This document shows positions 1 to 64,000 of a stretch of DNA of 64,000 bases, in pieces. The notes beneath the pieces were generated by a model. It made no database searches. It was given only the letters and a program-made list of their open reading frames with translations, and was not told the DNA's origin. The stretch spans positions 2,037,762 through 2,101,761 of the forward strand of contig NC_049985.1 of assembly GCF_000003815.2 (NCBI RefSeq), in the 5' to 3' direction. The translations under genes and the position numbers were made by a program. Source of the DNA: Branchiostoma floridae (Eukaryota; Chordata; Leptocardii; Amphioxiformes; Branchiostomatidae). The stretch's first letter is position 1, and each line of letters begins with the position of its first letter.

Positions 1-62
1 ATCAGTTACTAGTACAGTATTACATAGCTACAGAACCTGAAAACCACCATGTAACTTACCAG

Positions 63-225
63 CTATATATGGTCACCTGCTCACACCAACCGGACAGTCC
101 CGGTTACTGCTGGACTTCTGATGGGTGAGAACAGCACACTTTCTTATTACTACATGTACATATTACACATCATCGGCCAGTTCACACCAACCGGACAGTC
201 CCAGGTACTGTTGGACTTCTGATGG
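63..225 (+). repeat. TRAP1: Duplicated TRAP1 exon end with donor site
   Basis: Two copies, about 101 bases apart, of a segment reading [15 protein letters not shown] or a close variant. Each is followed immediately by a GTGAG donor (exon ends at 124 and 225). The phase fits the next exon at 482 (GG + C gives Gly, continuing SGSYELAEA). The first copy has a possible acceptor ending at 62, the second one ending at 180. Either the first copy is the true exon and the second a truncated duplicate, or both are duplicates of an exon left of the window. Confidence 0.6.
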
Positions 226-3200
226 GTGAGAAATTTGTTTCTAGAACTGGACAGTTTCTAGAACTGTAATGATGCAAATCTAAATTGCATAACTGAAGAC
301 CCAGTGTAGAAACAAGGAGAACTATATGGTCTTGTTCCATGCTTCTAGGTACAGGTACTGTATATCGTAGTGTTATGATTTCTGCCACAAACCTAGTGAT
401 ATTAAACTTGAAAGATTGATGATCTAAATTCCTAGAGTCAGTATGAATTTGAATCGACCAGAGTTGTATGTTTGTCCTCAGCTCTGGTTCTTACGAGCTT
501 GCGGAGGCGGAAGGCGTTCAGCTTGGTACCAAGATCGTGGTCCACCTGAAGAAGGAGTGTATGCAGTTTGCACGGGAGGACGACATCAAAGGTAATAAGT
601 GTGCCTGTAAACCCATATAGTTGTGACCTCTCAGGCTCTGGTATGTCCAAGGCAGTGTATGTGGTTTGTCATGTGTACATTCCTGCTACAGGCAACTCTG
701 CATCTGAACTTTCCTAAAACTTGTCAATATTAATTTACTCCCATAGGAGCACACATAAATCTGCATCTTACTACATACTGCATCAAATTAATTTTGTACT
801 AAAATGTATTTCTATGAAAAGAAGGATTACTTTTTACTACTACTAGTATATTGGATCTGTGTTGTCTTGTTCAGTTTTGAAAGATCAGCACTACTCAAGT
901 CCTTACTATGATCTTAAAAATGTAGAATGAGTTGCCTCCATATATACAGTTGTTGTTAGTTAAGACAATGGTTGGACTGTATTTTTCCTCCCTGACAGAA
1001 ATCGTGACCAAGTACAGTAACTTTGTGAACTGCCCCATCTACCTGAATGGGAAACGGCTCAACACTGTAGAGGTGGGTATCGATTATAAGTTCACTGTGT
1101 TCACATGTTAGTGGGGTCCTCTACTTTATCCAGGACATTTTCTTGACTAGTGTTAACATACAAAACAAAAAAACTGTACAAGTGGCTTCCTCTGCTTTGC
1201 CTAAGACACTTTCTTTACTATTTCTTTTCTGTATCTGAATCTATATAGCCCTTCAGCACAACACAACAACTTTGCAGGCATGCGGCACAGCAGCAGCTGA
1301 ATTGTTGAACAACCTGTCACATCTAACCTTTAACCTATTCATACGACTATGATGCAAATATCTCACTGGCGAAGTAGTCTCAAAACTAGAAAAGTGGCCT
1401 TTTCATTTCGTTATTGTTACCTTTTGTTATTTAGTTGTTCTTATTCTTGTATGTGTGTTCTTTCTCTATATACTGTAAATGCATTTAAGTTTGTGGGGAT
1501 TTAATTTGTTGTTTTTTGTCTTATCCTCATTAAAATAAATGTGAATTAAAAATTTTGCATCCTTTTCACCCAGGCCCTGTGGATGCTCGATGCCAAGAAC
1601 GTAACCGATGAACAACATGAGGAGTTTTACCGTTTCCTGGCCAACGCTTACGACAGTCCGCGCTACCGGCTGCAGTACCAGACTGACGCTCCACTCAACA
1701 TTCGCAGCCTTTTCTACATCCCTGCGCACAAGCCAAGTAAGATATGGAATGTAATGGTAGTGTGTGTAGCCCAGTGGTTAGCAACCCTGTCTGTGGACTT
1801 GTTTGCATTTGTTGAGGTTATTAGTAATACCTGGATGTCTAACCTTCATCGACGATCATGTACTTCTACTGTTACATTTAGGTACACATCCCTACCGTAG
1901 ACGTATGATAATGTGTTTTTTTTTTTCCAGCAATGTGGGACATGAGCAGACAGGAAGGCCTGGGAGGAGTAGCCCTGTACAGCCGGAGGGTGCTCATCCA
2001 GCCCAAGGCTGAAACCATCCTGCCAAAATGGCTGCGCTTTGTGAAAGGTATGGAACAGTATTTTGTTTTATTTCTGGTAACCAGTATACTGCCTTTAGGT
2101 GCAATGCACCAGTTCTGTACAGTAATATAAGCTGCATACATTGTAAGACATGACTGTATGGTCACACTGTGAAGGACCACTACCTTTCTTGTGGGTTCTT
2201 TTACATACTCGTACATGTAGCTCTCCTCAAACACGGGACCCCCTCATAAAATAGGACATAACTACTGAGTAAATGAGTTTGTAGGTTGAGGATGGGGAAA
2301 TACTGTACATTTTGTTACCTAAAGCATGCATGCCGCTTTACCATAAGATGTCCCTATGTTTGTACACTCACCTGTATGTTTTACCTGTCCGTTTTACCTG
2401 TCCAGGTGTGGTAGACAGTGAGGACATCCCCCTGAACCTGAGTAGGGAGCTGCTGCAGGACAGTGCACTCATCAGGTGGGGTATACACCTTGGCACACAC
2501 CTTTCTCATATTTTTAGTGTTGTATTGATTATCTGTTGAAATTAGTGGGACCAGAATGTTCATGTGTGTGATGTTACATCATGGAATGCACTTTTGCTGC
2601 CTTAGTAAGACACATGCTCTACTGTGAACATGGGTTTGACGGTTTCATAATCACACCCTCAAGAGGAAAGGATGTCTACATTTCTTTAAGACAACTTTAC
2701 GCCACTTTGGAACTGGCCCTCCCACCCCCAGGAGACTACATTAGCTCCTGTACTCAGACAACAGGAGCTAATTTGATGGTCAGCATGCAACATTGCCTTG
2801 ACAACATCTTCACTTGAACCATTTAGAATTGTCACACTTAGATGTCAATCCATATTGCAGGTACTTAAGTTCTTGACGTTGAACTTCAGATTCTGTTAAG
2901 TCACTGATAAAAGACAGTGGATGCTGTGTGAAATTGCCCATGCATCTGTAACAGAAGTTTAGCTCAGATCTCCATTTCTGTAGCCCTTGGGCTACACATT
3001 TGTGCAAGCCACTACAGCAGGGGGCTGGTCCGCTGGTAGTGATGTGTGTTTAACTTCCATACTCTTCCTCATTAGTGCAGAGTGTTAAGCAGAGAAAGCA
3101 GCATGTATCAATCCATAGTGTAGGTACTTAAGTTTCTGTTGAACTTCAGATTCTGTACAGTCTCTGATAAAAGAGGTTGCTGTGCCAAATATCAGACCTT

Positions 3201-6200
3201 TAACAAAACTCTCTGATACTCCCCCTCCCACAGGAAGATCCGTAGCGTCCTGACCAGCAGGATTGTGAAGTTTCTGGGTGACCAGGCGCGGAGGGACGCC
3301 GTTAAGTACCAGAGATTCGTGGAGGATTATGGGTTCTACCTGAGGGAGGGAATCGTCTCCACTGAGGACCAGGATGAGAGGGTGGGTCACATGTCCTTCT
3401 TATGTTTTTACTGCCTAATTAATAGCTCAGTGAGTAGAAAAAATGTATGTTTGTCCATTCTGGGTTCCTCCCTGTGAAATAGTAGCCTCTTCCATTAATT
3501 GACCTCATCACCTGGACTGTCATGTCATTCATTCTACGTTTTCACTGCTTAAGACTAAATAGCTTTAGGGTGGGTGCTGTCTTTTCTACATTTTCACAGC
3601 TTAAAAGCTCTGAGAGTAATTCATTCATAGTTGGTGAAAATAAAACGATGGTTGTGTAAAAAAGAGCCTCTTTATTCAGCTCTTAGAGTAATCAAAATGT
3701 GTCACTGTCCAGTCTTGGTTCCTCCCTATTAGCTATATGCAGAGCTGAAGGGAACACTGGTGTCAGTTGTTATACTGATGTTCTGTACTGTATTACAAAT
3801 GTGTTAGAAATTTGTATGGTTGATCACATATACATGTACATTACTCCTTCAGGAGTCCATAGCAAAGCTTCTGAGATTTGAATCGAGTACAGAACCAGAG
3901 GGAACCCTGGTAGTAATCGAGGAGTATTGTAAGCGGATGCGCCCCAAGTTACGCTGATGTTCTTTGCTGTATTAATGACATATACATATACATTATTTCT
4001 TCAGGAGTCCATCGCAAAGCTGCTGAGGTTCGAGTCTAGTGAGGAGCCAAAGAAAACACTGGTTGATTGATTAACACTGAAGTTCTATGCTGTATTAATG
4101 ACATGTACATTGTACATTATTCCCTCAGGAGTCCATTGCAAAGCTGCTGAGATTTGAATCGAGTGCAGAGCCGGAGGGAACCCTGGTGGGAATCGAGGAA
4201 TACTGTAAGCGGATGCGGCTCGAGTTACACTGATGTTCTTTGCTGAATCAATGACATCTACATGTACATTATTCCTTTAGGAGTCCATAGCGAAGCTGCT
4301 GAGGTTTGAGTCCAGTGCGGAGCCGGAAGGAACCCTGGTGGGAATCGAGGAATACTGTAAGCGGATGCGGCTCGAGTTACACTGATGTTCTTTGCTGTAT
4401 TAATGACAGTCACATGTACATTTTACATTATTCCAGGAGTCTATAGCAAAGCTGCTGCAGTTTGAGTCCAGTGCAGAGCCGGATGGAACGCAGATGGGGA
4501 TTGAATAGTACTGATGTTCTACATTCTATAGTTTTATGCTTAATCATATACATTATTCTTTCAGGAGTCCATCGCGAAGCTGCTGAGGTTTGAGTCCAGT
4601 GCGGAGCCAGAAGGAACGCTGGTGGGAATCGAGGAATACTGTAAGCGGATGCGGCCCGGCCAGAGGAACATCTACTACTTCTCAGCACCCAGCCGGCAGC
4701 TGGCCGAGACTTCACCGTACTTCGAAGCACTGAAGAAAAAGGACATTGAGGTGGGTTGGCGTGTTTAGAGATGTTCTGAGAGCCATGTCTTGGTACATGG
4801 CTTACCTGAACTTCACTAGATACTGATTTCCTACCTGTAGCAATATGATTGCCGGCTCTTTGGCTTCTTGGAAAAAATGATAGTAGTATGTACAATAATT
4901 AAATGGAAGGTCTTTACGTTCGAGTTGGACTCCTGTTACTTTGTAACTTGCTAATAACTGCAGAGTAAATACCCCTGGAAAGAGTTGCTTGGAAATGTGT
5001 TGTGAAGACTGTTTACTACTGCCCACCCGTGTCAGGGACCCTCGCAGCAGTATAATCGAATACCAGATACTGCCTGACTTTTAGTAGTATGATTAGTTTA
5101 GTTGCAGTTAGTTAATGGGTTAGTAGCTAACCTGTTGTTAACTTGCAGGTGCTGTTCTGCTATGAGCAGTACGATGAGTTAGTCCTGCTGCAGCTGCGCC
5201 AGTTCCAGAGGCTGAACCTGAAGTCCATTGAGAACGAGGTTCTGGAGAGCGACAAAACCGAGGAGACTCAGGAGGACAGCAAAGGTTGGCATTGGAATCG
5301 CATATGTGTACATATTAGTGTTTCAGAGGCGATAGGTACAGGGTGCTTTTCCCACCATCTGTCTTCATTGAGTGATGGTTACAGCACCATATCACTAATC
5401 GTTATTAGCCTATGGCTACTTCCCCTCAGCCAATGCAAAGCTCATTTTCTGTTGATATATATATATATATCGGTTTCTGTATGTACAAGTCGGTCAAATG
5501 CTTTTCTCTGCATTTTGGTAGCTTTATTTTCGTCATAACCATTATGATAGTTGCAGAAAAGTCTGAATTCACAGTTTTCCTACTGATGCTGTGTTTCAGT
5601 AACCCTGAGCCCCAGTAAGGCGGATGCCCTGATGGACTGGATGAGATCAGCACTTGGGGAGAAAGTCACCAACATCAAGGTACCTTTAAGTTCACCTGTA
5701 TTTGATTTCCCAGTAGGGAGAAAATGTGCTTGCAGTGGTTTTTAGTTTATGGATTAAACAATGTCGTAGGCAGACAGAACACAGATTATTGGTAAGAATT
5801 TTCAATGTGGTTTTAAGTTCGCAATGAAAAAGTTACAGTACTACAAAAAAACACCACAAACTAGAAAGGCCGACATTTGCTTAAGAGCAACTACAGCATA
5901 TTTCAGCCATACCCCTTCCCACGCAACATTGGACTGTTCCAAATCACCCCTGCGCAAAAATGGAACATCCTCTTAACAGTACATTATCCCCCAAAGTGGA
6001 CTGGTATTGTGAATTGACTCCAGGTAAAAACAGAGCTTGCTTCTATTTTTCAGAAAATGACAATAATCACACCTTCCATTCAGAAAATTTTCATCATGAC
6101 TGAAAATTGTTGAATGACTTCATGTAATGTCATTAACAATTTTCAGTACGATAACTAGGTGTAAGTTTAAAAAAGTATAAGCTCCTTGTGATGTGGGTAC

Positions 6201-9200
6201 ATTTATTATTGCAATGAACTTTTTTTATTCAAGTAGGGCATACAATTTAATAATTATCAAGCAGGTGCAGGTACTGTAGGAGCGTTTGTTTTCTTCAAGC
6301 TGTAAAACTGTTAAACTGTTTTACTTTGTATGCAATCAACCATCGAGCCTATTCTTATTTTAGTTTAACAACTTCCTGCCAGACCCGGAAGATACGATTG
6401 AACCTTGTTCGAGGATTTATTTTCGTCTGTCTGGTCAGTCTGTTCATACCCTGGCGCTGAGAGTGTTTTATTGGGCTGAAACTCTGGCAGTTTGAAGTTA
6501 CTTACAATTTAAATGTTCAAAGTTTATGCCAAACAACAACAGCACTAGGAAATGTGGCCACTATAGACAGGTGGTCACTATAGAGAAAATGCTGATCTAT
6601 TGACTAGGAGCCATACGTTACACATGATTTCAGTACACTGATCATTAATCATATAAACATTGCACAGGTAAGCCAATTGTTTAGATGTACAATTAAGTTC
6701 AAATAATTCTGAAGAGAAATATTGATGAGAAAATAATCATTCTCGCCACTGTCTAACTTATAATTACGTATCAAAACTAAACGCAGATTTTCTAACTAAC
6801 GCACCTTTCGCCGACTTCATCATAGGACCGCCGGCTATCAATCAAACACGGCTGTTGATTAGACTTAGAGTTTCAAACAGTCATGTGCTGTGCACGTGTG
6901 CCAGTTGACAGCGAACTTCATGCTACGTGATGTTTTACATTGCTTGGACCTTCTTTCCTACAGCGGTGCTTCTACAAAATATTTAGACTGTAACACTGAG
7001 TTTTATAGAATAGAATTTGACGCAGAACAGCGTTTTTTGCTGGGTATTTTTTTTTAAACATGTCCGTGGGAATATCAGCGAGGCGGCGACGTAGGGATAT
7101 CAGACCGTCAACAAAAGTCGCACGGCGGCTAACGGCGCAGCGAAGATACTAGCGCTATAAATAAGCGCTTCAACTAAGGATGGCAACCCGTACAATATTT
7201 TTGTATACTGTTGAGCTAAGTAAAGTTTGTTGTTTATGAGGTTTTAGTTGTCTTTGAAGCTTTGACCCGAAATATTTTAAAGTCAAACTGCTGAAGAGAA
7301 GTAAGTGACTGCTACGATTATCGTAGATATGGCCCTAAAAAAACTGATAAAAGAAGCCTTCTCAATAGCCTAAAATGCAAGAGCTTCCGGGGGGGCTTCG
7401 CCCACCTGGGTCCACCCCACAGTGGCCCTGCCCCTGGACCCCGCCAGGGACATTCGGCGGCCCCCGGACCCCTGTCCGACGCTTTGAAAAAATCCTGGCG
7501 AGAAGTCTGTACGGCCTGAGTCTTCAAGTTAACGTATTGTGTGGTCCCGCTTATGAATATTAATTAGCCTTCGCTTTCCTCTTCTCTGATTGGCTGAACC
7601 ATTAATTGAATTAACTCTTCCTGCCGGCTAGACGCAGGTGCAGATGTCGGCTCTGTGGGGTGAACGTCCGAAAGGTCACGGCATGGAGAACGAAAGAAAA
7701 CCAATTTCCCCTAAAAAAAGTGCTGTAATTAAGCCTTTTACAGTACTTTATGCCAAAAATTTTACTTGGATCATTTTACCAACTATATTATGCCTATCTA
7801 TACCAAATGTTACTCATACCAGGGTACAGGGGTGCAAAATATACCGTTATAAGACCGTCAACAACAGTCGCACGGAGCTAACAGCGCAGCGAAAATACCA
7901 TCGCTAGCGTTTCAACTTCAGATAACAAGTTATAAGTACTGTTGAACTCAGTAACGTTAAAGTTTGTTTTTAGTTGCCTTTGACGGTTTGACCTGAAACA
8001 GTGTTACGCTAAACTCCTGAAGAGAAGTTAAGTGACTGCTGCGATTATCATAGATATGCCCCTAAGAACTGATACAATATAAAGCCTTCTGAATAGTCTA
8101 AAATGCGAGAGCCTTAGGCGGGCTTTGCTCCCCCTGGCGGGAACACTGCTATATACGGGATCATGAGGCCCCGCTTATGAATATTAATTAGCCTTTGGCC
8201 TCCTCTTCGCTGATTGGCTAGGTCTTTGATTCAATTAACTCTCCGGCTGACGCGCACAGGTGTGGCTCTGTGCGGGGTCACGGAAGGTCACGTCAGGAGG
8301 CCAAAAGAAAACAAATTTCCCCTCAGAAAAGTGCCAAAATTAATCATTTTAAAGTTGTTTATGTCAAATATTTTACTTGAATCTTGTTACCAAGTATCTA
8401 ATGCCTATCTATACCAAATTTCAGGTCATTTAATTGTAATACCAGGATACAGGAGCCAAAAGTGTCCTTTTTTGGTCAAAAATTGGCCAAAAATCGCAAA
8501 AATAAGCATTTTGTTGCACTGTACATCAAAAGTGTTATTGAATTTATATGAAGGGATTATCAAGGCACATCTGTGTCAAATTTCAGCTCATTCGGTTGCA
8601 ATACCAAGGTACAGGAGCCAAAAGTGTCCTTTTTTGGTCAAAAATTGGTCAAAAAATCGCAAAAATAAGCATTTTGTTGTACTGTACACCAAAAGTGTTC
8701 TTAAATTTATATGGGGGCACTATCAAGGCACATCTCTGTCAAATTTCAGCTCATTTGGTTGTAATACCAGGGTACAGGGGCCAAAAGTGTCCTTTTTTGG
8801 TCAAAAATTGGTCAAAAAATCGCAAAAATAAGCATTTTGTTGTACTGTACACCAAAACTGATATTGAATCTATATGGGGGACTTATCAAGGCACATCTGT
8901 GCCAAATTTCAGCTCATTCGGTTATAATACCAGGGTACAGGGGGCCCAAATATACAGTTTTGGTCTTAAGATGACCAAAAAACCTTAATAAAATCATTTA
9001 AGAGACAGATATGGAAAAAATGAAAAAAACGCCCGAGGGTATTGGCCCACTCTACCCTTGTGCCAAATTTCAAGTCATTCGGTTGAGGAACAACGGAGAA
9101 ACCGTGTTCTGAAGATTTGACAGGAGAAAGAAAGAAAGAAACACTAGAAAGGCCGACATTTGCTTAGGAGCAAATACAGCATATTGCAATCCATCTTCAT

Positions 9201-11843
9201 CCTGGAAAAAATCCCAAAATTCAACAATTTGAAGTACTGTTTGCTCAAAGGGAAAATGAAGTACTGTGGGCACTTGTCCTACACACCTTCATGCCGAATT
9301 TTAGGTCATTTGGTTTCAATATAAGGGCATAGGAGCCAAAAATATACATTTTTTAGTTAAAAATGGCTAAAAACCCCAAAATAACTCATTTCATAAGTGC
9401 TCTATGAAGAAAGTGTTGATGGGGTCCTGTTGTCATATGTCCAATTTACCTTTGTACCAAATTTCAGGTCAGTTGGTTTACATACAAGGGCATAGAAGCC
9501 AAAAATATACATTTTTAGTCAAAAATGACTGAAAACCCCAAAATAACTAATTTTTGAAGTGATCTATGAAGAAAGTGCCAATGGGGTCCTGTGAGCATAT
9601 GTTCAATGCACCTCTGTACCAAATTTCAGGTCATTTGGTTAATATACAAGGGCATAGGAGCAAAAAATATGCATTTTTAGTCAAAAATGGCCAAAAACCC
9701 TAAAATAACTCATTTTTGGAGTAAACAATGAATATAGCGTTGATGGGGTTCTGTGGTCATATGTCAAACGCACCTCTGTACCAAATTTAGGTCATTTGGT
9801 TTTAATACAAGGGCATAGGAGCCAAAAATATACATTTTTCGTAATAAATGGCCAAAAACCCTAAAATAACTAATTTTTGAAGTGATCTATAAACAAAGTG
9901 TTGATGGTTTTCTGTGGTCATATGTCCAATGCACCTCTGTACCAAATTTCAGGTCATTAGCTTGTAATACCAGGGCACAGGGGCCCAAAAAGTACATATT
10001 TTGTCTAAAAATGACCAAAAACCCTAAATATCATAAATTCTAAGGCCTCTATTAAAAAAGTGAAAAAAACACCTGGGGGTATTTGATATCCCTACCCCCA
10101 TGCCAAATGTCGGCTCATTTGGCCCAAAAATGAAAAAGTTAAAGGGGTCTGAAGATTTGACAGGAGAAGAAACTCAGCAAAAACAATATATTGCAATCCC
10201 ATACTATGTATGGATTGCAATATAATTACGAATACAATACATTTCACCATACCTATGGTATGGCTGAAATATAAAAATTGCGCTTGGCTACATGTACAGT
10301 ACATGACTGCATCCCTTTCTAGTTGTAACAACCAAAGGCCAGGGTATCAACTCTCCACCCTCTGGTGCAGATGTAGAGTCACAAACCACAACTTTGGCAC
10401 ACTACATGATACACATCTCTATTCACAAAAATGTTTAATCAATAAAACACAGAAGCTGCAATCAGTGTGCATGTATTTTCCAAGGTGAGCACGCGTCTGG
10501 AGTCCCACCCTGCCATGGTGACAGTGATGGAGATGGGCATAGCTATGGAATAAACTCTGCTGAATAGTTACCTAGCTGATTTAAATCTTAGCACTTTATA
10601 ACATACTGCACTGTCTTGACAATATTGCGCCCCAGGTGAGCACGCGTCTGGAGTCCCACCCTGCCATGGTGACAGTGATGGAGATGGGCGCGGCGCGGCA
10701 CTACCTCCGCACGGCCTTCGCTGGACAGTCCGAGGCTGAGAGGTGGAAGTTCCTCCAGCCTACCCTGGAGATCAACAGCAGGTAGATTTTTGTCATTATC
10801 TAATCTTGTTATTGTCTTATGAAGGCATTGACCACAGTAGTTTTACTTCACTATATACAGATGTATACCTTTGATTGTAAGATTTATTAGTTTTGTAGAA
10901 TATTTCTTGCTACAGACTTGTGTTTAAATACTTTGTAGTATTATTACAATGTTTTACCAAAGAAAGGAAAATATTAGAAAAAAAGCAGGTAGATTCTGCT
11001 TCAAATTCCATGTATGAAGATTGTGTCTTAACATTTAGCTTTGAGTACAGGGATTTTATTGACGTCACAGTAATTATGATTTGAATCCCCCGGTATTGGG
11101 AGGTAATTGGACTTGAGCAACAGTATTGTATGTTGGTGTGTTAAACAGATGCACACTCTAACCTTACAGGGTGCAAATGATGTAAAATGGACGCCTGTAT
11201 AGAAGGCAATTCCTTGTTTTAACAAAAAGTCTCATGTCAGTCTTACAATAACCTTTTTCTTTCTCGCAGCCATCCGATCATGTTGAAGTTGTCTGAGCTG
11301 AAGTCCAGCGACCCTGAGCTGGCACGACTGGTAGCTGAACAGGTCAGGCATTGTTTGTTTGTTTATTAATTTGTTTGTTTATGTCAGTTTAAACATACCA
11401 TAACATAGCAATGTTCAATCTACAATTCCATCCATCCACTGTACTTTGTAGCATGCATAATCCCGTTTTTAATTGGGGTTTCATAAAATCCAAAAAGAAG
11501 GAAAACTAAACAAGAGAGACAAGTGCCCCTAGACCAAAGATTCTGGCTGTTTTTGTTCACCCGGCATACGTGTAACAAGCATGCGTTGCATTGCATTGGA
11601 AGGGACATTAAACCATGGGTACAATGAACCTGTAAATAATGTACATAGCTTGTATCTTCTCTGTCTGGAAGAGAATCCCAACTTTTTATTGACTTCATTA
11701 AAGCAAACTTCACTTCCACTTTGCCATCCTCCCTTCCTCAGGTGTACGACAACGCCCTGGTGGCTGCCGGTCTGATTGAGGATCCCCGCTCCATGCTGAA
11801 CAGACTAAACGAGCTGCTGACAAGAACTTTGGACAAACACTGA
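63..11843 (+). CDS. TRAP1: TRAP1, mitochondrial HSP90-family chaperone (3' part of gene; 5' part lies left of the window)
   Basis: TRAP1 is the ATP-driven HSP90 chaperone of the mitochondrial matrix. Exons read from the sequence: 482-591, 999-1072, 1574-1736, 1931-2047, 2406-2475, 3234-3381, 4565-4750, 5149-5284, 5600-5679, 10636-10781, 11270-11342 and 11742-11843 (TGA stop). All have GT-AG borders and compatible phases. From exon 482 on they encode 467 residues, the number expected from the matching point to the end of the roughly 700-residue vertebrate protein. They cover the end of the N-terminal ATPase domain, the middle domain with the conserved NLSRELLQ loop (exon 2406) and the C-terminal dimerisation domain ending in [14 protein letters not shown] further exon end encoding [12 protein letters not shown] lies at 63-124 and again at 181-225; which copy is used is unclear. 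The intron 5680-10635 carries a Helitron-like insertion. Partial exon duplications sit at three exons. TRAP1 rather than cytosolic HSP90 is indicated by the sequence and by the absence of an MEEVD tail. Confidence 0.95.
3853..4564 (+). repeat. TRAP1: Array of five truncated copies of a TRAP1 exon start, each with its own acceptor
   Basis: Copies begin right after an AG acceptor at 3853, 4005, 4129, 4281 and 4437. The complete exon follows at 4565-4750. Each copy starts GAGTCCAT (encoding [12 protein letters not shown] or [12 protein letters not shown]). In frame, each runs into a stop: TGA at 3955-3957, TGA at 4068-4070, TGA at 4231-4233, TGA at 4383-4385 and TAG at 4506-4508. Spacing is 124-156 bases and includes the upstream polypyrimidine tract. 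Only the last copy continues through the [15 protein letters not shown] segment to a donor. Copies 1, 3 and 4 carry a GTAAGC that could act as a cryptic donor, but using it would shift the frame. Confidence 0.92.
7101..8400. repeat. Roughly 750-base tandem duplication inside the Helitron-like element
   Basis: Blocks starting AGACCGTCAACAA at 7101 and 7853 share the same ordered motifs: a CGCACGG-containing start, a CTGAAGAGAAGT block, a GAATATTAATTAGC motif and an inverted CCAAT box (GATTGGCT). The second copy is shorter and more diverged. The same two blocks occur in reverse inside 40200-41450. Confidence 0.75.
8400..8990. repeat. Minisatellite of about 165-base units in the Helitron-like element
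   Basis: About four units, each with CCAAATTTCAGCTCATT, then ACCAGGGTACAGG, then GGTCAAAAATTGG and AAGCATTTTGTTGTACTG. Openness of the unit in several frames produces spurious open frames of about 150-200 codons. The same array is seen reversed at about 39600-40140. Confidence 0.85.
9144..10225 (-). mobile_element. Nested Helitron-like element with its own minisatellite
   Basis: The - strand 3' end is CTAG at 9144, with a perfect ATTTGCT/AGCAAAT hairpin upstream. The 5' end is TTATATTGCAATCC at 10225. The insertion splits the host sequence between GAAACA and TTACGAAT; uninterrupted versions of that junction occur near 39100 and 39405. The core (about 9250-10060) is a minisatellite of about 160-base units with the recurring phrase CCAAATTTCAGGTCATTTGG and AAGGGCATAGGAGCC. 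No coding capacity was recognised. Confidence 0.75.
10485..10553 (+). repeat. TRAP1: Truncated duplicate of the TRAP1 exon start at 10636
   Basis: The first 18 codons ([18 protein letters not shown]) of the exon at 10636 are repeated here after an AAG acceptor. The copy then diverges and hits TAA at 10551-10553. It lies 151 bases upstream of the real exon, the same acceptor-side arrangement as the 3853-4564 array. Confidence 0.85.
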
Positions 11844-12515
11844 CCTTTAACACTGGATAAACTGTGACCCCTGAACCTTCTACAGACACTGACCTCTGAA
11901 CCCTTGTCCTTATTTCAAATATTGTCCCAGCTCTTCCTATGGTATTAGATACAGTGTATGTCTTTAGATACAAGAAAATTAGAATAGCCTTAGTATTTAG
12001 TACTACATGTATGGCAGTGAATGTGGACATTATGTACAGAGTACTGGACAAACACTGACCTCTATCTGCAAATTTTTGACTTTGACTTTATTCAGATTGT
12101 AGACAATACAATTACACGTGAGTCACTGACTTCTGTGAACATTTGAAGATTTACAGTATAGTCCGTACTCGTAATATGATATTAGCTAAAGAAATTGTCT
12201 TTTTTTATACAGGAACATTAGAATAGCCTGGCTTAGCATTACATGCATGGCAGTGGAAGTGGTGGACATAATGTGTAAAGTGGCTACTGTCATGAAAGGT
12301 ACTTCTGATATAGCTTGTACTTGTATTCATTTTGTATGCATTTTGTCCTTTGTTTTACATGATTTAGGTACTTAGACAATATCTCTCTGCAGCTCCTACA
12401 TGTACAAACTGCACTCAATCTGTAATCTTTACATATATTATACATGTTAGTCTATCTGCAAGTATTATATACTAGAATGTGTTGGACATTAGGTATATGA
12501 TAAAATATGGTGAAA

Positions 12516-12521
12516 AATAAA
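12516..12521 (+). terminator. TRAP1: Likely TRAP1 polyadenylation signal
   Basis: AATAAA in a short AATAAATAAATA run about 670 bases after the TRAP1 stop. It is the best + strand signal before the convergent ZNHIT2 gene. Confidence 0.5.
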
Positions 12522-12670
12522 TAAATAGTTCAGGAAGCTTACTACTACATTTGTGTAACTTGTACGTGTATGAACCTTTCTGTGCACTCTTTGCTTTGTT
12601 AGATGTAGAAGAAAAAATGTTACTGTATTTGTACAGCATCCTGCAATATACATGTACATTGAGGGAAGCT

Positions 12671-12676
12671 TTTATT
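12671..12676 (-). terminator. ZNHIT2: Likely ZNHIT2 polyadenylation signal
   Basis: AATAAA on the - strand, about 37 bases after the ZNHIT2 stop, implying a very short 3' UTR. It is about 150 bases from the TRAP1 signal on the other strand. Confidence 0.55.
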
Positions 12677-12712
12677 TACAAGCAATGTTATCTTAAGCAA
12701 AGTCCATCTGTG

Positions 12713-15700
12713 TCAGGAGAGTTCCTGAATGAGTGGTTTGTCCTCCTTCCTGGTCGGCTTGGATCCTCCCCAAACCTTCTCCAGCTCCGATTTTGTCTTC
12801 TCATGCTGGGAATGCTCTCTGCTGAGGGAGGCTGGAATATATAAACAGGGGACATAGTAAATACATGCATGTATACAATGTGTGTACCATACCATATACC
12901 TATCTAGCTTGTGTAGGTGACAAAGTAAAGCACAAACTGTAACAGAACAAAATGTGAAGATTCTGCACATTCATAAACGATAAAATACAAGAGAACTGGA
13001 TGAACAATCATTGATAAAAGCTTGTGGTAAAATTGACTGTTCTACATGTACAATGTACTAAGTACTTAGAAAGTATCTCCCTCAGAAATAAAACTAAAAT
13101 TGGTCTTTCACACACAACCTGGTATGATCGTTTTTCTGTTAGGACCATATTTCCATTTTTCTTGTATACTACAAAAGTGAAACTTGATTACTTTTTATTG
13201 AATCATTAAGGTCTGATTGTATTGTACCAAATTTTTGCTGATTTTAGTTTTGGCATCGAAACATTTATCATTGTGTTGAACATCTAACTGACTATGTGTC
13301 TATCATAGAAGCCATTATACGAAAATGAAGGTAATGTGACATGCAAAAAAAAGCAGTTAGTTACTCAAGCAACTGGATCTGATTTTGGAAATGTTCTGTG
13401 TCACTGATGAAAGACATCGGATAGTGTCTGAAACTTCTGTCGGTTTCCAAAATCATATCCAGTTGCTTGAGTAACTGCTCTTTGGCATAAACGCCAATCT
13501 TTCAGTGAGATACTGTAAATGCATTTAAGTTCGCGGGCATCTAATTTTGTGGTAGCGGGAAAAAGAACTTTTCGCTGTGGTTTTAAGTTCGCGGTAGCAC
13601 CATGCACTGTAGTCTCTTAGTGCCATGGAAAGATGTTCGTGGTGGTTTTAAGTTCGCGGTGAAGCGGCCACTGCGAAAACCGCAAACATTATACACCCGC
13701 GAAAGTTTCTGCAATTACAGTATATAATAAAGGTGAAAGTGTACCATATTCCTGACTACAGTCCATGGCCAGAGGAGTCAGCTGGTGCCCATACTCCCCA
13801 CACCAGGCCAGGAGGAACTCACACTTTTTCTTACACAGGAACAACTTCTGTCTCAGCTCAGGACTTGGGCCACCTTCTTCCGTTTGGCCGCTACTGCTTG
13901 TGTCTTAAAGGAAGCAGGAAAAGGAGCAAGATGTCAGCAAGTTTAATTCCTTGGTGGTGATTATAAAAGTGCCAATCTCCTTTCCAATAGCCCTTGGGCC
14001 ACACAACTTGCATTGGTGCACTCGTATAGCAAGAGGCTAGTCCACAAGTAATGGTGTGTATTCAAGACTCTACACTCTGAAATGATGGGTGCTGAACAGA
14101 GAAAGCACCATGTAATATTTTACAGTCTTTCAGGTATCACTCAGCAAGGGATCAAACTCATGACTCAAACTATCAAATACAAGGTGAACACACAGCTCAC
14201 TTGGCCATTGCACTGGTCAGCATTAAGCAGGTGAATTGTTTTTAATTATATCTACTGGTGTGGATATAATATATAAGTGCCCATACACGTAAATTCCAAC
14301 TCACCTATAAATACTGTACATAAGGCCGATTTTCTCTAACAAGACCAGTCGAAGAAAAGCTCTTCAGTGAGCTGAACTGGTTTGAGATCACTTTGACTGT
14401 ACCAAAGACAATATTTTCTAACAACTAGCTAGAGCCCTATGCAGCTCAAAGTAGGACTTAATGTTAAAGTAGTCATAAAGGTTATATCAAAAGCATACCT
14501 TTATCCACTTTTCTCCTGGCCACCGAGAAAAGATGATGAAGATCTGACAGTGCAGCTTGAACAAACTGCAAACTGTCCTCCTTACTGGGACCAATCAAAA
14601 CGCAGGACACATCTTTCACCACCAGTGACTGGAAGGATGGGGTGTTGGCCAATGACGGGTCCTGAAAGAAAAATTGGTCCAGAATTCTCTATATAATGTA
14701 TGTTGCATGGTATGTTTGATGGTCAAAGCAAGATGTTAAGTCTGTAAGCAACTACTGCATCTTAACAATGCAAAAGGCCACAACATAGTTCTCTATCGAT
14801 ATTGCTCAGCAAGTTTGATGATCAAACTTTCTGCATTTATTTTTAGGTCTGGATTTACATGTAGTTATTAGTTGTAACAGCTAGATCCATCTTTCACAGG
14901 GAAGTGACCATTATCCGACGAACCTAGCGGATTACAGAGACAACAACAACAACAACGGGAAGTACAATGTACATGTAACTGAACAAGTTTTACACCCCTT
15001 ATTTAGGTTTGTTTTTCTGTATCAGTATAGTTGGTGCAATCACAACACATGTACACCAGCTTTGCTGACAGACAGCAAAGCAGCAGCTGATTATTTTACA
15101 CTGAACTAATAGCATAACTGTCACACCTAACCTTAGCAAATCTAGCTGCAAGTGTTGTTTAAATATGATGAGGTGGCTCCTACAATTTTTAGAGCGAGAG
15201 CCGAGAGGCGAGGTTATCTTAACCTGCAAGTTGTGATGGTGATGATACTTTCGTATTTAAAACAAAACAAAAAAAGAGTTCAGAGACCTCATACCTGAAT
15301 AAAATATTCATTTTTTAGTAAATTTCTTCTTTTATCTTCTCTCATTGATTATGCAAATTCTGCTGTAGTAAGCATAAATATATTTTAAATGATGGTCTTC
15401 TCTACAAAAAAATACATTGGACATGTTTAGTCAATTCACACAGCAAGTCAACCCTGCCACAGCAAGTCGACCCTGCCACAGCAAGTCAACCCTGCACACA
15501 GCAAGTCGACCCTGCCACAGCAAGTCGACCCTGCAGGCAGCAAGTCGACCCTGCACACAGCAAGTCAACCCTGCACATAGCAAGTCGACCCTGCACCCAG
15601 CAAGTCGACCCTGCACCCAGCAAGTCGACCCTGCACCCAGCAAGTCGACCCTGCACCCAGCAAGTCGACCCTGCACCCAGCAAGTCGACCCTGCACCCAG

Positions 15701-18700
15701 CAAGTCGACCCTGCACCCAGCAAGTCGACGATGCAGGCAGCAAGTCGACCCTGCCACAGCAAGTCAACCTGCACACAGCAAGTCAACCTTGCAGACAGCA
15801 AGTCAACCTGCAGGCAGCAAGTCAACCCTGCAGACAGCAAGTCAACCCTGCAGACAGAAGTCAACCCTGCAGACAGCAAGTCAACCCTGCAGACAGCAAG
15901 TCAACCCTGAAGACAGAAGTCAACCCTGCAGACAGCAAGTCAACCCTGCAGACAGCAAGTCAACCCTGCAGACAGAAGTCAACCCTGCAGACAGAAGTCA
16001 ACCCTGCAGACAGAAGTCAACCCTGCAGACAGAAGTCAACCCTGCAGACAGAAGTCAACCCTGCAGACAGGAGTCAACCCTGCAGACAGAAGTCAACCTG
16101 CAGACAGAAGTCAACCCTGCAGACAGAAGTCAACCCTGCAGACAGAAGTCAACCTGCAGACAGAAGTCAAGCCTGCAGACAGAAGTCAACCTGCAGACAG
16201 CAAGTCAACCCTGCAGACAGCAAGTCAACCTGCAGACAGAAGTCAACCCTGCAGACAGAAGTCAACCCTGCAGACAGAAGTCAACCCTGCAGACAGAAGT
16301 CAACCCTGCAGACAGAAGTCAACCCTGCAGACAGAAGTCAACCCTGCAGTCAGAAGTCAACCTGCAGACAGAAGTCAACCCTGCAGACAGAAGTCAACCC
16401 TGCAGACAGAAGTCAACCTTGCAGACAGCAAGTCAACCCTGCAGACAGAAGTCAACCCTGCAGACAGAAGTCAACCCTGCAGACAGAAGTCAACCTGCAG
16501 ACAGAAGTCAACCTGCAGACAGAAGTCAACCCTGCAGACAGAAGTCAACCCTGCAGACAGAAGTCAACCCTGCAGACAGAAGTCAACCTGCAGACACCAA
16601 GTCAACCCTACATGCAGCAAGTCAACCCTGCAGACAGAAGTCAACCCTGCAGACAGCAAGTCAACCCTGCAGACAGAAGTCAACCCTGCAGACAGCAAGT
16701 CAACCCTGCAGACAGCAAGTCAACCCTGCAGACAGAAGTCAACCCTGCAGACAGCAAGTCAACCCTGCAGGCAGCAAGTCAACCCTGCAGACATCAACTC
16801 AATCCTGCAGACAGCAAGTCAACCCTGCAGACAGAAGTCAACCCTGCAGACAGAAGTCAACCCTACATGCAGCAAGTCAACCCTGCAGACAGCAAGTCAA
16901 CCCTGCAGGCAGCAAGTCAACCCTGCAGACATCAACTCAATCCTGCAGACAGCAAGTCAACCCTGCAGACAGAAGTCAACCCTGCAGACAGAAGTCAACC
17001 CTACATGCAGCAAGTCAACCCTGCAGACAGAAGTCAACCCTGCAGACAGCAAGTCAACCCTGCAGACAGAAGTCAACCCTGCAGACAGCAAGTCAACCCT
17101 GCAGACACCAAGTCAACCCTACATGCAGCAAGTCAACCCTGCACACAGCAAGTCAACCCTGCATACAGCAAGTCAACCCTGCAGACAGAAGTCAACCCTG
17201 CAGACAGCAAGTCAACCCTGCAGGCAGCAAGTCAACCCTGCAGACATCAACTCAATCCTGCAGACAGCAAGTCAACCCTGCAGACAGCAAGTCAACCCTG
17301 CATGCAGCAAGTCAACCCTGCAGGCAGCAAGTCAACCCTGCAGACAGAAGTCAACCCTGCAGACAGCAAGTCAACCCTGCAGGCAGCAAGTCAACCCTGC
17401 AGACAGCAAGTCAACCCTGCAGACAGCAAGTCAACCCTTGTCAGGAATCCTACGTAGGTGAAACTAGCCGTGCTCTCAGAACCAGGTTTCTAGAGCATAG
17501 ACGGCCCAGCTCAGTCAAAACATCGGAGGTGGCACAACACATCCATATAGAATCTCCGGGACACTCTGTGGATTTCGATTCCGAACAGGATTACTTTCTC
17601 AGGGGAGTGAAAGAGGCTATTTACATCAGAGCCCATCAACCTTCCCTCAACCGAGACGGGGGCCGATACCGACTGTCAAGCACCTTTGACCCTTTACTGA
17701 CGTCACACGTCATACGTTCCGGAAGTGCGACTTAGGTCTTGGGTCATTACAACTTGAGAAGGATCACAGCCCGGTTCAAAGCTTGTTGGTTTATTTTTGT
17801 GTACGGATACAAAGTCTTTAAAAAATCGTATCGTTATGCTTGTAAGGATGCCTGACCTGATTTGACCTGGCTATGGCTGCGTGTAAAGCCTCCCCTGCAC
17901 TGCTGAAACTGGTGTTCTCCGTAAAGACTGGGCACAGCTGTAGCACTTCCTGCAGAACAGGAGGGTTTAGATTGGTTAACTAACATTGGTCCCCCATTGC
18001 ATAAACATCCATGAATTTAAATTTGGGTATCCTCAAATCTTCACATATTGCAATAACAGCTAATTACTTGCCAGATGTAGCAGCAATTCCTGTTTTGTGG
18101 ACAGGTCCTACATAATATGGATGGAATGTTGAGAGTCAAGAAATGAAATGTTCACCTATTGTGACAACAGCTACATTGTGCTGCCACAATGGCTTGCTAC
18201 ATATTGCAATACTAGTAATACATGTCTTGTGTGTGTGTTTGTGGGCATAATAATAGCAACATACTATTAATATTTTGTTACCTGTGCTGCTTGTCTTGAC
18301 ATGGTGAAGTGTTCTCCATTATGCAGCCTGACAACATAAGCATAGCAGTAGCTGGGAGTATGTTAGTCAAGGGAAACATACCTAGCTGGGAAGGTGGGAG
18401 TCATAGGACAACTTATGTTCAGTTTCACTCACAGATCTGTCTACACAACTATAAAACAATACTGAAGACATGTATGGATTTATAGAAGTGCTTATATATA
18501 CATATACATATAGTATACATGTACATCATGTGAATGTTGGAAGATAAACATTTTTGATGCAGGGCAGTCTTCAAGACCCATCCTTCCATCCCGGGAGGGA
18601 AATTTGCTTGTTGGGACGGAAAATAATTTTACCCCATGGCATCCATCCAAAGAGGACATGAAACTGTTGTAAATGTACTTTCATAAGCTTCAACTTACAT

Positions 18701-21700
18701 ATTTTACTATGATAATCAGGAGTGACGATGCCATGGTCCGCTGGATATGTTCTAGAAAACTCTTGGCCACCCTGTCTACTGAGCAGCTAAGAACCAGGCT
18801 TGGGGTTCATAGCGTACAGGACACAGTAAGATTCAACAGACTGCGCTGGTACGGCCACATCCAAAGAATGGATGAGGAGAAGTGGCCCAGGAAGATCATG
18901 GAATTCAGCATAGAGGGAAAGAACCCTCGTGGTCGACCACGAAAGAGATGGATGGACAACATAAAGGAAGACATCAACTTCCTCAACCTACACAGTGTCA
19001 ACCCAAGTGACAGAGGACGATGGAGAGCTGCCATCAGGCCCCCTCATCTATGTGCAAGCACGTCTAACCCCCACAGGATGGGGAACAACAGACGTTAAAA
19101 CGGATAGAGAGAGATAATCAACAAAATGGGCTCCCAAACAATGAGTAGGACAGATAAAAATTTTAAGCTGGAGACAGCCCTTTTTAGATGTACAGTCAGC
19201 ACGCAGCAATGAGTATTTGGTATCTGCCATTATTACAGGATCTCTCACAGTGGCAAGAAAGGATACAGTATATTCACAATGTTGTACTTTATACACTCAG
19301 ATGGCTGACCCTGTAGAAGATACAAGAAGATAAGTAAGGTAACAACAAAAATACAAGAAAAAAGATAGAAAAACAAATCAATTGACATGCAATTTTCATA
19401 TCATATAGCTAGCACCAAATTTCAAGTTGGATGAGCATCAAATGTGGCCTTACCTTAAGTAAGGAAGACAATACAGGTATCTTTGACAGCAAAGGGGGAG
19501 GGGGGCTTGTCTTGGTTCTGCTTTCTGTCTCTTCTCTTACTGTGTCCTGCTCAGACCCAACTTCCTCAATCAAGGCCGCACGTTCCTGTTCATAACAAGA
19601 AATCATCAAAGGGTCATGTACACCTGTTGTACATTTAGTTCTTTAGAAGGTTCCAAAAGGTAAGACTTGCATACTGTACACTATATGACAGTATATGTTT
19701 GATTACCTGGCCTATTCATGCTAAAAATGTTAAAGATAAAAATGGTAATAATGCTTCTCAGCACTTATAGGAAAGAGTATGAAAGTTGAACACAAAGTGC
19801 TACCAGTGGGCTAGCTCCCTGCTATAGTATTACCTGTGCTAGTTAAGCTGTGTGGCCCAAGGGATGAGAAAACTGAGATGGGCACCACCCTATAGTCTAT
19901 GTGGTGTGGGAAGGACTTTGGCCTGTTTTATTCCAATAGTCCTGTGGAGTCTTATCTAAAAAGTACAGTGTAATTCTATCTATTGCCAAATCACTCTGAT
20001 ACCATGATACTCTCGAGTTTGGTTTGATTCCTGTAATGCAGTGCATGATGGGATACGTACATGCGACAGGCTCCACCAGGGAGTCCACATCTCCAGCATT
20101 TCTCCCAGCATGCCTTTCTCCACCACTGCCTGGAACTCTGCTCTCTCCTGGGCGGTCAGCTGATCCCAAACGGCCTCTGTGTCTCTGTCTACACATTACA
20201 ATTTAACTGTCAACAGCAATATTCTGAAATTCAGTATGGTAACTTTGTTTTGTTGTTGTTGGCATCCATCTGTCTAGGAAGACAATGACAGGCAGACAGG
20301 TACTCGCTGTCATGAGTTTGCCAGCCTGGCCTGCATGTGACTTTTTAAGGTGAAGGTGGGTTGTGCACTTCCTTCTCCACCCTCTCGTCTACTGGAGCAG
20401 TAATTCAAAAAGGGACAAGAAACATGTATCTCAACAGCATCCACTGTCTTTTGTCAGTAGTTGATCTGACCAGAATCTGTCCAACAGGTATTGAAGCATT
20501 CAGTTTACAAAACGTATCCAGTTGCTTCAGTAACTTTTGTACAGATATTGAGTAACTCAATACCTGGATGTGCAACCTTAATTGACATTGGCATATAACA
20601 TGTATCATCATCATATCCGATCATTGGGCTACTTGCCTGAACCAAGTCAGCTATGCTTCTCCAAGTGTCTCTGTCTGTTCTGTGTCTGTATCTGTGTCTA
20701 TATAGCAAGTATAACCACTCTTTGGCATACACCAGCTTCCTTAGTTTCTGACAAACATCCCAAACAAGTTGCCAGTACTTGCCACTATGAGTTTGTCAGC
20801 TTTATGACAAGACTTTGTGAAACAGCTGAAAGCTCACCCAGGTCCAGCCCCTGCAATCTGTCCTCCAGAGTCTCCTCCTCCTCCCCATCTTCTCCCTCCT
20901 CCTCCTCCTGCTCATCCTCTAATCTCTTCAGCATCTCCAGAACCTTCTGTTTCTCTTCATGGCTGTATGTGAGGGAAAATGCCACACAGTCTATTCTTCA
21001 TTTTTTCGTGCACCACTACCTGCCGCACTAGCCGCACCTTGTCTCCCAGGACGCAATGTGCCAAGAGGCAATTTGTCCCGTATCATGTAGAAGTAGAGGA
21101 AGTAGAAATTGGATCAGGGTTGTAGCCAGCACCCGTCCTTCTGTCCTTTGACGAAATTTTGCAGCTCGGGACAGAAAAGAATTTTGCCTATTCCGTCCTC
21201 TGTGACGGACAAAAATTAATATGTACAGATAATAATACTGTACATCTATCTCTCTGGTGTAAATATTCACCAAAATACATGCTGTTGAACAGCTTAGTCT
21301 ACCAGCAAAATTTACACCTCAAAATTCAGGAAATAGGGTCTGGCTTTCAAAATTTTCTGGGGAACATTCCCAGGCACCCCCCGCGACCTCTTGCACCTTG
21401 GTTGCTTGATAGGATTCAAAATCAAGGGGACGGAAAATGATTTCAGGCTGGCTACAACCCTGAGTCTGATCATTTCACTTCCCTGGGTATCATCCTCTGC
21501 ACTTTTTGCTGGCTACCATGGTAAGCAGGTGATCAGTGACAGCCAGCAAAGAATATGGAGGGATGGTACCCAGGCTATCATTTCACAGTTAAGGTAGCCT
21601 GTCAAAAATTCTTAGTCTGGTGATGCCACTTCAATACAAATCCTGACAGTTACAACATCTCTGTTTCATCTTAATAACTGGTAATTCTTGTCAGAGCTAA

Positions 21701-23888
21701 AACATCATTATTTCTTTTACATTACAACAACACACAAATGAATTAAACTGGACTATTATCCAGGGCTCGAAATTCATTTTTGGGACAGCTTAGAAAATTG
21801 GGTGCACCAAAGAATTTTTGGGTGCACCACTTAAATTTAAGTAGAATGTCAGAAAAATCTAATAATAAAACTTAATTACAAGCTATCAAATTCTTAAACA
21901 AGTACAATGACAGACATTTTTATTATCTTTCTAACACTTAGATGTCAAGAATATGATGTATACAAGTATACTTTGATATCTTTACATACATACAAGCCTA
22001 TGAAAATATTTGGGTGCACCCTGTGCTATCTCAGATACATCTCCATACCTTCCCCTCTGCTGTTTCAGCTCCTCAATGATGTGTTCCTTGTAGAACTGCT
22101 CTGAACATCCAACATGTTTCTGTTGAAAACAAACGTGGAAAACCTCATAAACAGTTCTGTCAAATTGTCAGGAAGTAGGATCCAAGTACAATAATGAAAA
22201 GTTCATTAATCACATACTAGTACTTCACAAAATATGATGTTTTGACTTGAGCGCACATCTAGAAACATTTCCAATGATGTGTAGGCTCAAAGCACTGTTG
22301 GACAAAAGCAATAGTGTTTGTTAGCATGAACTTGAACCCACCCACCTACATGCAGCAAGTCTAGTAAAATGCTATACTCTATGTTAAAGGACAACAATAA
22401 CAAACCACAGCACCCACACTTGACATCATATTATTTCCTCACCTCTGATCTGTAGCAAGCCAAGGAGCAATACGCCACGTTACACCTGGGGCAAGTATAC
22501 CTGGAGTACTGCTTTAGGCACCTGAAAAATAAGACGGAAAACTGTAGATTGCAGGCATTGCTCTATATACAGTGGCGGCGGCACCATGGGGGCAGTGGGG
22601 GCGGCCGCCCCCACAAAAAATAGGTCGTGGGGGCGTCGCCCCCACGATGAAATAAGCTGAAACACTCAAAATCAAGCTGAAACCCTGTTGTATATTTTCA
22701 CTAATGGAAATTTCATCAAATCTCGCTAGTCTGCTGGCAAAACTTGGCCCTGAAAATGCAGGAAATGACGTTTCAGAGGGTCTAGATTTCCAAATTTCAA
22801 AGGACCTCCCTTGTGAGGATTCGCGCCGTCGGCACTGGACATGGTGGGAAAATGCTACCGGAGCGTCGTCCCCCACGACATTTTTCTAGTAGAAATTTCA
22901 TTATCAAACTTAGATTTGTTTACAAGCAAAATGTTCCCCTCAAATGCAGGAAATGGCATTCAAAGTGTCCTGATTTAAAAATTTCTCCAAAACTCCCTTG
23001 CGGCGGCTTGCGTCCTCGGGGCTCACGACGACGTAGTGCAAAATATGTTGGTGCGTGGGTCGTCGCCCTCAAAAATCTTTTTCTCTACTAGAAGTTTAAT
23101 CAAATTCAGCTTAGTCTGTCTGTAAAATTTGTCCCTCAAAATACAGGAAATGGCGTTTCAGAGGGTCTAGATTTCAAAAATTTCCAGAACCTACCTTGCA
23201 ACGGCTCGTACCTTCGCCGCTCGAGATGGTGAAAATATGTTGGGGGTGTCGCCCTGAATAACTAAAGCTAAAACTATGTGTATTTTTGATAGAAATGTCA
23301 TTGAAGTTAGCTTAGTCTGGCAGTAAAATTTGCCCCTCAAAATACAGGAAATAGCGTTTCAGAGGGTTTACATTTGAAATTTTTCCGGGGGTGCATGCCC
23401 CCGAACCCCCCTAGAAGGGTCGCGCCTCCGGCGCGACGACTCGGGCCTTCGGCCCTCGATTTAGTGATATGAGAAATTTTCGCCCCCACAACTAAAAAAT
23501 GGTGCCGCCGCCTCTGATATACATGCAGGCATGAGATGTCCTTTCCAAAAAACTCATCAACAAATAGCAGTAACGTTATACACTTAAAACCTGGCCTAAA
23601 ATCAAGACTTCATCACAGTCAGCTCTTCCTCTATCTACACTGAAACTAAAACGTGTCTTCGACGTTTCGTCATTATGCCCCCCTCCCCACTTGTCATAAA
23701 TTCAAAGTACGACATCTTGAATTTAGGCAGGGAAAGCAATGAACCTGATTCGTAATATCAACACCAAATGTATATGGGGGATCTACCTACAGTTTGCATA
23801 ACGACTGATCCTCAGCAGACTTGAAGACTTGGTCTGGAGGAGGAAAACTTCCTTCGAGTCGGATTTCTTCCGAACTGGGCGCCGCCAT
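12713..23888 (-). CDS. ZNHIT2: ZNHIT2, HIT-type zinc-finger protein
   Basis: ZNHIT2 is known as a HIT zinc-finger adaptor of the R2TP chaperone system that helps U5 snRNP assembly. Exons, 5' to 3' on the - strand: 23888-23791 (ATG, MAAPSSEE), 22521-22443, 22119-22049, 20962-20838, 20188-20061, 19585-19454, 18351-18282, 17949-17857, 14661-14499, 13903-13745 and 12831-12713 (TGA). Exons 1-3 encode the HIT finger: LCKLC, YTCPRCNVAYCSLACY, then KHVGCSEQFY. Exon 4 is Glu-rich. Exon 5 ends in the MWTPWWSLSH block. The C-terminus matches the family (CKKKCEFLLAW, LTPLAMDC, LEKVWGG, LIQELS). The listed exons give about 412 residues, against about 400 in the human protein. Phases fit except between 19454 and 18351, where one exon of length 3n+2 is missing. 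It should carry the family's VRFxLPNVL segment, and I could not locate it. Confidence 0.93.
13511..13722. mobile_element. MITE-like element with TACTGTAA termini
   Basis: Begins TACTGTAAATGCATTTAAG and ends GCAATTACAGTA, an imperfect terminal inverted repeat. The interior repeats GGTTTTAAGTTCGCGG. A related fragment lies at about 1471-1530, and a diverged end sits near 36030-36090. It is in a ZNHIT2 intron and has no coding potential. Confidence 0.65.
13985..14225 (-). mobile_element. Probable tRNA-derived SINE
   Basis: On the - strand a TGGCCAAGTGAGC box-A-like motif is followed by GAGTTTGATCCC, a B-box-like motif. A body with CCCTTGGGC follows, a phrase also seen near 2980 and 19855. It lies in a ZNHIT2 intron. 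Polymerase III boxes are imperfect, so this is a decayed copy. Confidence 0.45.
15430..17440. repeat. 2-kb minisatellite of 18-20-base units
   Basis: Roughly 100 units of the type CAGCAAGTCAACCCTGCAGA (20) or CAGAAGTCAACCCTGCAGA (19), with 18-base variants. The left part (15430-15770) uses GTCGACCCTGCACCCAG units. The middle is mainly the 19-base unit. The right part (16600-17440) has higher-order repeats of about 140 bases marked by ACATGCAGC and ACATCAACTCAATCC. Units contain no TAA, TAG or TGA on the + strand, so every frame stays open. It lies in a ZNHIT2 intron. Confidence 0.95.
17441..17735 (+). mobile_element. 3' fragment of a Penelope-like element (GIY-YIG endonuclease end)
   Basis: The frame reads ESYVGETSRALRTRFLEH, then SVDFDSEQDYFLRGVKEA, then IYIRAHQPSLNRDGGRY and FDPLLTS, ending at TAG/TGA-type stop near 17735. 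YVGET plus the downstream Arg matches the GIY-YIG nuclease carried at the C-terminus of Penelope-like retroelements, and RGVKEAIYIR...PSLNRDGGRY is the usual tail. No reverse transcriptase remains upstream; the minisatellite abuts it directly. A second relic of the same tail is at 35045-35160. Confidence 0.8.
18721..19098 (+). mobile_element. C-terminal fragment of a non-LTR retrotransposon ORF2
   Basis: An open frame ends at 19098 and contains VRFNRLRWYGHIQRMDEEKW and RGRPRKRWMDNIKED. The RLRWxGHxxRM...RGRPRKRW arrangement is typical of the segment after the reverse transcriptase domain in metazoan LINEs. The catalytic domain is absent. It lies in the ZNHIT2 intron where one exon could not be found. 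Confidence 0.75.
21115..21462. mobile_element. Short DNA transposon with CAGGGTTGTAGCCAG termini
   Basis: CAGGGTTGTAGCCAG at the left and CTGGCTACAACCCTG at the right form a perfect 15-base terminal inverted repeat about 350 bases apart. The CAGGG start resembles hAT-type ends. Flanking octamers do not match cleanly. A related CAGGGCTCGAAATT end lies at 21761. Confidence 0.65.
22570..23516. mobile_element. Non-autonomous DNA transposon with CAGNGGCGGCGGCACCAT termini
   Basis: Left end CAGTGGCGGCGGCACCAT and, on the other strand, right end CAGAGGCGGCGGCACCAT. The ends are hAT-like. The interior holds about four diverged units of roughly 185 bases containing CAGGAAATGGCGTTTCAGAGG. No transposase frame is seen. 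Flanks are TA-rich, so a target duplication cannot be called. Confidence 0.7.
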
Positions 23889-23960
23889 GTTGGATTTGCA
23901 GTGCATGCTGGGAGTTTAGCAGACGACGTTTGGCGCTCTTACTTCCGTCGTCTGCTGGGC
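23870..23960 (-). promoter_or_regulatory. ZNHIT2: Candidate ZNHIT2 promoter and start region
   Basis: The start codon lies in AACATGGCGGCG, matching the YY1-type motif often found over the ATG of housekeeping genes. An ACTTCCG (ETS-type) site is at 23941. No TATA box is visible. Function is inferred from motifs only. Confidence 0.4.
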
Positions 23961-24928
23961 GGCTTCCTTCTGGCCTCTGGAAACTGGACACTCATTTCGT
24001 AGTGAGAAGAACGAAAGTGTAGGCACTATGACATCACGTAACTCGGAACACTTCGAATTACGCCAAAAGTGTCGACGTCCATAATGTTAACATGCTAATG
24101 TTATTATTTTGAGATGCTGTTTCTTGTTCTGCAGTGTAAAATAGCCATGCCCGTTGCAGATAACGTTATAGTAGTTAGTGATGTTAGTTACGTAGGAACC
24201 TAGAGATATAACGTTAGAAATGTTACATACAATGCTGCTGTTTTGGCTCTTGTTACACTAAATGTTTCAATGTATCAGTTTGTGACTTTTGTTACTTTGC
24301 CAATCCAGCGAAATAATCACCAACTCATCTGTCATTTTTGACACCATGGTCCTTGATCTAAGGGAAAATGAAAAGAAAAAGTTGAAGAGGGGACTAAAGT
24401 AAAGAGTCAGAAACATTCGACCAGAAAAAAAAAACACATAGCGTTTCACGCTTCAAGAATCGAGAACATGTGGCTTCCGACAGGACCCCATTGGACCCTC
24501 CATCAAACACAATTTACAGGAGTTAACTTGAACATGACCTTGATCAAAATTGGCTTACCCTCTCTCCCAGTCTGAACAAAAAACACACCAGACAGCACTT
24601 TGCGGCGCGAAACAGCTCCGAAGTCGATCACAAAATGTAATTTACTACCGTCACGTCCCACGACATGGCGATCCGCCAATACTAACCCGATATCGCGATC
24701 GAAAATCTAATTTCATGGTGCACGACTTTGGCCGTGACCCGCCTAGTCGTAATTCGTTAGGCAGTTCTCATTCTGAAGCCGCTGGCCGAACGCCATCGAA
24801 CGAAAGAACGAACAAGGTAATTTCTGATCAGTCTTAATTTATCTTTGACCGGGACAACACAGGGTGACTTTGGTTACACCCCTTTCCACCAATAAGTATC
24901 TCTGTGATATTTTGCCTGTGACCCTTAC

Positions 24929-24985
24929 CTCTTCCCTCATGACCTCAATGAAAAGCAGCCTGCTGGCTGATTTCAGCTTCTCATC
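24929..24985 (-). other. Possible orphan exon of unknown gene
   Basis: On the - strand a short frame reads KLKSASRLLFIEVMREE and ends exactly at a good GTAAGG donor. No recognisable family and no partner exon were found nearby. It may be chance. Confidence 0.2.
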
Positions 24986-25846
24986 AATAGATAAAGGTTC
25001 AAACAAACAAACTAGAGCCTAAAACCAGCGACCTAAGAATTGACTTATATATCGCTCAACAAATTTCATAGAGAGAATTTCTTCATATTTTGTGTCATTT
25101 TTAAGTTCAGAAATCGTACTTGTAGATCGGAAATCATACTAAAATGTTGAAATCAAATTTTGAACGCTTTATATGGTCAGTCAGCGAGTCCAGTGAAGAG
25201 GGGCCTTAGAAGGTTGGAAATGTATCACTCGTCATCGGGTCATTTTCAAGTGTACATGACAACGCCAGCGGTCCGGATAGCACAGTTGGGTTATAGATAG
25301 CACAAACGATGAGCTCTGGTCACGGATGAACACGAGTGTGGTTTTGTTTGGAAATTGGTAAGTTATATTTTGACGTTGTTAACATATTGTTGCATGCATT
25401 TCTTGAAGCCTGGTGCCATCCTAGTTTGTTTTCCGCGGCTCCCGTACCCAGAGCTAACCAACTTTTCTCCAGGGGTGAGTGGAGGGGCGCCTGTAAACTA
25501 GATAGAATGACGCCCTGGTTTTAAATCCGCTATGTGTTGAAAGACAAACAAAATTGACACGCACTATAGATCCCATGCGAACAGAGTCATGTTCAGGTTC
25601 CTCTGCGTTTGAACTTTGTCGGGTACTATCGTAGTGAACTGGGGTCCTCTTACATGTATTTACATCACATCTTTTCAAATTACATTACGTATATTTGTAT
25701 ATGTAGGTCAGCAAGAGTGCGGTAAGTATCACATTGCAAATTCAACAATGTACGATAGGATATCGTTCTAGGGAGAGGGGCAACGTTTCAACGGCATGTC
25801 ATTCATTCATTTATCCATCACCCGACCATTTTTGAACGGGCGTATT

Positions 25847-25932
25847 CTCCAAGCAGAGGTTGGGTCGTGGGCATTACTAGTGGACGTATAAATCCAGGCC
25901 ACTACTCACGGCGACCCAACATCTGCTTGGAG
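25847..25932. mobile_element. Short palindromic MITE-like element
   Basis: CTCCAAGCAGAGGTTGGGTCG at the left and its near-perfect reverse complement (CGACCCAACATCTGCTTGGAG) at the right. A sister copy is at 36595-36711. Confidence 0.65.
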
Positions 25933-26382
25933 GATAGTGCAGGTGTGTACTGTACCTGTTACCTAATCCCCACATAGGTGTGCAGTATTACCTGTGCCCA
26001 GGTGATCTGACAGATGATACTCTACGCTACAGTGGGGGGCATTCTTCCTTTGCAGGGACCGTAATGACACAGACCTAGTCTCTATCAGATTAACATTGAC
26101 TATAGGGAGAATAATTCTATTACACAGGAGTACTTGGCTACTGTCATGCTTTGTTTGCTCACCATGCTACTGTAGGATAACATTTACCCGACCCTTTCCA
26201 CGTATTGACTCTCCTGTCTAACTACTTACTCTTACAACCTATTTGCCGATCTCTACTATCGATATAGGATATACGATATATATCTCTACTATAGATACAG
26301 CTAACCCCACCCCCACCCCATAGGAAGACCGGCCATTCATGTACTAGTGTTGACAACCCCAAGCTATGACGAGTCCTAGCAA

Positions 26383-26478
26383 CACGTGACGTCATCACTG
26401 GACGTACGACAGTGGCCCGAAAGCTACACGTTCAACGCTCCCGGCGGTGGACTTATGAGTTGGACATAAACATTAAAG
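26383..26478 (+). promoter_or_regulatory. Candidate distal promoter with CRE/E-box and 5' exon
   Basis: CACGTG (26383-26388) overlaps a perfect TGACGTCA cAMP-response element (26387-26394). About 85 bases on, AACATTAAAG meets a consensus GTGAGTAC donor at 26479. This could be the untranslated first exon of the + strand sulfotransferase, whose first coding exon has a clear acceptor at 45669. The link across 19 kb is inference. Confidence 0.25.
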
Positions 26479-26723
26479 GTGAGTACAGTACAAAGATGTT
26501 GCCATCATGAGACTTTGCGTCCCTGTCCCATACGTCATATGACGTGTTTACGACAGAAAACTGTTTACACTCTTTGGACAGTCGTGATTTAATGCGTCCT
26601 TGACTGAAATGGCTGTAACATTACATCCCTCCGGATAGCGGGATAGACCGTTAACGTTCTGTCATATAGACTTAATTAAACATCTTACGATAAACACAAC
26701 CTCTACCTGGCTCCACATGTCAC

Positions 26724-26866
26724 TGGAAAAATAGTAGAAATTGGCCAAGTAGACAGATCATAACATGCCAGAGGGGTTAGCTGGCCAGGGAGTACAGATT
26801 GCGTAGCTAACTCCCCCTGGCATGTTATCCGTCTATTTGGCCACTTTCTACTATTTCTCTAGCGAC
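26724..26866. mobile_element. Palindromic MITE-like hairpin
   Basis: ATAGTAGAAATTGGCCAAGT and CATGCCAGAGGGG arms reappear inverted at the right (CCCCCTGGCATG, TTTGGCCACTTTCTACTAT), followed by CTGGTAGAGACTAG. Related hairpins lie at 48733-48889 and 56877-57202, and decayed ones near 27575-27720 and 46015-46280. Confidence 0.65.
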
Positions 26867-27782
26867 CGGCGGAGCCTGGTAGAGACTAGAGAGACTACGC
26901 ATTTATTTCGGTCTTTTATTTGTACTCTTCCCCTACGCAACGGGGCACCTGTCGTGTCACTTCTGAGTTTATTACTGCTAAAGGCGGGCCGTAGTCACGA
27001 ATTTTTCTCCATTGACACTAGTCACTAGTGTGGTGGTATTTAGTAAGACCTGGAGCACAGCCATGTCTTTGTGAAGCGGGTATGTGGATAGATCTGTCTC
27101 GTGGTAGCAGGGGAATTGGACATTTGTACGTGCGACGCCTCCGCGACTTTCTGGAATGTTTCAGAGCTTGGGTAGTGATGCTTCACCAAAACACGATGTG
27201 CAGCCAGGCTGTTGTGGGTTTCATTCTCTTTCGCTAAGGATCCCTGAACTTTGTGGATTTAAGAAGATCTAAGAAGGTAGAAGGTAAGACTAGGTATCGA
27301 ACGGTTGTTGTTGCTGTCTTTGTTTGACGTCTGTTATTTCGCTAGACGTGGTCTCTTGTACCAATCGACCGTGTACTACAGTTAACTTGATAACCAGAAC
27401 ACGATATGTACAACGTATAGTCGGGTAACGTTGTGGGTTTTCGGGCGTGTCGACCCATGTCATGACCATACCATCCCCAACTTACTCTCTACGTTCTTTA
27501 ATGCCTTTAATGAAAACCCATGTAACTCTGTTTAAGTTTCCCGTATGAAGCTTCATGCTGGGTAAGACTAGAGTTCTTATTAGTCTCTACCGGACTGACT
27601 ACGCTAGCTATTAAAGGAGAATAATTTGCCAGGAGCTCGAGAGTTTTGCTACCAGAGGAGTTGGTCGGCCGCGTAAACATGAACCCTATGGCGTGGACTG
27701 ACTCCCCTGGCAAATTTCGCGCTTTTTTCGAAACTCTACGATCCCCGCACCCTCGTAGAATGGCCTGGTGGAGGCTAAGTTC

Positions 27783-28237
27783 TTTGTACCATGGTTCTTC
27801 CGTCTTTTTGTAAACCTTAATGCTTTCAGAAGGCGCTAAACTTCAGTTTTTAATTGCTTGGCCTGTCTACAGTGTACGTACGTGTGTTTGCGCCTGTCTA
27901 GCTCGATCTGTTTTCCCTATCCACAAACTGACGGCTGGGTGCGAGGGGGCTGAGTTTGTCCAAGCCCGGCTCCCTGATATTTGCGTGTTGTGCGTGGTGG
28001 AGGCTACGTTCTTATGACCGTGGTTCTTTCGTCTTCTTCAATAAACCTTATTGCTTCCAGAAGGCGTTAGTTTTTTATTACTTGGCCTGTATACAGTGTA
28101 CGTGTTTGCCCCTGTCTTGCTAGATCTGTTCAAGTCCCCTATCCACAAACTGACGGGCGGGTGCTTCGAAGGGCCCGAGTTTGTCCAAGCCCAGCTCCCT
28201 GATATTTGCGAGTTGTTGCGCTCGTGTTTGCCCACAC
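27783..28237. repeat. Tandem duplication of about 229 bases
   Basis: Two diverged copies share CAGAAGGCG, ACTTGGCCTGT, CTATCCACAAACTGACGG and GCTCCCTGATATTTGCG in the same order. A shorter partial copy continues to about 28300. Confidence 0.7.
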
Positions 28238-30060
28238 GTTGTCCAAGCCCAGGCAGCTCCCTGATATTTGCGTGTTGTTGCGCTCCTGTTTGCCCACACG
28301 TGTTCACTATCCCAACGATCTGTAAGGGGTGAAATATTTAACGGCGTTCTTTGGTATGACACCTGAGCACACGGACGGTATTTGCTCGACTTTTGGACAG
28401 GCAGTGATATAGGGCAGAAACCAAAGAGTGGTGCGGCTTAAAAACATGGGCATTAGGATGTGCATGATTTTCTTTGAATAACAGGTCAGTGCTGTCTTGT
28501 CTTTTCTTTCACGTCTTTAGAATAAACTAGAGTGGATACTACAGAGCTGACTGAAGTCGAATTTGTCGTAGACTTTAGAGAAGAACATATGTACTTTTCG
28601 TTGTCGGAAGAGTTTCCATGTCATCCCAAATTCTTTCTACATGACGTTTCATTCTCTTGTCATGTTTTGCATTGTGGGCAGTCTTACAGTGTAAGCGGTG
28701 CCCTTTAGCAAGACACGTCATTTGCTCGAATTGGGGCGAAGCAGTGATATAGTCATGGGGTCGAGGGGGTCCAGATATCTCCAAATATCTAGAGTGTCAG
28801 GATATGCACTAGATACATCGTTGAGCTATTGTCAGAACCTGAGTTTCTTTGTCTTGCTTGATCATAGATTAAAGTAGATTACAGTTATACGACAAATGGT
28901 TTTAAGGAGCAGATCTTTAAATCGGTCGATGCTCTCAGGTGTCATTGCCCAAGATCTAGCCCGAGATGATACTTTGGCTTTGCCAGAAGTCGTTTTTCAA
29001 CTTTGAATAGATTTGAGAGAATATTGCAAATATAGTAATCGCCTGAGCGGTGTACGTTTTCCGTACGTTTCTGTAAAACCTTTCGTTGCCACATTTTAAA
29101 CACTGTCGACAGTTTTTCAGCGCTGTGTAAACATAGACGCAATCCCTGTGGTCAGTCCGGGGATCCAAGAGTGGCCACAACTGACCCGTAGCGGTCTTTG
29201 GACCGTCACAAAGGTCCTGACACAGTTAAACACTGGTTCTAAAGTGAAGGATGAATAGCCTAGGCGGTGCACCCAAGGGTTCGGAAGGGTTCAAAGAGGT
29301 TAGATTTTCTTTGTAGTATCTAAGCGCTTCATTACCTTCGCTAGAATTAAGGTTATATTTTCGCATTTTGGCTCCCTAGCGGCTTGCTATGGTACTGCAG
29401 CGGAACTTCCGGATCTGATACCTCGAGTTGTGGACCTTCTACTGTCATGATTTTTGAGTGGTAGATAGCTCTTTGGGTAGAGAGTGGTTTATGCTTGGAC
29501 CCCCTAGTTCCAAATATTTCTTTATATCTGCTCCTTAGTCTAGCTCCGAAAACGTCACATTGCGTTTGATTCAGCTTGATACGCGTCGGATAAGTACTAG
29601 TATTTCATATGTTTCGTGGCCGGCTTGCACATGTGTGATACTTAGCGCAAATTTTATGATATGAAAGAGTACTTAAAAATAAAACAGATTACGCAAGAGT
29701 ACTAAACAAATAACACTAAATACCAGCCATATAGTCTCATTTGAAAAAGCCGTCACTGTAGTGTGTTGACGATGTTCTGTGAAGACCTTCGGTTCCAAAG
29801 AACGGGTCCTTGATACTGTAGGCTGCCCTGAAAAGACTGTTCACACAGTAAACACAAGGATAACAGAGACAGGGTAAGCCTTGCTAAGGCAAACCTTAGG
29901 AACCACATACCAGACGGCTGTGCCTACATAGTACACGACATTTGGTACGTCTTCTTGACTTAATTCTAACCGCCTAGCAATGTCAAACATGTACGCGTTT
30001 TGTCTAAGAATAATGCTAATTTCTTCATCAATGTTTTGAGACCCCCTAATTAGGCAGTGC

Positions 30061-30415
30061 TTGTGACTTGACTTGTACATTTTCCATATTCTGTGCTTAC
30101 AGATTTCCAGTGTCGAACCATTTTTGTCAGAGACTTCGACTTCGACATAAGTCAGAGAATAATGTTAATTACTTTAACGCTTTGTGTGACATTGAGACCC
30201 CCTAGTTAAGCATCATAGTGCTTGACTTGTACATTTTCCATTTTCTGTGGCTGCAGATTTTCAGTGTCGAACCAGTTTCAGAGAAAAATTTTAACAATAT
30301 TTTATATAGAATTTTGTTAATTACCTCAACGCTTTGTGTGAAATTGAGACCGTTAATTAAGCATTGATTAACTTGTATATTTTCTATTTTCTGTGTTCGG
30401 GTTTCGTCCTTGAAG
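30061..30415. repeat. Degenerate tandem repeat, about 150-base unit
   Basis: TTGTACATTTTCCATATTCTG-like motifs followed by ACAGATTTCCAGTGTCGAACC recur near 30075, 30225 and, more weakly, 30370, with TTAATTACxTxAACGCTTTGTGTG between them. Confidence 0.55.
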
Positions 30416-30539
30416 AATGGTGGTAAACATAGGTTATACTTATAGACGAAACACATGGTTGGCCCTGTGTGTACGTTGTCGCCGCCTGACCCAGCGACCC
30501 GCGACCGCGGAACCCGTGGAGCTGTCACGTTCAATACAC

Positions 30540-31300
30540 GTCAGGATAGGGACTGGGGGAGGGGGCAGTCTCCAAGCAAATGTGGAAAGGTTTTGCGGAG
30601 TAGCAAAAGCCTTTGCGAAACATTGCGGAATCGGAGGATTGAGAAACGTTACGATTGTCTTTGCATCTGCTTGGAAATTATAGGAAGTGGTAGCCTGACA
30701 GTGACAGGGGATGGGTGAATCTCCGAGCAGATGTGGAAAGGCAAAACCGTAAAGTTTTTCTAGCCTCCGGATTTGCGGAGCAGCTAGCCTTTGCCAAACT
30801 TTGCTGTGTAGAATCGGGAGCTTGCGAAACGTTAAGTTTTATCTTTCTACGTCTGCTTGGAGATTAGGGAGTGGGTAGCCTGCCAGTACCACCCAGGAAT
30901 GTTTGGGCAACACAAAAGTTTATTGTACGGATGGCATCTTCTGCGTACCGCAAAGCTAGGGTAGGGACCGGGGATGGGTGAACCTCCAAGCAGACGTGGA
31001 AAGGCAAAATCGTGAAGTTTCTCTAGCTTCAGGTTTCGCCAGAGCGGCAAGCTTTTGCCCCGTGGGAGCGGGAGCTTGTGAAATGTTTCGATTTTGCCTT
31101 TCCACATCTGCTTGGGGATAAGGGAGTGGTGGACTGACTTACCGGGCATCTGGAATGTTTGGGCGACACAAAAGTTTATTGTACGGATGATATCTTCTCC
31201 ATACCGTAAAGCTAGGATAGGGACTGAGGAGCGGGCAATCTCCTAGCAGACGTGGAAAGGCAAACCATACGTTTTCTGGCCTCCGGTTTTGCGGAGCGGC
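30540..31300. repeat. Degenerate repeat array, about 257-base unit
   Basis: CAGACGTGGAAAGGCAAA-type motifs near 30575, 30725, 30988 and 31244. The phrase CACAAAAGTTTATTGTACGG recurs at about 30910 and 31167. Inverted versions (CTTTCCACATCTGCTTGG) are interspersed, suggesting foldback elements. Confidence 0.6.
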
Positions 31301-32449
31301 AAGCGTTTGTCGAACTTTGTTCTTTGTTTTGGAGCTTAATTCGGAGATGTTAATGTTAACGTTAATCTGGAGATATTGTACAACGCTCGTTCACCTCTAT
31401 CCGCGGTGTAGCCTATATCCGTTGTTTTCAAAACGGGATATTTAGAGATATCAAGTCGACGGGCCGTGGTTTTAAAACTGCAACGTTTTGAAAATTTTGT
31501 CAAAACGTTTGTCAAAACGCATGATAAATATAAACTTGTCAGTGCTACTCATGTGTCTAAAATGAGGGAATCTACTTTCTATATAACTAAATAGAGTATT
31601 TCTATCATTGACATACATATCGCAATCAACAGTGAAGTGCACTTCATCTTCTACCATGTTTGAGGTACAAAATTGGCAGACTCTTTGTTCTAAAGGAGTG
31701 CGGTTGTGCCTTCCTGAATTCGCAGATAAATGGTGAGCTAGCGTTACGTTTTTTTTGGAGGCGCGCGCATTTAACCCGACCCCCAGCCATCACCAAATAC
31801 GCAGAAGACAATGTCGCCTCCTACATCTGCTCGGAGATACCATACCGCTGAGTTGATGTTATCGTCGGTGAGAGATGATCTCTGGGTCGGGATGCAGGCG
31901 GAGAATTTCTGTCTTTGGCTGCATGTTCGCCAACACCTGGACCAACAGTCACCGCCACAGAGACTTGATTAAGACCCTCGGATTACAAAGAAACGAAAAA
32001 TCCAAAAGCAAACTGGGTCAAAGCGGGAAGGCTGTACCTGGGCTGCGCACATATAGCAGTCAAGACAGCAGTGAATATTTTTAAAGTAAGTGTGTGTTCA
32101 AAAATTCGCATTTTCCGAGATGCAAGTACCCTAAGAACAGTGTGTCCATCTTCACAAGATAGCTTTAAACAAGGCTTGCAGGCAGATGTGCAAAGGTTAG
32201 GTGTGACAGGTCGTTCAGTGTAATATAGCCAGCTGTAAAGCTAGTGTGTTACGATAGTGTGGTGTGGTTCAATACAGATGCAGAATATAGTCAGATTAAA
32301 GTTTTCTCTGGCTCCCAGTCATCTGTTTTTACCTCGTTCCAACCTCTTGCATGGTCTTTTTATAAGATATCCAAGAACCAAGGAAATACACTATTGTGGC
32401 CTTACCTACACTATTAGCACACGAAGTTGCAAAATCCTCAATCAGTGGA

Positions 32450-34900
32450 TATAGCCAGATTCGAGTTTTCGCTGGCTCCTAGTCCCTTGTTTTTGTCTTG
32501 TCCGATCGGCTTGCTTGAGTTTTGGGTAAAACGTCAGATGACCAAGGGAATGAATTGGTGTTGCCTTACCTACACCATTGCGTGAAAAGCTGTATATCTG
32601 GCTTCCCATCGGTCCCGAGTTACTGCAGTGTCTTATCTTGGACTTCTTCAGTCTCAGGTGCTATATCTTCACGACGGCGGGCAGACTTATTGGCGCGTCT
32701 GTATATCTATCTATGGACGAATGGGATCAACGTCTTTGAAGAAATGACGGGAATCGATTTGAAGAAGTGTGGAGTTTTCTCAGGACTTCGTTAACGAGCT
32801 GTTGAGGTCTTTAAGGTCTCAACAGCGGGATTGAAGAGTGAGTGTGTTGCAGTGCGATGGACTTCTTTTCTTATAAATCTTCATTCACACCGATATACAG
32901 ACATGAACCGACGCCTTCAGAGAAATCAAAGCATCGAGCAAAAGTTCTATATTTTTTCTATAAGACTTCGTTAGGGAGCTGTAGACCTCTAATGTCTTAA
33001 GTCTGTGATTGAAGGGTGAGCACACTGCAGTGCGGTAAACTTCTTTCTTATACATCTTGATATCACACCGGCTGTCAGACGCACTGACGTGTCTCTAAAT
33101 TTGCCTCTGGGGAGATGACGGGATCGGTTTGAAGAAATGTGGGTTTTTCTTAAGACTTCGATAGCGAGCTGCCGAGGTCTCTAAGGTCTCAAGGCCGGGA
33201 TTGAAGAATGAATATACTGCAGTGCAATGGGCGTCTTTCTTATAAATCTTCATTCCCACCGGCAGACGTCAGAGAGACCTATTGACTCTTCTGTATATCT
33301 ATGGACCATTTTCCTGCGATGAATTGATCTCAAGAAGATTGTTCTTCTCTCAAGACTTCGTTAAAGAGCTGCTGAGGTCTCTAAGGTCTCAGCAGTGGGA
33401 TTTAAGAGTGAGTATGTTGCAGTGTGGTAGACCATTCTTACAAATCTTCATTCACACCGGCGGACAGACTTAATAACTCATTATATATCTATGAACCGAC
33501 GTCGCAAGAGAAATCAAATCACAGCATAGACTTGAAGTAAGACGTTTTTCTTCTTTAGGGATCTGCCGACCTATAAGGTCTTAAGTCTTTGATTTAAGAC
33601 TGAGCACTGCAGCAGTGAGACAGATCAGCAGACTTATAAACTTAGAATTAAAAGAGCATTCTTATAAATCTTATTTCACGCCGGCAGACAGACGTACTGA
33701 CGCGTGTCTATGAACCGGCGTCTCCAGAGAGAAATCCAGCATCGATTTGAAGATTTTTTTTCGTTAGGGATCTACCGACCTCTGAGGTCTCAAGAGTGTG
33801 ATTGAAGAGTCAGCATGTCGCTGTGTGTCAGACTTCATTTTTATAAATCTTCATTTTGACAGCAGCCGACAGACATACTGACGCGTAACAGTGTTTATCT
33901 GTCTTCTATGGACCAACTCCTTTGGAGGAATGACGGAATCGAAGGTTCTTTTCTCCAAACTTCGTTAAGGAACTGCCGATCCCTGAGGTCTCAAGAGCAC
34001 ACTTGGAGAGTGAGCATGTGTGGTAGACTTCTTTCTTATAAACCTCAGTTCTCACCTGCGGACAGACCTGCTAATGCGTCAGTAGTAAATCTATGGAGCT
34101 TTCCTTGGGAGAAATGAAGGAATTGATCTCAAGAAGATTGGTCTTTTCTCAAGACTTCGTTTAAGAGCTGCTGAGGTCTCTAAGGTCGTGAAGAGCGGCC
34201 CTGAAGAGTGGGTGTGCTGCAGTGTTGTAGACTTCATTCTTATAAATCTTAATTCTCGCCGGAGGACAGACCTACTGACACGTCAGTAAATCTATGGACC
34301 AACTCAGGTTCAGAATGTAGCACTAAACCTCAGCATATCAGTGCACATCAGTTAGCTGCCTAGTGTCCACATTGTACTGTCCATATCTGCTTTACATAAT
34401 CTGCATAAAGTCAAGTATGTTGCCGTTTTTAAGACCTCTTTCTTATCTTATAAATCTTATCATCACACCGAAGGACAGACCGATTGATTAGTCAGTAAAT
34501 CTCTGGACCAACGCCTCTGGTGAAATGTCAGGATCGATATGAAGGACAGTTGATGAGGCTAGGCTATCGACCTACTGGAAGAACACTAAGAAACAGTCAG
34601 AACATCTCAGTGCCATTTGCCAGAACGAAAAGACTGAAGCAGTCTTTCGTGCACTGTGCCCTCAGACTGTATAACAATGCTGCATAGCACATAGCGTGTA
34701 TGTTTAACGTTTTGACTATGATTGTTTAGCAAATTTATTGTACAGCTCCCCCTGCCTATGTACTTTTGAGGAATGATAATAAAAGGTTATAAAAGTAAAA
34801 AAGACCTCTGCTCCAGGTCTCAAGAGCAGGCTCGAAAAGAGAGAGTACGTTGCAGTAATGGGCCGTCTGGTTAGGCTCAGACGATAGCACTAAATCCGTC
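32450..34900. repeat. Long degenerate tandem repeat, units of roughly 170-220 bases
   Basis: At least eight diverged units share TAAGACTTCGTTA, GCTGCTGAGGTCTCTAAGG, TTGAAGAGTGAG, CTTATAAATCTTCATTC and CGGACAGAC in a fixed order. No open frame is conserved. Units are too diverged for precise borders by eye. Confidence 0.7.
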
Positions 34901-35044
34901 AGGTAGTCCACAATATTCTCCAAGCAAATCTGGAAGCTCGGCTCCGGCTGTTGAACAAGAAGTTGAACATATGTGACTGGGCTGTAAAACAGTAACTTAC
35001 GTGGTCCAAATGAAATATTTGCCCAGTATAACAACAGACCAGAA

Positions 35045-36480
35045 GTGGTAGCCTTCATCAAGACGCATGCACCAATTATCTCTTAACCGGGGCGGGGGCG
35101 ATATACACTTCCAACAACCTTTGACCCATTGCTGACGTCATATGTGCATATAAAGTCTTGTGTCAAGAGCAATTGACACAAATAATTGAAGAGGACTGAT
35201 CGATTCAGTCGGCAATTCCGTTAAGAACAGTTGAATTGCACAATGTTTTCTTGCCCTGTTGTTATAGGGTTTATTTGGTTTCCCGGAAGACAACGTAGTT
35301 TCCCTGTGTACATTGCACGTTAGACACCCTATGACCTACATCTCCGTCCCAACCTGATGAAACCATTCACGAATCACGATTGACAGAAATAGAGATAAGT
35401 GAGCATTAACCCAGATAACGATTGATAATGGTTTTTATTTGATTAATGTCGACACTTTGCAAATTGCACCTTACATGCCTACAAACGGTTATAATTGCCT
35501 TGATATTATAACGATACAACGAACGGATTGCATGATTTGCATGGGGATATTCTTGATGAACGTTTACTTCTGTTGAAATCACCGCAACGCACGTGTAAAG
35601 CCCGGAGGTGATTCGCACCAAATGGCTGGTGTTCAATGAAATTGTATGTTTCATTTGGCTTTCGAAAAGAGGGATGGCGCGTTTTTTACTGAAGCGTGCG
35701 AAGCGGAACTTACTGTTAATCGCGAAACTTTTGCGGTGGTTCTATTTTCACTGTGACTTCTATCCACCGCGAATTCATGACGAGGCGAATATGGCTCCCG
35801 TGAATGATTACGGTGCTATAGTGTTGGCAGTCAAACCTGTCCCAGCATTAGACAGGACACTTCTCTGGGCTGACCCGTAATCATTACGTGTCATGTACGC
35901 TGTAGCGTATACAGTATACGGTCCAACTGGTTAACTTCGAATTATTGCACACGCCGGCTAATTGCAAGAAATACACAGTCAAATGGATGTGCAATTAAAC
36001 GGCTTCTGCTGCACTACACAAATGTTTCAATCGCGAAATTAAAACAATGCGAAAAGTACCGCGAAATTAAACTTTCGCGATTCACAGTATGCCATCCCTC
36101 TGTATATTATCTGTTGATTGGTTCTGATGTATGCCATAAGATAGTCCCCCTCCGGACCTGGAGGAAAAAGTATTGATCTCTGAATCGTGCCTGACATTTC
36201 CCGGTGCAAATGAAGACAGATAACAGTTTCCCCGCCTGGAGGCAAGGCACTGTACGGTAATTGCTGATTTAGAGACAAGAAGAGAGATTCAGAGAGAATG
36301 CCAAGTGCTTCGTTCGTTCTGCACAACCGATAAATTGTCTTTAGGCGCAACGCACAAGTTTTGTGTGTTGTGTGGCGCAACATACAAGTTTTTTTTCGAT
36401 CAGAGGACTGATCGAAAGCTTGTTGGTAAGCGCTTTATGTGTATGTATGTGTATGTAAGCGCTTTATTTTGTGTACGGAC
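35045..36480 (+). mobile_element. Penelope-like element tail relic split by a later insertion
   Basis: 35045-35160 resembles 17620-17710 (decayed RGVKEAIYIR...LNRDGGRY coding; CTTTGACCCATTGCTGACGTCA). It is followed by GAGGACTGATCGA at 35191-35203. The rest of the tail (AAGCTTGTTGG, then TTTGTGTACGGA) resumes at 36416, after a second GAGGACTGATCGA at 36403-36415. The roughly 1.2 kb between (35204-36402) is therefore a later insertion with a 13-base target duplication. Its identity is unknown; it ends in a T-rich run. Confidence 0.6.
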
Positions 36481-36594
36481 ATAGAGTTTAAAATTGTAGT
36501 ATAATGTTGTCTACTGTCTGTCAGTGAACTTACATTCAAGTTTTGTACAAACTTTGTACAAGCTTGGTAACAGTAGACGGTAAGGTTTGGTTTT

Positions 36595-36711
36595 CTTCGA
36601 GTAGAGGTTGGGTCGCTGAGCTAGAGATAGTAGTCGTTGGGATTTTTACTGAGGGAAGCGAGCCAGTGAAAATCACAACTACTATCTCCGCGACCCAACC
36701 TCTGCTTCAAG
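36595..36711. mobile_element. Palindromic MITE-like element
   Basis: Left arm from GTAGAGGTTGGGTCG to GATAGTAGT and right arm from ACTACTATCTCCGCGACC to CAACCTCTGCTTC are inverted copies. Same family as 25847-25932. Confidence 0.7.
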
Positions 36712-37557
36712 CTTTGTAGAATAAGGATTGGTCCACTCACTCCGGGATGGACCCCTACTCTTCGATAAGTGTGGTGGGATTTTTAACATGTTGGAGGGGG
36801 CGTGTTGGACGTGTACAGTGTAGCAGTCCTCAAACACGGGACCTCTAGCTTTACGTCCCTAACGGAAGCTAAGTACTGATTTTGTTTTTCAACTGAGTCG
36901 AGTGAGAAAGTAGGATGTGATGTTAAGTGCCTTTCCCAAGGACACAACTTTGTGATCCGATACTGAGTCAGGTGCCAGCTGGATCACGTGTCCGACGTTG
37001 TGGGTCATTCCTCACGAAGAAGGCCATATTGGGATTGTAGGAAAGTCGAAGACTGGCCTTTTTGCTGTGTTGAATCGAAGTCAAGTCTGACATATCATCC
37101 TCTTTATTTTATTATATGAGTGATGTCATTAATGTCATCTATTAGCTAGGGTGATGTGACCGACTGGTTTCCGATGTAACAGTCCAAACTATACTCCAGG
37201 TATACTCCTGTACCCGGGTGTCGATTTTGTTCAGGGTATGCTTTGTACCGTTACACGGGCAGCTGTGTTTGGAGTGTTGGGATCGGTCACCACTCTGACT
37301 CAATGGTGAAAGGGAGGTCTGTGTGTGAAGTAGTCATCGGAGCTCAACTTCTAGCCGGGTATACATAATGCCGGGTTCAAGTTCGAGTCAAGACTGAGGA
37401 CTGGTCCTTCGTCTTTCGTTGTCTCAAAAAGAAGCCAAACCCCCAGCATTTCGACCAGAGTAGTCACATGCATATTGCATATCCATTATTTTCATGTTGC
37501 GTCACTTACGTGTCATGTAACGTTAGCCTTTGGGCTAGAATTTGCAACTAGAAAGGC

Positions 37558-39150
37558 CGACATTTGCTTGAGAGCAAATGCAGCATATTTCAGCCATCTC
37601 CCTCCCCATGCAACAACAGACTATTCCAAAATCACCCATGTGCAAGAATCGAACACTTTTGTTTAAAAGTCACTTCCACTAATGACACTTAATGACACCC
37701 AAAAATGAATCTTACAAAATTCCTAGTGCAAGAATGGACTCTTCCAGTGCACCCCATGTGAATTTGCACAATAGACCAGTCCAGAAATACTCTCACTGAA
37801 AACATGGTCAAGGTTGAACTAAGCAAAAAAGGCATGAAAAGGTAAAATAGACCAGTCCAAAAACACTTCCACTAAAAATGGAATATTGAATTATCACCTT
37901 TCTAAAACTAAATTTGAAAACATCCCCATGCAAGAATGGACTCTTTTTGCGATGCCCCTATGTAAAGTGGTGCAGTCCAAAAATACATCCGCTAAAATTG
38001 GACTTGGACGTAATCACCAAAGTCCCAAAAATGGATTTTAAAAATCCCCCCATGTAAGGATCGACTCTTCCAGCACAACCTATGTAAAATTGCAAAGTTG
38101 ACCAGTCAAAAAATAACCACACTGAAACACTTTGACATATCAAATCACCAAAGTCCATAAACAAATTTTTAAAAAATGCCCCCCTCCATGCAAGAATGGA
38201 CTCTTCCAGTACACCCCATGTAAAATTGCAAAATAGTCCAGTTCAAAAATACTCCCATTGAGAGACATTATATAATCAACAGTCCAAAGATGAATTTAAA
38301 AAATATGTACCCCCTCCGTGCCAGAATGGACTCATCCAGATAACACCGGGCTCACTGATTGGCTGCCAATCCCCTTCGGGATGTTGACTCAGGCTACGTG
38401 ATTGGTTGCCTCTTTAATCAACCTTGAGGTCGTTGACCCTCTGGCCAGTGGAGAATTACTAAAAAAGTACCCAAATATATCATTTTGAAGTGGTTTATGC
38501 CAGAAATTGTACATGGGTCATTTGAATGAATATCTAGTGCACCTATTTACCAAAATGTAGGTCATTTGGTTACAAGACCAGGGAACAGGAGCCAAAAGCG
38601 TACGTTTTTGGTCAAACAATGGCCAAAAAATTCCAAAATTAAGCATTTTGTTGTACCGTATGCCAAAGGTGTCAATGAATTCATGTGTGCATATGTAGAC
38701 GGCACTCCTATACCAAATTTCAGGTCATCTGGTTGTAAAATGGGGGTATAGGAGCCAAAAAATGTCATTTCTGGGGCAAAAAATGCAAAAAAAACCCCCA
38801 AAATTAAGCATTTTGCTGTACCGTATGCCGAAATTGTTTTTGGAATTTTGTGGGCATATGATCAAGGCACCTCTGTACCAAATTTTAGGTCATTCGGCTG
38901 TAACACCAGGGAACAGGGGGGCAAAATGTACATAAAAATTGCAAAAAACATGAATAAAATCATTTTAAAGGAAGATATGAAAAAAATGAGAAAAAAGCAC
39001 CTGGGTATTGACCCACTCTACCCTTGTACCAAATTTCAAGTAATTCGGTCCAGGAACGACGGAGTTGAATCGATTTGAAGATTTGACAGGAGAAAGAAAC
39101 ATTACGAATACAATATATTTCACCATACCTATGGTATGGCTGAAATATAA
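37558..39150 (-). mobile_element. Helitron-like non-autonomous element, second family member
   Basis: The - strand 3' end is CTAG at 37558 with hairpin ATTTGCT/AGCAAAT. The 5' end is TTATATTTCAGCC at 39150. Flanking bases are A on the left and T on the right, with no duplication. Internally there is one array of about 110-130-base units (37600-38340; CAAGAATGGACTCTTCC and ACTCCCACTGA phrases) and a second of about 165-base units (38500-39050) like those at 8400-8990. Confidence 0.7.
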
Positions 39151-39275
39151 TAAACTAATTATCATTACAACAAATTGATAATGGGGCAACAGCAAGTAAG
39201 CTAGGTTATCCGGACGCGGGCGCCACTGAAATGGTCTTTGCTTTATTTCATTTCTGCGCACCGTCGCGCCTAGGT

Positions 39276-42200
39276 GGTATCTCATTGCACTTGCGTCAAG
39301 TTTGCATCATTGCGGGGTTCGTTCACTGCGTCACTGTTTTCTTATTTTCTCCGATTATTATATTTCAGCCATACATAGTATGGTGAAATATATTGTATTC
39401 GTAATGTTTCTTTCTTTCTTTCTTTCTTTCTTTCTCCTGTCAAATCTTCAAAGTGATTCATCTCCGCCGTTCCTGGACCGAATGACCTGAAATTTGGCAC
39501 AGGGGTAGAATAGGCCAATACCTTGATGCTTTTTTCTCAGTTTTTTCATATCTGCCTCTAAAATGATTTTATTGAGATTTTTTGGTCAATTTTAGACCAA
39601 AACTGTATATTTTGGCCCCTGTACCCTGGTATTACAACCAAATGAGCTGAAATTTGACACAGATGTGCCTTGATAATGCTCCCATATAAATTCGATACCA
39701 CTTTTGGTGTACAGTACAACAAAATGCTTATTTTTGCGATTTTTTGACCAATTTTTGACCAAAAAAGGACACTTTTGGCCCCTGTACCCTGGTATTACAA
39801 CCAAATGAGCTGAAATTTGACAGAGACGTGCCTTGATAATGCCCCCATATAAATTCAATAACACTTTTGGTGTACAGTACAACAAAATGCTTATTTTTGC
39901 GATTTTTTGACCAATTTTTGACCAAAAAAGGACACTTTTGGCTCCTGTACCTTGGTATTGCAACCGAATGAGCTGAAATTTGACACAGATGTGCCTTGAT
40001 AATCCCTTCATATAAATTCGATAACACTTTTGGTGTACAGTGCAACAAAATGCTTATTTTTGCGATTTTTGGCCAATTTTTGACCAAAAAAGGACACTTT
40101 TGGCTCCTGTACCCTGGTATTACAATTAAATGACCTGAAATTTGGTATAGATAGGCATTAGATACTTGGTAACAAGATTCAAGTAAAATTTTTGACATAA
40201 ACAACTTTAAAATGATTAATTTTGGCGCTTTTCTGAGGGGAAATTTGTTTTCTTTTGGCATCCTGACGTGACCTTCCGTGACCCCGCACAGAGCCACACC
40301 TGTGCGCGTCAGTCGGAGAGTTAATTGAATCAAAGACCTAGCCAATCAGCGAAGGGGAGGCCAAAGGCTAATTAATATTCATAGGCGGGGCCTCATGATC
40401 CCGTATATAGCAGTGTTCCCGCCAGGGGGAGCGAAGCCCGCCTAAGGCTCTCGCATTTTAGACTATTCAGAAGGCTTTATATTGTACCAGTTCTTAGGGG
40501 CATATCTATGATAATCGCAGCAGTCACTTAACTTCTCTTCAGGAGTTTAGCGTAACACTATTTCAGGTCAAACCGTCAAAGGCAACTAAAAACAAACTTT
40601 AACGTTACTGAGTTCAACAGTACTTATAACTTGTTATCCGAAGTTGAAACGCTAGCGATGGTATTTTCGCTGCGCTGTTAGCTCAGTGCGACTGTTGTTG
40701 ACGGTCTTATAACGGTATATTTTGCACACCTGTACCCTGGTATGAGTAACATTTGGTATAGATAGGCATAAGATAGTTGGTAAAATGATCCAAGTAAAAT
40801 TTTTGGCATAAAGTACTGTAAAAGGCTTAATTACAGCACTTTTTCAAGGGGAAATTGGTTTTCTTTCGTTCTCCATGCCATGACCTTTCGGACGTTCACC
40901 CCACAGAGCCGACATCTGCACCTGCGTCTAGCCGGCAGGAAGAGTTAATTCAATTAATGTTTCAGCCAATCAGCGAAGAGGAAAGTGAAGGCTAATTAAT
41001 ATTCATAAGCGGGACCACACAATACGTTAACTTGAAGACTCAGGCCGTACAGACTTCTCGCCAGGATTTTTTCAAAGCGTCGGACAGGGGTACGGGGGCC
41101 GCCGAATGTCCCTGGCGGGGTCCAGGGGCAGGGCCACTGTGGGGGGGACCCAGGTGGGCGAAGCCCCCCCGGAAGCTCTTGCATTTTAGACTATTGAGAA
41201 GGCTTCTTTTATCAGTTTTTTAGGGCCATATCTACGATAATCGTAGCAGTCACTTACTTCTCTTCAGCAGTTTGACTTTAAAATATTTCGGATCAAAGCC
41301 TCAAAGACAACTAAAACCTCATAAACAACAAACTTTACTTAGCTCAACAGTATACAAAAATATTGTACGGGTTGCCATCCTTAGTTGAAGCGCTAGTATC
41401 TTCGCTGCGCCGTTAGTCGCCGTGCGACTTTTGTTGACGGTCTGATATCCCTACGTCGCCGCCTCGCTGATATTCCCACGGACATGTTTCAAGAAAAATA
41501 CCCAGCAGAAAACGCTGTTCTGCGTCAAATTCTATTCTATAAAACATGTGGGACTCAGTGTTACAGTATAAATATTTTGTAGAAGCACCGCTGTAGGATA
41601 GAAGGTCCAAGCAATGTAAAACATCACGTAGCATGAAGTTCGCTGTCAACTGGCACACAGCACATGACTGTTTGAAACTGTAAGTCTAATCAACAGCCGT
41701 GTTTGATTGATAGCCGGCGGTCCTTTGATGAAGTCGGCGAAAGGTGCGTTAGTTAGAAAATCTGCGTTTAGTTTTGATACGTAATTATAAGTTAGACAGT
41801 GGCGAGAATGATTATTTTCTCATCAATATTTCTCTTCAGAATTATTTGAACTTAATTGTACATCTAAACAATTGGCTTACCTGTGCAATGTTTATATGAT
41901 TAATGATCAGTGTACTGAAATCACGTATGGCTCCTAGTCAATAGATGAGCATTTTTCTCTATAGTGACCACCTGTCTATAGTGGCCACATTTCTATCACT
42001 GGACTGGAACTTGCGAAAACTGCTGTATTTTCTCCAGAGCAAATGTATGTGTTCCTAGTGCTGTTGTTGTTTGACATAAACTTTGAACATTTAAATTGTA
42101 AGTAACTTTAAACTGCCAGAGTTTCAGCCCAATAAAACAATCTCAGCGCCAGGGTATGAACAGACTGACCAGACAGACGAAAATAAATCCTCGAACAAGG

Positions 42201-42887
42201 TTCAATCGTATCTTCCGGGTCTGGCAGGACTGAGTTGTTAAACTAAAATAAGAATAGGCTCGATGGCTGATTGCATACAAAGTAAAACAGTTTAACAGTT
42301 TTACAGCTTGAAGAAAACAAACGCTCCTACAGTACCTGCACCTGCTTGATAATTATTAAATCGTATGCCCTACTTGAATAAAAAAGTTCACTGCAATAAT
42401 AAATGTACCCACATCACAAGGAGCTTATACTTTTTTAAACTTACACCTAGTTATCGTACTGAAAATTGTTAATGACATTACATGAAGTCATTCAACAATT
42501 TTCAGTCATGATGAAAATTTTCTGAATGGAAGGTGTGATTATTGTCATTTTCTGAAAAATAGAAGCAAGCTCTGTCTTTACCTGGAATCAATTCACAATT
42601 CCAGTCCACTTTGGGGGATAATGTACTGTTAAGATGTTCCATTTTTGCGCAGGGGTGATTTGGAACAGTCCAATGTTGCGTGGGAAGGGGTATGGCTGAA
42701 ATATGCTGTATTTGCTCTTAAGCAAATGTCGGCCTTTCTAGTTTTATAATTTAGATATTGCATAATACGTAAAAGTATGACTCAGAAGACGACAAAATAC
42801 GCAAAAGGTAAGAAGATTCGTTCTTTATCTCTGAAATTCTTTGAGCCCCGCAGTGACGCAAGCGTGACGCAACTGCAGTGAGATACC
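39276..42887. mobile_element. MITE split by the Helitron-like insertion
   Basis: GGTATCTCATTGCACTTGCG at 39276 and CAACTGCAGTGAGATACC ending at 42887 are the ends of one MITE. Its two halves (39276-39357 and 42741-42887) match the uninterrupted copy at 49978-50206 in order. Confidence 0.75.
39358..42740 (+). mobile_element. Helitron-like non-autonomous element with mapped empty site
   Basis: Runs from TTATATTTCAGCCATAC to CGGCCTTTCTAG, 3383 bases. The 3' hairpin ATTTGCT-CTTA-AGCAAAT is about 14 bases before CTAG. The host MITE is intact at 49978-50206, so the ends are set by comparison: A on the left, T on the right, no duplication. The interior is nearly the reverse of 5861-9143, with the same minisatellite, the 750-base duplication and a GAAA run near the 5' end. 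The first base pair is TT rather than the usual Helitron TC. No Rep/helicase frame is present. Confidence 0.75.
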
Positions 42888-45669
42888 ATCTTTACGGTTA
42901 CACTGGGTGTTGTGTGAACACAGCAAGGAAGCATCGACGAACAACAAACACTTTAGAGTAGAGTATAGCCTTTCTTTTTAAAGAGCCACAATATTGAACC
43001 ACGGACTGTGCTGTAAAGAGGACTCAGGAGATCGGATCTATGGTTCAACGGTTTGCTGAGTGCTGCTCTCCAGAATGCATTGTTTGTTACACACACACAC
43101 TTGAGCCGCCAGTGCAACCTTGAGTCAGCCATTGTTATAGTACAGCAAACCGTCGAACATAGCTTGAGGCTATACCATGTTGTACATACGTTCTTTACAG
43201 TAGAGGCCATTTTGTGTTTTCGTTTTGTTCCTGAATTCCAACACTGTGATTTACCTTAACTTACTCTTTTCTTTGACATTGACGTCCATTGCCATTAGCA
43301 CTCTACTAATTTTTTTTATATCCACTGTTTGACTAAGAAACTAAGTTACACCCCTCCGGTTTTAGGTGGAACGTTCCGAAGAAAAACCTGTATGGGGCGT
43401 TCCAGTGATCCACAGTTCACGTGAATCCGTATAGTTAACGTTACATGAAACATGTTGAACGGGTTTTTAACGTTTCCCCCATGTGTGTATGTGTTTTGTA
43501 CAGGGTAACTGGCGTGTGACCGCTTCAGTTCAAGGTTGGTGGGCGTACTGAACCGTTGTCCTAAACAAGGGCACAGCAGAAGGACAGTCTCCACTGAAAA
43601 CCGGGTAGGCAACTTGTTACAAATCTCAAACATTGTATGTGGGCGTGTCTGTGACAATGTCAATGTGCTATCGTGACAGAAACATATCAAGAGGCTTCAA
43701 GACAAAATCCTCTCCATATGTGATCTGTTGTCTTTGATACAAATTCGAGATTTCTGCTGGTCCTTTTTTTCTCGCAATGCAATGACCTGTTGCACTTCTT
43801 GTTCTGTAACATATTTGGACGGCCATGGTCATATCAATTTACGTGCATGTACGATCAATCCTATACTTGTACGAATGAATTGAACTGAACTGTTTGACTA
43901 CTAGCACATTATATAATCTGTTGAGGGATTGTCTAGATTGACTGGAATGACCGAGGCTTCCGTCCTAATATGCAGGTCGAAACGGGGTTGGGTTTGACGT
44001 TGATTCAAGTGTACTGTTAAGTACTATGACGAAGGTAGTAGGCGTATGTTGTGCCACACTCTATTCCTTTTATTCTACTCACGTAACTATGCATGTTAAG
44101 TCATCCGGTTCACAGCAGCTCAACTAGTACGAGATTTGAGGAAATAAATGCACACAGTGACGATCTAGAAACATTGGAAACATTTTAATGATTAATGTTC
44201 ATAATCAACTTCTCGAACTAGGTCGTGACGCGAAAGACAGATATAACGTTAGGTTTAGAATAAAATCCACAGGTGGTATGAAAAATATGCAAAGGTTCAG
44301 TCGCACGGTGCAGTGACACAAGAAAATACTATGTTTAAGCGAGGTTGGACAATGTTCTACCTACGCCAATCGTTTCGATTACAAGACAGTTGAACTTGAC
44401 ACTATTCTCACTGTTCTCAATTTGTTGTCGTAGCTGTCGTCATAGGACAAATGTCAGCATTAAATTCTAACGTTACACTTACAGCGAAAAGTGGATGTAG
44501 CAGCTACAGTTTTATGCACACGGTGTTTACTGACTCCCTACTGAATTAGACAGATTGAAGACGCTGGATCTCGTCCAAGTTCCCAGGGAATATATCGGTA
44601 CACTCGGATCTGTTGGGCCACGCTCTGCCAATTTGCAAGCAATCAGACCGGGAGCAGGTCCGCTGGTATTAGCTGGTTCTGTCGGGATAGAGATTACGTG
44701 TTGTGTGGGGTCAGGCGTAAATACGCCCGCAGAGAGATCTGTTTGCGCCCCGTGATTTTCTCAATGTTTATCTTGAGATCACCTGCGGTTGCAAGACCTT
44801 GGTATTATAATTGGGAAGGGGGTGGATGGGGATAGATAGACACAAATCAACATAAAGCTTAAGGTATGGACATAAAGATTAAGGTATGGGGGGTCTTTGT
44901 GGTACTTATTTCGAAGCAGCGCGATCTGTTTTGCGCCCATGATTTTCTGAATGTTTATCGTTTTGGTTCACCTGCGGGGTCAAGGTCTTCGTAGTACTAT
45001 TATATACTGTGTATGTATCAGAGAGGGAGGGTGGCAGGGGATTGATAGACACATTTCAATATAAAGCCTAAGGGATGTGGGTACTAGTGTCATTTATTTC
45101 GAAAAAGCGCGTTCTGTTTTGCACCCATTATATTTCTCGGCATGTTGATGCTTGGTTGATGCTTGCTTCACCTGCGGGGCCAAGGCCTCGGAAGGGAGGT
45201 AGAGGGCGGTTGGGGACAAGTCAGCATTGATATCAAGACTACATGTAAACAAGCATATGGGAAGGCATGGATAGCAGGGCTTCAATAATCAGAAATGGCA
45301 GTAAATTGGAAACTGGAAATCGTGCAGGATTCATAACTGGTCGACCGTCTATTCTACTCCATTCCACAGAAAGGCATTTGTCGACATGAATCCTAACGTT
45401 AGTAAGGGTTGGGGAGAGTTTAACATTGTTTGTCTTCAAGCAGATACATATTACTTTAAGTTGTTGCCGTAGTACTGCGTCTGAAGTGTTTTATACGGTA
45501 TACGATTGCTGTCGGTACAGTCCACATTTGTAACGTATTCAAAAACACCCCCATGAAGAATTGGTAGATCCCAACCCCCGTAGATGCCAGTTTCCTTTAG
45601 AGGACCGCTAACTATACTAGACGCGGTTGTCCTTTCCTGTCGTCTCATCCCCTCACCTTTACCTTTCAG
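42888..45669. other. Intergenic stretch without a recognised gene
   Basis: Between the split MITE and the sulfotransferase. From 44735 to about 45260 a diverged repeat of about 185 bases recurs three times (TCTGTTTTGCGCCCATGATT, then CACCTGCGGGGTCAAGG). No other structure is recognised. Confidence 0.5.
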
Positions 45670-45678
45670 ACCCCTGAG

Positions 45679-45689
45679 ATGGCGTGATG
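45679..45689 (+). promoter_or_regulatory. Two-codon upstream ORF overlapping the start codon
   Basis: ATGGCGTGATG: an upstream ATG-GCG-TGA whose stop shares its A with the sulfotransferase ATG at 45687. Such minimal upstream frames can hold back or re-initiate ribosomes. The effect here is inferred. Confidence 0.5.
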
Positions 45690-48600
45690 TCGGGATGGGG
45701 CAGAAGCCGCCGCTGCCTCTTCCTCCTCCTCCTCCTGGTCGTCATGACAACGCTCCTGGCGACGCTGGTGGACCGGAGAGCGTCGGTGGGGCAGATATCG
45801 GGCCTCGGTGGTGACACGAGCGGGGACGCTGCTGCAGGGAAGCGGGAGGCGCTCAGATTTCCGGCGGGGAAGTTGGACGCACAGTCCCGCCAACATGCGG
45901 GCCAGGACACGCGGGATATCAGAGGGGAGAGGACCCGCACCACTGGCGGGAAGGTGGGAATCTTTTATAGTCTTTACTCCAAGGAATTCGAGTCCATAGG
46001 TTGCAGCAAATAATAGAAATTGGTCAAATCAACGGAATAATATGCACGAGGAGTTAGCCGTTGAGATAGCCAGGATGCCAGACTGTTTCCAGGGCCAACA
46101 TAGGCCAACTGAGTAGACCCTGACAAACGCCCTTCACGATAGATAATAGAGATCGGGCTAGGGGTCTGGAATCCAGGCTACCGTCCATAGAGTGTAGTTT
46201 AAAACTAGCTCATCATTCTGTCTGGCCAATTTCTGCTGTTTTCTGCGACCAACGGTGTCTGGTAGAGACTAGGTGGCCATGTGAGGTGTTCGATGTCAGG
46301 TTAACTGTATCTGATAGGTGAGAAAGAGTGTCTAATGGCTGTGGCGCCTCCAGAAGAGCGCGCTAAATGTTTCATCTCTACAGGAGATTTCTACACAGAA
46401 ATTTATCTTTGTTTATCTTTACTTTAGGAGACCAACTGCACTCACCAAGTTCAGACATCTGTATTCTTTGTAAACAGTGATTTTTGTTTAGAGAGTAGCC
46501 TGATCTCCAACCTCTGTACCGCTTTGGTCCACTTCCAAACGTCCCTATGGAGTTTCCAGGACCTATATAGGCACTAGGCCACCTCCTCGGCTCTTTGGTC
46601 AACATGCTTACTCCACTGGGAGGTTGGGGTGGGGGTGTAAGTGTCGGTGTAGGTGTCTGTGGTGCAATTTCCTTGGATAACTAGACTTTTTCAAGAGTCT
46701 AGTGTCTCTAGCTAGAACGACAAACTCTCCCTGAAAATCCCTCGGAAAGACCTGCGCCGCTACTGGTTTTAATAGACCCGGCTAGAGTATCAAAGCAAAG
46801 AGGATTGATCAAAAGAAGAGAAAGTTTCGGTAGATTTAAACGCTGTGCGTGGATTATCTAGGTCAAAATTTGTTGTGGGAAGAGAAAGCGAATCGGATGA
46901 GTTTTCCTGTCCCGGATTAGTTCTCTGCACTCCGTGACTCGCCGCGACCGCGTCCAATTCCTGCCGCAGTGGGGCACAAATTAGGTTTGTATTGACGGGA
47001 CTGATGGGCTCGGGAAGGGGTTGGCAAAGTTCCTTTAATAGAAAGTTATTCGTTTAAATTAAAGAAAAATACTTCCTCACGACCGAAAATGGTATATTCA
47101 ACTCAGGGAGATTGTGGTAGAATTTCCATGAGACACAAGCTTGCTTGATAGGCTAAAACCGAAACGACTGGGTAAGATTTTCTACACTGCCCAAGATCTG
47201 TTAACCTGGATAATATCATACCATACCCCAACCTCAAAAATACTTTCTATGAGATCGTGCTGGGGATTGGTAACCAGGTTAAAGATCTGTCAAAGCTTTC
47301 TTGATTTCAAAACACTCGCAATGCTTTTCTTGTTATTATGCTGTTCTTGTTATTTTCCATGCCGTCCACAAGTCAATTGAACGAATTGTGCATGCATACG
47401 TCTAAAATTATCATGAAATGTAAAGGACTAGCCAACAAAACTTTATTTGCACTTTCATGTTTCACAAATGCCAAACAGGAAGACATGTACCAACGTTACA
47501 TCTCATAGCCTCTCACCTTGGTCTTTAAGATATTGATAACCTCCAAACAAGCCCCTGCTAAACGAAAGCATGGCTTGTGGTGCAACCCAAACCCCTCTAG
47601 GAGTCTCAGTTTTCAGATTGCATGAAAACGGAACGAATCCATTACTGAGTGCATCTGTTCGCGCTGTTTCTTTACGTTTAGGTGCCATTTATACTGTTGA
47701 CATGATACACTTGATGTCTGTCCGATGTCAAGTGAAATCGTGCTGATGGAACAGATCTTTCCTAAAATCTCTGGTCCCAGAATTCGAAGAGACGCTTTAG
47801 CCTTTAATGTCATAGAATTTCAACGTCGATTCCTGTGTCAAAGAAGGAGATATAAAAGAAAAAAAGTGAAGAATTTGGTATCTATTAAATCGGTATATCA
47901 TACTCAGAGTGTGTGTTCAATCATTTTTTCCACCTTCCTTACCACTTGAATATCATTATGAAGGCAATTTTGGCCAAATTGTTTTTTCTTTTATTCACAC
48001 GCTCGCATCGGTTTAGGGGTTACCAGAGAATGTCATCCATGTAGTCAAATCAACGTGGCCTAATGCCCAAAAGATAAAAATTATAACATTTTCCAAGCTC
48101 TTGGGTCTGCGGAATCCGAGACGTGATTTTGCACTGAATCATTACGACTTTCTCTTTGTACATCTAGAGTAGAGCGAGTAAGTAGAATAGAGTTGTTCCA
48201 GTCCGGTAGGAAATTGGAGATTGATACAGCTTGACGCAAGACAGTGCGTGCCATGTTATAGTCTCCACCAGGCCTTCCTATGGGGGTGCGGGGATCGTAG
48301 ACTGGGTAAAATAATCGAAAAATTGGCCTGGCCAGGGGAAGTAAGTCCTATATTCAAATGACTTTTCTTATATTCTATGATTTCTTTATGTGGTGTTACT
48401 TAACATTACTTTTGTTATAACTTATATGCTTTGCTTGTCTGTATTTGTTTCAATGTTCTTTTGTACTCTCAGTTTGTTTCTGATGACGGCATGAAAATAA
48501 GCATGTTGAGCTTGAGTGTGTCGCCATGCATCATGTTATGTATTTATCTGTTGCAATAAAAAAAAGTAAGTCTACTCTTAGGTTCATGTTCCCCCTCCTG

Positions 48601-51600
48601 CGGCTGATTGACTCCTCTGTAGCAAAACTCCCTTGGAAAGTTATTGGAAGAAGTTTATTTGCAAGTTCATGCCCGAGGGCTAATAATTGCAAGTACATGG
48701 TAGAAACATAGGAGATATACAAGTGGCAATGAACTAGTCTCTACCAGATTCCTGATCGCTGGAAAAATCGTAGAAATGGAATATAGCCGGCCAGGGAACA
48801 GTACGCGATCCACAGTCGACAGACTATATTCCTCTGGCCGGCTTACTCCTCTATTTGTTCCATTTCTACGATCACCAGCGATCCGGAGCAATGAACAGTT
48901 ATAAACAATTTTCTACTCTAATACTAGTGTTGGCTATTTCTAAACAGGTTGGGTTTGACTTCTTTTTTTGGAAGCAGAGGGAGACGAAAAATAATAGCAA
49001 GCGTAGTTAGACTAACGATGCTAGCCAAGCGAAGCATACATGATGTACCCGGCGCGGCGTATCCGGTACGTCAGACGCTGGGGCGCCTCTCCTTCCCACA
49101 TGTAAATAATGAATGAATGTCTGCGTGAACGTCCTTTATTACAACAAATCCGAAACGACTTTTCCTCAACAAGCAGCTTAAACGACCTTGAAAATGAAGT
49201 GTTGGCAAAACAGAGGAAATGAAACTTAAGCAATTAGGTCGCATCAGAGCAAACTAAATATTTCCTCTATGTCTCATTCTTTACGTATCGCTGTTAACAC
49301 CAGATGTCAATGATATATGTTTAATTGCCCTATTCTGTTAATAGCGTTGCGTTCCGAGTACAAAACGTCCAGGCATACAGATACAGAGCACAGATATAAA
49401 ATATGAAGCATCAGAACAATGTAAATATTTTATCTACACTATATCACTATAATCACTATATAAAACATGCGGAATGCATCAATGATGTTTCTCTGTTGAT
49501 GACGTAGCCTGATTCAATCGCGCTTCTCAGGCCCGCCGTACATTGCCGCGCCGCGGGGAGGAGGCTACAAGCTCTGGATAGCGGAGTTTACGTTACACAG
49601 ACTATTGATGACGATGCTATTTGATATCTCAGGATGCAGAGAATCGATAGAACATATGAACTGAGACTGAGGCAACTTGACCGCATCAGCAAAACACTGT
49701 AAATGTTATATTTCCTCTTCCCTATATCAACAGACAATCAACTATGCCATACTCCATGCACCAGGGACCAAAAATGTTATCATTTCGAGGTACTAGGTTT
49801 CATCAATACAGTCCATCCAGGCATTCTAGAGTGTCTGGATGGATTGTATTGATACTTGATGTGTGGGTATCAAGTATAAGGACAATGTCAATGCCTTCGC
49901 TGCCTTTTATCAATGTTACAGCAGACAGCAATGATTTTCCCCTCGCTGTGACGTGTGTTGATGGCGATGCTAAAGCTGGTATCTCACTGCACTTGGGCAC
50001 CGGTGCGGCACTGCGGGGTTCGTTCATTGCGGCGCTGTAATTATTTTCGCCGAATTTTTTATGATCTAAATATTGGTAAAAGTATGACTTAGAGGACAAC
50101 AAAATACACTCGCATAACGCAACAAAACTCGTTCTTTATCTCTGGAATGCGTTGAGTATCTTTCGAACCCCGCAGTGACACAAGCTCGACGCAAGTGCAG
50201 TGAGAGTGCATGCCTACACTACCTAGCAGACATCAATGATCTTCCCCTGGCTGTGTCGTGTGTTGATGGCGTTGCTAACCGATTTGACATCGCGATAATC
50301 GGATTTCCTCGGCTCCGATGCTAAGAGCTTCTTCGAGCATCACGTCCCGATTAGGGTGACGTTATTAAGTTTGATGACGTCTCCCGAGGATGATGATTGC
50401 CATGGTAACGTACGCACTCCTAGCCGACCGTATGTTCACAGGCTGTTAAACAGTCAATTATGACATTAGAGTTACTCCAAGTCTAAGTGCTTTTCTCTAT
50501 AACACTATAACACATTAAAGTGGGATTATGTGGCGTATACGTAACTGAAGCTCACCAAAACATGGCCTCCACCCATCGTGACCCAAGAACGTAATTGCAG
50601 GGTATTTGGTTCAGAAGCCAGAGGTCCAGGGTTCAAATCCCTACATATGCTGCGGATCTAGTGCCCTCGTGAAAGGCACTTTACGCGATTTCCCTCACTT
50701 CACCCAGGTGTAAACATGGGGATCTGACTGCGGTTTGGGAGGTAAAAGGTGGTGAAAGGAGAGGGTTGGGCTTCGCCTCTCAATACTGTGCCCTAGCTAG
50801 ATACAGTGGATAACAACCCACTGCCCTATGCCGGATGGTCCTAAAATGATATAAAACGGCTATTGGACTACGTTATCTTAAAAAAAGCTATTCCTTTTGT
50901 GTTCCTCTCACTGGATCTCAAACGTAAGAGGATACCTAAGTCAATTAGTAACTGCGTTATCTGGTGGGAACCTTTGAAAGTTTCTTCATAACATCCCATT
51001 GAAGACCTAGACAGGTTGCCATCCTTAAGTTTCCGCGGATCCCATGGTACATAGTACGGCTGCGGGCATCCAGGCTATTGAAACCTCAGCCCCTTTAATT
51101 TCTTGAACATGTTGAGATTCATGGTTATCTAATATCTTCTGCATCTTGTGATCGGTTCATCAGAGTCGCAGCTGGTTGTACCTAGAAGTCCGTAACACTG
51201 AATGGGGATGAGTAAGGTCTTCATATATCAGAAATACTATCAACCTTTCTTTCTAAATCTGCGAGTAGGTTAGCCTCAAACGCTCTTTTACAATTTCTAT
51301 GATTCGTCAAATTCTGTGTGTTGTCTTTCACCCAATATGCACACTATTGGAAACAGTTCCAATGGGACAGGACACCCACTTCTCATCGTATTACCACTAC
51401 TTGTCTTCTCTGTCGCGATCGCGAACAGTCGGTAGCTTAGCTCTTCGATGGGCTAAACTGGTTTGAGATCACTTTCACGGGATAACTGGCAGTAAGGATA
51501 TCACCGGACAGATGACCATGGCAGCACTAGTTGTTCGCAGGTTCTCACGTGTCAGTCAGGCCTGGGGCTGTCACACGGGGTCAGTCACCTCTGATGACCT

Positions 51601-54600
51601 CTGATGACCCCTGTGTGTCGATCTTCGTTTTATGGGTGAGCTCGTCTTTCCACAGGTGCCTCAGTAAAACGCGATCTTATGACTTTGAAGATCGTTGGAC
51701 GCTGTCAAAACTGCGAAAGAAGACCACTAGTACACAGGGCACGGATAAAATCTGTCTCTGTGTCTCTGTCAACAGGTGGTCATTGTAAAAGAAAATATGA
51801 TGATGATCTAAGGGTCTCTAAGGGACCTCCAAAAAGTGGTCATCACTTTGGCCAGGAAGTTCTTACGTAGAGATGGTCACTTGATTTGACTGTTTACACA
51901 TATTGGTTGAAAGAAAAGACCGTCCCTTATGTCCATATTTGTGCCCTGAACAAGTCCCTTACCCTAATATTTTCTCAACTAAAAAACTACTATGTTACAA
52001 TATTGCGTACATACCGTGGGCAATGTACCAAGTCACAAAAAGGTTATCCTCAAAAGAAATAATCCAGCCCGTTATTCTGTAGAAGGCTACGGGTTTGGCA
52101 AGCGATTTGGCAAGTCGTAGGTTCCTTAATTAGTTTGTATCGGTCGAAAGTAGGTCTAGACTGTAAATCAAACGTGTAACACGCGACATCTACAGTGTCC
52201 TATAATAAAGGACAGCTGTTTCCAGGCTTCTGACTTGACGTGAGAAGGCGGCCGGTGTCTGTCTGGATGGGTCGGTCTGACATCCCCCTGATTTACGCAC
52301 GGTAACCAGTCCCAAATGGAGCCAATAAAGGACCAGTGTTCGAGAGGGGAGGGTTCAACAGGGAAAAAGTAGCTATGGCATCTACAGCCTGATAACCATA
52401 GTGGGCTCAGGAAAAAGCCTTTTGTTTAATTTGTAGAACTGGAGCCATTTAAAAACCTTTAAACCGACTAGTAGTTCCAGTCGGTCAATCTTGACATGTA
52501 AGGTGATCCATAGAGGAAAAACGCGGAAACCGGGGTAAAGTGTCTTGATTTTTCTTCTGAAATCTTGACAGTTTTGGAGTGGCTATGATGACAGGACAAA
52601 TTTTATACTTTGAACAGTTGACACAACAGACTGCTATTTGAGTGCATTAAACTTTCCTTGGTCAGAAGTTTTGATTCCTGAGATAATAATTTATGTCCCC
52701 TTTTCCATAGGATTGCGTGCATTACAGGCTGGCGTTACCCCTACTGAGTTGTCATCCGCACACAACTGACCAACGATGACTGACCAATTTTTTCCACCCG
52801 TTATCTTCCATGCTAAACGTTTTTTTGCTTGGTTTCCCTGCAGGTGACGTCACTGCCACGGACCTTGCGTCACGGCTGTCGCGATGGCAACGCTGCGCGA
52901 GACGTCTCTGACCTGTCGTCAAGGCAACGGTGGTCGGCATTACGTCACATCATCGTGAACGACGAGTACAGGTTCCTGTACTGCTACGTGCCAAAGGTGG
53001 GGGCGACTCTAGAGAAATATACCGTTTTCTCTTACGTTGTTCTTTGGTCATCTAAACTTTACATCACAGGATGAAAAAGCCTGAATTACGTCACTATTTA
53101 TTATTCGTAACACGTCAAAATCATTCGTAACATGTCATCAATTTTTCAACAATAAGAAATTGACTCTTAAAGTTACACGGTCACACTGATCAAAGGTTGA
53201 CAATTCTGATAAGAATTGGCGCGGATAGATCTACACAGTATATCTGATATTCGCCAATAGTATAATCTGAAACCGTATAATCTGAAAAGTATAGACATAG
53301 AGCTAGACGCAAATAATTCAGTAACTTGGTATTGAAGTTGATGATGAGAAGATGATAATGATGAGTATTGTTGCTTCTGGGTCATCGCAATGCTTCGTAA
53401 TGGCCTGGTGGACGCCAGTAGCCTGGGATCCAGTGTCGCACACGGGTGTGTGCCCGTTGCTTCCCACCAAAGGTTTGCCTTTGGGGAGCAACCGTCGGAA
53501 GGGTGCTAACGCTATCGAGACTGGATTCAAGGCTACTTCAGGCAGTTGTAAAGATCGAAGGAATATTCTGTACTTGTTATATATCTAACATCAAATCTTT
53601 TATTTACTCTCGTCCCCTGCCACGCAGGTAGCGTGCACGACCTGGAAGCGGGTGATCAGCGTGTTGGAGGGCCGCTTCTCCGACCCGGAGCACATCCCCA
53701 TGGACATGTACAAGTTCCACCAGCAGAACTGGACTTACCTCAGCCACTACCCGGCCGCTAGCGTGGCCTACAGGTGGGTGAAGTCATCTCCGAGCAAATA
53801 TCTGGTGGAGGAATCGTTACGGTCTAGATCTGCATTTTAAGACAGGTGTGTGTCAGAGCAACGCTGGGACAAGTTGGTCACGATCTTCCATCTAAACGTC
53901 TGCTTCGATATTTAAGTACTAGTATCGCTCATTTGCAGATTGCCTATATGACTTTGATGACTGCCTCTGAAGCAGTATGTCAAACATGTGATCCTTCTCT
54001 AATCGTTTATCATTCTAGGTCACATGTAGTCCCTTAGAACATATTGAAATTTAGCACTTGTGTAAATACACGTATTTCCTTGACTCTGAATCATCTCATA
54101 CTTTGTTGTTCCAAGGTTGTTCCAAGATTTGCATGAGCAACTGAGTTGATTCAAAGATGGCCACTCTAGTGGAAGTCCATCATTCACGAACCTGCTGCGA
54201 TACAAGTAGCATTACTAGTACTCTCTGACTCAGTCAGGCCGACAGCCTAGAGCGAAATTAAGTCAGGCCTGGTACTTACAACACCTTTTCCCATTTGCCC
54301 GCAGGTTACAACACTACTACAAGTTCATGTTCGTGCGTGACCCGCTGGCTCGCCTGGTCTCCGCCTTCCGAGACAAGTTCGAGCGGCGCATGGAGACCTT
54401 CAGCTTGAAGGAAGCCTGGACCATCCTTGAAAAATACCGCCCAAGCCCCATCTCCGAAACCGACGTCTCCCACCCAAACATAACGTTCCATGAGTTTGTG
54501 CAATACGTTGTGGATACGGCACCCAGGTCAATGAACCAACACTGGAGACCGTACCTGGACCTGTGTCAACCCTGTGCAATACATTACGACTTCGTCGGTC

Positions 54601-54821
54601 ACGTGGACACGCTGGAAGATGACGCGAAGGTCGTCTTGTCTGCCATTGGTGCAGACGACAAGGTGGCGTTTCCCGCGCGTTCGGCGTTCTACTCGCACGC
54701 GTCGTCCGAAGACGCTGTCAATCATTATTTGTCGCAACTCCCGCCGGACCTGTTCCAGAAGTTGGTGTCGAAGTACCAGAGAGACTACAACATATTTGGT
54801 TACAAACTTCCGGTCAGATGA
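45687..54821 (+). CDS. Golgi carbohydrate sulfotransferase, CHST8-14/HNK-1 type
   Basis: Predicted type II Golgi enzyme that moves sulfate from PAPS to a glycan. Exons: 45687-45953 (coding part of an exon with acceptor ending at 45669), 52844-52996, 53628-53773 and 54305-54821 (TGA), giving 360 residues. A short cytoplasmic tail is followed by a Leu-rich anchor (about residues 10-28) and a stem. The catalytic domain starts near HIIVNDEYRFLYCYVPK. The 5'-phosphosulfate loop PKVACTTWKR spans the exon 2/3 junction (about 139-148). The 3'-phosphate site RDPLARLVS is at about 200-208. The downstream HWRPYLDLCQPCAIHYDFVG and FGYKLP ending are typical of the Sulfotransfer_2 family. Sequons include NWT (174) and NIT. 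The acceptor sugar cannot be told from motifs alone, so no specific symbol is given. Confidence 0.92.
48733..48889. mobile_element. Palindromic MITE-like hairpin
   Basis: CGCTGGAAAAATCGTAGAAA and TATAGCCGGCCAG on the left are mirrored by CTGGCCGGCTTA and TTTCTACGATCACCAGCG on the right. Same family as 56877-57202. Confidence 0.75.
49978..50206. mobile_element. Intact MITE serving as the empty site for 39358-42740
   Basis: Starts GGTATCTCACTGCACTTG and ends GCAAGTGCAGTGAGA, about 230 bases, non-coding. Inner inverted motifs GCGGGGTTCGTTCATTGCG and CGAACCCCGCAGTGAC are mirrored. Confidence 0.75.
50600..50830 (+). mobile_element. Probable tRNA-derived SINE
   Basis: GGTCCAGGGTTCAAATCCC is a good polymerase III B-box with T-arm context. 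The body then carries CGTGAAAGGCACTTTACGCG and TCACCCAGGTGTAAACATGG, phrases common in marine invertebrate SINEs. The A-box region is weak. Confidence 0.5.
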
Positions 54822-56054
54822 CAACTGCGTCATGTCCGGTCCATAGTTTATTAAGACTTAGTACTTATTCCATGATTAAGATGTAGAGTACTTCTGAAAT
54901 AAGGAGCAACTAAAATGCCGGATAATATGCAGGGGTCACATTTTCCGAACTAAGGCCCGGTCGGACAGTTTGCAGGAACAAAAACAAAGTGTATATCAAC
55001 AAATATACACACTATGCTCATTTTGTACATTTTGTGTGCTTTGACATTTGTCGTTTAACGTTATATCATACTTTTCTTTCCCGCAAACTTACCGGTCGGG
55101 CACTGGTTTGAAAATGTACCCTGGTATCACTTATATTACATTGATGTTGTACATTACGAAGACTGTCAAGTTGTTTAAACAATGAGTTAAATTGATCTGG
55201 TGTTGTACATCATGAAGTTGTTAGATAAGTTTTGGTCTGATGTTGTACATCATGAAGTTGTTTAAATTAGTCTTGATCTTTAAGTCAAGAGCTGAATTTT
55301 AGCTGAATGATTTTCTGTCTAACACGTAGTCAGTTATACAATAGCAAAGGAAATTATTAACGTTATGTTCTGTAAATACTTTGTGGAATTGTGGATCATG
55401 GTTGATAGAGATAATGAATGAACTCAAAACTATATGTGAGCCATTTCGATTCAATGTCGAGTTGAATATGTATAATGTAAATATTGATATGTCAGTGGTC
55501 TTCCGTTTGACTGTACGTCGCAAAATGTTCCGGAAGGTATTCCAATTACAAAAGTGTACATCCTACAGGCTTAAAGATTGTGTGCTTATTTAGCCTCACG
55601 CACAAATACCCCTTAGATAAATTAATCAGGTTGGAAAATCGTTGTGTAAAATGTTCTTTATGCTTAACCAAAGAGTTATAATGGCGGTGACCACCAGATT
55701 GAGGAGGCTGTATAGATATGAAAATCCACGTCAGTCATGGCCCGTGATAAGGGGGGTATAGAATATAGACTCAGTCACGTTTGGGACCGCATTCTTCACA
55801 CTGCAGCAGCGACGCCTAGCTGCAGTGCGAAGTAGAACAAGTCATTCGTCAAAAAGCAGGTACTCAAGCAACTGGATATGATTTCGGAAACGGTCAGACG
55901 TTTCAGACAACCATCCGGTGTCTTTCATTAGTGACACCGGACAAGAAGTCATTATTAATATGAGGAAGGTGACAGACAATCACTGGAACAACGGCAGTAT
56001 TTGTTTGTTTGTTTGGCTGTAGTAACTCTGATTGTCATTCAGCCTCACAGATAG
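54822..56054. other. Convergent intergenic region, sulfotransferase 3' side to GPCR 3' side
   Basis: Holds both 3' UTRs. A short minisatellite at about 55139-55265 repeats GATGTTGTACATCATGAAG three times. No canonical AATAAA was confidently assigned to either gene. Confidence 0.5.
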
Positions 56055-59000
56055 TTACTCCATGGCAACGGAAGAGTTCCTTTCAGAGCTGTCGCCCGCC
56101 TGGCTCCCCATCTCCAACCCCGACGATCGCGTACTCTCGTTGGAGAACGCCTCCTGGCGGCGAAGCAGACGCGCTGCAACGGACAGGCTGCTGACGTCAC
56201 AGGACGGCCTCTGGCGGGACGTCCAGGTACTGCCGCGCCGTGGATCCAGGATCTCGCCGCCGCCACCTTGCGAGCAGCAGCAGAACAGCAGGGAGTCCAT
56301 GTAGAGCTTGTACTTCCGGCTGAGGATGTAGAGGGCGATGGGGTTCACGCAGGAGTTGAAACTTCCCAGCGTTAACCCGAAGTGATGCGCACCTGCAAAG
56401 AGAAGATGGAGCTGTCAAATTGTCTCATCTTTGATAAAAAAATCATTTGGTTTAATGATTAATTGAAAGTACTGTAAAAGTTTGGAGTTGTAGGAATCTG
56501 ATAGAAATGAGGAACATAACGTTATATCTAAGCAGCACATAAACTAGAAAAGGGTGGGGCTGTTAAATTGTCCCATCTTCGATGAAAACCTTTTGTTTTT
56601 CATAAATAGTTGAACATCCTGTCAGTGTAAAAGTTTGACGTTATATGAAACTGATAGAAATTATGAACCTGTAAATGAACTAGAACATTGTCAGGAAAAG
56701 ATCGTTGAAGTCTGTGACAAATCCTACAAGTTTTTCTAAATTGCTGAAGTTGGAGGTACGATATTGATAGTACACATGTAGTTGTTGGAAATTATCTCAC
56801 CGTTCTAAGGACTACAGCCCTTCCAAGTAGCGGGTACATCGCGTGAGTGCCACAGCCGAAATGGACTATGCACGCTACTAGTCTCTACCAGACTCCGCAT
56901 CGCTGGAAAAACCGTAGAAATGGAACAAATAGAGGAGTAAGCCGACCAGAGGAATATAGCCGGTCGCGATCCACAGATCGCGTGCTGTTCCCTACTGGAC
57001 CCTAGCCGGCTATNNNNNNNNNNNNNNNNNNNNNNNNNNNNNNNNNNNNNNNNNNNNNNNNNNNNNNNNNNNNNNNNNNNNNNNNNNNNNNNNNNNNNNN
57101 NNNNNNNNNNNNNAGCCGGCCATATTCTTCGGGCGGGCTTACTCCTCTATTTGTTCCATTTCTACGGTTTTTCCAGCGATCCGGAGTCTGGTAGAGACTA
57201 GTGAAACGTTTGGGGTGTTTGGTATCTAAGTCCTATATTAGCTTATCAGGAACTTAGCCAAACCAGTCGATTACTATTTGTGAGCCGTGTTTATTCAACC
57301 TATGCTAAACTCAAGTAACATATAATACAATGTGCTTCACTAGGAGTACAGCAGCAAGTTACAGTTACAGGATACAGGTCTAGGATAATGATACAGAGAT
57401 CTAAGTATATTTACAGAGAGAGTCGGTCTAACTAACTAACTAGTACACAATCCAACAGAGGGACTAAGCCCTACTTAAGTACCTCACCTGAGTCCTTGGG
57501 GCACGAGACTGACTAAATCTCTTCATACAATCTCTAAGGTTAACTTGCATGACAATAGGATGTATAACTCCGCCCATCACAGGTAAGCTGGTTGGATGCT
57601 GTCGGCATCCAGCCAATCAGGGATTACCAAATATGCTAATGTCAGCTCCTCCTCATATGGTCTAGACAGTCATTACCTAATTATCTCATATGTCAAAGGT
57701 CATGGCCGTTACACTAGCACGCTACCTAGCTTGAAAAGTATCTCACCTTGCAGAGCGCTGAAGGTGCAGATGTTCTGCAGGACGGAGCAGGGCAGGGTGA
57801 TGCGGAGGATGTTGGTCAGGTGGAACGGCAACCAGCACAGGGCGAACAGAGCCACGTGTGGCGTAGGCCTTACCACATGGCATAGGTCTAACCACCAGTC
57901 TACGCCCGATACCTAGAAATTACTAGTATCTCACCTTGCAGAGCACTGAATGTGCAGATGTTCTGTAGTACCGAGCAGGGCAGGGTGATGCGGAGGATGT
58001 TGGTCAGGTGGAACGGCAGCCAGCACAGGGCGAACAGAGCCACGTGTGGCGTAGGCCTTACCACATGGCATAGGTCTAACCACCAGTCTACGCCCGATAC
58101 CTAGAAATTACTAGTATCTCACCTTGCAGAGCACTGAATGTGCAGATGTTCTGTAGTACCGAGCAGGGCAGGGTGATGCGGAGGATGTTGGTCAGGTGGA
58201 ACGGCAACCAGCACAGGGCGAACAGAGCCACGTGTGGCGTAGGCCTTACCACATGGCATAGGTCTAACCACCAGTCTACGCCCGATACCTAGAAATTACT
58301 AGTATCTCACCTTGCAGAGCACTGAATGTGCAGATGTTCTGTAGTACCGAGCAGGGCAGGGTGATGCGGAGGATGTTGGTCAGGTGGAACGGCAGCCAGC
58401 ACAGGGCGAACAGAGCCACGATGCACAGCACCACATGTGACGTAGGCCAGTAACCACTAGTCTACGCACGCTACCTAGAAATGATCTCACCTTGCAGAGC
58501 GCTGAAGGTGCAGATGTTCTGCAGGACCGAGCAGGGCAGGGTGATGCGGAGGATGTTGGTCAGGTGGAACGGCAGCCAGCACAGGGCGAACAGAGCCACG
58601 ATGCACAGCACCACATGTGACGTAGGCCAGTAACCACTAGTCTACGCACGCTACCTAGAAATGATCTCACCTTGCAGAGCGCTGAAGGTGCAGATGTTCT
58701 GCAGGACCGAGCAGGGCAGGGTGATGCGGAGGATGTTGGTCAGGTGGAACGGCAACCAGCACACCGCGAACAGAGCCACGATGCACAGCACCACCCGGGC
58801 CGCACGGCGGCGCTTCGTCATACGGTCGTCCATCCCACGCGTATTCTGGATAAAACATGGGGGAGACTTGAAATGTGGGGAATACAGAAAATCACATGAT
58901 TTAACTTAATATACTATTTCTGTTGATTAGGCCACTGCATGTAGTTTTATCTGTCATTGCACAGCTGTACCTGTGTGGCCAAGGGTCTGAAGAATTGGGG

Positions 59001-62000
59001 ATGGGTGCCGCCATATCTGCCTTGTGATGTGGGAGATATTTTGATACGAAGTAATCTTGCTAACATTATGTAAAACTTAAAAAAACAATATATACACGCC
59101 TATAAAATATTCTTTCCACATAAGGATTACATACCTTATGAGAGTTGCTTTGATGTACGGGGCTCTGGAAACGTGAAGGATGCAAAGGAGGATACTTTCA
59201 AGAGTATTCATCTACACAAATACTCTTGTGTATTTTGTTTCTTCCGTCCGGGGAGACAACTTGTAGAGGTGACCTGTCACCTGTTTTGTCTCGCCCTCCA
59301 TTTGATATGGGCAGTTCAATAAATAAACAATAAATAAACAAACACAAAACGGGACAAAAACAAGGTAGTTTTTCCCTTTACCCTGTGTAACCGGTCCACT
59401 GTCATCATGTGCTTGGCCATCAGGCTGTAATGCACCGCCGTGACCGCCAGGGGGAGGCAGAAGTAGAGGGCGAAGCGCAGCCACACCCGCCAACGGTTGT
59501 ACGTCCGTGCAAAGGGGCTTTCCTGGTAAGAAAATAGGAATACAGTTATTCCAACATTGGTAACCTTCACTTGTGAACTCTTTTGTCCGATAGGTAAGGC
59601 CATGCTGAATTAATTATATTGATGACATCCTCTGAGACCAAACCTGACTCGAGTGTGTGAATGAAAAAAGTTTGGCCAAAAAAAGTTCAAAATGAAATCT
59701 GAGTGTCAGGAAGATTGAACAAATAACCAAACACACAGGGTATGGAATATCGAAACACAGATTCTTCATTTTTGTTCTTTCACACCTTCCTTGTCCTTGG
59801 AGTTGACATTCCAATAGAAAGACGAAAACCCCATCAGGGCGGCCAGAGACCAGATACAGAAGCTGGTCAGGTGTGTTACGCCGAAGGACGGGTATACCGA
59901 CTATGTAGAAACAGATACAGATACAGAAACAGGAACCTCCACCTGGTCCATGCCGCAGACGGTGATGTTGCCCCCGTGCCAGGGGACCGAGCGGGTTGTG
60001 TAGGACACCGCGGCGGGGACGGCGATTAGGGCGGCCAGGGACCAGATACAGAAGCCGGTGTGTTACGCCAATGGTATACGGGCTATATAGATACAGAAAC
60101 AGAAAACCCCACCTGGTCCATTCCGCAGACAGTAATGTTGCCCCCGTGCCAGGGGACCGAGCGGGTTGTGTAGGACACCGCGGCGGGGACGGCGATTAGG
60201 GCGGCCAGGGACCAGATACAGAAGCCGGTGTGTTACGCCAATGGTATACGGGCTATATAGATACAGAAACAGAAAACCCCACCTGGTCCATTCCGCAGAC
60301 AGTAATGTTGCCCCCGTGCCAGGGGACCGAGCGGGTTGTGTAGGACACCGCGGCGGGGACGGCGATTAGGGCGGCCAGGGACCAGATACAGAAGCCGGTG
60401 TGTTACGCCAATGGTATACGGGCTATATAGATACAGAAACAGAAAACCCCACCTGGTCCATTCCGCAGACAGTAATGTTGCCTCCGTGCCAGGGGACCGA
60501 GCGGGTTGTGTAGGACACGGCTGCGGGCACGGCGCTCAGGGCGGCCAGGGTCCAGATACAGAAGCTGTTGAGTTACGCCGCAAGACGATACAGATACAGA
60601 AACGGAAAGGCCCACCTGGTCCATGGCTCTACACTCTTTCCCATGGTCGGGTTGTGTTTAAAACGGCGGCGGGCACGGCACTCAGGACGGCCAGGGACCA
60701 GATACTGAAGCTGGTGTGTTACGCCGAAGGACGGGTATATCGGCTATAAAGATAAAGATACAGGTAAACCCACCTGGTCCATCCCACAGACGGTGATGTT
60801 CCCCCCGTGCCAGGGGACCGAGCGGGTTGTGTAAGAGACGGCGGCCGGCACGGCGCTCAGGGCCGCCAAGGACCAGATCAGCGCCAGCCGCACGCCCAGC
60901 CCCCGCCAGCTCTGAGACAGCCGGCTCATCGTGGACGACACCACCGCTGTGTACCTGTCATCACACAAACGGTTGTCACAAGACATCACGTGGGCATTAG
61001 TTCTTCACAATGCAACAGCGACAAAGTGGCTGCAGTGTCACAAGTGGAACAACATAATGGTTGGTTTTGCCCTGGGGATGGACACCGACAGTCACCAAAA
61101 TGATAGTAAATAATTGTGCACTGGTTGTGCGAAACATCCGAAAGAAATCTTCGTACATTATCTAGTTGTCGTCTTTCAATAATGCCGTTGTCCTGATAAT
61201 CAAATTTAACTGACGCCAGGTTTCAAATTGCAGTGTTTTCATAATAGCAACTGTCACGGTCCGTCGACTTGACATCCCTAGATATCCTGTTGCTAGACAC
61301 AAGTGATATAGGTTATCGCTCAGATAAAGGTGTACTAGCGTTACCTTTCAATCTAAAGCACTAGGTGACTGTTCCTAGAGCTGCAACCGAACAACTACTG
61401 AAATAGCTCACATGTACCTGTCCGCACTCAGAGCCATGAGTGACAGCACCGTCACACCCAGAGACGTCTGTTGCAGGAACGGCAGCAGTTTACACATCGC
61501 GGTGCCGAATATCCAGTCCGTGGGGACCGTGTACAGGTTGTAGGCTGTGAGCGGCACGCACAGCAGGATGAACAGCAGGTCTCCGCACGCCAGCCCCGCT
61601 AGCAGGACGTTGGGAGCGTTCCTCATGTCCGGCTTGGTCGCGACGATTCGGATGACCAGCGAGTTACCTGTGTGGGGGAGGAGAACTCGTACATGGTGCC
61701 TTCCTAATAGATTTCATCTATAATTGATCAATGTATGCTGATAAAATGAACCAAATATTTACCAACGAAGAGAAATATAAATATAGATTCTTGCTCAGTT
61801 CCCATTGTTCCTGAGAAATACAAAATGTACTATGAAAACAATCGAAAGACCTACATATACTCGAAGAAGTCAGTAAAACGGTTTCTACTGTCTCAAAAGA
61901 ATGAGCCAAACCCCTAACGTTAAAACATAAACTAGCTCGATGTATATTTTAGAATGTTGTATACTTTGCTCTTGATATCGATATCATTGTAGTAATCATG

Positions 62001-62462
62001 GACATATCTATGTTAATAAGTATATGTTGTAATAATTTTTAATTAGCCCTCTGGCATGTGTTTGCGAAAAACATTTTGCTAATTGTTACCTGTCAAGCCG
62101 AGCGCGAAGATGACTGCAGAGAGGATGATGTGGGTGATCTTGGCCGCGTGGTCCACGGTGATGGGGCTGGGGCAGGGCAGGTCGGCTGTCTCGCTCGGCC
62201 GGGGGATTCTGATTTTGCAGCCGACTTCCTTTCGGTTTGGTTTCGACGTGGAATTCGGCGGGGTCTCTGTTGTATAACTGTAAGATGTAGAGCCATGTCC
62301 AGGGAGAAGTGTGGCGAAGCTGTCGGTCTGAAGAAGATGTCCGTCCACAGAAGTTTGTAGAGAGCTACTGGCAGACGTTGTGTTCCATTCACCGAGCACG
62401 GTGGAGCTCCACAGAAACACTGCTGTTATGTGTACCGAGACGACGAGTCTGCTCGACGCCAT
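56055..62462 (-). CDS. Class A peptide GPCR, bombesin/endothelin receptor-like
   Basis: Exons on the - strand: 62462-62090, 61667-61418, 60954-60774, 59522-59382, 58845-58671 and 56392-56055 (TAA), 485 residues with consistent phases. Exon 1 encodes a signal peptide (about 1-24), a Ser/Thr-rich ectodomain with NTT and NST sequons, and TM1. Exon 2 encodes TM2-TM3, with RNAPNVLLAGLACGD and ending ALSAD; DRY (about 207-209) spans the junction. Exon 3 is TM4 with ECL2 Cys (ITVCGMD), pairing with Cys in TAMCKLLPF. Exon 4 is TM5. Exon 5 is TM6 with CWLPFHL. Exon 6 is TM7 with NSCVNPIALY and a CCC membrane anchor. The NPxALY form instead of NPxxY and PNVLLAGLACGDLL are shared by bombesin, endothelin and GPR37 receptors. 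The ligand is unknown. An acceptor at 62513-62515 and a GTAAGT donor after 63788 suggest a 5' untranslated exon upstream. Confidence 0.9.
56877..57202. mobile_element. Palindromic MITE-like element with an assembly gap in its centre
   Basis: ACTAGTCTCTACCAGACTCCG at the left and CGGAGTCTGGTAGAGACTAGT at the right are exact inverse ends. Inner arms include GTAGAAATGGAACAAATAG and its complement. Ns fill 57014-57113. It lies in the last GPCR intron. Confidence 0.85.
57014..57113. other. Assembly gap (100 N)
   Basis: Exactly 100 Ns, a placeholder size. It sits in the loop of a palindromic element flanked by GCCGGC motifs. Confidence 0.99.
57747..58670 (-). repeat. Array of five truncated copies of the GPCR TM6 exon end
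   Basis: The complete exon is 58845-58671. Copies of its 3' part, each ending at the same CTGCAAG/GTGAG donor, have exon ends at 57747, 57935, 58123, 58311 and 58491, with spacing 188, 188, 188, 180 and 180. Each encodes about VALFALCWLPFHLTNILRI to the donor; copies differ by few bases. They lack the acceptor and the basic KRRRAARVV start. The units include about 60 bases of adjoining non-exon sequence. Confidence 0.93.
59832..60773 (-). repeat. Array of truncated copies of the GPCR TM4/ECL2 exon end
   Basis: The complete exon is 60954-60774. Copies of its 3' half with the GACCAG/GTGGG donor end at 59943, 60113, 60283, 60453 and 60616. The spacing is exactly 170 for the first three intervals, then 163 and 158. 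A fragment continues to 59832. Each encodes roughly WSLAALIAVPAAVSYTTR through ITVCGMDQ but has no acceptor. The 60616 copy is internally degraded. Adjacent ATACAGATACAGAAAC microrepeats are part of the unit. Confidence 0.92.
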
Positions 62463-64000
62463 TTCATCGGATATGTTTTGCAACGTATCAAACTAATTGG
62501 GTCTCCTTGTACCTATGGAAACAAAATACAGGTGAAGCATTCTAAGAGACGGTATTAAACATAAGAACACTTCGATAAAAAATGATTTGGTCTTAACTTC
62601 ATTTCTTGCAATGACAATCAAACGACGATGTTATAGAACTTATACGTTCTTCCCCCTACCATCCGTAGTACATGTACACGATGTATCAAGCTGTTGCTCA
62701 AGGCTACACAATGAAGTCAACATGCCCCCGTATGGAAGTTCAACTTGTACAAATCTCATAAAATAACTTATTACATTCTTACACTCTCATTAACTAAACG
62801 CACATGGCTAACGCGATAAGGTGACAGTATAACATGATACACAACTCACCATGTAGCTACTGGAATGTGTATCTTGTAATTGATGTAGTATGCTAGCAGC
62901 CAGTGGTTAGGACCTACCTTTGCATCGACCTGTTGCAAGTAATGTCTCTGCTCTCGTCTTTCATATATTTCCTAACCTAACGGTTAACTGAATAGTCACA
63001 GGAGATACCCGAATGAGGCGATGTTCAGGTTAACAGATCAAGAAGGCTGCCCTTTAGCCGGAGAGAATGTCATTACTCATCATGCGACCCTGGGCCGTCA
63101 CTCATAATGCCCATTCCCCCTTTTCAGAACAGAACAGAACAGAACAGAAGAGAAGTACAATATTCTAGACATGCGTGTACAAGGTAGCCTGGGTACCATC
63201 CTATTTCTACCGGTGCTCCTTGCACTCGCTGTCCTACAAATATTTTAGTAGCTTAGGACAGCCAGTGCAAGGAGTCCGGTAGGAATAGAATGGTACCCAG
63301 GCTATGTACAAGACACGAAGTAGTGCTAGGACATCCTGTCACACTCACGTGTAACCCCGGGCCCGACCTTGCTTTTTGAGAACCTGACCGGCCACTGACG
63401 CAGCTTTCCCACACCGACCCAGCAGGCAACTTTTGTGGTAAACTAAGAATCCGCAGCTTCCTCTAACCGGTAGATGTTTATGGGAGTTAAAACCGCTCTC
63501 CGGGAACACAGATTAAAAGTTGACTTTCCGGATGTCTTTCGTCGGAGTGTTGACAAGGAACAAGACTTTGCGTAACTACCAGGCATTTCCCTACCCTTTC
63601 CCCGAACACAATGCAGTGTGTCGCTCACAAATGTTCACACATGTAGCTTTGATAGCTTGAAAAGAAAGAAAGCTTCAACATGTTCTCTCGTGTAGGCGTC
63701 CTACTCATCTCGCAGTGCGGCGTTGCTCTAGTCTAGTCCCTTGTCTGTGTGTAAGCTTATGTCAAAGTCGTGATAGACAATACTTACCGTGAATGGGCTT
63801 CTTCCCAGTCGGTTGAACTCTTCATTCAGTGACTGCCTTCCTCACAACAGACATGATGAAAACTTGAACCTGCCAGAGATCACCTTGGCAAGGACTGAAT
63901 GTTAGATAGAGCGGTGCCAATCCTCTGCCATGCTCTGCAAAGTATTAATGTGTTTTCATTCCTCCATTCCTTTTAACCTGTAACCTGCTCTAATTTCCAA
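62463..64000 (-). other. 5' flank of the GPCR gene
   Basis: Contains the rest of the first coding exon (to 62512), a likely untranslated exon ending at 63788 with donor GTAAGTATTG, an AACAG microsatellite at 63127-63152 and a palindromic element at 63185-63303. No other gene is recognised. Confidence 0.45.
63185..63303. mobile_element. Palindromic hairpin element
   Basis: TAGCCTGGGTACCATCCTAT at the left and ATGGTACCCAGGCTA at the right, with inner arms TGCACTCGCTGTCCTA and TAGGACAGCCAGTGCA-like sequence mirrored around TATTTTAGTA. A single diverged end (GGTACCCAGGCTAT) also lies near 21567. Confidence 0.75.

Follow-up and report, generated by a model that had tools for sequence, protein, structure and literature searches.

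Introns of two unrelated genes in a 64,000-nucleotide stretch of Branchiostoma floridae DNA (the window, analysed here as a whole) contain partial copies of the adjoining exons. What are these copies, can they give rise to new exons, and why do they differ from the working exons mainly at silent sites? A preliminary description had placed five arrays of such copies in TRAP1 and in a GPCR gene. Both assignments held at all five places: a 233-aa query joined from exons identified TRAP1 (E = 5.4e-82), and the best match of the GPCR was endothelin receptor type B (E = 1.7e-30). Copies were found at each place, with a similarity far above chance (E from 1e-11 down), and all of these decoys, as we call the copies outside the working exon, lie inside introns flanked by recognised exons (Table 1). 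Tandem arrays, however, are present at only four of the five places; the one at 10485 is a single copy.

Table 1. Partial-exon copies and the working exons beside them, in window positions.
Feature	Position	Strand	Details
TRAP1 donor-type decoys	76-232	+	2 of 4 copies of the 3' end of the exon preceding T1; exon parts end at 124, 225
TRAP1 T1, next full exon (for orientation)	482-591	+	
TRAP1 acceptor-type array	3853-4564	+	5 decoys; exon parts start at 3853, 4005, 4129, 4281, 4437; AG in each
TRAP1 exon T7, working copy	4565-4750	+	
TRAP1 single partial copy of the T10 5' end	10480-10538	+	59 bp, 58/59 identical
TRAP1 exon T10, working copy	10636-10781	+	
GPCR exon 5 donor-type array	57747-58670	-	5 decoys; exon parts end at 57747, 57935, 58123, 58311, 58491; unit 180-188 bp; GT in all
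GPCR exon 5, working copy	58671-58845	-	exon ends at 58671
GPCR exon 3 donor-type array	59833-60773	-	5 decoys; exon parts end at 59943, 60113, 60283, 60453, 60616; unit 158-170 bp; GT in all
GPCR exon 3, working copy	60774-60954	-	exon ends at 60774

The first TRAP1 array (63-225) had been guessed to be donor-type, and the guess was borne out by a working exon upstream of the window (L009 9288-9457, equivalent to window positions -474 to -305) and by four decoys in all. Two of these are also upstream of the window (L009 9288-9737 holds the exon and both), and the two inside it (76-131 and 177-232) are 91% identical at a spacing of 101 bp. The copy of T10 is of another kind. Its exon portion of 54 bp is identical to the working exon, the shared intron sequence amounts to no more than some 5 bp, and the 92 bp between the copies resemble the upstream intron at the level of shuffled sequence (104 of 200 shuffles reached the score). 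It is a lone copy with no true tandem unit, and marginal as a member of the class. The GPCR arrays have homogenised internal units and divergent edge units, as mirage minisatellites do: exon 5 copies 58311, 58123 and 57935 have one differing exon site and a common intron part, exon 3 copies 60283 and 60113 are identical and have the same intron part as 60453, and edge copies 57747, 59943 and 60616 are more divergent than the inner ones.

Mirage minisatellites have been published for amphioxus Adh3, globins (BflGb6 and BflGb9), PGBD5 and TnC (PMC3087553). The Adh report that the preliminary description had mentioned exists as a reference in that paper, where globins have the same structure; this is a known feature of amphioxus. 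The arrays of T7, of GPCR exons 5 and 3 and of the exon before T1 consist of the same thing, a unit over an exon-intron boundary, and are new examples of it. As in the known cases, tandem units cover one boundary on the acceptor or donor side, most copies keep AG or GT, internal units are homogenised, and unit length is similar (about 100-190 bp in the window arrays, 150-160 bp in the globins). Unlike the known cases, they occur in TRAP1, an endothelin-receptor-like GPCR and, outside the window, GRP94, where both ends of one exon are copied and a whole exon is duplicated.

Acceptor copies lie upstream and donor copies downstream of the full exon in all five window cases, as proposed. This arrangement arises because the copy that is continuous with the remainder of the exon keeps working. 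Position thus follows from geometry and survival of the working exon, and a lineage rule beyond geometry was dropped. Either exon boundary can be copied: in the window genes, two cases are on the acceptor side and three on the donor side. The arrays in the window do span a splice junction, but the stronger claim that one junction is always included fails in GRP94, where a whole exon (TLDMIKK) with both junctions is present in two copies.

The feature had also been suggested to be widespread. Its distribution is patchy instead: 7 of 9 GRP94 arrays lie at junctions, whereas none (repeats of at least 45 bp, offsets 40-700) was found at the 29 domain-matched exons of five CCT genes. Against a null of shifted positions, arrays at junctions were in excess when five loci were pooled (14/23 versus 7.3, P = 4e-4), an excess that rests on GRP94 and for which the junctions of the GRP94 and HSP90 genes are approximate, being edges of tblastn matches. 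Within TRAP1 (3/7 versus 3.2) and the GPCR (2/3 versus 1.9) there was no enrichment. Pfam scans covered one plus-strand frame of 1-14001, one minus-strand frame of 56001-63992 and, from about 17450 to 57000, all six frames. They matched HSP90, 7tm_1 (below the cut-off), zf-HIT and Sulfotransfer_2, and because the scan was domain-based, the junction list is without exons that lack Pfam domains. In 15 unannotated 10-kb stretches we counted 16 arrays, irrespective of exon content. Three further candidates in the window were rejected as mirages or exon copies: the ZNHIT intron tandem at 22669-23386, since the zf-HIT exon (22443-22521) is outside the repeat; 56399-56668, which ends about 7 bp short of the last-exon acceptor; and 49920-50278, a supposed sulfotransferase exon with no family match at the site. 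The periodicity scan also flagged 37727-38268.

The published 157-bp BflGb9 mirage was recovered in this same genome (L039), and its array matches the independent published description. The two globin genes here are 42 kb apart in divergent orientation, which fits BflGb5 and BflGb9; the same divergent pair was described in a draft assembly, although trace data contradict the draft's orientation of the pair (PMC3087553). When BflGb9 was polarised with BflGb5, one of six polarisable changes was derived in the real exon and five in the decoy (4S:1N, where S is silent and N nonsynonymous); so it was the decoy that moved there and not the real exon.

The arrays could in principle be an artefact, with haplotypes expanded or mis-joined during assembly, an outcome the preliminary description had named as a refutation. 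One BflGb6 mirage had earlier been assembled wrongly in a draft (PMC3087553), near-identical units occur in the GPCR exon-5 array, a run of 100 Ns stands near that array (57014), and Ns follow the BflGb9 decoy. Divergence among the exon parts of most units, however, runs from several to tens of percent, is mostly silent and follows a coherent coding pattern, and the BflGb9 array matches one obtained independently. We consider this explanation very improbable for most units.

The arrays had further been suggested to be a route to exon gain. This was not borne out: reading through the real donor met a stop before the next copy in 3 of 3 cases, as did all six reads from acceptor decoys, and only one of 13 donor decoys tested (60616) reads on open. 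Intron gain by tandem duplication requires a duplicated AG/GT within coding sequence. Such gain (PMC4974935, PMC3443670) likewise starts from duplicated exonic sequence near splice signals, and an intron-gain model built on mirages is already in print (PMC3087553), but the window copies appear to stay within an existing intron and we found no new intron or exon. Mutually exclusive exons are also tandem exon copies inside an intron; they carry both splice sites, whereas each of the five window cases is part of an exon with one junction. The GRP94 TLDMIKK exon, whole and in two copies outside the window, has both sites and is a candidate for that class. Partial-exon copies beside an exon are expected by-products of array turnover and no evidence for new exons, which bears on claims of exon gain.

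If decoys were dead from birth, their silent differences would be the real exon's own evolution. In the four window-gene arrays (19 decoys), differences common to at least two decoys were almost all silent (28S:1N), private differences were half nonsynonymous (28S:29N), and those found in the real exon alone numbered 7S:1N with one unclassified; the shared and private classes differed strongly (Fisher P = 7e-6), though site counts are not fully independent, copies in one array having common ancestry. Purely neutral debris is compatible with the private changes at first sight, with the stops or indels in decoys c4437, d60616 and d9501, and with GRP94 taken by itself (18S:12N, P = 0.07), where neutral decoys are not rejected and the short arrays VSDR, GTTV and LNAK have no silent excess. 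Yet even private changes are too silent for the neutral expectation of about 0.29 (P = 0.001), and c4129 and c4281, neither of which is the real exon, differ by silent changes alone. Pooling the four arrays, seven GRP94 arrays and BflGb9 gave 90S:46N, with unique GRP94 counts entered by hand, against a silent share of 0.45 expected for a constrained real exon and neutral decoys (P = 5e-7). The bias was also present outside the window's genes (27S:15N, P = 0.009). In addition, exchange simulations yield no shared class that is nearly all silent: with two-way exchange and selection on the real copy alone, the shared silent fraction was 0.27-0.61 compared with 0.97 observed, and this model was rejected. 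We regard neutral debris as improbable.

Exon parts were less diverged than intron parts in all three arrays compared, barely so in one (0.174/0.309, 0.129/0.142 and 0.040/0.143), and the real exon and a decoy differ at 7% to 51% of silent sites. Setting four decayed decoys apart, a post hoc split, gives 15S:23N for these versus 48S:8N for the rest. The anatomy and the bias are directly observed in the window's genes; their repetition in GRP94 and BflGb9 is weaker. We did not find the bias in the mirage account of PMC3087553, and we make no claim of its absence from the wider literature; set beside that account, it is a new observation. The decoys apparently derive from exon ends that were coding-competent, or else remain under weak selection.

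Decoys might instead be recent captures from deeply divergent haplotypes or introgressed lineages, coding-like at arrival and neutral now. In a simulation of one-way capture, the shared silent fraction was 1.00 and private changes came out nearly neutral, and amphioxus heterozygosity is very high (3-4% in B. floridae, a genome-wide figure not specific to these exons; PMC12862219). In GRP94, decoys also agree with the exon found in another copy of the gene. A second, partial GRP94 copy on C2, without the 3' exons, may be non-functional; it differs in arrays from the copy on C5, and the two were counted as gene copies. At 6 of 9 sites in AESS and 2 of 3 in SRKE, the C2 copy has the C5 decoy state and not the C5 real-exon state, and the DMFQ decoy of the C2 copy is identical to the C5 real exon at all three sites. 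However, because silent distances are mostly well above 3-4%, recent capture from ordinary haplotypes is strained. Selection-free capture at 4% diversity yielded only 1.5-2.9 silent differences of about 26 sites (Nc = 1-10); 13 were reached at Nc = 0.1, but the decoys had then decayed strongly (private 36.6S:71.2N). In the real arrays, silent differences go up to 9 in c4129 and 13 in d60283, alongside at most one nonsynonymous change. Capture of this kind appears rather unlikely to us.

Selection might also act on the decoys, directly as alternative exon ends or indirectly, if germline or somatic contraction made a decoy the real end. Simulated exchange with a small cost for broken decoys put the shared silent fraction at 0.99-1.00, with some 6 silent differences when diversity was 4%. 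Splice dinucleotides are intact in 31 of 33 decoys (tallied by eye, with one decayed VSDR copy excluded), and somatic instability has been reported at Adh3 (PMC3087553). Direct use, however, would mostly add one of the stops described above, broken and good decoys coexist, and the decoy adjoining the real exon has a stop in 3 of 4 arrays. We hold this explanation as a tentative possibility. As modelled, the simulations disfavour neutral two-way exchange and leave coding-competent descent and weak selection inseparable.

The reading that we favour, and consider probable, is that the window arrays are amphioxus mirage minisatellites whose decoy exon parts come mostly from coding-competent exon ends by re-seeding or exchange. 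A segment straddling a junction would be duplicated in tandem through slippage or unequal exchange, and the copy attached to the remainder of the exon would keep the working role. Since each decoy has one splice site, and splicing there instead of at the real site would almost invariably bring in an in-frame stop, decoys would plausibly be ignored by exon definition. In a large and diverse population, functional exon ends may seed them anew time and again, or exchange sequence with them. Variants that copies have in common are nearly all silent, and a few truncated or damaged decoys have decayed. Weak selection against broken decoys may be added, the array being unstable.

A bolder version, which we think unlikely, treats the decoys as a coding-competent reserve of exon ends. 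Each would be one recombination away from the role of the real end, as arrays contract and exchange, and in a population of more than 1 million such indirect exposure would purge amino-acid changes and loss of splice sites. If this were true, selection would reach untranslated intronic copies by way of array instability.

These results extend the mirage oddity to new genes in a patchy manner, dense in GRP94, present in TRAP1 and not seen in the five CCT genes. Untranslated exon fragments with mainly synonymous differences would have passed through functional exons or been indirectly exposed to selection. Mirages may therefore offer a natural test of how fast recombination swaps the exon ends of a gene, and of whether selection can act on sequence that is only potentially coding.

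Self-comparison of the window (G000:C7:2037762-2101761 in the 513-Mb genome assembly) yielded 20 local repeat groups. Partial-exon copies carrying one splice site, here called decoys, were present at all five places where the preliminary description had reported arrays. However, the copy at 10485 is no clean tandem unit, because the other 92 bp separating the copies match the upstream intron no better than shuffled sequence. AG is present in all six copies of the TRAP1 exon T7 array, while one of the four decoys at exon T0 has lost its splice site.

Genes, arrays, and gene copies (L numbers denote stretches outside the window)
Feature	Location	Strand	Remarks
TRAP1	window	plus	
GPCR	window	minus	nearest to endothelin receptor B
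zf-HIT exon and Sulfotransfer_2 gene	between TRAP1 and GPCR		
TRAP1 T0 array	63-225		four donor-side decoys after real exon (outside window, L009 9288-9457)
TRAP1 T7 array	3853 to 4437	plus	five acceptor-side decoys upstream of real exon at 4565
TRAP1 T10 copy	10485		single copy: 54 bp exon + 5 bp intron
GPCR exon 3 array		minus	five donor-side decoys; GT in 6/6 copies
GPCR exon 5 array		minus	five donor-side decoys; GT in 6/6 copies
Second GRP94 copy	G000:C2:34446001-34453700 (L011)		other chromosome than C5 gene; without 3' exons
GRP94 whole ~70-bp exon (TLDMIKKI...FWKEYST)	L012/L013 (reverse complement, joined) 13842-14052; L011 5972-6193		two tandem copies

Similar ~162-bp tandem repeat arrays at 8327-10172 and 39477-40236, one within a TRAP1 intron, are oppositely oriented with similar translated frames, and look like a repeat borne by a transposable element. 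A 20-bp minisatellite of ~100 copies (15440-17438) has long open stretches in all three plus-strand frames. Two copies offset by 462 bp (37734-37799 and 38196-38261) share an open frame to the same stop (MDSSS(A/T)PHV...KYSH*); eight of their nine differences fall at third positions, yet five are synonymous and four nonsynonymous. The pair may mark the end of a coding exon absent from the annotation; the frame may also be open by chance, since stops occur in the flanking frame. Upstream of T0 by ~4.3 kb lies another tandem array (L009 4471-5078), with offsets mostly in 57-bp steps.

Amphioxus minisatellites that span an exon-intron boundary are known as mirages, and the Adh precedent mentioned in the preliminary description is genuine. 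PMC3087553 cites the earlier Adh3 report, proposes an intron-gain model, and describes length variation between haplotypes plus somatic instability at Adh3; PMC3902484 adds PGBD5 and TnC. We located the published mirage of globin gene BflGb9 (period, 157 bp) in the assembly examined. Two divergently oriented globin genes 42 kb apart fit the draft's BflGb5/BflGb9 pair, for which trace data pointed to another orientation than the draft, according to PMC3087553. Together, the mirage and the globin pair make B. floridae the almost certain species. A 117-bp tandem pair (L041 778-1000) begins at a globin donor site and contains almost no exon sequence. An intronic tandem duplication in the GPCR (56399-56668; 147-bp offset) was rejected as a mirage; it ends ~7 bp before the last-exon acceptor.

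Acceptor arrays do lie upstream and donor arrays downstream of the full exon in the window, but as a biological rule this fails, for geometry alone yields the pattern. When a tandem duplication spans an acceptor, the last copy keeps the rest of the exon, and the partial copies therefore lie upstream; one spanning a donor would leave them downstream. The placement is arithmetic, not biology. A junction-less partial-exon array would sit in a coding exon and alter the protein, and so would seldom be retained; "one junction" would then be what is left over. Nor do arrays always contain a single junction: in GRP94, the whole TLDMIKK exon is duplicated with both. Both splice sites are found on the copies, the pair occurs in both GRP94 gene copies, and it is a candidate for mutually exclusive exons.

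Genes surveyed for junction arrays were picked by family rather than repeat content. Of nine local arrays in GRP94 on C5, seven lay at junctions (1.45 expected under shifted positions), as did two of three in the partial copy on C2 and none (0/1) in an HSP90 gene. Neither TRAP1 (3/7 versus 3.2) nor the GPCR (2/3 versus 1.9) exceeded its expectation. Pooling these five loci gave 14 of 23 arrays at junctions versus 7.3 expected (p = 4e-4), an excess carried by GRP94. A second, intron-poor HSP90 stretch (L015) had no array. Across five CCT genes two local pairs turned up, neither of them near any of the 29 domain-matched exons. Junction arrays are real and patchy, dense in GRP94 on C5 but not "widespread"; the proposed enrichment at splice junctions holds for the pool, with none demonstrable in the window alone.

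Each decoy has a single splice site. Read-through past the real donor reaches a stop in all three donor arrays, as does reading onward from six of six acceptor decoys; of 13 donor decoys tested, 12 run into a stop and 60616 stays open. Judging from sequence, exon definition would favor the sole copy flanked by both acceptor and donor.

For four arrays (T0, T7, and those of GPCR exons 3 and 5), with 19 decoys in all, each decoy's exon part was set against the real exon. Differences shared by at least two decoys were 28 synonymous and 1 nonsynonymous, and those private to one decoy were 28 and 29, the latter including three stops; the real exon stood apart from all decoys at 7 synonymous, 1 nonsynonymous, and one unclassified difference. 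Against a neutral synonymous share of ~0.29, even private differences were too silent (p = 0.001). With a constrained real exon and neutral decoys, the expected share is ~0.45. Adding seven GRP94 arrays and BflGb9 (9S:3N) to these four gave 90S:46N (p = 5e-7), and the excess extended beyond the window's genes (27S:15N, p = 0.009), although GRP94 by itself was not significant (18S:12N, p = 0.07); because copies share ancestry, all these p values are guides. Omitted from these counts were the TRAP1 T10 copy, whose exon part is identical to the real exon, the whole-exon copies of GRP94, and a decayed copy from its VSDR array. In a post hoc split, four visibly damaged decoys gave 15S:23N versus 48S:8N for the remainder. 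All three arrays examined for it showed less divergence in exon parts than in intron parts, one of them by a narrow margin.

A stop is present in the decoy adjoining the real exon in three arrays out of four (c4437, d60616, and d9501 at L009 9501-9601), whereas the changes scored put none in the other 16. By hand arithmetic, the chance of such confinement is 4 in 969, for a pattern spotted after the fact.

The C2 copy of GRP94, whose homology to the C5 gene stops at L011 7700, may be non-functional. At exon AESS, the C5 decoy and real exon differ at nine sites, and the C2 exon sides with the decoy at six; at SRKE it does so at two of three. At DMFQ, the C2 decoy is identical to the C5 real exon at all three sites. 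Decoys can therefore carry the version found in another copy's exon. Polarizing BflGb9 by BflGb5 points in the contrary direction, with five of six polarizable changes on the decoy, four of them silent.

Possible causes were explored by small forward simulations (4% diversity, six copies), toy models run with two or three seeds each. Neutral two-way exchange gave a synonymous fraction among shared differences of 0.27-0.61 versus 0.97 observed. When decoys were instead captured one way from other haplotypes' real exons, the fraction reached 1.00, but silent differences were too few or decay was far heavier, a mismatch that a several times higher local diversity would remove. Exchange with a small cost for broken decoys gave 0.99-1.00 and ~6 silent differences per decoy, where the actual decoys have 2 to 13. 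These models do not choose between one-way capture and exchange with a cost. Silent distances between real exon and decoy, at 7-51%, mostly exceed the B. floridae heterozygosity of 3-4% given in PMC12862219, which favors long coexistence of exon and decoys over recent capture.
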